NCBI RefSeq assembly: GCF_019649055.1
Contig: NW_026570349.1
Span: 1 to 64,000 of the forward strand
DNA length: 64,000 nt
Origin: Paramacrobiotus metropolitanus
Lineage: Eukaryota > Tardigrada > Eutardigrada > Parachela > Macrobiotidae
Reading direction: 5' to 3'
Shown here: positions 1 through 64,000 of the stretch, piece by piece
Position numbering within the stretch: the stretch's first letter is position 1
How the letters are laid out: every line of letters starts with the position of its first letter
Made by a program: the position numbers and the translations under genes
The notes under the pieces: generated by a model
Databases searched by the model: none
Seen by the model: the letters and a program-made list of their open reading frames with translations, nothing else
Told to the model about the DNA's origin: nothing

Positions 1-2161
1 GTGATATCCAAGAGTGGCACCTGGAACGAGTACTGGACGTGGGATTTCGCAATGGAGCCCGCTCGTTGGGACAAGGTCGCGATCGCGTATTCGTACGTAT
101 GCGAAAAGGAGAAATTATGTTTGTGATTATGCGCATTCAGTGCGCGCGTTCAGATGCCATGTGTCGCGATTGCGTGCACTCCACCTGTTGGTTGACAGCC
201 ACGACGAGGAAGGTTGCCGCCGGGATTGAAAAGTTTTTGCTTCAGCCCTGCCGGGCTGGGAATGTGCTCAAGTTATGCCATCCCCCCTTACCAGCCATCG
301 AGGTTCTACCTCCGCTTACTGCAGGTAAATGTCGTTGTTGTTATTAGCTAAAGAGTACTTCCTTGATCCTGTTCAAAACATCTTGAAATTTGCCGGGCCA
401 AAGATTCGCTGCCAGTTGTATACACTGTAAAGTTTTGCATAAGAAGCATTCCGCTGCATGATCAACCACACTTTAGCGCGGTTAGTTGAACAGCGACTCC
501 TGACGGAAGCTTTTTCAGGAATTGATTTCTAAACCTCGTTGTAGTGCGCTACTTTTTACTGAGCTGTGTGCGAGTACTGTATTTTGTTGCGGAATAAATA
601 GCTCTAACAATATTTGCAAATGTCTCTACCGCGGAAACGACCAAAATGTAAGAAACATATTTATCATAACAGATAGTATCATAGTAGTGCTAAAATAGCA
701 AACATTCTTCATACGTTGAAAATACGTACACTAACACCAGCGGAATTCAGTAGTTTCCATTATTTCAGAGGAAAATGAAATGGTTCTTCCCGATCTAATA
801 CTGGACATTTTGTCAAAAGTCATGTTTTACTTGGATACTGTTTCGCAAAGAAAGTTAAAACGGTATGTCACTATGTCTTGGAACGATAGTCACTACTCTG
901 TATACGAGTATGTGTTGTATCATTGATTACTGTACTAATTTGCTACATCGTAGCGTCCGAACCACCGTAGCTTTGTTCTCTGCTTTTTAGCGCGTAATAA
1001 TCACACGAGACATTGTAACTAAAACTAGTCTTCGTTCCTGTAGGGTGTGCGTACTGTGGAACGCTTTACTTTCCAACACGGAATCGTCGAATGATATTGT
1101 AATTGATTTCCGCGCTCTATGTCCGCAATTACAACAACGCTCCGAGACGGAAGGCTACCGCCTCGGACTACTGCCTCCATCGGGTCGTAAATACCAGGAC
1201 ACAAACGCTAGCATTAGTTAACATAAATGATCGTGCGGAAACCTTTGATACGGTTATTTTACTCGTTGCGGATGTACTCAGTCTGAAAAAAGTAATCCCT
1301 TTAATTATCGTCAAAAACTGTTCGGCAACTATAGTGAAGTCCTCGAGCGGAATGTGCAGAAGAAGCATTACTTCCGACTGGCGAAAGATTCAATTTCAGT
1401 TACTCCTCCTTAAGAAGGTCTGTTACCATGTACTGGTGCTGAATCTAGTGGCCGACTGCGGTTCATGGAGTGATGTGTTATTCCCACGTCGAAGCCGAAA
1501 GAATGACGGATTGAAGCAGCAGGATAGCCTAATCATAACTATACCGAAACTACGGTTGGATCAAAGCGACCGCGACGCCGATAGCATAGTGCAGCTTAAA
1601 CAAGCTATGGAACGCAATTGCCCACCGGTTGATCAGTCCGTTAGGAAACAGATCAAGGTTCTGCATGCCAGCTGGGTCAAACGCTTTCCCTATCCTGGAA
1701 GTGAGTGGGAAGGATTGCGGCGCCTTGTTCAACTGTACGTTTTTCTGGCATCAAGTATCTGCGCAGCTTTACTGTTTGCGCCTATGAACGCTCTGCCGAG
1801 TGTCGTATATTTTGTATGAAACCCAGACGCGAGCTGAATTTTTTTATTTTTCGCCGTATTTGTGCCGTTCTTTTACGCTTCGGGTACAAGCAATTTAGGA
1901 CTTCATTCTGTCTAAATCCTTTTATGAATTAATTTGTTTGTTGTAGCTTGGGAACGTGCGCAGCCGCGGATCATGTTCAATTTGGTGCAGACTGGAATTG
2001 GATGGACTGTGAGATATATTTTTAGTGGCTTGAATTTGAGGGATTTCGACAACCTGCCAATTGGAAACATAATATTAGCAATACTTGTTCGCGCTCACCT
2101 TAATGGCCAAAAATTTAGGCAGTGTTCTTACAAGCTTGTCGTTTCCGGTGTGCCGCTGTGA
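1..2161 (+). pseudogene. F-box family copy (subfamily I), partial and frameshifted
   Basis: Left-truncated member of the window's F-box family. Exon A is open from the edge to 324 and holds the family motif block RDRVFVRMRKGEIMF followed by a cysteine-containing tail; donor at 325 (gtaaat), phase 1. Exon F is 769-862 (F-box half, LPDLILDILSKVMFYLDTV). Exon B is 1044-1734, beginning R-VCVLWNALL. In exon B the frame is lost near 1172: an extra C in 'ctgcctccat' separates the GYRLGLL part from the HRVVN part, and the exon is 691 nt instead of a multiple of three. Exon D starts about 1947 and shows the LNLRDFDNLPIGN motif, but only after another frame change near 1990-2020. These breaks make it a probable pseudogene, unless both are sequencing errors. 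The product would have been an SCF-type substrate adaptor by analogy with F-box proteins. Confidence 0.7.
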
Positions 2162-2627
2162 CCGGCGATTTTCCGCGGCAGAGGTTGACGACATCGAAAA
2201 CTTCTCTATAGTACCGCGTACTTTGGGAAGATCTTTAGACGTGAATGCTATTTGGGAGTCTATAGCTGGAATCAGGGACAATTTTCAAACGCGTATTTGG
2301 CTTTAGTACAGCGCATCAACAGTTTGGTAAACCTAACTGCGACTGTGAGCCGCTACTTGCAGTACTCGAAAACAGTACCAAGTCAAAATAACTTTAAAAG
2401 GCAAAGAGGTTTCCTCTGCTTTTGTGGGGGGAAGACCATGTATGGAAAACCGGATGCAGTGGATTTTATTACTGTCACAGGAATCACATGTTTCATAAAT
2501 CTTAATAATTTTGTGCAGGTTACCGTCCGAAAGTCAAAAAGGACAACAAAATTTCAAAGCAGTTTCTTGTAGCAGCTTGCTTCTAAGACTTTAAAAAGCC
2601 GGAAAATCCCAGTGTAGTCCGTCAACC

Positions 2628-2682
2628 GGTAGTAATAACATCCAGCAGCGTTTGCGACTACTCCTACACGAGTAAATGTAAC
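2628..2682 (+). repeat. Dispersed repeat, copy 1
   Basis: About 55 bases around 'cagcgtttgcgactactcc' match 11106-11158 ('cagcgtttgcgactattcc') at most positions. Both lie in spacer DNA. They are probably fragments of one small transposon; no ends could be defined. The rest of 2162-2790 shows nothing I can assign. Confidence 0.5.
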
Positions 2683-2789
2683 CGCTCACTAGACGCACAA
2701 GATATGCGGGCGCAAGTTGCAAGCTGCTTCCCATGTAACCATTCAAGCGCCGGCATTTTGCAAGATACATGGTGGCCTTCTTGTCTTCA

Positions 2790-5700
2790 CACGAAGTGGC
2801 CTTGGCTCGTTAAAATATGCAGTCGATGTACTTGTACCTGATTTTGTATGCGAGCGAGTAACACTTGGAGGTGTTTTACTATCTGCGCGGCTGTAATTTT
2901 TCGATCCAAAGCCGGAACCAGACAGCAGTAGACGCTACTAGCGAATAATTTCGGAATATTGGCAGGAATGTAGGGGTGTAGCCATCATGTGCCAATTTGA
3001 ACAATAATTGATCGGATGAACAACTTCTCCCTCGGATCATTGTTTCCTCCACGTAACTATAAAGGCCATTTTTCTTGATCACCTTACAGAAGCGCCCTTC
3101 TTCTTTCTGAAAGGCACAGTTCAGTAGATCCAAAATGACACATCCCAAGCTCCAAATATCGATGCTATATCCGAGGGGTGCGTGATCCTCTTGGCATTTA
3201 AACATAGCCATTTCCGGCGACATATAAGTTATCGTGCCGTTCACCATCTCGAAGGATTGAGTTGAGTCAGTATCGCGGTCATCAAATCTGACAGCTCCGT
3301 CAAGATCTCCGATCAGTAGAGTGTAATGACCACTGGGGGATTTTTGTGTAAAATGTTCCCAGGTTTGAGATCTCCGTGAATCAGCTTATTCTGGTGGAGA
3401 AACGCCAGACCGCTGCTCACCTGTAGTGCGCGATCTAAAGCGGTAGTGACGCGAAACCTCTGTTTCTTTGATCTGCACTGAGCTAAGTGCCATTCCAAAT
3501 CACGGTCTGCAACGCAACAAAATCTTATCTTTATGTATTCATACAATCTTACCGACCAAAACGTATTTATGCGCCCTTTTTATGGACTCGTCAGCGCGTG
3601 GCCAGTTCTAGTCAAGCTTAGCCTTAAAAACTTCCATATTTTCCATAGATTTGTAAATAGATTATAGATTTTTTTTAGTGACCTCTGGTCAGAAAATAAT
3701 TTCATGAGGTCTTAAGTATAAGAAACGTAGAGCACTGGACTAAAGCCCGATACTTCATACAATCATACTGCCTGTAACCACGGAGTAAGTAAAACCAAAA
3801 CTTTAATAAAACCAGTACTAAAGTGCCGATCGCGGATGCGCGACGCATACATTATGAAAAAAAATATTATCAAGCTTTATTTATGTTGTCATAAGAATTC
3901 CTGTATATTTTACCATCATAGAAATTACCAACTTATCGCATTTATCGGTTGATAATTTGCTTACACAGTTTTGGCTCAATATCGTAATATCCTGTTAAAT
4001 TAAAGCTGCCACAGTACTTGCATACTCTCACAATTGTATGCATAATTAATTGTATTTTACAGAACCTATAACGTTTTATTAATAGCCGCTGCACTACTCA
4101 ACTTGAACGCACCTTCACACCAGTCCATCATAAAAATAACCTCAACGCCTTGAAGTACTTTCCGCGTGACGACATGATGATACGTGACCACATTAGGGTG
4201 CCTGTCCGTCAATCTTATCAGCAACTGCCACAGCTCTATATCGTTTTTCGAAGGATTCTTTCGAGTGTCAGCATTTTCTCGGTCGGATTTGAATAAAACC
4301 TCTTTAACAGCAACTGTACAACTGCCTGCATAATTTTGGTCATCCCTTAGTGTTGCTTTGTACACAGTACCAAACGTGCCTTGACCAATAAAGTCGCCAG
4401 GAAATTCGTAATCATACGCACAGCGGGGTCCAAATATTTCAATTAATGGACGGGAATTGCCGGAGGCTTCTTCAGAGTTTGCAACAGAATTCAGCCTACT
4501 GCGATTCCAGGTGCTTCCATAAATATAATCCTGCACTTTTACCAGACTATTGTAAACATCTTTTGCCGTAATCCTCTTGTCCAGATCCACTTGTACGCAT
4601 CTCTGGATAATTTTTAGAAACTCTTTAGGAATAATTTCCGGTATGTACGGCGGATATCCGTCCACAATTCTTTGGGAAAATTGCGAATGGAAAAACATTA
4701 ATACCGGCATATGTGCCACTAACAGTAACTTGGATAGGATGTGTTGTGGTTGCGTCCGGTTTCGAAATACGTTGGCTTTGGCGCTGGGTGTCAATACAGA
4801 ATCGAGAAACGGATCAAGCGTGCTGTCTCTTGCAGTGGCAATAAATTCACAGAGTTTATTTTTAAAACCACTGTCGCAGGTTGTGGAACTGAGGCCATTC
4901 GGTTTCCGAAAAATAGCACTTAGCTAGTTCATAAATTACGCAGCCCAATCCCCAACTGTCTGTTTTCGCTCCAAATTTCTTTGGCAACAGATGTCGTATG
5001 TCCGAAAATTTTAAGAGGTATTCTGGCGACATTGTGTTACGCATTAATGGGAAAACAAGCTGTCTTTCCAGTTCTTCATCCAACAATAGCTCAAAGAACA
5101 ACCCGGCAATTCGCAGGACATTTCGATTACCCACCGGACGCTCGACGTACACGAAATCGGGGCTCAGTCTGCCGTGCACAATTCCTTTTTCATGCAGATA
5201 TCCGAGCCCGCTCGCCAATTGTTTAGAGTAATCCAATAGAGTAGCAAGATGAAGTTTCCGGTTGTTGGCTATCAAGGAATCTATTACTGCCTGTAACGTT
5301 TCACCTGCAAAATAACAGTAGTATACGAGTAATAACCTTGATGAACTGTTTTTGATTTTATAGCAGTTAATTATGTTAGTGTTACTGTGTTGGATGTCAA
5401 AGCAACGGGAGTGTCAAAGTTCCGGATACATGTGCACGCAATTGCTGAGAATTGAAATACAGTTTCAGGCAGTAGTACCTGTGGCCAAGCCTTCGTTGAC
5501 CAGTAAAAACATCCATGTCTTATCTTTCCCTTTGCAAGAATCGAGCGAAATCTTCTGGATTTCCAAGACATTCTTGTGTTGCAGGTTTAGCAGCTTCGCA
5601 CCGTACGCTTTTGCTCTTTTCGTGTGAGCACACACATAGTTGTCTTCAAGCGGGAATATCAGATCGTACACTAATGGCTTCTCTTCCCTGAGATTCGAAA

Positions 5701-6183
5701 GTACTGGCTTGTCACCCCAGTTAAAATTTCCATTTAAATGAATATAAGGGTCATGATCGGGCAAATCGTTCGATGCAGTAAGGTTGGACCTAAGCCGCAA
5801 ACACACCTGTGGCTGATACGCTCCCTTTTCGTTATCCAGCGTCTGATCGAAACAAGCGGTGCCGGTATTCCAATTAGATAAGAATGATTCCAGTGACTGG
5901 TTGTTCCCTTCCAGTGTAACATTACTGGCTGATGGATCATGCAACCTGGATACGGTAATCATCTTTTGATAGCCAATTTCCAGCGCGATAACTGGATTCT
6001 TTACGACCATAATAATTTCACGCGCCTTTAGGTATTCCTCGCCTTTTGCAAGTCGCTCCATACAGTAAGTGGCTATCTTCATGCGCAACGGTCTGTTAAT
6101 GCCTGACAGTTCTCGTAATACTGCCGAAAAATTGTGTCCTAAAACCGCACAAATATGCAAGGTCGGGGAAACTAATAAGCCAA
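2790..6183 (-). CDS. Pseudokinase plus protein kinase tandem (possibly 3' half of a larger kinase-Kelch gene)
   Basis: Exons read on the minus strand: about 6183-5479, 5304-4113 and 3506-about 2790, with phase-matched joins. The first exon ends in an N-lobe-like stretch (HKNVLEIQKI, MFLLVNEG). The second exon carries a degenerate C-lobe with HGRLSPDF in place of HRDLKxxN and no DFG, followed by DSWGLGCVIYELA; this is a pseudokinase. It then gives the C-lobe end (DGYPPYIPEIIPKEF, DKRITAKDV) and a new N-lobe with GQGTFGTVYKA and the lysine of VAVKEV. The third exon supplies HGDLKPGN, GDLDGA in the DFG place, TYMSPEM and DIWSLGCVILDL, so this second kinase keeps its catalytic residues. Frame is broken three times, each in a homopolymer (A5 4909-4913, G5 3335-3339, G4 2973-2976). 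Either the assembly has indel errors or the gene is dying. A GCN2/JAK-like regulatory pair is an analogy only. Confidence 0.6.
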
Positions 6184-6229
6184 AACAAACTGAACAACAG
6201 TACAGGACATAGAAGATGTGTTCATTATC

Positions 6230-6340
6230 AAAATGCCAAGGCTGTTTATCGGGGATGCGTTGTTATGCTGACGACCGCGATAGATTTCTGCCCATGTACG
6301 ATCAAGTCCATTCTCATTGATAATTTCAAAAGTTGATAAC
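6230..6340 (-). CDS. Possible Kelch-like exon between the two halves of the kinase locus
   Basis: On the minus strand this stretch is open and reads FEIINENGLDRTWAEIYRGR followed by a hydrophobic run, a layout like a degenerate Kelch blade (E, spacer, W, R). It lies between the Kelch exon at 8585-8090 and the exon beginning about 6183, on the same strand, downstream of the inserted element. I could not find splice sites whose phases join it cleanly to either neighbour. It is listed as a candidate exon that would make 10134-2790 one gene. Confidence 0.3.
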
Positions 6341-6603
6341 GTGTTGACTGAGCATCTGCTTCATCAATAATGCTAAAACTGAAGATGAATGAAAATAACT
6401 CGTTTTGCGATAAGCATGTGCTATTTTGTGCCGTCTCGTTAGATTATGCAACTAGAGTGGACAGATCGTTCATACATTCCGATTTGTTTCCGCTTGACCT
6501 CCGTGTTGATTAATTAGGCCTCAGTTAAAAAACTCACGAGTAAACCTAAACATTGGCTATGCATTCAACAAACATGCACCATCGTGAATCAGGACCACAA
6601 CAC

Positions 6604-6847
6604 TATCAGATGGCGCTGACTAGGCGCGCATCGACCATCGACGGCGAAACAAAAGCAAACCCGGATGAAGGCTTTAATGCCGAAATCTGACACACACCGC
6701 GCTTTGCGCGCAAGCCAAGAACCAACTGGTCTCTGTAGGCAGCGCAGCTGCCTTATAGAGCCATCAAAGCGCATGCAAATGCCCAGACAGGAAAAAACCC
6801 AAAACCAACCAATGAGAGAAGGGCTGAATCATAAGCCCGCCCTGATA
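6604..6847. repeat. Terminal direct repeat (left), 244 bp
   Basis: Left copy of the terminal repeat, starting TATCAGATGG and ending CCCTGATA. It is the same length as the copy at 7788-8031 and I saw no mismatch. Confidence 0.85.
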
Positions 6848-7787
6848 TCCCTGTACGGTCTAACACTGAGCTCCTGCGAAGTGCAGGTAAATGGCGTGAT
6901 GCGCCGTAAAAGAACAGTGGATACAGGGACCGGTACGGTCCCTGTACTATGTCTAATAGACTGTACTACCGGGTGGCTCGGTTCCAGTTCGGTCGGCTCA
7001 CGTGGTCCGGTATGGGATCTGGTTCAGTCAGGTTTGGTCCGGCTCGGTCCAGGTTTGGTCGGCTCGGATCAGGTTCGGTTTAGGAGTGGTTCTCGGTCGG
7101 TTTGGCTCGGGTTCGGTCGGTCTGGTTCGGCTTCACGCGGTCCAGTGCCTAGGTCAACGCACTGTCGCGACAGAATCCAGGGTCGGATGCGGAAATCGGT
7201 AGATTCCGCATTTTATCCGTCTGGAGAAAGGTCACCGTCTGGGGAAAATCGCGCAGGGGTTTGGGGCACAGGTACGGCCATGACCCTGCAAACACAAAAT
7301 TACGCTGCTCCGGTGGGGCAATTCCACTGCTCCGCCGGGGGAAAGGTCGCTGTCCCAGGTAAGGCGGGCAGGGTTTTGGTGGGGTGAATTTCTCGGCGTG
7401 GTAATGGTGGTCGATCCGGCCGTGGGGATCGGGGTTGGCGTGGCTGTTGGTGGTGGTGAAGGGTCCGCAGGTTTCCTGCTGGTCCGGGTTGCGTCCACCG
7501 TCGGCATCCGTCATCGGTACGGTGTGGCTGTGGGTTTGTCCGTCCATCGCTGCACTTCTGGCTTGGCGATATCTCCATCCCCTTCTGGGAGAGGCAGTTT
7601 CCTCCGCGTTCTGCGGGAGTGACGGCACAGCTCCGGCGACTGACGGGAAATCCGGAGGAGCGGGTGAGCTCCGTACCCGGGGGTGGCACAGGGCGCGATC
7701 ACGCGATCTGGTCCACAACTCAGAGGTGGCCCGTGAGCGGGGCAAGCCCGCTGTGCAACACACGAACGTCTCCGTGATCTGCTACCA

Positions 7788-8031
7788 TATCAGATGGCGC
7801 TGACTAGGCGCGCATCGACCATCGACGGCGAAACAAAAGCAAACCCGGATGAAGGCTTTAATGCCGAAATCTGACACACACCGCGCTTTGCGCGCAAGCC
7901 AAGAACCAACTGGTCTCTGTAGGCAGCGCAGCTGCCTTATAGAGCCATCAAAGCGCATGCAAATGCCCAGACAGGAAAAAACCCAAAACCAACCAATGAG
8001 AGAAGGGCTGAATCATAAGCCCGCCCTGATA
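7788..8031. repeat. Terminal direct repeat (right), 244 bp
   Basis: Right copy of the terminal repeat. It is followed at 8032-8035 by 'acac', the target-site duplication partner of 6600-6603. Confidence 0.85.
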
Positions 8032-8089
8032 ACACCATTATTTTTGAATATTCTTACACACAAGCCGGCCATATATAAGACAGGTTTAC

Positions 8090-10134
8090 AGCATATGAAA
8101 AATCCAGGCCACAGTGGCTTCTGCTGTCCATGTTCTTGAAAGGTATATTGGTCCACTTATTCTGATCGCGGTCATAGAATTCCATTGTCTGTAAAATGCT
8201 GCTGGTACCATTGAAGAGAATTCGTCCACCGAATACATGGATGCGGTTGTTCAGCACAAAAGCACAGTGACCCGTTCGCGGCTGTGGAAGATCGTGGATT
8301 TCTTGCCAACCGCCATCGGGTGATTGAATATCTAAGCGCAAACAGGATTTTGACACATGATAGTCAGCACATATCGAAACTGTTAAACCTCCAATTATAT
8401 ATAAAGTTCCTTGTAGCACAGCTAGAGCAAAGTCTCGTCGCTCTCCAGGCATATCCGGTAGGTTGTGCCACGTGTACGTGTCAGTGTCAAAGTAGCCAAT
8501 CCACATGGACTTTGTTGATTGAAACGACCGTCCAAAAATGTAAATAAGTTTGTTTCCGAATCGTACACCGCGCTCGAAAAAGGGTCTAAAAATCAGGCCT
8601 ACATTTATGGAGTTACATAAATTTTTTTAAGTATCTTACCTCGACATGTGGCCCGGTTCACCATTACCGGCAATTTGAAACGGAATCTGCAGAATTTCTC
8701 CACTAGGAATAATAGCGGCTTTAAACTGCGGTTGCAAGCCGGTCAAATCCCAAAAGTAGACCTTGTCGCGCACGGTTATGGGACAGGTCATCCGAGCTGA
8801 GCCATCCGACAGCGAGACAGCATAACACATTTCTGCCGCAAGGTCCCACGCTAAGGTTTTGTACTCTCGGGCTCCAGGTTCATCCATTACCTGACATATC
8901 ACCATATTATTGGATTCACCAAATCCACTCCAGAAAACCTTGGTCTGCAGTTCCGTTGGTAGTGGGAACGGATGTAAGATATTTGCCGAAGGAATCAGCA
9001 CTTGAACCGCAAGGTTTGTGAAGCGGTTTTCACAGTGGATTAATACGATAACCTCCTTTGGTGCCTCTTTCTCGGCTTCGACTAAACTCTGCAACGCTTG
9101 ATCGGCATCCTGTCGATCAGCCGGATTTTCATGTAAGCAGTTTCGAATGCATTTTGCCAAATTTGCTGGGACATATTCAGACACCAACGGAACGTAACCA
9201 TCAACCAATAAAGATGCAAAATAAGCGTCAGTAATTTTGCAGCCTGCTTGAATGGTCTTAAGTCCTCGGCAGAGCTGTTTTTCGTGCCTCCCAATAACGT
9301 AGCCTGCTAATTCCAGAATTATGCAACCCAGGCTCCAGATGTCAACTTTCCTTCCTGTTAAAACAGAAATTGGTGCATTCTGCGTGTCTACAAAACGCTT
9401 CAGCATTTCTGGTGACATATAGCGAACAGTTCCGCAAAGACGAGTAATATCTTGCGAGCACGTAACATCGCGCTGCATTTTGACGATTTCATCCAGGTCA
9501 CCGATCACTAATCGAATGTTACCGTTCTCCATTTGTCTAACAAGGATATTCTTAGGCTTCAGATCGGCATGGATGATCTTTTCCTTGTGCAGAAATTGTA
9601 ATCCTTTCGTAATTTGCATGGCGTATCGGATAGCTTCGGCTTCATCGAGCAGCAACCCTTCGGACCGCAGTTTCCCAAACCAACGTTCCATATCTGTTCC
9701 TGAAAAAAATACACGATGTGTCAACTTAAGACACAGGCCGGCTAAAGCATCGTGGAAAAAAAGGTCTGCTACAGATGCAGTTGGTAGAACTTACCAGGAT
9801 AATAATCCATCATAAGTTCAATGGATGCGCCCCCAAGTGATCCGGTAATCTTAATTTTGTGGTACGCCACCAGGTGGTCGTGGGATAAATCTATCAACCC
9901 TTTCAAGCTGTTGCGCAGCTTCATCCAGTTCTCTGGTTTGGCCAAGATTTCCGAACCCTGATCCAGATGAACGACTTTAACGGCCGCGATGTTTTCATTC
10001 GTGAAACCTCCTCCTTCAGTAATCTTGGCTTTGTACACAGTACCGTAGCCTCCTTTTGCAATGCAGTCTTCCGGTCTGTAGCAATAATCACAGCATCGTC
10101 CAAACGCTTCATTTCGAATGCACACAGCAGCCAT
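8090..10134 (-). CDS. Protein kinase with C-terminal Kelch repeats
   Basis: Three exons: 10134-9795, 9699-8640 and 8585-8090, with phases that match (total 1896 nt, a multiple of three). Residues 1-113 form the kinase N-lobe: glycine loop AKGGYGTVYKA (about 27-36) and the lysine in AAVKVV (about 53). The second exon supplies HADLKPKNIL (catalytic Asp, Lys and Asn kept; Arg of HRD replaced by Ala), GDLDE at the DFG position, RYMSPEM and DIWSLGCIILEL, so it is probably an active non-RD Ser/Thr kinase. From about residue 370 the protein turns into Kelch-like blades; exon 3 has W and GG signatures (YTWHNLPDMPGERRDF, LYIIGGL, RIHVFGG). The start at 10134 is the first Met before the kinase domain. 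The last exon ends at a likely donor (gtaaac), so more exons should follow, but the element at 6604-8031 intervenes. It may be the 5' half of one gene with 6183-2790. Confidence 0.75.
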
Positions 10135-11759
10135 TCACGAGAAAAGGAGTTAGTTCAGCATGTTAGCAAATTAATCTGAAGTATCAAGCTTCCTTGAAGA
10201 CGGCGCATTGGATTTTTGCCGCTGCTTGATCTACTCGGGTAGACATTGTACAGCACAGATATTACACTTAATAATATTGTGTACATAATTATAATTGTGA
10301 ACAAAAAATTGCAAATAACTTAACAACCGTCCATCAAAATAAAGCTCAGGTAAATGACATGTACCTCACGTTTATCATGGCGACTATGGTACAGATATAT
10401 GTAGAGTTCTGACCGATAAGGAAGGAAAAGGCTACCTTTGCAACTGCGAAATCGTTGTGGGACACCACTGGAGGCAATGAACTAGCTGTATTCATGTACT
10501 TATCGGAAGTATTGCGGTTTCTCCTTCACATCGATTTATGGCATGAGTGGCCTATAACAGTTCTCAGCAGTTTCATAGCATTTGCAGTACGACCGGTACG
10601 TATCCAACATTTACGGTACGTTGCGATTGTCTCCGTGGCATCCACAAATCAACTCTTGCACGGTAATGGCTCATTTTTTAGTGCATCGTACTGTAGTAGT
10701 AAAATATTATGAAAAATCGTATACCCCGTAGTGACTGTACTGTCTGTACAGACTATGCCTGTGGTCTGCGGATATTGTATTGTCGCGTTATTGCAGTTGA
10801 CTGGTATTATTGTCACAAGTGCTTTTGTCTCCATTCTTCACGAAATCCCTTCTAATCGGGGGAATACACGAGAGAACAATAAGAGTAAGTAACTGTGAAA
10901 TTGTGAATAGTGTTACACTATCACAATTTCACAATTAAAAATATTGGTTTTATTGACCAGTGCGAAGGCAGTAATTGTAAGATGAATATAGGTAGTGCGT
11001 ATAATTTATTTACGTATTACCCTTGTCTCAGTAATAATTATGTATCCTTATAATTCTCGGTAGCGGCATACCTACTGTATAAGCGTTTTTGGTATTTTCG
11101 GCAACCGGCAGTAATAATATCGATCAGCGTTTGCGACTATTCCAATACACAAACTCTGTTGGTGCCACTTTATCGAGCGGCTACAGCAACGTCACAACGT
11201 AGTCTCCGGAATGCAGCTGAAAAATGGCTGATTAATGAGCTTCCATAATTTAATTTATTGTTTTATGCAGCGGGACAGATGCATCAGACTATTCTGGGCA
11301 CCTGACACAATTGTTAGCACAATTTAACACCGCAAAAAAAGTAGCCCCAAGTGCCGTAATTATGAATTATCAGTCAAAACAAAACGAAAATGTAAAAAGG
11401 ATAGCTCCTTCCGCTTTGATTCCGGTACAGCTACCTGCAAAGAGATGCTATCCTATCGGTAAGGAAAGGAAAGCAGGAAGCTCTAACAAGGTTAATACTA
11501 CGCAACTTTTATGACACAAATATGAATACAGGTTTTTCTGGAACTGGTGCACAAATCATAGACATCGGTTGTATGACATGGGCCGATCGGCACCGAAAAA
11601 CCGGCAATTCTGAAAAGAACATAAACGTCAGAAATGCTGCTTGATAAATCAAATGCCGTCAGCTTGAATTATGTTAAAGCTAAATTTATGCCAACAGTGC
11701 TGCGGATACGCACAATACGGGCAGCCGGGCAACAGTACCTGGAGTTGCAGCACTGTACT
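10135..11759. other. Spacer with no convincing gene
   Basis: Only short open frames without motifs or splice support. It contains the second copy of the dispersed repeat (11106-11158). The rest looks like ordinary AT-rich intergenic DNA. Confidence 0.5.
11106..11158 (+). repeat. Dispersed repeat, copy 2
   Basis: Matches 2628-2682 around 'cagcgtttgcgactattcc'. The neighbouring 'aactctgttggtgccac' recalls a stretch near 47560, so this may be a worn piece of the small element family seen there. Confidence 0.4.
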
Positions 11760-14649
11760 CTAGGTCCCCGCTGATAAAGCACCATAATGGCGGGCAAGCA
11801 TGGCCAGCTGCAAATTACCCAGGGTCGCGTCACCCAAATCTCTGGCGTTCCAGTCCACAAACTGCTGGCGACTAACATGTGGTCCGTAGCTGAGAAATAC
11901 AACAGGGCCACATTTTTTATGATTAGCGCACGAGTATTGGTACTGCGAAAAAACTATTTCTTTATTTGGCAGTGCAAATTTCGATAAACCACACGTACAA
12001 ACAAAGTAGCTGCCGCAGTTCAGTCCACGGTAACCCAGGAAACGGCACCTTTCGTACCCACTTGGCGTGCAGGTTTTCCCACCAGATTTTGACTGCGGGC
12101 TTGACAGGCGGACAGAGGGCTTCCAGTGTCATTTTAAAATCTTGCAGGCACCGCAATTTTTCGGCTTTGCTGTGGATGTTTGTTAAGATCATCGAGGGAA
12201 TGGGGATCATCAAACAGAAAGATTCTTTTGTTTGCGTGAATCCGGGCATCGGATGCCGGAAATGCGGACCGCTATACTGTGCAAAGTCTACCGTGTAGTT
12301 CCTGATGACCACTCGTCGGCATACTTCGGTGAATTGCAGCGCATAAAATATCATTCCACTTAAGTTGGGATCATCAGGATTGTCGCTGTCTCGAGGAAAC
12401 CGGCGAGCAGCGGGGACGCGTATATCCTTAAGGACGATTAAAGGGAGCGTTCCTTTCATGCGAAGCACTTGTGTGACAACGGCTGCCGTGGGATAGTGAT
12501 CTTGATCAGCGCAGCGATGGAAAAGGTTGCTTATGGCCAGTGCGTGGGTGGCTGGATGAACGCATCGGTGCACGAGTTGCCCTATGTGGTAACCCTCCGT
12601 TTCGTTGCACCATGTCCATTGACGGGTGAGACTCGCAAAGTCGATATGTATGCACTTGGCGGTTGACGGATCGGGTAACAGTAAATTCCATAGCGCACAC
12701 ACTCTACGGTTGCGAAAGACATGAAATCTACGCGTATTTAACCAAAAATTGTTTTTCTTACACGAGTCAGATTGGTTACGGTACGAAACTTCTCGCCGCT
12801 TACATGCTTCTCAAAAGTAATTCCATTTACCCTTGACTTCGTGCGGCACAGATTTGGTTCAACATAAAGCTCAAATATGAATTAGTTAGCGAGAGTTTAT
12901 TTCCATTTTGCCATGATTTATTATAAATGGCATTAAGAAATACAATTTAGATGAAAATTGCAGTAAAATCGACCGGAGCGCAGCGAAAGTCCACTAATCG
13001 AACTGAAATTGAAAAAGTATGAAATTGCAATTTCATACAAGTAACTTCTCATTATTATAGACGGAAGCGCCCATCTGTGAGTATAGACCCTGCGTACTCA
13101 GTAAAATCGCGGCAACCTTAGTCTTCGTATGTGGGGTAAAAATTGGATCGTAACAGACATCTTCGGCCTTAATGCAAGGGCTGCGCTCCTGTCTACCAAT
13201 GCACAAATCCGCTCACTTTCCTAGTGTATCATAATCATTGGAATACAGTTGTTCGTTGGAGAATTTACCTTTTGGCGATCACTTGAGAGCGGAGGTCCAA
13301 AGAATGCAGCGCTTCTGACAGGAGTTCCGGAGGCAGGGTTTCAAAAACTCGATCGTTTGCTGTATAGAAACGGCAAAGAATTTATGCTTTTTATAACTGC
13401 CTAAGCATGTTTATAATACAGATACATTGAACCTAATACCTAAAAATTTGGTTTCTATTCAACTTCATTCATGCGCAGTTTTCCAAAAGTTCTTCGCAAA
13501 TTCGTAACCATAACGTATTACTTTACCAAAACAAAAAAGCATTTCTTACCGTAGCTCAAACCAACCAGCGCACGCCGTTTTAAGATATGTATATACACTC
13601 CACAAATGCATTACGAAATACACAAAATACGGTGGAAAATCACGTTCAAGGCGTCGAAGTCGTTATGTTCAACAAGGATACGGAGGATACTTTTCGGTGT
13701 GCCAATTCTTTGTTCTTAATTCATTGGTTTATTTGTGCTTGAAGGAATTAAATATTACAGAGAACAATCTTTCATAAGAATTCACTCAAGCGCAGCTTCG
13801 CTTATAGTTATGTCTAAGTTCGGTGGACCACTTACCAGCTAAACTTTTCGAAAACTGTAAGCACAACTCCGGCTTGCCACAGTAACCAAACAAGTACTTC
13901 TCTACGCCCGCAGTAATCCTTTTTTCCGTATTTTTGTGGAAGCAACCTCCATCTGTAGGACAATTATCAAAACCATATCCATTTTCTGTGAAATGCATGC
14001 ATGCAATATTCCAGATAAGAATACGAATTGCATTCGATTCGATCTCAACAAACAAGCGATCCGGGCACAGTTCCGAATTAAATCGTCTGCCGTTGCGAAA
14101 ACCCATGTCCAGCATGCGACTGATCCGGTATTCATCAATGGTGGCGTATCGCAGAGAATCCGTTGGTATAACAATTTTCTTAACGTAATCCATAACGTAA
14201 TATCTGTCTGGGTGGTGTGGGAAAGGGAGATAGTCGACAACCTGCCAGTGATGTACAACATGAATGGCCTCCTTATCGTCAGAATTTATGGCAATGCAAG
14301 TGAGGTACAAGTTCTCCGTGCCACAATTTTGTACAAGTTTTCCCGGACGAAAAACATACGGCTCGCTGTTCATTTTGCGCACTGCTACGAACACGTCCAT
14401 TGGACCGTATCTAACATTATTGTGGAATCTGCAAAAGTGAGAGCGAAACCATACCCGATCGGCGGGTACCCACCATGGCGCGATGGTATTGCAGTCGAAA
14501 TCAACAAACACCATATCACGATCGCGATCGACATCTTGAATGAATCCCAGAAAGTATTCCTTGCCAAGCAAATTTACCAGGACCACATTGCCCAGATTGA
14601 AACGGCCAGGACGTTGACCGCGCGAAAAGTACGTGCTTACATCCGTCAT
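11760..14649 (-). CDS. F-box family protein, subfamily III (intact, about 579 aa)
   Basis: Four exons: A 14649-13836, F 13359-13269, B 12703-11999, D 11889-11760; total 1740 nt, all in frame, phases 1/2/2. Exon A opens with MTDVSTYFSRGQRPGRFNLG and the conserved block VLVN..GKEYFLGFIQDV...VFVDFDC...PWWVPADRVWF, a Tudor/PWWP-like beta pattern. Its end has RDR/DRLFVEIE and a Cys-rich tail. Exon F gives LPPELLSEALHSLDLRSQVI and exon B begins RVCALWNLLLPD; together they make an F-box of normal length. The middle of B is leucine-rich (LPLIVLKD, CRRVVIRNYTVDF, CPPVKPAVK), and D holds the VDWNARDLGDATLGNLQLAML tail. By the F-box family it should bind SKP1 and act as an SCF substrate adaptor; the target is unknown. 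An acidic insert (residues DSDNPDDPN) in B is peculiar to this copy. Confidence 0.8.
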
Positions 14650-14812
14650 TAAGAAAATTTTTACACGAAGTTCAGTGCTTCGTATACCTAGTTATCCCCA
14701 AGGGTTTTGGAACGTTGAAAAAACTAGATATCAAAAAGCAGAAAATAAGGTGTGACTGGGAGTCTGCATGCTTTTAATAACTTTGCACAGAGTGACTTTT
14801 AATAACTTAGCA

Positions 14813-14877
14813 CGTTGTGCAGAACTTTTTCTGTATTGTCTGTGCCACAGACAATACAGAAAAAGTTCTGCACAACG
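14813..14877. repeat. Perfect 32-bp-arm hairpin
   Basis: The arms 14813-14844 and 14846-14877 are exact reverse complements with a single unpaired base between them (ends cgttgtgc / gcacaacg). It could be a foldback transposon remnant, a hairpin RNA gene or an assembly fold. Just upstream, 'ttaataactt..gcac' occurs twice (14774-14813). Confidence 0.85.
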
Positions 14878-14999
14878 CAAAGAACTGATGCAGTTTAAGA
14901 GACATGTTGTTAAGTGATTGTGCTGCAAAATTTTAAATGGACCATCATCCGGGTACAGAACTTGACTAGATATATTGGTCCTGTTTCGGTGCTGTACAG

Positions 15000-15800
15000 T
15001 ATATTCGATCGATGAACGGCGCCTCTGCACTTGCTGCTGGTTTCTGTATCGATCGACCGGTACATGTGGGCGATCGATCGACCGGTGCATGTGTGTAAAA
15101 GTGACAGTCTGTGTGTGTACCAGTACTATCTATCTGTATATTGTTGCACAATACCTTTAAGGAAATTTCTTCCGAAAATTTAAAGAAATTTCAGAAAAGT
15201 TGGACTGAACGTGATGTGGATCGAATAACAGGAGTTCACAGTTTCGACTGCAAGCCAGGGAAGATGGGGAGGCGCAAGGAACTTAGAAATGACAGCACTG
15301 ATGGCGGCAACCAGAAAAAATCCGTGACATCGTTGCAGGCGTTACCGGCAGCAAGTTCAGGCCTGTTTTCTTCCAGCAGCAAAGGCAGATGGCCCAGAGT
15401 CCAGACACATGGAAATGCATACTTCTACTAAAACGAAGGGAAAACTGAAATTTGCGGGGTATTCTTGCCAAAGCGAACCGCCTGGGCTGTCAACCAGCGG
15501 CAACAAGCCTCCGGGCGGAATGATTTTTGTTCCCGTACGAGATGTTAATGCGGCTGTTTTGGACGCTACCTGCTGGGGCACGGAAGCAACATTTGTATTA
15601 CCGAGCCGAAGCGGATGACTTATCGCGGTGCTGGTCGCTGTCTCACTGGAGATAAGTTCGTGCATCTGGCATTGTATCTTTGTACGAATTGGGGAGGACG
15701 AGATAGTTTTCCTTATTGCACGTGGAGGTTGTTTTCCCCCTTTGAGACCAAACTAATATTTGTCTGCTTTGCCAATGGTCCAGTGGCAGCCATACCCGCT
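15000..15800 (+). other. Spacer with a doubtful serine/glycine-rich coding stretch
   Basis: An acceptor-like 'atttcag' at about 15190 precedes an open stretch reading KSWTERDVDRITGVHSFD, then MGRRKELRNDSTDGG and a Ser-rich segment to 15431; an overlapping frame continues 15409-15618 (Pro/Gly-rich). Neither has a recognised domain, and the two are in different frames. It could be a decayed or unrecognised exon pair. Two near-copies of 'gatcgatcgaccggt' lie at about 15046-15085. Confidence 0.25.
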
Positions 15801-16803
15801 TAACAATAAGATTATGATGGCAAGGTTTGGATCCCCCGTTTTTTCAGAGTTTCTATGTGAGCTTAAGTTAGCCCGGGCAACACCATTATAAATTAAACAG
15901 CAATACACCAGAAGACGAATAAAGCGCACAGTAAAACAGTACTTGTGATATGTTCGATCTTACGGAAGGATTGCGCATTACCGTCGGAGCCAGTACAAAT
16001 TAGCAAATCAGAAGCAGTCGTTCAGGACTGTTAGAAAGTAGTGTGGCCTACCCCGGTAGTTAAGCAATTAATTATCACCTTAAATTAAGCTTCCACCGGT
16101 ACCAAAACGATGTTTGAAACAAAACATAGGTTACAGGTGCGAATTGCATGGTGCTAGAAATAACCGAATCTGTAATGCGGCCGCTGTCTTGGGTACATTA
16201 AATGCACGATTGAAAGTTGGAAATGACTGTAATGATTTTGGTTGTTTCTTCAATGTGTAAATTCGGAATCTTTAATTAGTATCTACCAGCGCAGGCTTGC
16301 TGTTCTGTTAATAGGCTATTGCCCGAATAAAAGATATGTACCGAATCTACTCCATCTGAATACATCAGCGCGCTATCAGTTTCTTTCGCGCGCTATCAAT
16401 TTCAGTTGCGCCCTATGCAGTGTGGCTTATTGTACATCGTTTTACAAATCGAATTAAGTACTGTAAAAAGGTGGTAAAAGTGTCATTTACCCACCTAGTT
16501 CCAAAAATTCACTTCGGGGACAATACGACTTTTCAAATACAGCAGGATCCCAGTATTCCCTTGAAGGCAGAAAATAAGTTACATTGCAATGAGTGCACCA
16601 CTTTCAAAGAGAAACTAGCGGAGAAAATAAACTAATTTTTGAAAGAAACACTGGCATGTCTTTTACTTCCGTCGTTAATGATAATACATGGAGTCCATTT
16701 GAGCGCTAGCCACCATTACTTCCGTCTTGAGGAGACTCTGTCCTGCTGTGCCAGAATATGAAAACGCTTTAAAACGTTAGTACAGAATAGGCTGGCTGCA
16801 GAG
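15801..16803. other. Spacer, nothing recognised
   Basis: AT-rich sequence downstream of the minus-strand F-box gene that ends at 16804. No motif-bearing frame on either strand. Confidence 0.45.
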
Positions 16804-19168
16804 TTAGCTGTTTTTGTTTTCACGCTCGGAATGGCGGATATAATGTCGGGCAAGCATTGTCAGGCTTAAGTTGCGGAGAGGCAGCCGATCGAACTCCCTT
16901 AAATCCAAATTGTACCAGAAGGTTGAATACAGCTGGTATTCCTCTTGGTTCGTAGCTTCACATGGGCCATAACTGCAACAAAATATCGTTTCTCATTAAC
17001 TCAATTCAGATTGATCATTAAGAGGATTGCGCTACATCTTGTATGTCGTACAAGTAAGACGCATCAATATATATGAAATGAGTAAAATAATCCTTTTGTA
17101 CACGTACAATTCAAGAAGATGCCGCAGTGCCAACCACTTCTTTCCGGGATATCGGTGGCGTTTGACCCAACCAGCATGCAACCGCTTTATGTCCTCTCTG
17201 ACTGACAGATCAACAGGTGGGCAATTCTGCACAAGTTCTCGCTTAAACTTTGGAATCCACAGCTCATCGTTTTCTAATGGCATGATCGGTATTTTAATTA
17301 AAAGTTTATTCGGTTCCTTTCGCTTGATGTAGTTCGGCATTCGGGGGCCAAAATACGGATCTGTCCATATAGAGAAATCGACAATAAAATCACACACTAT
17401 CAAGCGGCGACACAGGTTTTTCAATGGCACCAGTTGAAAGTAGTTTGCTGCGACATTTGGGTTGTTGTACCAAAACAGGTTGCCGTCTACTTTGCTTTCT
17501 ACACCGGCGCGACAGCTCTTAACGATAAGCGTCAAGACCGGACGTTTCAAACGCAGGAATTCGGCAACGAGCGAAACGACGTGATTCACCGTGTCAGCCC
17601 GATGCGCCATGTTTACCAGTGCCAGTATGCGCGTCTTGGTGCTGATAAGGCGATGGAGTAGCCGTCCGATATGGTAGCCTTCTGTTTCTTGACGTTGTTG
17701 TGCTCGCTGGTTGGTAAGCGTGCAGAAGTCAATGGTCAAGGACGAATGGGATGCCGGGTCTCCAAGTAATGCGTTCCACACTGCACACACTCTGTGAAAC
17801 AGCAAAATGTTAATAACTGTATTTATTATTTACTTCTACTCACTTGCATACACCACTACACACTAAACACAATATGTTTCCTTGCCTATTAAGTTTTCCT
17901 GGAGTAACGTCCAAATCACGAAGACACATCGATAAAATTTCGAGTGGAAGGTCTCCAAGCATCATTTCAGTCTCTTCTCCAACATTCCATTTGATCTGGC
18001 TGTGCACGTTAGCTAAAGGCAAACAGTCATTGTTTTTGCAAGTAGACACATTTTTGTCAACTTTCTAGATCCTAAGGTGACGTATGGTTCCGTTGAAAGC
18101 TGAATACGGACATATGATGGAGTGAGTCAGCTACAGATACGTAAGGATGCGGTGCCAAAAACAAAAGCTTTTTTTGTAAAACCAGCGCAAAATTTCCTGT
18201 AGCTAAAATATTTATTTAGATTAGCTGTAGTCTGTACATACATAGCATAAGGCTCAATAATATAAATATGAAGATCAGTTATTACAGTTCCAAATCCCGT
18301 GTCTTGGCATTTGTTATTTTACACTAAAAGTAAGAATCATTTATTCAAGGAAATTTTTTAAGCTAGGTTAACCTGTAACAAGTTCAGGCATCTGGTTCTG
18401 GCATTGTGGCTTACTCAAACACTTGAGTAAATATTTTTCGATCCCCATACGAACTTTCTTCGTGGTTTCCGTTAGCCAGCAGCTGATGGCCCCGCACTCG
18501 TTTTTATATCTGTGCAAACATTTTATGTACATAATAAGGAACATGATTTCTCCTTCTGTGATGCGAACAAACACTCGATCCCGAGTGCCGTCTTCGTAGT
18601 GATAATAACAGTTGCGGAATCCAACATCCAGCGTGTGGATAATGTGAGACTCTTCAATGCCAGCACCAAGAGTCAACTTTTTCGAGCGGTATACTATTTT
18701 TTTGATTGGTAGCAGGCAAATTCTGTAAAAATTTCGATCATGGGGCAAATGCTCGACAACCTGCCAGGAATGCACTACTTCGAAGTCCTTAATTTCGCTG
18801 GGCGATAGGTGCAGGTTGAAGGAAACACAGCACAGGAACTGACTCGCGTAGCTGCAACTGCGCAAGAGTAGAGCAGGCTGAAAAACGTATGGTCCGGCAT
18901 CTTGCTGGCGAACGGCTACATGAACGTCCACGGGATCGTCTACCACCTGAATAGTCCTGCGTTCGTGACGCCAAACACGGTGGATGGAGACCCATTGTGG
19001 TTGGATAAGCTGACAATCGAAATCGATAAAGACCTGATCCCCATTAATATCTTGCAAAAATCCCAGATAAAACTCCGTATCGCTGTGGAAGTTGACCAAC
19101 ACTTCATTGCCCAAATTGATACATCCGCTGCGATGGGCCCGGGTGAAGTACGATTTAATAGCCGACAT
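16804..19168 (-). CDS. F-box family protein, subfamily I (intact, about 591 aa)
   Basis: Exons A 19168-18373, F 18012-17886, B 17791-17108, D 16972-16804; 1776 nt, in frame. Exon A starts MSAIKSYFTRAHRSGCINLG and has EFYLGFLQDINGDQVFIDFDC, the Tudor-like block. It ends with DRVFVRITEGEIMF and the Cys tail. Exon F is longer than in its paralogues (127 vs 91-94 nt) because of about 11 extra residues before LGDLPLEILSMCLRDLDVTP. It leaves through a GC donor (AATAG|gcaagg), the only one that keeps the AG|A-GTG junction seen in all copies. Exon B begins RVCAVWNALLGDP and contains LPLTLIV-like Leu-rich segments and NCPPVDLSVREDIKRL. D has YNLDLREFDRLPLRNLSLTML and an ERENKNS tail. An SCF adaptor role is inferred from the F-box only. 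Confidence 0.8.
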
Positions 19169-20739
19169 GTAAAAAAATTGGAAGGCTTAAAAACAATCCT
19201 TTTTGCTCTTACCTCGCTGTAAAACGTAAATTACCAACACTGAGCACGATTTAGCAACTCAAAAAAGTAGTATAGGCAATTATCAAAATTTTCACAACAA
19301 AGGCTCTTTGCCAAGCGGCAGTGGGATGCTTATTTAAAAGCTGCAATGCTGCAGATCGTAAACATGGAGCTACGACTGTTTGCAGATTAGTGCCGTTGTG
19401 ATATCATCGACCAGTTTGCCACTACACAAGTTGCCGAGCTGTTGACGACATATGCACCGTAAATATCGCGGCTGTACCCGCTCGATGAATAAGTTGCTGA
19501 TCGATGCACGCACGTGCCGGTGATAAATTGCAGCGCTTTTTCCGTAAATACATCATGATTCTATGGTGCAGCTTCACTATAGAGCAAATACAGTACTTCT
19601 TGTGCTTTTGGATGGGCAGATTTAATGAAGCTGCAATCACAATGTACAGCCTGCACTGCTTTTAATAGAACCTATTTCTACAGTAACAAAACACTCAAAG
19701 TCGGCTAATGGTAAGAAATGACTCAAACTTTGAGCTTTATACACAGATATGTAGTGGTATGAAGCTAAACATAATGCAGCTTGCTGCAAACTATACTTTA
19801 TGCCTTGTAATTGTATCGAACACTGTCCAATGAAACACCCGTGTGAATTGAGCAGCCCAGCATGCCGTTCAGCTTCCGTGTGGCTCGGTGGCCACATCAA
19901 GCTATCACCATATTATCAGTACGAGTAAAAACATAAGATTTTTTCGCGAAACAACGCTGATTACCCATTACAATTACAACTAAACTTGGGGCATTAAATG
20001 CATGAATAACATAATAAGTTCGTTATTTTTTACTTAATAGTGCGGTATTACTGTAGTACATATCACATTAATTTTGTAATAACTAAGAAGTACTGGAAAA
20101 AGCGGCAGCGTAGAATTGACTTAATTTAATTTAATTTGAGTCAGTGCAGGTAGCCCATATCCGGCTAGGATGACATCTAGCCTTGAAGTAATGCAATACA
20201 TAAAAGACTGCAGGACGCATATCCTAGGCCTGCATCGTTAAGCCGGTCAATAAAGAAATACGCCTGAAAGAAGTTACACAACACATTTCATTCGAACTAT
20301 TTTACGCCAAAGACTGCTTCTTAGATGCTAATAGACAGGCTCAAAGCTATCGCTAAAAAGCAGTTACAGTTCTTCTGCCCGGTCAGCGATGGTATTCACT
20401 ATTCTCCTCATACTGAAAGCCGCAAATTTTCATATGTATTTTAGACAGATAGTCATAGAAATTAACAGTCGTAAGCTACTGAACAGGAGGGCGGATACGA
20501 ATGGTCAAAAAAATGGGTCGATTTTGCAACACGCTTTTCGATTGATACCTGACCTAGTCAACAGGCGTTGCGCGACGGGTTGAATGGATGCCATCACTGA
20601 AGAAATAGCTGAAAATTATTCCATCATCGTGCATTCTAATGCTAAACCAATAACTTTATCTTTTCGATTCGTGTCCAAAGATTCTGGCGCTACCGCGTGT
20701 GTTATTTCTTTTATAGAATAACTGTATAGAATAACCAAA
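19169..20739. other. Divergent promoter/spacer between two F-box genes
   Basis: The minus-strand gene starts at 19168 and the plus-strand gene at 20740, so this 1.57-kb spacer holds both promoters. I see only short frames and a short 'taattt' run near 20130. No TATA box or other element stands out. Confidence 0.45.
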
Positions 20740-22679
20740 ATGTCTCTAAGGGCGTATTTCGTTCGTCAACGCCACATCAATCACTTCAACATGGGCAACA
20801 CGGTATTGGTCAGCGCCATCGACAACGACGACTTTTATCTGGGATTCCTGCAGGATATTAAGAGTGACTCGTGTTTTATTGATTTCTCTTCCAGTCTGAT
20901 GCCGGCGCAGTGGGTGCCCATCCAGCGCGTATGGTACCATGAACAAAACTGCATTCTGCTGTCCAGTAATAGTGACCCACGCGATGTCCACGTGGCTGTG
21001 CGCCAGGAACCCGACGGACCGTACACGTTTCGCCCGGCTAAACTGCTGCGCAGCTACAAGATGCAGAGCCAGTACCTGTGTTGCGTCAACGTGCGTTCTC
21101 ATACGGGTCATCCATCGCCGGGGAACGAGAAACCCGATTTCGAATTTGTACATGCCTGGCAGCTAATTCATCGCCTGCCAAATGATCGTCCTGTGGATAG
21201 AATTTGCCGGTTGCCCTTTAAAAAAGTGGTGTATCGTTCGAGCAGCGTGACTTCAGCGCTAAGCGAAATTCAAGAGTGGAATACTGCTTGTATGGTGCAG
21301 TCTATATTCCGCGAAGGCTATCTACCGTTTGTCGGGAACCGAGACCGGCTGTTCGTACGAATCCGTGAAGGGGAAATCATGTTTTTAATTATGCACATAC
21401 CTTGCCGGCATGTAAACTCCTTGCGCTGTTCATCTCAAAACTGCTGGAGAGAACGAACTACTAGGAAGATAAGACGGGGCATCGAACAATATATACTAAA
21501 ATATTGCTTCCGTCCACAGTTGCACCAAGTTTCTTGCCCGGATTTCGTTATCGGTACTGTTGTACCCACCGCTGTTCGTGTTTGTCGTTTCGAAAAAAAC
21601 ATGTTTAAAATGTGCCAAGTCTTAGGTGTTCAATTTATTGCAGAGAACGACTTGGTTTTTGGTGGGATGCTGCAGGAAATTTTTGCCATGATTCAGTCAT
21701 ATTTGGACGTAATTACGCAAGGAAAAAATAAACGGTAAACTTATAATTATAACAGTTTCTGTGGATATATAATGTAGCGTTAGATGATGATAGTCTAGAA
21801 CGCTGTAATTTACTGCAGAGTGTGCGCATTGTGGAGCGCTGTTCTAAATGATCCGGCCAGAGCGCGTTATGCTACCATCGATTTCACCACCCTCAGTCCG
21901 CAGTTGCCTCAGCGCTCCGAAACTGAAGGCCACCGCCTCGGACTGCTGCTTAATCGCATCGTGAGCAAACACACCAGAACGCTAGCACTAGTGAACATGC
22001 AACACCGCGCGGACGACTTGAAATACGCTGCCTGGACAGTGGCCGAAATGCTGCGTTTAAAGCCGGCAATCCCGTTCATCATCGTTAAGAATGCCCGGGC
22101 CGCATTCGAGAGGGTATTAGGGGTGGTTGTGTACTTCCAGCTGCTGTCATTGAAAGCTGTATGTCAGCGGTTGTTAGTGAGCAATTTCACCGTTTGTCCC
22201 TATCTCCTTCCACTACCGAGGTTTTCTCCAGAAATGCCAAAGTATTGCAACAAGCAGGCCAGTCCGCTTAAGCTGATCATTACAATTCCCATGATGAAGT
22301 TTTGCAAGAGTGAAGCGGATATCCTCTGCACGAAAAAGTATAAAGCCGAATTAAATCGCCACTGTCCGCCGGTCAGTTCGGCTATCGTCGACAAACTGAA
22401 ACGTCGGCATGCGCACTGGTTGGGAACTCGGAATTATTACGGGAAGGACTGGGCTGCTTTACGACAGTTTCTGGAATTGCAAGTGTGTTACCCACTGTTT
22501 TGGATGCCAACGTAAATATTATAACAGCGATTTTGGATTGCAGCTACGGAACCTGCCAGGCAGCCGATACCGTGCGATACTGGCGTGACTTGGATTTGAA
22601 AAATTTTAACAATATCTCTCGCTGTAAATTGAGTATGACTATGCTAGCCTATAATTATATACATTCTTCCAATTTTTAG
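20740..22679 (+). CDS. F-box family protein, subfamily I (intact, about 566 aa)
   Basis: Exons A 20740-21553, F 21644-21734, B 21819-22478, D 22544-22679; 1701 nt, in frame. Exon A starts MSLRAYFVRQRHINHFNMGN and has DFYLGFLQDIKSDSCFIDF, then GPYTFRPAKLLRSY, HAWQLIHRLP, RICRLPFKKVVYRSS and DRLFVRIREGEIMF. The first intron (21554-21643) is exactly 90 nt and has no stop in frame, so an unspliced transcript would stay open and add 30 residues. The F-box is split over F (NDLVFGGMLQEIFAMIQSYLD) and B (RVCALWSAVLNDP). Exon B ends at a GC donor (GAATT|gcaagt). D carries VRYWRDLDLKNFNNISRCKL. It is the best preserved of a plus-strand tandem trio; the next two copies are decayed. A SKP1-binding adaptor is the family expectation. 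Confidence 0.8.
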
Positions 22680-23056
22680 CCAGCTTTTTACTCGTCTGAT
22701 CTGCAAATGATAACTGTGACGTTCCTGACGTGCGAAATCATAAAAGTGCTTAGTTTACTTATTGCTTGACCTTTAACAAAAACACATAGTGCCGCACCCG
22801 TGTCATAACGCTTGAAAACATGCCATAATAAATTTTTGCGTTATTGTACAAAGCGAACATACTGTACTTCGACGTTTTTCGCATTCCGGGCATTCTTACA
22901 ATATGGATTCGCGTACCGAACATCTAAATTTCAGAGGGGGGTATTATTTTTCGAACACAAGAGCACGTTTTTCTCTATTGAAACTAAACGCCTTATACAT
23001 ACCGTAGTTAGTTGGTACCGTAACCGGGTACTTTTGTACATGACTGCATGCAATTA
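22680..23056. other. Spacer
   Basis: Downstream region of the preceding F-box gene. It contains 'aataaa' at about 22829, a possible poly(A) signal, and nothing else I can name. Confidence 0.35.
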
Positions 23057-23388
23057 CAAGTTTGTCCCGTAATTTCCATCGTAAAGGTACAGCTAGCGCG
23101 AAATTTGCGCTTGAAACATGGCCACGTCACTACGCTTATCTGATTGCCTAAATCCGCTCCGTAGTTAAATTGCCCATTACCACACCGACCGTTTCTTAGC
23201 CACCTTACGCCAGGCAGTTACTGTTATTCTCATTGATTTATATGGCGTGTACCAAGCCACCAGCCAGCCAAATGCATGTTACGTGTTTAAACAGTGTGGC
23301 GTGGCGCGCCGTAGTACGGATTTACGCGCAACACGTAAATTTGTAATGTTTGCTGTTCTGATACGATGGAAATTACGGGACAAGCTTG
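23057..23388 (+). mobile_element. Mariner-like MITE, copy 1 (332 bp)
   Basis: Ends are inverted repeats of about 25 bp: CAAGTTTGTCCCGTAATTTC on the left, and its near-complement ending GGGACAAGCTTG on the right. Both are flanked by TA, the Tc1/mariner target duplication (23055-23056 and 23389-23390). The interior matches 31109-31440 in the opposite orientation, and both copies are 332 bp. No transposase is encoded; the open frame crossing the interior is incidental. Confidence 0.75.
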
Positions 23389-23429
23389 TACATACACTAC
23401 ACAACGTGCATGCAGCATCCCGGAACATG

Positions 23430-23928
23430 GGCCCGTGCTCAAGTTCGGACTTGGACTCGGACTCGGCCTACTAAAACTTGGACTCGGACCACACTTGGAC
23501 TTCTTAACTCGGACTTCTAAACTTGGACTTGGACTTTTCTTAGGTTTCTTAAGTATCTCAGGGTTCTTAGGTTTCTTAGGTATCTCAGGGTTATATGGTT
23601 TCTTAGGTTTCTTAGGTTTTTTAGGTTTTTTAGTTTTCTTAGGTTTCTTCGGTTTTTCAGTTTTTTTGGTTACTCAGGTTACTTAGGTTTCTTAGGTTTC
23701 ATAGTTTTCTTAATTTTCCCAGGTTTCTTAGGTTTTTGGGCATCCTAGTTTTTTAAAAGGAAAGTCCAGGTTCGAAGTCTAGGTTTCCAAGTCTAAGCTA
23801 GGAAGTTCAATTTAAAAGTCCGTTGAGAAGTCCAAGTTAGGAAGTCCAAGTTATGAAGTCCAAGTTCTGTCCAAGTCCGAGTTTTAGTAGTCCAAGTCCG
23901 AGTCCAAGTCCGAGCTTGAGCGCGGGCC
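23430..23928. mobile_element. Foldback element with simple-repeat arms, 9-bp target duplication
   Basis: The ends GGCCCGTGCTCAAG (left) and its near-complement CTTGAGCGCGGGCC (right) are flanked by the direct repeat 'cggaacatg' (23421-23429 and 23929-23937). The arms are long runs of ttggact/gtccaag units in opposite orientation, and the centre is made of cttaggttt-type units. A 9-bp duplication with long inverted arms fits a Mutator-like foldback element. It has no coding capacity. Confidence 0.75.
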
Positions 23929-24049
23929 CGGAACATGTACGTATACAACTGCTTGTTAGTGATCACCGCCACATTTGTAATTTTTCTGTTATGCCTTCTA
24001 ACAGTTAGTTTACTGCGCTCGATATTTAATAACGGCATCTTGTGCGGCA

Positions 24050-24099
24050 GTTTTTGGAGGTGCCCTAATTTTTCACACTTAAAGGGCACCCCCAAAAAC
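24050..24099. repeat. 17-bp-arm hairpin
   Basis: The arms gtttttggaggtgccct (24050-24066) and agggcacccccaaaaac (24083-24099) pair with one mismatch around a 16-base AT-rich loop. It could be a transposon end or a structured RNA. Confidence 0.6.
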
Positions 24100-24215
24100 G
24101 GCTTACTTATTACGGTGTGCTTATTACGGGGGATGTCCTTATTGCGGGGGGTGTGACAAATTCGATTATCACGGTACCTCATTCTATGAATTATGCTGGT
24201 GCATTCGGGAAACTG

Positions 24216-24295
24216 TAAAACTATAGATAATTACATACCTAGATAATTAGATAATTACATACCTAGTTACATAGATAATTACATACCTAGTTAGA
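24216..24295 (+). repeat. Short tandem repeat, unit about 'agataattacatacct'
   Basis: Three to four imperfect copies of 'agataattacatacctag' in a row. The surrounding 23938-24840 spacer has no gene I can support. Confidence 0.7.
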
Positions 24296-24840
24296 CACTT
24301 TTTATCGCAACAAACATCCTATCTTGCAAACCTGCTGAACCAGTTGCACGCCGCACTTTACCGCGTACTCCACTGTTCGCCATCGGCCCATCGCCATAAA
24401 AATGTGTTACAGACGCCGGCATACAGACTCAGTTCCCATGTCAGCACATAATACCTACAGGCAGCTTTATTGATTAGTCAGCCAAAGACAATCTAAAGGC
24501 GTTCCGTTTTTAATTTTTAACAATGCATAGGCAGTCTTATTACGGTAGGAAGTAAACAAACAGTTCCTGCCAAATGACTTGCGCCGCTGCGAATGGCTTA
24601 TTACATGGACCAAAACACCCGTTTTCTATCATTCTACTATTTTTGCCTGACTGTTTTCATAGACACTGGGCGAAGTGTTCAATGAATGCTCAAGAGATGA
24701 TGGAACAGTTTCGTTGTAGTATTCTTAAATACTTCTCATGTTATATAAGCCATTAACGTCTGATTCGTGTTGTCAGCTTTCCCGAAGCGGTGCGCGCTAG
24801 TTCTCTGCCAGTATAATTATAAAAGAATCCGAAGGCCCTC

Positions 24841-27314
24841 ATGGCTCTGAGTGCGTATTTCCTCCGTCAGCGTCAGATCAATCAGTTTAACGTGGGAAAC
24901 ACGGTCCTGGTCAGCGCCCTCAACAACGACGACTTTTATCTTGGATTCCTGCAGAATATTAATGGCGGCTCGTTATTTATTGATTTCGATTCAGGCCAGA
25001 TGCCAGCGCAGTGGGTGTCCATCAGCCGTGTATGGCATCATGAGCGAAGCAGTATTCGCCTGGTTAATGATCCACGCGATGTCTACGTGGCGATTCGCCT
25101 GGAACACGACGGACCGTACACTTTTCGGCCGGCTAAACTGCTGCGCAGCTACGGCTATGAAAGCCGATTTCTATGCTGCATCACATTTGATACTGACACT
25201 GGTCTATCGTCCACAGGGAACGAGAAACCCAACCTGCAGATTGTACACGGTTGGCAGCTAGTCCACCGTTTGCCGATTGATCGCCGCATTTATAGAATTT
25301 GCCGGTTGCCCTTTAAAAAAGTGATCTATCGTTCGAGCAGGGTCAGTTCGGCGCTGAACGGTATTCAAGAAAGGACTATTGTTAACATGCTTTATTCCGT
25401 TTTCCGTGAAGACTTTCTACCGTTGAACGAGAACTGGGACCGACTCTTCGTACGGATCAGTGAAGAAGAAATAATGTTCTTAATTATGCGGATCCAGTGT
25501 AAACATGTAAGATCCATTCCATGCGCATCTGGAAAGTGCTGGAGAAACCGAACCAATAAGATGATAACGGAGGGCGTCGAGAAGTTTCTTTTGAGATACT
25601 GCTGCGGACCGCTTTTTCACCACATTTCCTTTTCGAATTCTGCTACAAGTAAGATTTACTTTTGATCATAGCTTTAATAAACTTATTTAGTACTGAACTG
25701 CTTTCTAGTAGGATTGACCACAAAATAATAGTCATCATCACACTAAATACGGCAAATATCTAATACGGCAAAATCTTTACCAGGAACGAACTCATACAAA
25801 ATTGCAAGTACAGTTTTACGAGTTGGTAACACATTTAAAGCCATTTGTGAACGACGCTCACTATTATACAGTAGAAGAACGGTTGTTGCATATTGCGAAT
25901 TGGCGTTCGATGCAGTACTCCACGAAATTCTCTCCGCGATTTTTTCCTACTCAGACATCGTAACACAAGGAAAAGTAAAACGGTATGGCTTTTACAATAG
26001 ATTTGCTCTTTATTACTTGTGAACCAGTACTGTAGCCGCCCGATCAGGTTAGGCCGAAATCCGAATGGTAGTGTAAGAATAGATGCACCCCTACTGCTCG
26101 CTACTCAACAGCCTCAGCGAATCTGTAACGGTACGCAGTCCACAGCAGGAACAAGTCAACGGCCGGACGAGGCAGCGGTCTAGCTTGGTCCTACGGCTGC
26201 AGTACAATTTACGACATTTAAAACATTGTCACCCATCTTTCCGTCGGACCGCCAACCCAAAAGATACAAGAAACTTCGGTGGCGGCAAAGCCGGCACAGT
26301 CTGCTTGCAGGGTAGAACCGGTTTATTCGATCTTCAGTCGGGAAACGGTTTTCGCATAATTTCCGTCGTACTGCCTCTTACCATTAAATGACGGCGATAA
26401 CAGCGTTTCTGTGTGCTGCAGAGTTTGTTCGCTGTAGAGCGTTATACTACGTGATCCTGTCAAAGCGCCCTGCCTTATTATCGACTTCACCGTTCTGAGT
26501 CCGCAGCTGGCACATTGCCCAGAGACAGAAGGCTACCTCCTCGGAATGCTGCTGCACCGCGTCGTCAGCAGTCATACGAAAACGCTGGCACTGGTCAGCT
26601 TGCAACACTGCGCGGACAACTTAAAATACGCAGTGTCGGCAGTGGCCGAGCTACTGCGTTTGAAGCCCATAATCCCGTTTATCATCGTTAAGAACGCCGG
26701 AGCCGGTATCGAGAGGATGCCGGTAGCGGGAATGGTCGATTTAAGCAGTCCAGACTGGGCCAAAATCCTTCCAGTTGCTGCCATTGAAAGCCGTATGTCA
26801 GCGGTTGTTCGTCGGCAGCTTCACCGTGTGTTTTTCTTACTCTTATCTGCCAAGATTTTACCCTGAGATGCCCAGATTCTGTAACAAGAAGCGCCACTCG
26901 TTTAACCTGATTATTACGATTCCGTGATGAGATTTCGCAAGGACGAATTGGATGATGTTTGCACGCAACGGTTTAAAGCCGAACTGAATCACCGCTGTCC
27001 ATCGGTTAGTGCGGCTGTTCTCGACAAACTGAAACATCGGCATGCGGGTTGGTTGAGAAGTGTACCTTTACTTCCTTACTCCGGGAAGAAATGGGCAGCT
27101 CTACGACAGTTTCTTGAATTGTAAGCGCAAATCACTGTTTTTGGTAATAAGTTAAATTGCAACCTTTCTGGGTTTCAGCTATGGATTTTGTCATGCAGCC
27201 GATCCTGCCCGATACTGGCGCGACTTGGATTTGAGAAAGTTTGAAAATATCTCGCGCTGTAACTTGAGTCTGACGGTGCTTGCCTACGAGTATATTCGTT
27301 CTTTTGGCTTGTAA
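24841..27314 (+). pseudogene. F-box family copy (subfamily I), decayed
   Basis: Exon A 24841-25648 is fully open and close to the 20740 gene (MALSAYFLRQRQINQFNVGN, DFYLGFLQNINGGSLFIDFD, donor gtaaga). Exon F (about 25896-25982) keeps ELAFDAVLHEILSAIFSYSD, but the acceptor AG is missing: 'tattgcg' stands where the paralogue has 'tattgcag'. Exon B (26422-27120) has a TAG at 26435-26437 replacing the invariant Trp of RVCALW, a frame change near 26760, and a lost base near 26922 (ccgtgatg). D 27179-27314 is clean (YGFCHAADPARYWRDLDLRKF). Three kinds of damage argue for a true pseudogene rather than error. A truncated protein of exon A alone could still be made. Confidence 0.75.
26027..26205. mobile_element. 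Small MITE with GTACTGTAGCCG ends
   Basis: Left end gtactgtagccgcccg (26027) and right end cggctgcagtac (about 26194-26205) are near reverse complements. The same terminal motif bounds 47030-47176. It lies in the intron between exons F and B of the decayed F-box copy. No target duplication was clear. Confidence 0.5.
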
Positions 27315-28267
27315 ATTTATTTGCTACTCTGATTTTCCATAACTCGAAAATTTAACTCGTTTCATAAGCTCCACTTCGGGTACCTACAGCAAACCCATAT
27401 TAACTATTTCTGGTCCTGTTGTGACGCAGTAACAACGGTATCAGAAGTCAGAACGCGCATGGTACGGTATAGTACTATAATGTGTATCGGGATTGCAAAC
27501 GGGCCTATGAAAATTGGCTGTGAATACAACAAGCCTGCACTTTATAGTAATTACACGTAATTAACGAATCTACAGCAATTTGAAGTATCCAACGCAGCCA
27601 TTAGCCAGCAAAAACAAAGTATACCTGTCGTTCACGCCTGGACTTTTAATATCGTCACCTGAAAATCGTCCGCAATTTATCCCGCAGTGCAGTTCTCACG
27701 ATACAGTATCGTTAGGAACTGTCTGCTTTTGTTGCACAAGATTATAGTAAGGCCAGTCGCTATGTAAAATGAATTGGCAGCTCAAGTATTGCTTAATCGG
27801 GTCAACGACGCAAAATTTAAATGGTCTACGCAGTCGCTTTGATATTTTTGACCTCTGATATTCTTGCATACAGCAGCCTATTAAGCCACAGCCACATGGC
27901 AGCCTATTAAGCCACAGCAAAGCAAGTAGACAGTATGCACTTACCGGCATCAGCAATCCTCAGTACGCCAACGATATTGTGTAATACTTACTAGGAAATG
28001 AAGATCCTGCTGGGTGACATTTCTGTCGCCTTTGCAAAGGGTAAGGACCAAGCAGTACACTTTGTAATGCTTTGTTTTGAAACTCTTACGGGAGATGTAA
28101 ATCGTATCCGTTTCGTTTTCGGAAATCTTTATAGACTAGCCAGTAACACAGTAACTATCGTTGGCGCAAATTTTAAAAGGCCGACCGTTTTAAGAAAGAA
28201 AGAAGTTTTAAAATACCTGTGTGATGTGTCATGCTTAGAATATTACTCATAATTTTTCACGGTTGCA
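27315..28267. other. Spacer between two decayed F-box copies
   Basis: It contains a short direct repeat, 'gcagcctattaagccacag', twice (about 27871-27917). No supported gene. Confidence 0.45.
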
Positions 28268-30211
28268 ATGGGTCTGATTTCATATTTTCTCCGCCAACGG
28301 ACTGTCAACCAGTTTAAGGTGGGCAATACGGTTCTCGTCAGTGCAGAAAACCAGTTGGACGTTTTTCTGGGATTCTTGCAGAATGTCGCCGGTGATTCAT
28401 TCTTCATCGATTTCGATAGCGAGGAGATGCCGGCGCAGTGGGTGCCCATCAGCCGCGTCTGGCGTCATGATCAGCGCAGTATTTGGTCCATAGAGACTGG
28501 TCATGACGATGTCTATGTTGCAGTGCGCCAAGCAGAAAGCGGACCGTATATCTTCCGCCCCGCCACGCTCTTGCACGGCTGCATTTATCGCAGCCAGTTC
28601 CTGGCGTTGAGTAACCTTTCGTTCCATCCCTCATGATTTCAGAATGATGAATTGGAAACTGGCTTTCCAGGTTGTGCATGCTTGGCAGATTACCCGCAGC
28701 CTCCCGAGCGCGAGCGGCGTGTGAACAGAATCTGCCGGTATCCTTTTAAAAAGATGGCGTATCGCTCGGCACTAGTAAATGCTGGGTGGCATCCAAGAGT
28801 CGAATATTGTCGATATCCTGCACCGTGTATTCCGTAAAGGCCATCTACCGTTGGATAGGAACTTGGATAAACGTTCGTTCGGAGCAACAATGGAGAAAAT
28901 TATGTCCTTATTTACGCATATTCATTCTCGACATGTCACACGTTCGGCATGCTGATCGCAAAACTGCTAGCGGCAAGGATTCACTGGGAATAGAACGGTG
29001 GGCATCGAAAAGTATTTGTTACCATACTGCACCCAAGGCCCGCGCTGGGGATTTTTTTAGTAAGGGGGGGGGGGAAGTCGCCCGGGGGGCGGCGTTTCGC
29101 CTAAAACCCGCCGGGGTGGCGGCTAGAAACTGGTAGGGGCGGAAGGGGGTGCGCCATACTTTAAAATCGCCCCCCGGCGGTCAAAAGCCGAAAAATTTGT
29201 AATACGTCCGTCAATTTTGTGGCAAAATCGCATCTTTTGTGGGAATAATATATAGTTTAACGAAATACGTACGATAGAACTGCTTCTGGTTTTACGAAGT
29301 TAAAAGTGGAACACGACTTTATGGTTGCGCTTCCGCAAGCACTGTCCGCTATTTAACGGGAATTCCTACTGATTCTTACAGCTTTTTTTGCTACAGAGTA
29401 AGCTCTCAGCTGCCACAACGTTCGGAGACGGAAGGCTATCGCCTTGGAACGTTACTCAATCGAGTCGTCAACAGAAACACCAAAACGCTGGCAGTGGTCA
29501 ACTTGCAACACCGCGCTGACAACTTGAAATACGCTGTGCTAGCAGTCGCCCAGCTGATGCATTTAAAGCCAATGATCCCGTTAATCGTTATTAGAAACGC
29601 TCGAGCTGGTGTAGAGAGGAACGGGTAACTCGATGGCACCATCCCGACTCGTGGGATTGGCACAAATCTGTTTCCAGTTGCTGCCACTGAAGGACGTGTG
29701 TCACGGCTGCTAGTCAGCAACTTTATCGTGTATTTTGATTAATTTTATCTGCCGTAATTTTCTGCGCAAATGCCGAGTAGCGAAAAGTCCCGCCTGTTCA
29801 ATCTGATCATCAGAATTCCTTTTATGGTGTTTCGCAACGATGAATCGGATGATGCCAGTACTGTACGCATAACTGCTAGACCGAGCTAAATCGTCACTGT
29901 CCGCCGCCCAGTTCTGCTGTTTTTGACAAATTAAAGCGTCGCCATTTGCGCTGGACGCGCAGTGTAGATTACCCCGGGAAGAAGTGGAAAGGATTTCGGC
30001 ATCTTCTTGAATTGTAAGAGCACTTTTTTGTGCATAGTCCTGAATATTCGATGTTATGTGTTGCAGCTATGGTGTTGCAGCGCAATAACGGACAGCTGAC
30101 CCTGCCAGATTCTGGCGCGACTTGGATTTGAGAAACTTTGACAGTATACCGCTATGTAACTTAAGCCTAACAATGCTTGCCTATGATTACATTCATTCTT
30201 TCGGGATGTGA
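28268..30211 (+). pseudogene. F-box family copy (subfamily I), heavily decayed
   Basis: Exon A starts MGLISYFLRQRTVNQFKVGN and is open to a stop at 28634-28636. The rest of A is readable only by changing frame (VVHAWQIT, RICRYPFKKMAYRS, DILHRVFRKGHLPL). No F exon was found, and the stretch 29040-29180 is odd G-rich sequence. Exon B begins late (about 29398, LSPQLPQRSETEGYRLGTLL), so the second half of the F-box is missing. It is open to 29629 and then breaks up. D at 30067-30211 has a TAA early on but keeps PARFWRDLDLRNFDSIPLCN. It is the most eroded of the plus-strand trio beginning at 20740. Confidence 0.75.
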
Positions 30212-30322
30212 ATTTGTACAGAATGTCGGGATGTACAGAATGTCGATCTGTATATGAGTATATCCATAAGGGAATCCGATAATACGGTACATCGACTTAT
30301 GCGACAATGATCAACTTGAATT

Positions 30323-30600
30323 AGAGCCCCCAAACAGTATACTGTACTGCCGTATACGGCATACTGTACGGCACAACAGTACGTAACCGTAGTGAAATTT
30401 GGTACTGTAACGAAAGTGCCGTACGTAACCGTAAGCCAAAAACACGGTTTTACAATGGGCTTGCCGTATACGGTACTGCCGTATACGGTATACCGTACGG
30501 TCAATCCAGTTATTTCTGCCGTAACCGTACCGTAGCCGTAGGAGCCGTACGCGGAAACCGTACGTAGCCGTACAAAAATTTGTTACTGTTTGGGGGCTCT
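30323..30600. mobile_element. Mutator-like MITE, 278 bp, 10-bp target duplication
   Basis: Terminal inverted repeats AGAGCCCCCAAACAGTA (30323-30339) and TACTGTTTGGGGGCTCT (30584-30600) are perfect complements. The exact 10-bp direct repeat 'aacttgaatt' flanks them (30313-30322 and 30601-30610). The interior is a dense series of ccgta/tacgg units, so it can fold on itself throughout. A 9-11-bp duplication is typical of MULEs. It has no coding capacity. Confidence 0.85.
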
Positions 30601-30610
30601 AACTTGAATT

Positions 30611-31108
30611 AATCCATGAACGGCTGTGTCTTTCTTAACTTTTGTATTGTTTGGCTAATACATTCATTGTGCTGAATTAAAGATGTTGGTTGAACAAAAT
30701 CCCGATCCTCGAGAACGTCGCAGCACGGCACTGCTATCTGTATGTTAACACACTTCAAAATTTTTTGGACCAGCTCTGCAGTTAAGTGCCGGAAGCCATC
30801 GCTTTTTTATGGGATTACACACATAATACTTGGAATAGAAGGTGTCATACAAATGAAAAATGGACTAGGAAATGTGGAAGGTGACCGTCAAACCGGTCGC
30901 ACAAGCATGTGTACATATAACATAGCTTAACCAAGCCTCTTACGTTTTAGTACCCGTAAATTTTTCCGCAAAATACATAAATCAGCTTAAATGCGAAAGC
31001 GATCAGGTGATACTGGACTCAAAATATTTAATGCATTCCAGTTTTCAGCGCAACACTCCAGGTACTTACCGGTACATACATCAGTAGAATAATTTTTTAC
31101 CGCATTTA
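30611..31108. other. Spacer between two mobile elements
   Basis: No gene seen. A single small open frame (30742-30930) has no motif. Confidence 0.4.
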
Positions 31109-31440
31109 CAAGCTTGTCCGGTAATTTCTGACGAATCAATACAGCGAATTACATAAATTTGCGTGTTACGCCAAACTTCACACTACGGCGCGCCACGCTA
31201 CACTGTTTAAACACGTAACTTGCATTTGGCTGGCAGGTGGCTTGGTACACCCCATTTAATTTTATGAGAATAATAGTAACTGCCTGGCGGAAGGTGGCTA
31301 GAAATTGGTCGGTGCAGTAAGCGACAATCTGACTGCGGAGCGCATTTAGGAAATTTAATAAACGTAGTGAAGTGGCCAACGTTATAAGCGCAAACTTCGC
31401 GCTAGCTGTACCTTTACGTAGGAAATTACCGACAAGCTTG
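31109..31440 (-). mobile_element. Mariner-like MITE, copy 2 (332 bp, inverted)
   Basis: Ends CAAGCTTGTCCGGTAATTTC and its near-complement (…GACAAGCTTG) are flanked by TA on both sides (31107-31108, 31441-31442). It is the same length as 23057-23388, in opposite orientation, and clearly homologous throughout. Confidence 0.75.
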
Positions 31441-31560
31441 TACACGGCAGAACCACATGTGCCTGGAAACACAATTTTATGCAGCAGAAAAAGAGAATTA
31501 GCCTTCCAGCTAGAATTTTCAAACAATGGTTCCGTTTTGTCCCCCCAGCACAAACGTTAA

Positions 31561-31567
31561 TATAAAA
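31561..31567 (+). promoter_or_regulatory. TATA-box-like site
   Basis: TATAAAA lies 90 bases before the ATG of the secreted-protein gene at 31657, leaving room for a 5' leader of about 60 bases. Confidence 0.4.
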
Positions 31568-31656
31568 TCTTTTACGCATTATTCGTTTACGTTTATTACC
31601 TCAGTGCTCAGCCTTTTTTCGATCACCGTTACTCCAAAGTTAACAGTTATGCCATA

Positions 31657-32307
31657 ATGCAGCAGATGTGCATTCTACTGGTACTTTTTGGGCTTTACTA
31701 TGCTGGGACTGTGGTGGCAAACGAGCGCCAGCGGCCTGTTAATGACAGATCGTCAGTATCGCATCAGCTGCAACAACCTCGAGTGCGTTCAAATGCAGCA
31801 AATGCTGTGAAGGCGCGAGCACCTCCACCTGCGGGAACTGTAACAGCGCAACCCACACCAGCAGCGGGAACTGCACCAGGTCCGCCACCTGCCCCCGCTA
31901 CCAAAGCGCCACCTGCCCCAGCTACCACTACAAAAAGTTCATGTAGATGCAAGTTCTCAACGTGCTACGCGCCGGAATGCGATGTTACGTATTCCTGCGA
32001 TATTGACTGTTCGGCGCAAGACATTTCGGACGGACTGAGAGCGGCGTGCGCTAGCCAAATATGCGGTAGAATTAATGGTCATCCTACTACCACCGCTGCG
32101 CCTACCACCACCTCAACAGCTGTCTACCTCCCTATTCCAGGTTGCAGCCCGAGCTGCAGAATTTCCTGCATCCAGTGCACTCTTTCATATTGTTGTGCAA
32201 GTCCACAAGCTGGTTGCCTAGCGGAACCGTATCTGACAGCTATCATAGCTCCATCAGCTTGTGGAAAGTGCGATAAATATACTATTAACTACAATTGCTA
32301 CGGGTAG
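31657..32307 (+). CDS. Secreted Pro/Thr-rich, cysteine-rich protein (216 aa)
   Basis: Single open exon. Residues 1-21 form a signal peptide (hydrophobic ILLVLFGLYYAG, likely cut after VVA). Residues about 45-90 are a Pro/Ala/Thr spacer typical of mucin-type O-glycosylation. Residues about 92-135 hold eight cysteines starting with CRCKFSTC. A second Pro/Thr linker (about 141-155) leads to a C-terminal region with ten cysteines, including a CC pair. There is no transmembrane or GPI signal, so it is probably an extracellular, cuticle-, mucus- or defence-related protein stabilised by disulfides. I do not recognise the cysteine spacing as a named domain. It is unrelated to the F-box neighbours. 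The start is supported by the signal peptide. Confidence 0.75.
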   Translation: MQQMCILLVLFGLYYAGTVVANERQRPVNDRSSVSHQLQQPRVRSNAANAVKARAPPPAGTVTAQPTPAAGTAPGPPPAPATKAPPAPATTTKSSCRCKFSTCYAPECDVTYSCDIDCSAQDISDGLRAACASQICGRINGHPTTTAAPTTTSTAVYLPIPGCSPSCRISCIQCTLSYCCASPQAGCLAEPYLTAIIAPSACGKCDKYTINYNCYG

Positions 32308-33289
32308 AGAGCGGCTCAGAATGGCGCTCTGGGTAGACGGGTTGCTCTAATGTGCTAGCCCGGAATTTTCCACTTATTGTTGATATAAAACTCTACGGTC
32401 TCTACCTGGTCGCATTTGTGCTTATACGCGGATACACAAGTACGGGATTAGTGCGTATTTTATCACAGGCTGTAAAAAATGCTGTTAACAGTACTGTACA
32501 CATAGAGTCATAGACGTACGACTCGCAATCTGCTGTAGCCAATGCCCAATGGCAGTCGTAAACTTCTTTGTAATTCACTTGCAGTTTGGGGTTTTTTTTT
32601 ACAGTACCTACGCATTATATCTATATCTGCATGTTGCACCTATATGATCCCATACTTGCACAGTGGAGTATCGTATCCTGTCAAATACTAAGAACTGTAA
32701 GTTTGCAAAACTTACATCGGATCGCCACTTCGGCTTCTTGTTACAGAATATTTTCGAAAAAAAACTACGTAGTACGACCCATGCTACGAGTATACGCGTA
32801 CAGACTGTGCAGCTGCCATAATACGGTAAGAAGGAAAAACCCGTGCGCAGGGCTAATCGTTACGACAGGACATTGTGGTAGATAATTTTTATATCTGTTA
32901 GCTGGAAAAGATACGACTACAACTTACAAGCATTTCGTACAACTATGTCAAGAAACAAACTGAGAGCGAAAGCACTGATAAACGATCGAGCATACTCGTA
33001 TATGTACATAAAAAAATCCAGATTGCAACAAATGTACAGCATATCACGTGTGTGACCACAGACAGTCTCCGTAAAAGCCGGCACATCCCCAGAAAACCGA
33101 CATAGCGCTAACAACAGCAAACAAACCCCAGCCGCAATATAAACAACCTTCAACATCCCCCTGTCCGTTGATAGCCATTCCAGCACAGAACATACACAAG
33201 CTCAGCAAAATGTACAGAATGAAGATCAGCCAGCGGCTAAAAATACCCGGCGCTCTTTACACAGCGTAGTCAGGCGAGAGGAATTTCGG
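32308..33289. other. Spacer, possibly with a small membrane-protein exon on the minus strand
   Basis: A minus-strand frame 33186-32917 contains one strongly hydrophobic stretch (VVYIAAGVCLLLLALC), but no splice sites or homologues support it. The rest is AT-rich without motifs. Confidence 0.25.
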
Positions 33290-34841
33290 CTAACTGCGCT
33301 GACGATGGAAACGTGCATTTCCGGCCGGGTGGCTGCTGACAGCTGTGCTACTGCAGGCGATGTGCTGGTGCGGGGAGATGCTGGCGTCCTTGGTCGGGGC
33401 CACAGCGAAGCGGCGGATGAATTTACGCAGACGACGCAGCAGCCGGCGACCCGTTGTGTCGCGAACGTGGGCGGTAGTGTGCGTGAGGGCGGGGTTGGAG
33501 CCGGCGGAAATGGACGAGCCGCTGCTGCTGCAAGTGTCCGGATCGGAGAGCGGATGGTCTGTGGCGTTGTCGTCCGATTCGTCATCCACTTCGGGAATAA
33601 CCTAATCCCAGCAAAAAAATCAAAACAATAACTATCATAAAGAAATAAAACGACAAAATTATTGAAAAATTATTCAAATTCTCCCTTCTATATGACTATC
33701 ATAAAGGATATAAAAACTATTATAAAGCAATAAAACTATCCGAACGAAAACTATCATAAAGAAACGAAAACGACAAAATTATTCAGAAATTATTAAAAAT
33801 TCCCTGGCAAAAAACAGCCGCACAGTATACAAAATATTATAAGGCGCAATTTTTAGGTTGCTTAATTTGACCTGTAAATACGCTCTTTCACTCGTAATTT
33901 TTATTAAAAGTCTTTACGTATACTTGTGCATTTTATATAGACGTGGGTTTTCTTTCAGGACCATAGCCGGTTCGTTAAAGTTAATTTACCTCAACTCTGT
34001 AATTTTATTATCTAAATACCTGTTTTCTATTTTAACTTTTACTTTCAATCAAAAAAAGGGAAACGGCAATCGGAATACAGCTGCATCAGATTATTACTGC
34101 AGTTAAATCCAAGAAACTTAAAAAAAAACTTGTTATTGTAGTAGCTGTTACGTTCGCAAAAAAGTATTGAATTATACAGCGACAAAATTATAATGTGAAT
34201 ATTTAATACTGGTGTACAGTACATAAAGTACAGTACTCGTACTAAAAATGGAAAACCGCACTAGCCACCGCTCTACGAAATCAATCACAGATACAAGCAA
34301 CGCGCGGCATAAAATCTGAAACTACGACAGTTGTTAATAAATAAGAAACAAGGGAAAAACTGATGATAAACAAAAAATTGCTGATAAAAGCATACTGATA
34401 AAATACTGATGATAAAAACATTAAAATACGGTGCCGGTTGCCGTAAACAACCTTTTTCGTCGCCGCCACCAAATTGCGCACGACGTTGTGCATTATCCAT
34501 TTAGATAAAGATAAACTGAATAATTGTTTAAGCATTTTCCATAATTCCGCTTACCGACATAACGGCGTCCAGATCGCGCAGCTTAAGGGAATCATGGGAC
34601 AGCGGTCGACCGCGGCGATCTGTCTTCGACTGCGGTGCGCGGGCGGGGAGTTGCCGGTGGCACCGTCTAACGACGGGCGACGCCGGTTGGGTAATGTGGC
34701 GCAACGGACCGGAAGGGGGTTGGGATCGGATTTGGTGCGTTTGCGGCGGGCATCCGATTTACTGTGCTGCACAACTTTGACCGGTGGATGGACATTGTAC
34801 AGGTTCCAGCCGGATTTCATGATCGGTGTCATGAAGGCCAT
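33290..34841 (-). CDS. Putative two-exon gene, unknown function
   Basis: Exon 1: 34841-34555, Met start, basic and Pro-rich (MAFMTPIMKSGWNLYNVHPP, RRKRTKSDPNP), ending at a strong donor (gtaagc), phase 2. Exon 2: about 33603-33290, after 'gattag', contains an acidic/serine stretch (DDESDDNATDHPLSDPDTC) and a basic one (GRRLLRRLRKFIRR). The direct join puts exon 2 in a different, Ala/Pro-rich frame, so a missing small exon or a wrong donor is likely. No domain is recognised. Base composition is richer in G+C than the flanks, which supports coding. Treat as a lead. Confidence 0.3.
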
Positions 34842-37800
34842 CTTGTCAATAATTTACAGAAGCCTGCAATTAGGAATATCCGCTATAACATATTGTAAAA
34901 TTATAGAAAATTCTTACAAATGCGAAACTTTTAACCAGGAGCAAATTAAAAGTTAACAAGCAAATAACTTGCAAGGTGAAAAAAATGTATGAACCATTTT
35001 TCTGCGTTGTATTGATTGCTGCCAACGAGTAAACTCATATCATGGTCGGTCTGACCAGCGGGCCCTTTCACTACATTTTGGTGTCAAAACTGGAACCGTA
35101 CGTTCTTACAAATTTGTTAAAGTACCGGTAAAAATCTGTCAAAATTAATATCTATCCCCGCCGATTTAAAAAACATGGGTAATATTAAACAATATCACGT
35201 AAATTCCATTTTAAGCAGCACTCGTAATACATGCAAATACCGGTTATACACCACGATCGATCGATCGAAGCTGGCGCACGCATCCTTCGAAACCTATATT
35301 CTCGTCAATAAAAACTTTTACCGCTTTTATTATTTACTGTACAAATAGAAAACTCACCGAATGATTAGGGAGAAACGGAAATAGTAGTTATTTATTTCAT
35401 CTCCAAATAAAATAAACCAGATAATTCATATTAAACATGCCGGTAGGTTAACAACTGTCACGGAATATTCGCATGCGAAATAATTTAGATAATTTATTTG
35501 CAGGTACGACTTTAAATTGGAAAATTAATCCAGATAACTGGGCACGCCGGTATATCGTTAACAACATTTAAATAATCGACATTATAATCAAATTTGTAAA
35601 ACCGAAACAAAAAGTCACACGCTCACGTCGTCTACAAGCCGCGGATTACTCATGTACCGCGTGTGCCGGTATTCAGATTTGCACATTTTATCAAACGTTA
35701 AACACCGTGTTGACAAACACATACCTGCACACACCCGCTATTTCTCTATTATATAAGCAGCGATAGCATTGTGAGCACTCGCGACGCTTACCTGTGTTTA
35801 ATCGCAGCTTTTAAGAATCCTCGTTAGTTGGCAGCCGACTGATTAAGAATATATATGCATGCGATACAAAGTTTCAATCCAGCAACTGATCAAGAATGAA
35901 TTTCCCCCGCGCTCAGCACACTGCTTTCCCGTCCAAAATTAAAGAGCAGCGCTAAGTGGTGATTAGTAGGTCGAATGATGTAAAAAAGTGGTCCATGCTG
36001 TGAATGAGGATGTGCGCCGCGTGCAAAAAAATATATTATAAAGGAAAGTGTTTAGTAAAGCGCAGTGTAATCGCTTTTATCCGGCAACAGAGAGCAAATT
36101 TCAAGGAAGCGCCATGTATCAACTTGATGCAGGCTGCACAACGGTACACGAATTAATTAGCTTCCAGGAAATTAACCAATGGTCGATTACACTGCACGGA
36201 GTATATTTTCCAGGGCAGCAACTGCGGACAAAGAGCTGAATAAATTTTGACTGATCTTGCTGTCCAACTCATTTTCCCTTTTTCTATACTGCGTACAATG
36301 ATATTCACTGCGTTTTCCAGAGAATAAAAAATTAAATAAATAACTTTACGTGATAAATATATTCGTGGCCAAGAAATATGAATTATTAATAACTGTTCTT
36401 ATGAATATGACACAGTTTACGTGACCAAGTGAAAAAATTCAACTGTGAAAATGAGTATCGAGAACCAATTATACATTCACTATAAGTACAAAGACAGATT
36501 CTTAAAACAGCGCATCTATTTGCGTTCTCTGAGACTGGTGCTGAACTGACTGGATCGATTGACGGATGGGGAATGTTTGGTTTTATAAGAGCGTTTTTTC
36601 AGGAACAACCGCCGAGTTAAAGAATGCTATTTCCGGTGCAGCCGACTCAGCATTTGCACACCAGGGAACATAACAGCGAATCCATGACTTCCGCTACAAT
36701 TCAAACTTCAAAGTAGTCAAAAATAACAGCCGATATGCTCACCGATATTAATTACAATTTACAAGTGTTTATGATTCTGCTAGTTAATTTCATGCGGTTA
36801 TTATGCAAAGATAAGAAACCTGAACGAATTTTCTCTTAATTTGTAAACTGACAGTTTCTGCCAAAAAATTGGGTATATTATAAAATACTATCTATACTAA
36901 CTAAGTATTGATAAAAACAACTTTTAGGTTAATTCAAATTGTTACCGGTTTAATTTTTTTCCAGTTTCTTTCATTTTTTAATTTATCATTCATGAAGGCA
37001 AAAGTAAATCCATTTGCAGAAAAATTGTTTGTGCTATTTAAACCGGCAAAGTCTCTAGCCTAATGTATAACGAAGTCCATTCGAACGTTTCCTGTGCGGC
37101 AATGACAAGTGGCTCCGCGTGAAAAAACGTTATGTAAATAGAGCAACACCAGCGCGGTATGTGTTCCGCTAGCGTCCGATGCCACTGATCCGCTCAATTT
37201 TCCCGATTAACGATGCACAACGGCTGAGAGGAAGTACGTCACACGGCGCCAACTCTCTCTCGCCGGTCTCTAACCGGCATACAGCACTCGCTCTAGCCGC
37301 TTGGTAATGAACTCGGAAACAATCGATTACGAAACGCCCTCGCGTTGTCAAGTCTCATTCACAAGTACCGTAGCAGCGCATCTAATTTCCGGATTTATTT
37401 ACTTACTGTTGCCCATCCGCACGTGACGCTCCGGCAGATTCCCTCTATTTTGGAGTATGAAATCGGTTGGTTAATTGGCTATATTGTTTTAAATGGCTTC
37501 AATATACGTAACAATGCCCAATTATTTATCCTACAAAAATAATAACTGTGATAATCCAATTTCTGAGCACCGGTTTAGTTTGTTTAGTTTTTCGATCACT
37601 GAGCAGACAAATCCTTGCGGCACTCGCACATCTAGTCGTTATGTACGCTACCATCATCCTTTTAGAAATACAGACGTCTTTTTTCAGTGAAAATAATTTT
37701 AAATTAAGCCAGATGATAGTAAGAAAGAATACTGCGCTTTAGTTCGAATATTAAAACATATCCTAACTAACTTTGTCCTTGTATTTCTGCCGGCACACTC

Positions 37801-39546
37801 AAGTTGAGGTGTTTGTAGAACATGCGGAACCTTGTCGTATGCTGTTACATTATATATACACCTGCCTGGCCTGCAGTAATTACTGCAGTAATTATAAGTA
37901 GGTACGTTCAAGCACCTAATTCGTAACGTATCTTTATTCTTTAGGTACTTATCTGCTTATCACTTTCGATCTCAGCCTTTTTCGGCTATTCCCAGCAATT
38001 CTCATGATCAGCTTTTCTCGATATTCCCAACCGTGCCGCATTTGATGAACTGCAAAAATTAACTAGGGAAGTGCACCATTTTAGGCTACCACTAAAAGCT
38101 CCTGTTTTCTTGATCATCGAGGATGTTCGCTTCGGTCGAAGATATTTTTATTGGCATAAGCCCAGCCGCTCAGGCACGTTGGTACAGCGTCAGAAAAATC
38201 AGCAAATTATAAAACAGACACGTACACAATGACAACGGAGGGTTTTCGACTAAAAATTAAGTATGTTTAAGTAAATTAATATGATGTATCAAACTTTTTA
38301 AAGCTTTATAAATACATAATTGAACCGAGAAGACGGCTAATTACAAAATTTGGATGTTAGCAGTTGCGGGTTCCCGCAAAGCTGCCGGGTGGCACTCTTG
38401 CGCTTTCTTCAAACTGGTTTTTCTTTTGGCTGGCCAATTGTCTGGCACCTGGAGAAAAACCAGTCCGATAAAATGCCAATCCGCCATCCAGCTGCGGCGG
38501 TTGTCGTGTTGACAAGATAGTTAACCCCGAGGTTCCAGAGTGCTTCGGAATTTCTAGATGGGTTGTATCTTTGCAGACTAGAAAATCTCCTCCAATTCTC
38601 CAGAATATTACATTGGGGGGTACACTAGCCAACGGGTTTCCGTCTAATTTCCAAAATTTTACCCGTCTTAAATAAGCAAATTGTTGGAATGCCGCAAACC
38701 GAAACAAAAGTGTGCTTGCCAGTGCGCGAAAGTGACAGTTTCCGTGCATGTACACAAATTTGGTACCATGTACCGGGCCACTTCCCTTAAATGGTGACCT
38801 TAAGGTCAAAGTTTTAACATTAAAGTTGACACTTTAATTTATAGTGGCTGCAATATCGTAGTATACCGGCGTATGTATGCTGTCAGAAGCCATGTATGAC
38901 CCACGTTACATGAGTTTACCGTCGCGATCGTGTTTCCGGGTATTAGTTCACTACATAGTACATATTAATTATGTGTTACAAAGTAGAAGGGAATATTTTT
39001 CTTCATACAATATTTCACATAAATTCACATAAGTGAACCTTAGGCGTGAGCGAAGGAATAAGGAAGTGGTTTGCGAAATCTGTCTAATGTATAATTTTTA
39101 CAGAGCTCAGACCGAAAACTATCGGGCATGAGGGACAATAGATAGAGTATTCCACTTTATTATGAGGAAAGAAAAGCATCTTATTTCTGACTGGATAACC
39201 GTGTCGCCACTCGTTTTCAGAAGACGCATACATAGCATTAGTAAGAAAGACTAGAAGCTCGTCTTTCGATGTACGAGTACTTCTGTAGACGGTGTCTTCT
39301 TCTGGATCTGGGTCAAAGTTTACTCAGCTGCAAGTCTTGCCATGATCTTTGATAATTCAGTCCCTCTGGGCCAACAGGTAAGTTTTTATTTGCCCCGGAA
39401 AAATACGATAACAGTTCAGCAAGCGAAATAAGAAAACGGAAAAAGCAGCGATTTTGCAACGGTAATTATAAGCCAAAGTATATTCATCGTAATAGTTTGT
39501 TCCTTATTAGAGTTTGTTCCTTATTAGTTACTATAAATTGCATCTC
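34842..39546. other. Long gene-poor stretch
   Basis: About 4.7 kb of AT-rich DNA. The only sizeable frame is 38809-38357 (minus, 150 codons, including HGNCHFRALASTLLFRFAAF), with no recognised motif and no supported splice sites. A small palindromic spot lies at about 37871-37890 (tgcagtaattactgca). No repeat with readable ends was found. Confidence 0.4.
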
Positions 39547-42500
39547 ATGGACGTAACTATTCCAACGTATCCGTTTCGCGGTATACCTTCCAGCCCGTAC
39601 GATGTTAATTACGGGAATACCGTGCTGGTTAAGCGTGACAATGGTGAATGGTGGCTGGGATACGTGCAGGATATTGATAATGCTTTGATGTTCATTGATT
39701 TCGATTCGGCAGCGGCTCCAGCCCAGTGGATCCATTCACGCCATGTCCGGGCACAACGTCTTTTAAATGATCCTTTCTGGAAGTCGGTGGACGAGCAGAT
39801 AGCCGCCCACGGGAGCCATCCGGTACAGGTGGGGCTGCGTCGAACCGCGACTGGACCGCATATATTCCGCCCCGCCCAGCTGCTCACCCCTACAGCATTA
39901 TTGGGCGTGTACTATGTCAGACTCGAGGGTGGGTCGAGGACCGAGACTCTGGTGGTTCATCTATGGCAGACAGCCCTGTCTATTGCCGCCGCTGCGGATG
40001 CACCGCCACTCTTCCAACAAACTAACGGTCTATACTATCGCAAGTTCACTGTTCTCTTCGAAAATTCTCCGCCCGTCACGAGGCTGGATTTACCGGCAAT
40101 ATGGAAATGTCTAAGAGAAGCTGGAGCCAGTTCAAATACAGCGAGACGCACGACTGCTTGTAATGAATACGTTGCATACCGCATTTTTCTTCGCGCCATC
40201 GGAAATTCTCTCTTTTTTATCTGTGCTCAAGTCTATGCCGATTATCCTGGCTGTCGGGCGGAATGGAACGAAGAGATCTTAACAAAAGCATGTAAAAAAA
40301 TCTATCCTCTTCTACCACTGTCTTCTCCATCAAAACCTAAAGATATGATGGAGATACCTCCGCTTGGATTAATTTTTGGTAGGCTTATAACTTCATAGTT
40401 TGTTAATACGCAGACGCAAAGGGATTGCACTGGCAGCGCCGCAGCAGTATGAATTGGGTCAAGGCTGTTCAATTCCGTTGACGACAAGGTGTCACGACAT
40501 CCCACATCGTTCGTCACCTAGCCAGCGATTGTATGCAGAGCCGGTATATACATATGTATTTCTCATAAAATTGTTATTTAAAAATTTTCCACCTTGAATG
40601 GTGCAACTTAAACTTCACGTTGAAAGCCCCGGTTTTCTACATTGTAAGCAGATAATTCGAGCTTCGTGCGGTAAGACACGGCGGAACCACTATACAGACA
40701 GTACTGTTGCAAATTCTGGGATGCGAGGCGACTGAGCTGATGTAATGTTTACCGCATGCAAGACTAGTCTGCTTTTGTTCTAGGATTTTCATCGTGAATA
40801 ACAAATATGTGCTCAGAACTCAAAGAGTAAGCATGCGCTTTGCCCTGACAATGCATGACCTTTCTCTTTCGACTGTAAATGAACTCGAAGCTATTGCGAA
40901 TAAATATTTTAAAAAGTGGCTTAATTTAAATGGGTCTGCTAACTGCGATACTCTTTACATTCCGGATGGGTTGGACTTTAAATCGATAAAATCAGTTTAT
41001 GTACAAGGGCATGCCACATTCATCACGGATGCACTTTCCTCGAATGATGTTGTTGTGGCGCAAGTAGCGAACGACCACCTGGGTTCGGCCTGTGGAAATG
41101 ATACTGCAATCGTGAACATCGTTCAAACTTCGATAGTAGCCGGTAGGGAGCGAGGAGCAAACAAAGCAACCATCAGGAAACTTGTGAACAAGAAAGTCAA
41201 GCAGCACATTTCGACATCAAAAGAGAACAGGCTAGCGTCGTTAGTTCAGCAGGGAGCGTGGCATGAAGTAACAAAAGCACAAATAGCTGATACTTTTTGG
41301 AAATCTATCTTGTATGATCTACCTGAAAAGGTTGTAACTTTTATGGTTGAAGCGGCGCTTAATATCTCTCCTTCCTTTACTAATTTGTTTAAGTGGGGCA
41401 AAATTGTATCAGCAAAGTGCGAGTTATGCGGGGCTGACAAGGGAACTCTCGGTCATATTGTTAACTACTGCCCAGTGTCTTTAAACAGCCATCGCTATAC
41501 TTGGCGCCATAACAGTGTCTTGTCAGCTGTTTTCAATTTCCTAACCGGTGTGGCTGATATTAGTAAATGGGAAATTATAAATGATTTAGGCTCTGATAAA
41601 TATGAGAACCATGTTAATACTATTCCCGTTGATGTTCTACCTACCTCTCACTGTCCTGATTTATGTTGCATTAACCGCGCCGAAAAGCGCATTGTGTTAG
41701 CAGAACTGACCATTCCCTTTGAAACCGTGAACGGATTTGCAAATGCTGAAGCCAGGAAGCACGCCCGGTATGCTTCCTTGGTCGCCGAAGTATCTAGCGC
41801 AGGCTGGCAGACCGACTACCACCATCTCGCTGTTGGATCAAGGGGAATGGTCGCCCGCACTGCTATATCCAGCACTGAAAGAATTGCCAACACCATCCGA
41901 CATCGTTCGAAAGTGTGCCAGACTAAACCGCTTTTTAAAAATCTGGCAATGATCGCGCTAAATTGTAGCTATATTATTTTTCTGAATAAGTCCAACAAGG
42001 ACTGGATAGTTCCAGGTCCGAATAGCCTGTTCAAGTCATGCGTGCGTTAGCCGTTATTCCTACCTTCCTTGCCGGTCGTCCTCAGCACGGACGATAATGA
42101 TGCTGTTGATAATAATTTTCACGGTGTGGGATGATTGTTGCTGTGACTTTGATGTTCTGTTACATCTTACCTTATTGCGATTGTATTGTTGTATATGCAA
42201 AGTACTGTGCAGCCTCGACTAGGACAGACCGATAGTATTCTTCACCTAAATTTCCCCGACTTTCCTTTTTTCCCGAAATTTTTTTTATTTATTTTAAAAG
42301 AAAATTTTCTTAAACAATTTTGATAACCTGTAAGTAGTCGTAGATAGGTAGCGGGTTTTGGTTAGCCGGGGAGATTTCCTAATCTAAAACAGTGCATAGC
42401 TATTGGGACTAAATAAATCAAAAGGCTAAATTTACAAAAAAAAACACATCTCGGCCTGTCCGTCGCTGCAAGTATAGGAGCCCATCGGGGTTTGATGTTT

Positions 42501-44245
42501 TAATCATATACGAGTATGTATATAGGGACGAAATCGCAATAAAGGTTGTATTTTTTCGTTGTAGACTATGACGGATCTATTGGAAACCTGGTGCATTCGG
42601 TTATGGCTGATGTTCTGATCTGTCTGGACATGCACACGCAAGCATACATGAAAAGGTAATGATGAATGATGTTCCAAGAGTTGGCACAATGTATCGCGAA
42701 GTTATCAAAAATTGCTTAGTTTTGTGTATTTTATGCATTTTTGGTAGTGTAGTTCAATAAACAGGACGTTTCCTTGTGCTACAGAGTTTAGTGAACTCGT
42801 TTTCTTTTAACAATGCGGCGCCCTGTATCCTATGATTTATTCGTAATTGTTTTATCATTTGTCCAAAATTTAGCTGAACTTTCTTCCTTACTTGATTGTA
42901 GCGAGTCGTGTTAGAGTTTTTCAAAATAGATTTCAAGAGTTATGACTTCCATATTAGTTCAGGCGTCTGGAAGAATGTGACAACAAACATATGTTTTCTA
43001 TACACATTCAACTGCTGATCTAAGCGCAGATAAAATTTAGTAACGCTAACAAGTATTATTTTGTTTAAGGGTCTGCATACTGTGGCGGCAGCTTTTATCC
43101 GACAATTACGCCAGCCGGCACGTAACTATCGATAGTTCCCTGGTGAAACCAGACGAACTGTTCGGCTACTATTTCTGCGAGAATATTTACTTTTTCACGT
43201 GGGGCTTGAACCAGGCCGTGACCGCACAAACTTAAACCCTTACTCTACTCGGCAACACCACATGCACCGATTCGGACATGCTGACCAAAGTGCTAGAAGC
43301 GCTGGTGACCGCTAGGAAGAGCCAGATACACTACATCCTTATAAAAAATGGCTTTACACCACACGGTATTTCGACAGCACGTCACATGTACGATTTCTGC
43401 GAGCATCAGTTGGAGGATGTCGGTCGCACTTGGAGATGCTACAATTTAACTAAACTCGCTACGATTAGCCGGCGACTGGTTCTTCGAAATTATATAGTGG
43501 AGGATATAGTAAAAGATATGGAGGAGCTGTTTCTTTACAACGACTTTCCAAGAGAAGAAGTCGGTTTCAGGGACGGCCAATCGGTTGGTACTAGCCGGCA
43601 ACTGCAACGCCTTACCATCCCGTTTTTATTGCTGCATTCTACCGATGGAGATGCTGGTATTAACCAACGGTTTGTGGTGGCAGCTGAAGGTTGTTGTCCT
43701 CTCGTTGATCCTGCTGTCTACGACCGAGTTCGCTCTGTTCATCGGCGATGGGTGGAGAAACTGCAATTTCCCGAGCTGTGGCGGTATATTCGCTCCTTTC
43801 TTCAGCTGTAAGTTTGGTCCACAGACTCAATACGAGTACCTGTTGCCGTGATTTAAAATTTAAACCAAAATTGTTAACAGTGATAGTTCCGTCCTAAACA
43901 TAAAACATACGACTTTCCCAAAGTGAACACAATGTCATGCAGTTTTACAGTGTATTGTTTAATCCCCGAATATGCGCACAGATGAACCTTTGTCCTTTAG
44001 TATGCTGAGTGGAAATTAATTTCTGCTTTGAGCAGTTTTCTCGATCACATTATAAAGTACCATTAATTTTCATAATTTGTGGTATAACTTTTTCCAGCAC
44101 GTTGTTCTGCGTTCGCAGGTACAGCGAATTCCAGTCAGACGGCAGTGTGCACAACTGGACGGATGTTGATCTGAGAGTGCTGGATGTGAACTGCCTTAGC
44201 AAACTGGCTCTTGCAGGAATTGATTCGTATTTTACTGTTGATTAG
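39547..44245 (+). pseudogene. F-box family copy (subfamily II) with one nonsense codon
   Basis: Exons A 39547-40378, F 42565-42655, B 43070-43807, D 44119-44245; 1788 nt, phases 1/2/2 as in the intact copies. Exon A: MDVTIPTYPFRG, GEWWLGYVQDIDNALMFIDFD, PAQWIHSRHVRAQ, GPHIFRPAQLLTP; its C-terminal tail differs from subfamily I. F: SVMADVLICLDMHTQ; B: RVCILWRQLLSD; D: WTDVDLRVLDVNCLSKL. The sole defect is TAA at 43233-43235, where the neighbouring paralogue (45987) has CAA. All else is open, so this is a very young pseudogene, a polymorphic null allele or a sequencing error. The A-F intron has swallowed a LINE fragment (40780-42450) and is 2.2 kb against 0.37 kb in the paralogue. Confidence 0.75.
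40780..42450 (+). mobile_element. 5'-truncated R2-type LINE (zinc finger plus restriction-like endonuclease)
   Basis: One open frame, 40794-42050 (418 codons), is the C-terminal part of a non-LTR retrotransposon polyprotein. It has lost the reverse-transcriptase palm and fingers. It has the post-RT region (LSLSTVNELEAIANKYFKKW), a CCHC knuckle CELCGADKGTLGHIVNYC, and a restriction-like endonuclease core with PD (HCPDLCC), ELTIPFE and K/RHARYASLVAEV, then a RHRS.. tail. This order (RT, CCHC, RLE) marks the R2/NeSL/Hero-like group. After the stop, about 0.4 kb of 3' untranslated sequence ends in a short A run (about 42436-42444). The frame is unbroken, so insertion is fairly recent. It lies sense-oriented in the first intron of the F-box copy at 39547. 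The left boundary is approximate; no target duplication was found. Confidence 0.75.
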
Positions 44246-45986
44246 TGTCTTTTTCACAGTGAACGTTCTTCCGCTCTCTTCTCAGCTAGCGTAAATCTCC
44301 TTGTTCAGCTTAATTGATCCCGGCGTGTAAGCATTAGCGCCGATAGAATTTGTTTTGGCTTTTCATTTTGTGTCTCTGTTCACTTTGCTCTATTATTTTG
44401 TAAGACAAACCGATTTCGTGCTGACTTGTCATGTTTATCGTTGCGCCTTATAAGCAATCTTCATCGCAAGTTCATTTATGCATTCTGAATTCTGAAAGCT
44501 CGAAGGCTGACATAGCATATTTTTGCCATGAGGCACGAAGAAGAAACTCAGCACTCAGAACTGTATTTCCTTGAATTTCTTAACCCTTTTCATGTTCGTG
44601 AGCACAATGTAAAAACTTATGTAAGCCTGCAGTTTTACTCTTTGCAAGCTCTCATATATGAGAGCTTGCAAAGAGTAAAACTGCAGGTAGCGTATTACAC
44701 TACCAAAACAATGGTGTTAGGTATACAAGCACCGGTACCTCAGACTAAACGGCTCAGTACTTGTCATGTGATCTTTTAACGAAGCTCTTTGGAGGATGAG
44801 AAAAATGCAAATTGCCGAGCAGCTTATTATACGATCTTCTTACAAACTTATTTTGAAAAGTAACGTTTTTCTCGTAAACTTATGCTTTTAAACGCCCGAC
44901 ATGACGGTTAATTAACGACCTGCTGTTTTAAATAGTGAATTACAACTGATCCTTGTTTTTCATGACCTTTCCCTAATTTTACTGAGAAGTGCAGCTGCGC
45001 GTATACTGGTAGCTATATGATACTGTAACACCAAACGTACATAAACAAGTTGGCTCCTTGGGGCTTGGGCCATTTAATAAACTCGCAATTGCGGGTCTTG
45101 TTATCACCTTTTCATAATTTTTATCGGCAACTGAACCGATTTATAATGTACGACTGCAGACGACTGCTTAAGCAGAACCAAAAACAGAATCATCAAACCA
45201 AAATATTGGTCCAGTAAATGAACCGAAGGGCTACACAAATGCTTTTCCGGCGAAACTCCCACTGCGGACGAAAGGTCAGCCAAGTTATGGTTGTAAAATA
45301 ACTGCGCACTATAGACTAGTAAAACCGCTAAAAATTGTAGTCCGGTATATGAGACATCGAGTCCTGCGTACCGTAACAGTTTCGTTTGCTGAAAGAATAT
45401 ATTCACCGTTTTATTGGGAAGGAAGATTCTGAAGCTTGGAAGAAAGAACCTTGCCAATTTCTGGTTTTTGCTCTCCTGGATTATAGGCTGGATATGTAAT
45501 TTTGTGTGCACATCCTAAATAGAAAATGCGTCTGGTCGTTTCTGACAATAGTCAGGCAGCAATCCACTCAACGATTATATTGTTACGAAAGCATTTCAGC
45601 GCTGAATGGACATGTCGCCAGTTGCAAGACATTCTATTTTGGCAAGACACAGAAATAATGACTTATGAGAGAGGCAGTGCTGCAGCCTTCATGGAAAGAC
45701 GTGTTCTTCAAGATTTAGGCAAAGCCTCTAGAAAAGTCTATTCGTAGGTCTATTCGTAGGTCTTCTTCGGGTATAACAACTGCCGCATTTTGTGAAGTTT
45801 ATTTCCTCTGAAAATTGAATTCGTATTCTCTCTTGCCATAGAATCGTTAACCATACGGCAGCATAGCTGAAATATATGTACATATTGCTGAAGATTTGCG
45901 ATTTTGAATCAGCGATTTTGTTACGTCAGCTTTTGCAAGCCGAAGCATATTTATCGTAGTATCCTATAATTTATCGATTGCATCCG
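44246..45986. other. Spacer with a palindrome and weak frames
   Basis: Between two subfamily II genes. A minus-strand frame 45511-45104 (135 codons) has two hydrophobic stretches (GLQFLAVLLVYSAQLF; YFGLMILFLVLL) and could be a fragment of a membrane protein, without further support. Confidence 0.3.
44626..44687. repeat. Perfect 62-bp palindrome
   Basis: The sequence from cctgcag to ctgcagg reads the same on both strands, centred on 'catatatg' at 44656/44657. It has no loop. It could be a foldback relic, a hairpin RNA locus or an assembly fold. Confidence 0.85.
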
Positions 45987-48900
45987 ATGGATATTTTTAT
46001 GCCATCGTATCCCTTTCGTGGTTTAGCTTCCGATCCGCGAGAGATCAATTACGGGAACATCGTACTCGTTCAGCGCGAAAATGGAGAATGGTGGCTGGGA
46101 TACGTGCAGGATATTGATGGTGACTTCATGCTCATTGATTTCGATTCTACAACGGCTCCTGCACACTGGATCCATTCACGCCACGTTCGAGCACAGCAAT
46201 TTTTAAACGATAGTGTCTGGTTCACCGACTCGATCGATCTACAAGTGGCCGCCACCGGCAGCTATCCGGTGCAGGTGGCGCTGCGCTGTACTGCCGAAGG
46301 ACCACACATCTTTCGTCCTGCTCGACTTCTCACCCCCACAGCGGTATTGGGGGTCTATTATGTCCGACTGGATGATGGGCCGACGGCGCAGTACCTTGTG
46401 GTCTGTCAATGGCAAATTGCATCTGTTATGGTTTCCGCTGTAGATGCGCCACCACTCTTCCAACAGACCAACGGGCTTTACTATCGCAAGTTCAATGTTC
46501 CCTTCACCGGTGCTTCAGCGAGCACGAGGCTACATATGCCGACAGTATGGAAATGTCTGGAAGAAGCCGGCATCAGTTCGAATGCAGCTTTTCGTGGTGG
46601 TTCTTCAAATATGTATCATGGACACAGGTCTTGTTGCAACGAAAAGGTTGCGTACCGCGTTTTCATTCGGGTCAACGAAAATTCTCTCAGTTTTGTTTGC
46701 GCTCAACTGTGGGACGATCATCCAAACTCTCGAGCAGAATGGAGTGAGGAGATGTTAGCTGAAGCATTTGCACAGCTCTACCGTTATCGACCGCTGCCTC
46801 CGCTGTCACATGATGTGGACGACGCCCCTCAGCGGGGTCTACTGTTCGGTATGTTTACACTGTCGCCCGACAAGCAGGGAAGTGGCGAGCAAGCAGCAAG
46901 CACCATGGGATCTCGTTAGTCATTCCGCGATGAATTGCTTGTGCTGGCTGTTCAGTACTCCTACAACAAGATGACGACGACAAGATGAGTGTCCATATCG
47001 AATGGCAGCTTCATCTTGAGTACGATAAGGTACTGTAGCCGTCCGCACAAGTTGCACCACTATCCGGTCTGGCCGTAGCCTTGCAGGGCACACGCTGCAT
47101 TGAACAGCGAGCAATGTGGATGCAAATATTCGTACACCACACTCTATGGTACAACTTGTGCGGGCGGCTACAGTACTTTATCAGGAATCATTTCACTCTA
47201 GAATGCGCTATAATTTTAGACATCTACGGATCCATTGAAGGCGTGGTGCATCCGGTTGTGGCTGATATTTTGATCTGTCTGGACCTACACACCCAAGCAA
47301 CGCTTAAAAGGTAACGATCAGTACTTCAGTAAGTCATACGCTGTACCGTGCGTTCCATAGAAACCAATATACCATAGTAGCCAGTAGTTAATTACAGAAG
47401 GGCTAAACAAACAGTACAGTATTGTAGCCGCTGGATGAAACGGCACCACATTTAGATCCGGCCGCTGCCTGCCCCCTCCCTGGCAGCGCACACGTTACAG
47501 CAGCGTGCGCGCTGTTTTCCGTACACCAGACTCTGTGGTGCCACCAGACTCCGTGGTGCTTGTAACTCAGTGGTTATAGAAATAACCAAAGCCAAGATTG
47601 AAGGGGAGAGACCCTGTGACCTTTAGATTCAGGTGTATTCGCTACAATGTTCGCGCATTCGTAACAATTTAGCGTACATACCTGGAAAAGGGGTTAGTTG
47701 ATCACCTAGCTGGCTATCTCACAGTCAGCTCCCTTAGACGTATGGATGATTTCGAGCGCTTGGTAGAATGCGACACTAAGCCATGATATGTGAAATTCGA
47801 ATGCTCATAATCAAAATTCGTTGTTTAAGGGTGTGCATGTTGTGGTGGCAGCTTTTATCCGCCAACTTTGTCAGCCGACACGTGATCATCGACAGCTCCG
47901 TGGTGAATCCAGAGAAACTGTTTAGCTGTTTCTGTGAGAATATCTATTATTTTACTTGGGGCTTGAACCAGGCTATAACCACACACACCCAAAGCCTCAC
48001 TATCCTCGACGACATCACCTGCACCGATTTAGCTATCATAACCAAAATTTTGGTTGCGCTGATGACCGCCAGGAAGATCCAGCTACGTTACATCCTCATA
48101 AAAGATGGCTTTACAGAGAACGGCATTACGAGAACAATTCATCATATGTACGACTTCTCAGAACCGCATGATAACGAGGCCGGCCGCACCTGGAGATGCT
48201 ATAATTTAACGAAACTGATTACGATTTGCCGGCGACTGGTTCTTCGAAATTACACAGCAAAACATATTACCAGACATATGTGGGAGCTGTTTCCTTATGA
48301 CGACTTTCCACGCCACGACGCCGGTTTCACCAGAACAGACGCACCCAGTTACCGGCTGATTTCAATTACCATCCCGTATTTAATGCTGCATTCCGCTGAT
48401 GGTGATGCCGGGATTCTCCAGCAGTTTCTGCTGGCAGCGGAAATGAGTTACCCTCCAATTGATCCAGAGGTTTACGATCGAGTGCGGTCAGTTCATCGGC
48501 GATGGGTGGAGAAACTGCAATATCCCGAGCAGTGGCGGCATATTCGATTGTTTCTCGAGCTGTAAGTGGGACGAAAACTCGAACTGTAATTTTTTCTTAG
48601 CCTTAATACTGCCGTAGGCTCGTAGCATACCGAGCTTTGACATTTCTGTCTTGTATTAAGGCGCAACTCCTAAAACATCTGAAGCAGAATTCTCTCAAAA
48701 GAAGGTTGCGGTTACACAATGTACTGATCCATACGCGCCGGGTTTGCTTGCCGATCTATAAGATTCCGCTTTAAACTGTATTGCCGCTCACGCATTTTCT
48801 CTTTTTCAAAGCCTTTTTCGTTAATTGTGCACAATGTTTTAGCGAGCGCGTTAATACTAGTTTCACCGGCTTGTAGGTACAGCGGATTCCGGCCAGATGG

Positions 48901-49003
48901 CAGCGCGTGCAACTGGACGGATGTTGACCTCCGAGCGCTGGATGTGAAATACCTATCGAAACTGGCTGTTTCAACAATTGATGCTTATTTTGTTATTGAG
49001 TGA
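45987..49003 (+). CDS. F-box family protein, subfamily II (intact, about 603 aa)
   Basis: Exons A 45987-46848, F 47220-47310, B 47830-48561, D 48877-49003; 1812 nt, in frame. The start Met at 45987 aligns with that of the paralogue at 39547 (MDxxxPSYPFRG). Exon A: NIVLVQRENGEWWLGYVQDI, PAHWIHSRHVRAQ, GPHIFRPARLL, LVVCQWQIA; the GEWWLGYVQDIDGD..IDFD block is the subfamily's version of the Tudor-like pattern. F: HPVVADILICLDLHTQ; B: RVCMLWWQLLSAN, then FTWGLNQA, ITKILVALMTARKIQLRYIL and YPPIDPEVYDRVRSVHRRWV; D: NWTDVDLRALDVKYLSKLAV. The A-F intron carries a small MITE (47030-47176). The F-box predicts a SKP1-bound ubiquitin-ligase adaptor; substrate unknown. Confidence 0.8.
47030..47176. mobile_element. 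Small MITE with GTACTGTAGCCG ends
   Basis: Left end gtactgtagccgtccgcaca and right end (complement GTACTGTAGCCGCCCGCACA) are imperfect inverted repeats of about 30 bp, continuing as caagttg. The element lies in the intron before exon F of the F-box gene. A second, worn copy begins at about 47419 (gtattgtagccg). Confidence 0.65.
47419..47570. mobile_element. Worn copy of the GTACTGTAGCCG MITE
   Basis: It starts gtattgtagccgct and shares scattered stretches with 47030-47176 (gcagc.cacacg, gtacaccagactctgtgg vs gtacaccacactctatgg). The right end is not recognisable. Confidence 0.4.
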
Positions 49004-49432
49004 CGCCTGTAATTGAGCTGCTGTTGTAACTCATTAACCGCAGAGTTACGAAGCACGTACTGGAATATTAACCTGCATATAGTGTAATTTGTTACTAACG
49101 CATAATATCAGCGGTGTTTTGGGTCGTTCTCATAAACTACCGATGCTAAAGCTTTAAATGAAGCAGCTGATTTTGAGCACTGCATTGATTTTTACTGAAC
49201 ATTGATCAGTATGATTCTGTTGTATTTTTCCTGTGTTATTCTTAATCTCTCTATTATGCCACAGAAAAAAATGATCGAAAGTTCGTAGTAGGAGCAAAAG
49301 AGATACAAATTAATGTTGTCAGTAGTCAACATGTACAGTATTTTGCTGGAACATTTAATACAGAGAGAAACAGAGTAGAGCATAACTCATAAAGTCCCAG
49401 TCAAGAACTGTTATTACCCTAACGCGAATCTC
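49004..49432. other. Spacer
   Basis: Convergent 3' flanks of the plus-strand gene and the minus-strand fragment. No feature seen. Confidence 0.4.
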
Positions 49433-49760
49433 TTAATTTACATAAAGATAAGCAAGAACGGATAACTGCAGGTTACTCAAGGAAATACAGTCCGACACCA
49501 GTGCATTTAGAAGGTAGCGTTTCATAGAATGGGACCATTCGGTAATATTATAGAACCACCCGCGCCAAGCCGGCATCCACCATGGAGGAAGAGTGGTACA
49601 GTGAAAGTCAATTAGGAGGTTGTCACCGTTAACATCCTGAAGAAATCCAAGGTAGCACTCGTTGTTTGCTCCATTAATCATAACTAGGTTCTTCATGTTA
49701 AGCAGTTGTTTATTCCTGCGTCTATCGATCACGCTCGATGTATTGGCTGATTATCGGCAT
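49433..49760 (-). pseudogene. F-box family fragment: start of exon A fused to end of exon D (subfamily III)
   Basis: The fragment begins MPIISQYIERDR like the 59052 gene (MPIISEYFSRGR), shifts frame within the first 15 codons, and then reads the exon A block ECYLGFLQDVNGDNLLIDF, LPPWWMPAW. About 70 residues in, it passes without a gap into CISLSNLQLSVLAYLYVN and a stop, which is the tail of exon D. Everything between (rest of A, F, B and the introns, about 2 kb in relatives) is missing. This is an internal deletion, not a spliced copy, since the junction is not at exon borders. Confidence 0.7.
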
Positions 49761-51576
49761 TGACAGACAACAGATTTTTTATTGATTTTTCATGCTTTTA
49801 AATGCAACAGATTCTCCTCTTCTACACGGTTTCACGACGGGAAGACTCACGAGTAATTCCGCATGGGGCGCTGCGTTAAAATAACGATCTGCGGATTTAG
49901 TTCAGAAGACATTACAGTTGGGAGACTGAGAGTCGGTTACATAATTGCATGCGATGTTCTGTCATAGGAACTACCATCACTTATTGGTTCAAAGAGTCTA
50001 GCGTACTGTACATTTCCGGCTTTGTCAACATTGTTTAATAAAAGCAAGCGCACAGTCAGTAAATGGTGGCTACACGGAAGTTTGCTGTCGCTACTCTGGA
50101 TGCTGATGCAGTATTACCTGGTATGCTGTGGCCCACAGCCTGTGGGTGTTTCCAACAAACAATTTTCTCGACCCTCGCGGCTACACATACTATTATTGCT
50201 TGAACGTTCGTGACACCAGACACTTAGTCTTCTTGGATCAATACGATTATACGAGGTCAGATGGGTGCCGTGACGTTGTACACATACCCTGCACGATTCG
50301 GCTGCGATGAACAGGCAGTCAGCCCGCAGCTCGCAACGCTACTATCGTCACGGTTTAAACGCAAACGGCTCAAATGTGGTCGGATGTTGATCGCAGCGCT
50401 ACCCCTACGAATAGAAAATTTGACACATGTTCGATAAAAATTTGAAATGTGCTCGGTAAATTGTGTGGCGATGCCGATGGCCACGGTATTACAGGAAACC
50501 TAACGTGCGACCATCTTCGCATGTTACGTAGCGTATGCCGGTATGCGCAGTTCCTCATTGCCAAATTCCTGTAGTTAGTGACGTGCAAAGAAACGTTTCT
50601 GGCGGCTGCCACTACGGCGAGAATGCCGTACGTGGACGTACGAAGGGGCGTCAACTTCGACTCAACTTTGATACGGATGCGATACAGAGTGATACTGATC
50701 TTGTTGTTCTGTGGCTTTGTGCCTTGTGCATGACGTAGCTTTGTGCCCGTATTAGCCTACAGCAATTCTGTGACGTGTTGCTTCTCTAGCGTACGTATGA
50801 CTGGTGTTTAACGAGTTGTGGTGACTTGACTAGCCTTAGCATATTTGATGTTCTTCAACGGATAAGGATATGTGAGAGTGCCCGTTTACGGGCTTGGCTA
50901 CTTGAAATTAAATCAATCAAATCAATCAATCAATCAATCAATCAGAATCATCATTCGCGCAGGATATGTCCACAGTTCACACTTCGCGGCACCAATTTGC
51001 CCTCATATCGAACCTTCAAAAAATACTCGTTGAAATTGTGTCTGCCATAGCATTAGACTCGTGGGTATCTTAAAATCCCTTAAAAACCCTCATTATGCCG
51101 AACTGTGTTACCGTGGAACGAATTTGCTTTTCGGTATTTTATATTGACAGAAATGTTCTACCTCCTCACATTACACCATCTGAAACTTTTCGTACCAGAA
51201 TAAAACATTTAGGCGACGGGGACTTCTTCCACCCGTACTCACAGACAGGAGAACATACGATAGTACATAAAATCTTTTTAATTCAGGGAATTCCAACCGT
51301 GTTAATGCAGTGCGAAGACTGTCAGGCGACCTCAGTGATTACTATTCGTACGTAAAATGAAATATTTTCATATTGGTTGTGAATATGTGCTATGCCAGTC
51401 GTCCGCTAGCCGTAAAAATATTTCGCTAAATTAATTATCAAAAGGTCACATTAATGGTGAATGATTCCGCAATGTCATCATCATTTACAAAAAGTAAATA
51501 TTACAATGAGATAATATAAACGATGTAGACAAAAACCAATGCAACGACAAATCTTCCGGCATTATTTCGTTAGCTG
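49761..51576. other. Spacer with an (aatc)n microsatellite
   Basis: No gene is supported. A plus-strand frame 51095-51355 (86 codons, MPNCVTVERICFSVFYIDRN) has a Met start but no known motif. A run of caat/aatc units lies at about 50912-50943. Confidence 0.4.
50912..50943 (+). repeat. (aatc)n microsatellite
   Basis: About seven near-perfect tetranucleotide units (…caatcaatcaatcaatca…). Confidence 0.85.
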
Positions 51577-53708
51577 TTAAAAATACAGATAGTCTTGAGC
51601 GAGAAGCGCCATACTGAGATTGCCGAATGGAAGATTGTCGAACACTCGCACATCGAAATCCCGCCAGACCGAAGAACCAAAAGGTTCGCCCACTCCATAA
51701 CTACAAAAAATAAGTGCACACTCCATCCAGAAACTGCACCGACGTTGTACCAAGTCATGTTGTGCTTACTATTCTAGATGCTGTTTGAATACGGCCCATT
51801 TCTTCCCTGGATACGGTTCATCACGAACCCAGCGGGAGTGTACTTTCTTCAGCCGGTCTTTTTTGCACTCTTCCACTGCAGGACAGCATTTATCCAATGT
51901 GCGCCTGAAACGAAGCGCACTGACTTCCAGGCTTTCGTTGCCATCGAAGCGCAAACAAGGAATTTTTAATCGCAGATTAAAATCGAAGGCGAAATCGTGA
52001 AAACCAGGCATCCGGTGCTTTGCATATTTGGGAAACGTTGTTTTATCGAAGTGCACGTCGACGTTTGCGGCGCAATGGGACAGCACTAACTGCCGACAGA
52101 ACTTCCGCAGCTGAAGTGGAAATACCTTATAGTAGCGGTCACTAACGTGGGCATAAGTGATATCGAAGCCGATGAATTTAGGAGGCGGTGGTCGATTAAC
52201 GGCTATCTCCCAATGTTGCACCAGCAGCACAGACAACTGGATGTTGTTCCCAGTCAGCACGGTGTCGGTAATTCTCAAGAGAGCAGCAAGATCATCGATT
52301 TTAGTGAACCGTTCATTCGGGTTAAGCAACGACAATATTTTGGTCATACTGTTGACAGCATAATTCAGTATGAATGCGTAGTCGTAGCTTCTGGTTTCTC
52401 GGACGAACGGCCATAAGTTGTTATTGCTAAAGTCGATTGTTGTGTATACCGGTGAATTACCATCGGACAGTAGAATGCTCCACAAGGCGCATACGCTGTA
52501 AACACAACCTAGGTATATCATTTTGGAATGGATAGCAAACCGAGCAGGCGTTGGTGTTTGCATCCCGATTATCGAAAACTGCGTCATTGGTTCCTTTCAG
52601 TCACATCTTAAATTCTTACCGTTTTGCTACAATCTGTGAATGTACATCCAAACAGAGCAAAATTTCCTTTGTGACTTCGGTAGACATATAAGTGAAAATG
52701 CATCCAACGCTATCTGCAAGAATATACAAAGCTATCTTTACTCATGTGTCGGTAACTCACTCGGTATCGTAAATAATAGAAGCTAAATTTTCTCTGTGCT
52801 TGCACATGCGACAATTTCTTTATTTTTCTTAGTCGGAAAGATTTTCTTTCCCACCGAATGGGGTCAGGGTACGGACCCTTTTGTTGCATTGGTAAGAAGG
52901 TGTATGTCCTCGAAACCCGGGGATATTCTGGCTGGCAGCGAGGAAGAAGATGCTGTCTGAGACCAGATAAAATTCTTCGCGCTGTTTTCGGGCTTTCCCG
53001 GTGAATTTTGCAACAGGGACGTGCGAATACGTAGTCTTTCGATAGTGCGTGATGATATCCTGCGCACGCAATAAGGACAACAACCTCCGTCTCTGTCATT
53101 CGCACAGAGATTAGATCCACCCACTCATTGGAAGAAATAGTCTCTTCACCCTGATAAACCACTTTCAGTACTTCGTCAATATCAAACTCATCCAACCAAT
53201 CAATAACATTTGGCTTTTCTAAAGGTATCACCATTTTTTCCACATCCATCTTGCCATAGTCATCCAACAACGAACACCCAAACCGTCTACAGTTAACAAT
53301 TTGCCAGCGGTGAACGAGGTGCAGTGAAGTTGCCTCCTTATCGGCTGCTGAACTGGCTATACTGCAAAAGACCAGGTCATAATAGCAGGCGACCAGTTTT
53401 GCCGGGCGGAATATATAGGGTCCAGTTGGGTTATTTCGCAAAGCCACAAGTATATCCACTGGTTTGATGTCCGCTATAGGATACTTCTCTTCGTTGAGGT
53501 TGTAAAACCACACACGCCATGATGGAATCCACCAGGGCGGCAGGGTGGGGCAGTCAAAGTCCACGAAGAGGTCGTCACCATTGACATCTTGGAGAAATCC
53601 CAGGTAGTACTCGTTGTCGCCCACATTAACTAGAACTGGATTCTTGACATTCAGCTGGCCGTTATTCATGCGTCTACCGCGCTCAAAGTATTGGCTTATT
53701 ATCGTCAT
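51577..53708 (-). CDS. F-box family protein, subfamily III (intact, about 591 aa)
   Basis: Exons A 53708-about 52877, F 52713-52620, B 52495-51770, D 51700-51577; 1776 nt with the A donor I prefer (AAG G|gtccgt, phase 1). That donor is weak, and exon A stays open to 52710, so the boundary is uncertain. A: MTIISQYFERGRRMNNGQLN, NEYYLGFLQDVNGDDLFVDFDC, LPPWWIPSWRVWFYN, GPYIFRPAKLVACY, LVHRWQIVNC. F: MSTEVTKEILLCLDVHSQIV; B: RVCALWSILLSD, FCRQLVLSHCAANVDVHFDK, HRMPGFHDF, KCCPAVEECKKDRLKKV, PYPGKKWAVF; D: SVWRDFDVRVFDNLPFGNLSM. It shares gene structure and much of B with the 56125-59052 gene, as expected for a tandem duplicate. SCF adaptor by family. Confidence 0.75.
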
Positions 53709-54546
53709 TGAAGGGATTAGAAAATTTTTATATTCCTCAAGCTATTGCGATTGACTCACTTGACCGTTTAACATCAAATACGGTTACCGCTACTTGCAGT
53801 TGTCGATAGCATTTGATTCATTCGAACGCTTCTTGACGGAAAATCGCATGGGCTGATGGTTGGCATACATTATATCGATTTGTGGATTTTGCAGTGGATA
53901 TGTTAGCGAACAATACAGCTCAGAGAACTGGAGTTGCTTAAGTAAATACACTAAAACTCTACCGCATGAACTACCACAATTTTGTTTGCTCGGCGATGTC
54001 TGTCGCTGGCAAAACACGGGAACACAAGAAAATCAATATTTGCCAGAAGCTTTCCAAATTCTGATGATGAATACTATATCACATAGAGAGCTTTATAAAG
54101 CTTGTCAGGTGGCATAACATAAAACTTAACATATTTCAGCCTTGAGCAATATATTGGCGTGGCATGAACTTTCGTGGCAAACGCGCTTCTTGGAGTTAGG
54201 ATTGATATTGGAACTTAAACAGCGTCCGTCATTTCAGAAAAAGTATGTGTTTTCCTGGGGTGACGTTTCGATAGAAAATATCGCCGGTCGACAAAAAGCG
54301 ACAGTTTTCTACATAACAGTTTTCGAAGCATCCTATGCTCCGCTCTCTGGTTTAATAAAGGTTTTCATAAGTGCGTTTTCGACCAGTTTTCATATCAGGA
54401 GAATCAGCTTTTTCTTTAATTCAGTAAACATCTCCCTGTCAACGCAATAGAATGTTCTTTGAGAAACGAATATACATAAGTACACAAAAGCATGTAATTT
54501 AGCAAAAATGGTACTGTACAAATTATCATCATCATCATGAAATCGC
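53709..54546. other. Upstream spacer of the F-box gene
   Basis: The stretch 53870-53935 (atcgatttgtggattt… caatacag) resembles 59240-59295 upstream of the 59052 gene, so the 5' flank was duplicated with the gene. No separate gene is supported. Confidence 0.45.
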
Positions 54547-55571
54547 TTAAGCAACATAAAGACGAGCCAGAACAAGCAGCTGTAGATTACCAAAAGGAAT
54601 ACTATCCAGTTTCCGCAAATCCAAAGTGTTCCATTTGTCGGATGCATTTTCTCCTTCGCCTTCAGGCAGTCCATAACTTAAACACCAGAACGACTTAATC
54701 ACCAGAACACGTACGAATTAATAAAGTATTTCCGATTAGTTAGCAGAAAGTTGCTTTGGAGTAAAGAAATTTGTAAACAAAACTGAGTGCTATAAACTAC
54801 ATTAATACACCTTCTTTTTATTATAAAGCATAAACGTACGGTCAAAGTATTTGTCGCAGTCCAGTCCATTTCCTTCCAGGATATGGAATCGTTGCCAGCC
54901 AGCAAAAATAAATCTTCCTTAAAATGTTTCTTCAGGGCATTTTCCACCGTAGGGCAGTACTATTCCAGTGCACGCTTAAACCGCTGTGTGCTTTCCGTGC
55001 CATCTTTCGCATCAAAACGAATTGCCGGAAAAAGAACATTAACGCAAATGGCTTGTCCCATCTGACAACATTGGGCATTGGATTATGATAAGGTGGTAAA
55101 CGCGCCATCGAACCATCAATGACGAAATGCCGCACCAGTTGACCAGTAAATGATGGCAGGCACTCTTCAGCAACTGGAACAGGATATTCCCGTGAAAATG
55201 CTCGTAAAGATCGTCTGGATGGCAGGCCGGAGCGATTTCCAGCGGAGCCCGACAATATTTGACGAGTAATACAAAAATGTGCACGCTCTTCAGGCTAAGC
55301 AAATCCACTGCAGCATGCGCGACAGCCTAGACACTGTCAGCGCGATGGTCGACGTGCAGCAGCGCGGGCTCCTTGGTTTCACAGATACCCCTTGGTGGAA
55401 CAGCGTCGCCAGCCGAAAGCCTTTTATTTCCGGGTAGCTTGGCAATGTCGTGCTGATGCCGCTGCAGTCAATCGTCACATACGCGGCGGACCCCGGATTA
55501 GGAACTAAAGTGCTGCATAATGTGTTCAATATGTAATAAAACATGTGTCCAGTGTTCACAACGCAAAGCAC
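54547..55571 (-). pseudogene. F-box family fragment: exons B and D only
   Basis: Exon B lies within about 55571-54840 and is recognisable in pieces from all three frames: TLVPNPGSAAYVTIDCSGI, SLKSVHIFVLLVKYCRAP, ILFQLLKSACHHLLVNWCG, then ESTQRFKRALE followed by a stop where the 64000-edge relative has CAA. D 54676-54547 is clean: YGLPEGEGENASDKWN, LDLRKLDSIPFGNLQLLVLA. No exon A or F was found upstream, and the RVCALW start of B is not intact. It is a 5'-truncated, decayed copy. Its closest relative in the window is the partial gene at 63370-64000. Confidence 0.7.
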
Positions 55572-56124
55572 AACTTTTACAGATTGCCGGTGTGTGAATC
55601 GGCGTCAAAGAAAAGAAATGCCAAATGGCAACGTATTTACTTATTTTCGCTAAAGTTTAAGAAAGCTGGAAAGGAATAGAATGCAATTTAAGCAGAGTAG
55701 AACAAATCTATGGTTGCACATAGATTTCCAGACCAACGCGCAGTTAAAAAAATTAATCGGAGTTAAGTTTTATTTGTATAAAGAGTGTGTATGTTTTGAT
55801 TGCCTACGTCCGCATCCGGTTACAAATCCACTTTTGCATTCAATCGTACAGAACTTACTCGTATCCGCTTGAACCTTATGTAGACACCTTCTTGTTCGTG
55901 ATAATCTGTTTTGCCAAAATCCATGTGCAGACAGAATATCTTATTCTGGCTTTATGAATGTTTGGTTTATAAGCTCCCAAAATTAATTAATTATCACAAA
56001 ATTAATTATAAAAAAGGTCAAATTAAACTATCAGATTGCAAAAGGTTAACAAACTAGGAAAATGTACATGAAGCAGTAGAATACCAGCGCAACGACACAT
56101 TTTCTGGAATTACTTTATAGATGG
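55572..56124. other. Spacer
   Basis: AT-rich. It contains one short plus-strand frame (55681-55872) without motifs. Confidence 0.4.
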
Positions 56125-59052
56125 CTAAGGATGAAGATAGTCACGAGTAAGAATCGCCAAACTAAGTTTGCTAAACGGAAGATTGTCGAACTCCCGTAGA
56201 TCCAAATCCCTCCAAACTGATGAACCCACATGTTGGCGTATTCCATAACTGCGAAATATTGTATATTCATATTGCTGTAGTGGACACATCTCAAAACGGT
56301 ACATACTCGTCAGCAAGTGGAAGTGTGCTTACTATTCTAAATGCTGCATGAATACAACCCACTTCTTCCCTGGATACGGAACAGTATGAACCCAGGCGGC
56401 ATGGAGTCGCCATAGCTGTTCTTTAGTGAACCAGTCCGTCGTCGGGCAGCAGTCGTCCAGTGTGCGCGTAAACCGATCTGTGCTGTCGTCGAAACTATCC
56501 TCGCCAGCAAAGCGCACATTGGGAATTTCGATGCGCAGACTGCTCAAAGTGCTGGCTTGAGCGAAACCCGGCATCCGATGTTTGGCATATTTGGGAAAGG
56601 TTTTCTTATCGAAATGCATATCAAAGTCCACGACAAACTGTGAGAAAACCAACTGCCGACAGAATTTCTTCAATTGTAATGGTAAAATCGGATAGTGGCG
56701 TTCGCTGGTTTGGAAATCGAAGAAATCAGTGCTTTCAAATTTTACACCCGGTGGTCGATTAACGGTCACCTCCCAATGTTTCACCAGCAGCACAGATAAA
56801 TGGGCGTTGTTCATAGTCAGCACGGTGCTGGTGATCTCCATCAGTGCAGCCATGCTTTCATTGTTGTTAACGCGTTGACTCAGCTTTAATAGTGACAACA
56901 CTTTGGTGTCTCGGCTCACAGCATGATTTAATACGAATCCATAATGATAGCTTGTCGTAGCGCGGTGGAACGGCGACATACCCTTTCGACTGAAGTCGAT
57001 TGTCGCGAACACTGACGAATCGACATCAGACATTAGAATGTTCCACAGGGCGCATACGCTGCAATTACGGCCAACATTCCATATGAACTAATTTTCCAGT
57101 GTTACTCGTTTTCGTGCAGATTACCGTAGAGCATTATCTGCGATATTACATGTATAATTAATGATACACCGACAAAACCGACTTTTCCGGCTTCCATTAG
57201 AAAACCGGTTTTCCCGCAACCTTTGACTCTCACACGCGTATGCTTTGCTTCAACCTACTGTAGTACAGTATCCTCTACCAATGATATGCGTATGACGGAA
57301 ACGGAATGTTGTCTTAAAGTACAGTACTTCGCATGCGGCCTTAAGTTTTCCCCTCATGCAGTACGGGAAATTTCGTTTTCCCCCGCACATGTGCCGCTTA
57401 GTCGCTTACACGAATGCAGCCTAAAAGTTGCCTGCAGCTTAAAACCGGTTTTTAGCCAACTCGGTATATCCGGTTGCGCAACTGAACAAGAGAGCAGAGA
57501 GACAACTCAGAATAACGGCAAACGTGTTGCCGCATCGCACGCGGCTTTAAACTGCAGTCAGCTTTTCGCGTGTAAGCGGCACATGTGCCGGGGAAAACAA
57601 AATTTCCCGTACTGCATGAGGGGAAAACTTAAGGCCCCGTGCGAAGTACACGATTTCGTATCTTAGTAAAAATGCATTTTCGGCGATAAATTCAGCAGTT
57701 TTTTGTATTCTAAATTAAAAACAAATGTTTCACAACGATTGAACTTTGCGGTCACACTGTGACCGTCACAGTTACGGTTCTCACCGCTTGGTAACGGCCT
57801 GTGAGTGGACGTCCAAGTAAAGCAAAGTTTCCTTCGTGATTTCAGTTGGAAGAAACGTAAAAGGGCATTCAGTTCTATCTGCAAGAAGACTCATGAAGTA
57901 GCCGTAAGACTTGTATCGTTGTGAAGGGGATTACTAAGAGTATTATGTGCCTCGATTCCCCCTCAAAGACAGGTCACCTTGAGTATGCAGTTCAAAACAC
58001 CGATTATGGGTCCTGGTTCAGAGTTTTTGCTTTTAAGCTTGTTTCAACCATTCCTTTTGAAAGTTCTGGGCTTTTACAAAATTCGAATGCGTGAGTTGTC
58101 GGTGATTATACTCAAAGTGACCGGTTTTTGAGGCACATTTGACTTATTTCGGATTGTATTTCTCTAAATAACTGTGCAATGAGCACAAGCACAACTGCTT
58201 CCAGGGATAGTGGCATGTATTTTACGACAACCCATATGAGCTGCTAACTGCTAAGAAGATACCTGAAGCTGGCATAATGCGCGGAAATTCTGGCTTGTTG
58301 GAGCGAAGATGGAGATACTTCCTCACACTGGCTACAACTTTTCCAGCTGTAACTGGACCTCTTGAGTGGATTTTGCAGCAAGGCCGCGCAAATAAATAAT
58401 ATGGCGTTGCATCGTAGATACCGCCTCCGATCACAATCAGGAAGACAATTTCATTCTCTTTATTTCGCACAAAGATTCGATCCACGAAGCGTGGGGAAAC
58501 CGTATCGGAACCCGGGTAACACGCCTTTAGATCCTCGGCAATATTAAACCCGTCAATTTCATCAGTGATTTCCGTCGTTTTTAAGCATATCACAACCTTC
58601 TCGACATCCAGCTTCGAAGATCGCTTCATCACCGACCCTCCATCCCAGTAAGCGGTTTGCCAACGGTGCACGAAATGCAGTGAGGTTGTCTCGGAATCCA
58701 CTGGCTTTCGAATGAGACGGCACAAGAACAAGTCGCAGTAGTACCAGACAACTATCGCCGGACGGAAAATATACGGTCCAGTTGGCTCGTTTCTCACCGC
58801 CACGAGTATTTCCTTATCCGTAGGATAGTATCCCTGGTTGAGGTTGTAGAACCACACGCGCCCCGCTGGAAACCACCATGGCGGAAGGGTGGTACAGTCA
58901 AAGTCCACGAAGAGGTTATCACCATCAACATCTTGAAGGTATCCCAGGCAATACTCGTTGTCAGCGACATTAACAAGGACGGGATTTTTCACATCCAGTT
59001 GTCCTTGGCGTCTGCTTCTACCACGCGAAAAGTATTCGCTTATTATCGGCAT
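56125..59052 (-). CDS. F-box family protein, subfamily III (intact, about 577 aa)
   Basis: Exons A 59052-58263, F 57878-57785, B 57058-56333, D 56248-56125; 1734 nt, in frame, phases 1/2/2. A: MPIISEYFSRGRSRRQGQLD, NEYCLGYLQDVDGDNLFVDF, LPPWWFPAGRVWFYN, GPYIFRPAIVVWYY, HFVHRWQTAY, DRIFVRNKENEIVFLI and a Cys-containing tail (FARPCCKIH). F: FLPTEITKETLLYLDVHSQA; B: RVCALWNILMSD, VLTMNNAHLSVLLVKHWEV, FCRQLVFSQFVVDFDMHFDK, HRMPGFAQ, DCCPTTDWFTKEQLWRL, PYPGKKWVVF; D: SSVWRDLDLREFDNLPFSKL. The intron between F and B (0.7 kb) hosts a 326-bp foldback element. This is the cleanest subfamily III model. F-box family membership implies SKP1 binding; exon A may recognise the substrate. Confidence 0.82.
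57324..57649. mobile_element. Foldback/MITE with about 79-bp inverted arms
   Basis: The arms 57324-57402 and 57571-57649 are near-complements, starting gtacttcgca and sharing 'ggccttaagttttcccctca' exactly. The intervening 168 bp is unique. It lies wholly in the F-B intron of the F-box gene. No target duplication is evident beyond a possible 2-3 bases. Confidence 0.75.
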
Positions 59053-60089
59053 TCACGGGCGTTGGAGCTTATTACAAAACGGAGATGGGAAGAGCATCAT
59101 TTTCACTAAAGGGTGGCGGAAATTTCCATGTTTCTCGAGCCGTATCCGACTGACTGCATTGTATATTATTCATTTCATTATCGCAACCATCTCGCAAAGT
59201 CTGCGCTCATCATTTCAACGGTTTCGTTCGAAGCATGACATATCGATCTGTGGATTTACGCTGTGCAGAGAAAGCCCCAGCGGACAATACAGCAGACAAA
59301 ACAGAGGCGGCGGTTACGGAAATGCACTTAATGTTCTGTCAAAGGTACCACCATGACATTGTTTGCTCAGAGAGTGAATGCATGCAGATGCATTTCCGGA
59401 GTTGTGGGTAATGTCTGATGGAGTGCCGGATAAGGATAGTAGCCCGAATCGATAGAAGACCGAATCGACCGGTAGATCGATAGTAGACCGAATATGCGGT
59501 AGCTTGGTGTCCGACGCAATGCAGATTTGCGAGTTTTCCGTGTTTTCCGTGCCGGCAACGTTGTGACGTCGCTGCAATAATTTGCATTTTAGCTACCTAG
59601 TAATCGTACGGTCGTACCTACTCGCTCGCGTTAAATACGCTCCTTCAGTCGCATGGCATCTAAATTCTACTGAGTAGCTTAAATTGCGTTTATCGTAACT
59701 TGAAAAGTGATTAATCAGGAAATGAGGTATCGGTTTACACTCTTCTTCGCCCAGCTTGTTTGTTCTGTGTCGGTAGTTAATTGAATTCTATCTGGCACTG
59801 TGAATGTAGGCTTATTATTATGTGGCGGATTTCGTTGTTAAATGCCTGTTGTTAGTAACTTTTGGTAGGCTGCTTCGTTCTGCGTAGTTGGCTTTTCTTT
59901 ACGTCGTCTATACTTTCTGTCCTAGCGGTGGTCACCACAGGATCAATCGGAAGATAGCACATTACCAACCGGACAAGTAAACGATATCGAACGGTATGAA
60001 GCTGGGCGTTTCGGCTGTTTTAGCATTATCCAGGCATCACGGGAACTTGCACATAATGGCGCAGTAAAACCTAGACATCCCACTTAGCT
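59053..60089. other. Upstream spacer of the F-box gene
   Basis: It holds the promoter of the minus-strand gene at 59052. A motif 'accgaatcgac/agaccgaat' recurs about three times at 59435-59495. No gene is supported. Confidence 0.4.
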
Positions 60090-60488
60090 TGAATGTAGAA
60101 ATACAATGAAAACGAGGGCATTTCCCGCAACTGTAGGTGCAATGAATTGACAACACGAAAATATGCGGTCCGTTGTTGGTGCGCAGCGCCACCGGAACCA
60201 TGCAGCTGAGAGTGCAGCACCGAACATCTCGCACTTGCCGGTCGATCAGACACCTAAGTCCATCGGCCAAATGCCTGTATGCCCTGATGTGGCGTGAATA
60301 AATCTAGTCGGCGGAAGCCGCCGTACAATCAAAATCAAATGACATCTGATCACCATCGATATCCTGCACGCATCCTAGCCACCATTCGCCATTCTCGCGA
60401 TGAACCAGCACAGTGTTTGAGAAATTATTTCGTGAGGGATGCCTCGTGAGCCCCGAAAAAGAATACGATGGAGCATACGATGGTCCAT
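60090..60488 (-). pseudogene. F-box family fragment: 5' part of exon A (subfamily II)
   Basis: After a possible Met at 60488 and an early frame change, it reads PSYSFSGLTRHPSRNNFSNT, VLVHRENGEWWLGCVQDIDG and DFDCTAASAD, a stop, then IYSRHIRAYRHL and, after another shift, VPVALRTNNGPHIF. These match exon A of the 39547 and 45987 genes block by block. No F, B or D exon follows. It is the only subfamily II piece on the minus strand. Confidence 0.7.
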
Positions 60489-61261
60489 GATCGCATTAGC
60501 GTTTACTTGGCACTGAACCCATGTCCAACGTTAGTGCACTTGCAGTTAAAATAATTATAAAGATTTTGGTTTACTCAGCGAAGTTTCTTCAGGTACACTA
60601 TTCTTGCACAAAGCCAATAAAACTTTGAACTGCATCCGTTTTGATAGCGATTGCGTTCGATTGAATACGGAACACGGAACTCGGTAATGCTCGACAAAGC
60701 CCATCTGTCTTGCCTGTTGACGATCAACAGAAAATTTAATATTCAGATGTTTTGTTGCAGCAGAGCCATTGAGTAGCAGTAAGATCCTGTTAAGAGTACG
60801 CTTTCCCGGAAGTTCCTAATTTTATGACACCGTTAACAATTTCCAGGGCACGGATTTAAATAAAGCTTTTTCTCTTTCAAAATTTTGAGCGAGCAAGCCG
60901 TTTGCCGATTGTAGCTACTGTACCTATCTCTATTACGTGCAACTGCAAATCGACTGTGGTGTCGTAACTGGGTTATTATTGGAATTCGGCAGGTCGGAAA
61001 GTTACAGCAAGTAAGAATCCACAGTACAGTATGATGTGGCATCAGTAACTTATGAGGCAGTACAAGATTTTATCTTTCTGGTGGAAATTGCATAAAAGTT
61101 ACGTGCAGCCTTTCTTTAAATCGTTCGTTTCTCAGCGAAAAGGGGTACAAATTTCTATCCTTATCGCTTTTCCATGATGCAAAAACTAACTTTTCGTATG
61201 AATAGCGAATAGGAAATTAATGCACAGAAATGTTTTCCAGAAACTTTGGAAGTTCTGACAG
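60489..61261. other. Spacer
   Basis: No supported feature. Only short frames without motifs. Confidence 0.4.
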
Positions 61262-62299
61262 AAAATGTGCAGGATCATCAACCGGAAACGACTACAGTAC
61301 TATTTGGATCCGGAGTACGATGGCATCCCGCTTTATGAGCCAGGTACTACTTGTCTATTCCTAAAATTACAAGACTCCGTTATGTTTAGCTTATGATATC
61401 ATCCTGATATGATTTGGTTTAATAATTAAATTATCTCGGTAGAAAAACTCGATTTACCAAAATGGGATTTCCAACTGCGGATACGGAGAAGAATTAATAT
61501 TAGTTTTAAAAACTATAGTATATAGTTTTACAGTGCAATAAAGATCAAATTTAATTCAGCTTTTGTTAGTACTTTGCAGTGTTCTGCATGTGCAGTTATT
61601 AGTTTCTACAATTTTTATTTATGTTTGCAACCCTAATAAAAGCCAAAATATCAAGTTTTAATTGCTTGTTTCATTTCACGTTTCATTTCACTCTTTTCAC
61701 TTTATTTCACTTCTTTTCACAAACGGGTATAAAGCTCGTGAATTTCAAAGCTACAGTTGCAGGGAACATTGTTTGGGTCTCTGTAACGGTGCCTGGAATG
61801 GATATTTCGCTGGTGTACGAAGCCACGGTGCGCTTCTAGTTGGAATTACTTCAAACTGGGAATTTCGATTCTTGGCCGACAGCTGCAAACAAAGCTTTTT
61901 TTCAGGTTGCGCACCTCCACTCGCGTTCATCGCGATACTATGATGAACAACTGGAACTACAAGCTTTCATGCCGTTATACGAAGTGGAGCACCACTGGAC
62001 AGGAACGGGGTTACGGTAAGCCGCTAAAGGTCACATAACGACTTTGTGAGAACAGATGCTTTCGATACAGCACAGTGTGAATTTTTATCATGGAACCTCG
62101 CGAGTTCCTGTATATATACAGAGTAGGACATGCAACTGAAATAACGGCGTTTTGCAGGGCACGTTCACCGCCTCCCCGATTCCAAGCCTTCGAAAATGGA
62201 ATCTACGATCCCAAACGAATAACGGCCGAAGAGACTCTCTATATTGCCGGGGAAAGATATCATCCGGCAATGTATGCTCTCTCAAAATTTAGCTTTTAA
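61262..62299 (+). other. Possible exon remnants of an unrecognised gene
   Basis: Three separated open stretches look protein-like and have fitting splice signals: about 61262-61342 (MCRIINRKRLQYYLDPEYDG, donor gtacta), about 61906-62014 (after a T-rich acceptor; VAHLHSRSSRYYDEQLELQA, MPLYEVEHHW, donor gtaagc), and 62090-62299 (FENGIYDPKRITAEETLYIA, GERYHPAMYAL, stop). Their phases do not give one clean reading frame. I do not recognise the family. Confidence 0.3.
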
Positions 62300-63369
62300 A
62301 TGGAGTCTGCAGCAAATCAGTCAGGATTTTACCACTGAACAAGTTAAATATCGTCCCTTGAGCGGTCCTCGTTAGCCGCGTTTATCGCAGAACGGACTAA
62401 TACTCTACGCTACACGCCGATAAAAACAATGAGCGTTTTTTTCACAGCAAAAAACTATTGGAGGCGAAAAGACCAAAAATACTGAGGGAAGGGTTGGTTA
62501 CATTAACTAGCACGCGACTGGCGGAACTTCACAAACGTGTGGCCATGTATGTAGTGCATTTATGACCTTCAGGGATTCGATTAACTAGTGTGCAAACATT
62601 GCAGATCGGGGGGTTTGTTAGAACGCGATCACACCCACTGCTGTGCTCCGGAGCCGGAAGGCGATAACAGTTCCATGGAGTTAGGGTAGGCCTGGTTGCG
62701 ATTTATTTTCCTTTAAAAGCACACGCCTATCACTGTACAACCTAACACTCGCTGCTGTCTGTGGCTTTGTATGTCCAGAAAAGAAGATCACCTGCAGCAG
62801 CAGTCAACACAAACGAGGACAATTCCCACTCGAACCTCACCGGACTGGAGTGATACTCGAACGATCTGCACGCAGACACCTGCGGCCTTAATTGACGAGC
62901 CTGCTGATCGAGAAATGTACGAGCTATGGACATAATATTTTTATTCGAGATCATAGTAGGATCACTTTCAACCAAAAGTATTCTACCATGTAAATTTTAG
63001 ATCGCCGAGGCGCGCTAAAAGATCACATCACGCCGAAGGGACGTACGTATGCATTTACTGCCCGTGCACCGCGGCCGTCGCGATAACGTACTCCGGCACA
63101 TGCACGGAACGAAAGCCCGACCAAAAACCTGTCCCAGCCGCCCACCGGATGCACAGAAGAGCGACGTTCCTGAGCTAGTCGAACCAAGCTCCCACATTTC
63201 GTAGTTGTTACCGTTAAGGACTGCTTACTTATCGTAAACTGATAGTTCCCTTGAGGATATTACCTGTAGGTCTTTAAGTATGGCTTCCGCTTTTTTATTG
63301 TATGCAGCGGCTGTTTTTCCTGCTTCGTTTTAACTGATTATGTAATTGTCGATTGATTTTTAAATTTTG
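62300..63369. other. Spacer
   Basis: No supported gene or repeat. Confidence 0.4.
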
Positions 63370-64000
63370 CGTAGCCGCGACGTGCCTGATGTAAACCGTT
63401 GCCAATTCCACGAATCCAGCTACAGTTTTTAGGGGCACAATGTGACAATGGCAAGGGATATCGATAGTCTGGGGTATTTTGTCCTTCGCCTTTGGGTAGC
63501 CCATAACTACAACACCAGAACGACTTAATCAAGAAATCCCGAGCTAACTAATCATGTACAGATATTCCCAACCAGCTATCAGAAGGTTGATTTCGAAAAA
63601 CGAAATTTTTTGAACGCACTTGATAATTGTTAACCATCTTAACGCCTCACCATTTTAGTTTAAAGCTTTCATTAGCTTTTTATAAACCCTTTTATACTTA
63701 TACAGTTCAAGTATTTGTCGCAGTCCAGTCCATTTCCTTCCGGGATAGGGAATCGTTGCCAGCCAGTGAGAATCAATCTTCTTAAAACGTTTCCTCAAGG
63801 CACTGTCAACCGGAGGGCAATGTTGCTCCAGTGCACGCTTGAACCGCTTTGTGCTTTCCCTGTCGTCTTCCGCATCGAAACGCATAGCCGGAATTCGTGA
63901 TTCTCGCCGAGACTGCAGACTGGAACTGTGTCATTTTGACGTCACTAACAAACAGGGATATTACAGTGCGCCAACAGGAGAATCATGCATTCGTTCTGTT
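63370..64000 (-). CDS. F-box family gene, 3' part (cut by the right edge)
   Basis: The end of exon B runs from about 63900 to 63704 and is open: IPAMRFDAEDDRESTKRFKR, ALEQHCPPVDSALRKRFKKI and IPYPGRKWTGLRQILEL, ending at donor GAACT|gtataa as in the other copies. Upstream, toward the edge, the match is lost to a frame change near 63945. D begins at 63506 (YGLPKGEGQNTPDY), aligns with D of 54676-54547 for about 14 residues and then diverges, so the tail may be damaged. Exons A and F would lie outside the window. Whether the gene is functional cannot be told. Confidence 0.55.

What the first reader, a model, noticed from the sequence alone, without database searches (positions are those of the whole stretch)
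1..64000. A lineage-expanded F-box family with an N-terminal Tudor-like module, 14 loci in 64 kb
Seen: fourteen loci repeat the same ordered blocks. Eight show the whole exon plan A-F-B-D, with F-box halves split by an intron after an Arg codon, phases 1/2/2. Six intact models sum to exact multiples of three. Known: F-box proteins recruit substrates to SCF ubiquitin ligases; rapidly expanding F-box families occur in nematodes and plants. Inferred: exon A (pattern G..VLV...(Y/W)LG(F/Y).QD..GD...DFD....W....RVW) may be a Tudor/PWWP-like reader, giving a modification-reading or pathogen-protein-reading ubiquitin adaptor. I know of no named family with this architecture.
Basis: partly seen in the sequence, partly recalled or inferred. 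Interest (0 to 1): 0.75.

Follow-up and report, generated by a model that had tools for sequence, protein, structure and literature searches.

The report
Fragile-X-like F-box gene family explosion
In what is very probably a water bear's genome, hundreds of gene loci carry the front end of the fragile X protein, and in nearly every locus examined closely it sits ahead of an F-box, the plug that links proteins to the cell's disposal tagging machine.

Summary
Fourteen places in the window repeat a four-exon plan A-F-B-D with intron phases 1/2/2; six models look intact. F joined to B scores as an F-box in most examples. Exon A is not a lone Tudor/PWWP domain: it matches the whole N-terminal domain of fragile X protein (FMRP; Agenet/Tudor 1, Agenet/Tudor 2, KH0). 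Foldseek's first ten matches are all FMRP/FXR, and a second gene class in the same genome bridges the sequence gap to that genome's own FMR1. Four class I genes carry FMRP-like domain and F-box in one open frame, so the fusion does not rest only on inferred splicing. At least 462 loci with the N-terminal exon were listed, by searches that hit their scoring limits. In the one subgroup tested, every exon is under purifying selection, strongest in Tudor 1. Assembly statistics fit the tardigrade Paramacrobiotus metropolitanus. Best reading: a very large set of SCF ubiquitin-ligase adaptors built on a captured FMRP N-terminal domain, with a conserved, methyl-reader-like first Tudor and a variable C-terminal half. 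Architecture is well supported; SKP1 binding, ligand and role are inferred. No listing or passage seen describes this architecture. B's fold is unresolved.

The parts
45987..46848 (+). g45 exon A (FMRP-NTD-like)
   Evidence: donor GTATGT, phase 1
47220..47310 (+). g45 exon F (first half of F-box position; no Pfam F-box match for this gene)
47830..48561 (+). g45 exon B (second half of F-box position and variable region)
48877..49003 (+). g45 exon D with stop
20740..21553 (+). g20 exon A, used for the structure model (donor GTACTG, not the best-scoring candidate)
21644..21734 (+). g20 exon F
21819..22478 (+). g20 exon B (GC donor at its end)
22542..22679 (+). g20 exon D with stop, start approximate
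58263..59052 (-). g59 exon A
57785..57878 (-). g59 exon F
56333..57058 (-). g59 exon B
56125..56248 (-). g59 exon D, approximate
52877..53708 (-). g53 exon A (donor GTCCGT, weak)
52620..52713 (-). g53 exon F
51770..52495 (-). g53 exon B
51580..51700 (-). g53 exon D, approximate
18373..19168 (-). g19 exon A
17886..17976 (-). g19 exon F (acceptor ambiguous by 3 bases; GC donor)
17108..17791 (-). g19 exon B
16825..16974 (-). g19 exon D, approximate
13836..14649 (-). g14 exon A
13269..13359 (-). g14 exon F
11999..12703 (-). g14 exon B
11784..11894 (-). g14 exon D, approximate (weak match)
39547..44245 (+). g39: A, F, B, D all present; B carries an in-frame TAG; a retroelement frame lies between A and F
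24841..27311 (+). g24: A open, F present without a clear acceptor, B with TAG and frame breaks, D present (decayed)
28268..30208 (+). g28: A broken, F not found, B and D present (decayed)
3..1735 (+). g1: A tail, F, B (frame broken), D-like stretch at 2018-2104; 5' end outside window
49574..49714 (-). A fragment followed by a D-like tail (weak)
54553..54681 (-). isolated D exon
60157..60477 (-). A fragment with in-frame stop
63703..63885 (-). g63: B tail; its A exon is probably outside the window

Best explanation
These genes encode F-box proteins whose N-terminus is a captured FMRP N-terminal domain (Agenet/Tudor 1, Agenet/Tudor 2, KH0). Supported by computation: the domain identities, the fusion (four class I genes hold FMRP-like domain and F-box in one open frame), at least 462 loci with the N-terminal exon, and purifying selection on all exons in the subgroup tested. 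Inferred: the F-box docks on SKP1-CUL1, making each protein an SCF substrate adaptor. Tudor 1 of class II keeps the FMRP pocket position F32 as an invariant Phe with conserved aromatic and acidic neighbours, while the second-Tudor pocket residue Y96 is lost. So Tudor 1 most likely binds one conserved, probably methylated, partner (a histone, or an RGG-type RNA-binding protein as reported for human FMRP), while KH0 and B vary between paralogues and diversify what is bound or ubiquitinated. The family probably arose when an F-box gene captured the N-terminal domain of an FMR1 copy (this genome's FMR1 reads through in one frame) and then spread, largely by tandem duplication.
For: AF2 model of A: two beta barrels then strand-helix-strand-strand-helix. 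Foldseek ranks 1-10 are all FMRP/FXR1/FXR2 N-terminal domains, the best six over 245-253 columns at E 1.8e-7 to 5.6e-6. In VIA-align's 50 rows only the three FMRP entries reach past model residue 156, i.e. into KH0 (4ova_C Z 8.5, 184 residues). 31-member A profile against PDB sequences: six best all FMRP/FXR, E 0.0025-0.015, next unrelated 0.17. Class I N-terminal profile: FMRP/FXR six best, E 1.2e-10 to 5.7e-9, next 0.069. Class II vs class I 97% probability, E 4.4e-11, 185 columns; class I vs own FMR1 98%, E 3.9e-14 (E-values of single comparisons). Single-frame fusions of 476-566 codons, F-box or F-box-like over Pfam cut-off in 4 of 4. Pooled dN/dS: Tudor1 0.18, Tudor2 0.28, KH0 0.38, F 0.35, B 0.38, D 0.25. 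F32 equivalent Phe in 31 of 31 class II; putative pocket role of F32/Y96 from passages of PMC5430443. Four SKP1 places.
Against: Profile comparison of class II A with own FMR1 is negative or insignificant; the link runs through class I, whose loci were picked because they match FMR1. The A model has low confidence (mean pLDDT 58) and superposes poorly as a whole on FMRP (TM-score by query 0.24-0.29, rmsd 10-12 for the six best); Z 8.5 is little above what unmatched models often reach (note). Pfam Tudor/Agenet hits are weak, and unrelated TibC_1st matches as many members as Tudor_FRX1 (3 of 31). The profile of the four single-frame genes did not return FMRP at E<=1, and three of those four have Leu at the F32 position. 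g45 joined F+B has no Pfam match. No transcript, SKP1-binding or ligand data.
Confidence: 0.6

Rival explanations
1. An immune-type repertoire like nematode F-box expansions: each adaptor recognises foreign or parasite proteins and is driven by an arms race.
For: Size and clustering are comparable: five Caenorhabditis species have 39 to 1426 F-box genes, with dN/dS peaks above 1.5 in the C-terminus reported for 73 of 95 C. elegans pairs (PMC8665587, passages). Here B and KH0 are the most variable parts, and several window copies are decayed.
Against: No domain has pooled dN/dS above 0.38 and no 20-codon window exceeds pN/pS 0.80 (only 11 pairs for B); Tudor 1 is strongly conserved. Means over divergent paralogues could hide single positively selected sites, and only one subgroup was tested.
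Confidence: 0.3
2. FMR1-directed regulators: the FMRP-like domain binds FMRP complexes (or FMRP's own partners) and the F-box brings the ligase to them.
For: Passages of PMC5430443 report that FMRP residues 1-200 pull down FXR1 and FXR2; the abstract start of PMC5688124 reports FMRP, Fxr1 and Fxr2 as partners of SCF-Fbxo4 and Fxr1 as its substrate; class I keeps clear similarity to FMR1.
Against: Class II has diverged beyond direct profile detection; hundreds of loci against one KH_9-bearing FMR1 is hard to explain.
Confidence: 0.12
3. Mostly non-functional amplification, carried by duplication and transposons.
For: Broken copies and fragments in the window; a retroelement frame and long inverted repeats in introns.
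Against: All four exons show dN/dS well below 1 in the subgroup tested; most listed matches lie in frames without stops.
Confidence: 0.05
4. Exon A is a generic tandem Tudor reader unrelated by descent to FMRP (like Sgf29 or UHRF1).
For: VIA-align ranks Sgf29 tandem Tudor Z 8.9 (rmsd 4.0) over 112 residues, tied with FMRP Z 8.5; Polycomb-like Tudor is third among the sequence hits of Tudor 1 alone (E 0.0056); other Tudor and MBT chains also align over up to 222 columns in Foldseek, at E 0.005 or worse.
Against: FMRP/FXR lead Foldseek and the A4 and class I sequence profiles, and class I ties A to FMR1.
Confidence: 0.1

Closest known systems
FMRP / FXR1 / FXR2 N-terminal domain (Agenet1-Agenet2-KH0)
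   Same: Order and number of subdomains, Foldseek match over about 250 columns, retained F32 pocket position in class II
   Different: No KH1/KH2 match in the four single-frame genes at E<=0.5; joined to an F-box and C-terminal region; Agenet 2 pocket residue lost in class II; hundreds of loci
Nematode F-box/FBA2 and F-box/FTH families
   Same: F-box plus a divergent C-terminal region, large tandem expansions
   Different: Here the F-box is central and preceded by an FMRP-like domain; no region with dN/dS above 1 found in the subgroup tested
F-box/LRR proteins (FBXL2, FBXL3)
   Same: F-box match; the FBXL3 match of the single-frame genes runs on for roughly 45 residues past the F-box; B shows alternating strands and helices
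   Different: B model finds no fold match at E<=0.001; no LRR family among the Pfam hits of the B exons and class I genes scanned
F-box proteins with chromatin or reader domains, e.g. KDM2B (domains recalled; its F-box chain appears)
   Same: F-box in the same protein as chromatin-type domains
   Different: No FMRP-like N-terminal domain, no mass expansion (recalled)

Membership tests
F-box protein family (Pfam F-box clan) | F-box motif scoring over curated cut-off | tested here: met
   Class I single-frame genes 4 of 4 over a cut-off; other class I F-box exons 3 of 4 over; class II joined F+B 2 of 8 over, 7 of 8 matched at E<=1, g45 not. Met for class I; for class II met by some members only
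F-box protein family (Pfam F-box clan) | Binds SKP1 in an SCF complex | not testable with these tools
   Four SKP1 places exist in the genome; binding needs experiment
FMRP/FXR family | Tandem Agenet/Tudor plus KH0 N-terminal domain | tested here: met
   by fold and profile, not by Pfam cut-off
FMRP/FXR family | KH1, KH2 and C-terminal RGG part after the N-terminal domain | tested here: not met
   The four single-frame genes continue into F-box and B; their only Pfam families at E<=0.5 are F-box and F-box-like. So a bearer of the N-terminal domain, not a member of the FMRP family
FMRP/FXR family | Methyl-ligand binding by the Agenet pockets | tested here: inconclusive
   F32 position kept (31 of 31 class II), Y96 position Leu in the consensus; binding not tested
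F-box/LRR (FBXL) | Leucine-rich repeats C-terminal to F-box | tested here: inconclusive
   (LRR chains such as TAP and tropomodulin only at Z 4.2-5.3 among mixed folds)
PWWP domain proteins | PWWP domain | tested here: inconclusive
   No PWWP family in Pfam at E<=0.5 among 31 A exons; PWWP chains appear at Z about 7 on the first barrel only

The most novel reading that the evidence does not exclude
A single capture of the fragile X N-terminal domain by an F-box gene founded a new animal class of ubiquitin-ligase adaptors, hundreds strong, that read methylated RNA-binding proteins or histones through Tudor 1 and mark ribonucleoprotein or chromatin assemblies for turnover, possibly during entry to or exit from the dried state.
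Probability: 0.15. Interest if true: 0.9.

Novelty: new variant of a known kind. Interest (0 to 1): 0.72.

Why it matters
Lineage-specific F-box expansions are known in nematodes and plants, but the searches made here turned up none built on a fragile X protein domain and, by title, none in tardigrades. With 462 or more loci the family would be among the larger gene families of this animal, and it gives a natural collection of hundreds of diverged FMRP N-terminal domains, which could show what that domain, whose ligands are still debated, is built to bind.

Tried and rejected
Profile comparison of class II A (A1, A2, A4) with this genome's FMR1 gave nothing significant (E 0.16, 0.16, 0.4). B exon: AF2 mean pLDDT 54; Foldseek no match at E<=0.001; VIA-align best Z 5.9, mixed folds, so LRR is only a hint. 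Pfam Agenet searched through the genome: 0 matches. Fatty-acid-binding gene as a tardigrade marker: uninformative. Viral contigs: 16 pattern matches, none a relative. Literature on an FMRP-like plus F-box architecture: searches (listings and abstract starts), passages; nothing seen describes it. The library holds only open-licence papers and no paper was read whole.

AP-2 sigma and IL-2 receptor hits of the first A profile (E 0.02-0.06) are absent with the deeper profile and were dismissed as noise.

Rows dropped before counts: dN/dS pooling used only pairs that have both A and B and dS below 1.5 (37-56 pairs by domain); the tree used the 28 of 31 class II rows longer than 230 residues, the 9 of 11 class I rows longer than 180, and FMR1. 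Only 8 of 29 joined F+B models went to Pfam, and 6 of the 11 class I N-terminal rows. L042 (a class II place with a 444-codon frame holding a TGA) was fetched and not examined.
Full report
What is in the window. Exon A of the gene at 45987 finds relatives on both strands of the window. Reading frames, splice signals and searches with exons F, B and D give 14 family places. Six look intact (g14, g19, g20, g45, g53, g59), with GT-AG or GC-AG splice sites and phases 1, 2, 2. The F|B intron interrupts an Arg codon in the F-box motif K-R-V-C-x-x-W. Over window and 20 distant loci, 24 of 29 F-B junctions show the expected GT directly after two bases of an Arg codon; for the other five the script found none, one of them being g19, which has a GC donor. 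Broken copies: g24, g28, g39 and g1; fragments: 49714, 54681, 60477; g63 runs out of the window.

Which organism. The genome behind the window has 169,799,020 bases in 533 contigs, contig C1 is 4,484,719 long, and window G+C is 41-48% by 4-kb step, mean 43.7%. Paramacrobiotus sp. TYO is published with 170,483,395 bases in 684 scaffolds, longest scaffold 4,484,941, G+C 43.46% (PMC8277472, passages and table). The numbers are close, not equal. I infer that this is that tardigrade in a filtered form; that it is now named P. metropolitanus is recalled (PMC11191345 gives P. metropolitanus a 170 Mbp genome; passages). No marker gene confirmed it.

F and B are an F-box. Alone the halves do not score as F-box. 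Joined, 7 of 8 examples match F-box or F-box-like at E<=1 and 2 of 8 pass Pfam's cut-off; g45 does not match. In class I genes of the same genome the F-box often lies in one exon: of the four such exons given to Pfam, three pass with E down to 2e-8 and one is below. A profile of six class I F-box regions finds F-box chains as its seven best PDB sequences (FBXO44, FBXL2, FBXO6, KDM2B, F-box DNA helicase 1, and two short SKP2-type chains, 1ldk_E and 1fs1_A, the second identified from memory; E 0.0034-0.19).

Exon A is an FMRP-type N-terminal domain. AlphaFold2 on g20 with nine window sequences gave a model of modest confidence (mean pLDDT 58) with two barrels and then strand-helix-strand-strand-helix. 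Foldseek against the PDB puts FMRP, FXR1 and FXR2 N-terminal domains in ranks 1 to 10; the six best (4qw2, 4qvz, 4ova) align over 245-253 columns (E 1.8e-7 to 5.6e-6). As rigid bodies they superpose poorly (TM-score by query 0.24-0.29). VIA-align gives 4ova_C Z 8.5, 184 residues, rmsd 9.9, and Sgf29 tandem Tudor Z 8.9 on 112 residues, rmsd 4.0: a tie in Z but not in coverage, since of the 50 rows only the three FMRP entries reach into the KH0 part. By sequence, a 31-member profile (A4) matches FMRP/FXR as its six best PDB sequences (E 0.0025-0.015; next 0.17); the first, nine-member profile had put FXR1 and FMRP on top among noise. Pfam gives weak Tudor_4, Agenet and Tudor_FRX1 hits in 12, 5 and 3 of 31 members (best E 0.0072, 0.00015, 0.13), and an unrelated family, TibC_1st, in 3.

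A bridge to FMR1. The genome has one KH_9 match, in a 570-codon FMR1 frame without stops. Searching the genome with that protein gives 39 matches at E<=1, five of them at E<=0.001: FMR1 itself, a degenerate KH-region copy at C107, and FMR1-like N-terminal frames on C49, C7 and C25; most of the rest are weaker N-terminal matches. Eight of the listed places were read, in frames of 75 codons or more. Five show an uninterrupted F-box frame behind the FMRP-like exon (L023, L024, L025, L028, L030), L027 shows it in two frames, L026 only the second half, L029 none. I call these class I. An 11-row class I profile matches FMRP in the PDB at 1.2e-10, running into KH0, this FMR1 at E 3.9e-14, and class II exon A at E 4.4e-11 over 185 columns (single-comparison E-values). 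Class II against FMR1 directly is negative. The class I loci were chosen by their match to FMR1, so only the class I-class II link and the F-box behind them are independent evidence. In a tree rooted by assumption on FMR1, class II is one clade (28 of 28 rows, ultrafast bootstrap 88) and class I is not.

The fusion without splicing. I picked four class I places for their long open frames among the 150 rows. All four have an ATG-started frame of 476-566 codons that holds the FMRP-like domain and the F-box, with F-box or F-box-like over Pfam's cut-off in 4 of 4. Against my reading: a profile of these four found FBXL3 but no FMRP at E<=1, and compared more weakly with A4 (E 3.2e-5) and FMR1 (E 1.3e-4) than the broader class I set did. 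Also, the place C35:60941, which scores the same as the picked C195:16899 and may be its other haplotype, has an open frame of only 299 codons.

How many. Four searches returned 136, 152, 150 and 140 matches, each near the number of candidates the tool scores (135 of 715, 150 of 785, 150 of 1077, 140 of 680). Of 576 listed rows, merged within 1,200 bases, the union is 462 distinct loci on 124 contigs, 313 class II and 149 class I, no overlap. Some may be unmerged haplotypes (C11/C523, C35/C195, C231/C259). These are N-terminal exons; the exons behind them were looked at only in the window, in 20 class II loci, 12 class I loci and seven further stretches of C93 and C155. In those seven, of eight A exons found, six have an F hit, four a long B hit and seven a D hit. 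The loci cluster, e.g. 34 on C35 and 33 on C82.

Selection. In a group close to g45 (two window genes and 18 others, of which 13 in all have a long B), pooled dN/dS over pairs with dS below 1.5 is 0.18 for Tudor 1, 0.28 for linker and Tudor 2, 0.38 for KH0, 0.35 for F, 0.38 for B and 0.25 for D. No 20-codon window exceeds pN/pS 0.80 (50 pairs for A, 11 for B). All four exons are thus kept as protein, Tudor 1 most strictly. This tests one subgroup only.

Function. The FMRP alignment places the invariant Phe48 (31 of 31) on FMRP F32 and Trp32 (aromatic in 30 of 31) on Y16; Asp49 is kept in 28 of 31 and Trp57 in 31 of 31. F32 and Y96 are putative methyl-pocket residues of FMRP, whose tandem Agenet domain is reported to bind methylated histones and RGG-type proteins such as FUS and LSM14A (PMC5430443, passages). 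The Y96 position is Leu in the class II consensus. In class I, Phe is kept in 11 of 11 rows of A5 but in 1 of the 4 single-frame genes. I therefore propose a conserved Tudor 1 ligand and a variable KH0 and B. SKP1 occurs at four places, so the partner exists. SKP1 binding, ligand, localisation and expression are untested.

What B is. AlphaFold2 shows alternating strands and helices, but with mean pLDDT 54 and no significant fold match. FBXL3 matches the single-frame genes over the F-box and roughly 45 residues beyond (E 0.0049). Leucine-rich repeats are a guess. B of class II and class I are related at the start (83% probability, E 9e-6, 76 columns).

Known or new. Searches for F-box with tardigrade, FMRP, Agenet or Tudor, and for FMRP KH0 and tardigrade FMR1, showed no title, abstract start or passage describing this architecture, in an open-licence library only. 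The two Paramacrobiotus papers do not contain the word F-box in their main text. Nematode F-box families are the nearest parallel in size and style (PMC8665587, passages). I rate this a new variant of a known kind: a large F-box adaptor family with a new, fragile-X-derived front end.

Noticed in passing
window 40746-42047 (+): 434-codon open frame with zf-RVT (zinc-binding in reverse transcriptase, E 4.1e-7), i.e. a retroelement piece inside the A-F intron of the broken gene g39.
   Followed up: partly
window 8057-10134 (-) and 2882-5413 (-): Protein kinase frames; at 8057-9790 a kinase frame is followed by a Kelch-repeat frame on the same strand, possibly one kinase-Kelch gene, with further kinase pieces at 2882-5413.
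   Followed up: partly
window 57324-57405 / 57568-57649 and 47024-47059 / 47147-47182: Long inverted repeats (82 nt, 93% and 36 nt, 92% complementary) in the F-B intron of g59 and the A-F intron of g45; may be small transposon remnants.
   Followed up: no
L002, G000:C5:3432252-3433961: This genome's FMR1 reads through in one frame of 570 codons without introns, unusual for an animal FMR1 (the comparison is recalled); may hint at a retrocopy.
   Followed up: no
G000:C107:304068-305061: Second FMR1-like stretch, mainly over the KH region, with three in-frame TAG; probably a decayed copy.
   Followed up: no
G000: C11:1888052 and C523:5125; C35:56183 and C195:12145; C35:60941 and C195:16899; C231 and C259: Pairs of family members with equal or nearly equal scores on two contigs, which may be unmerged haplotypes and would slightly inflate the copy count.
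   Followed up: no
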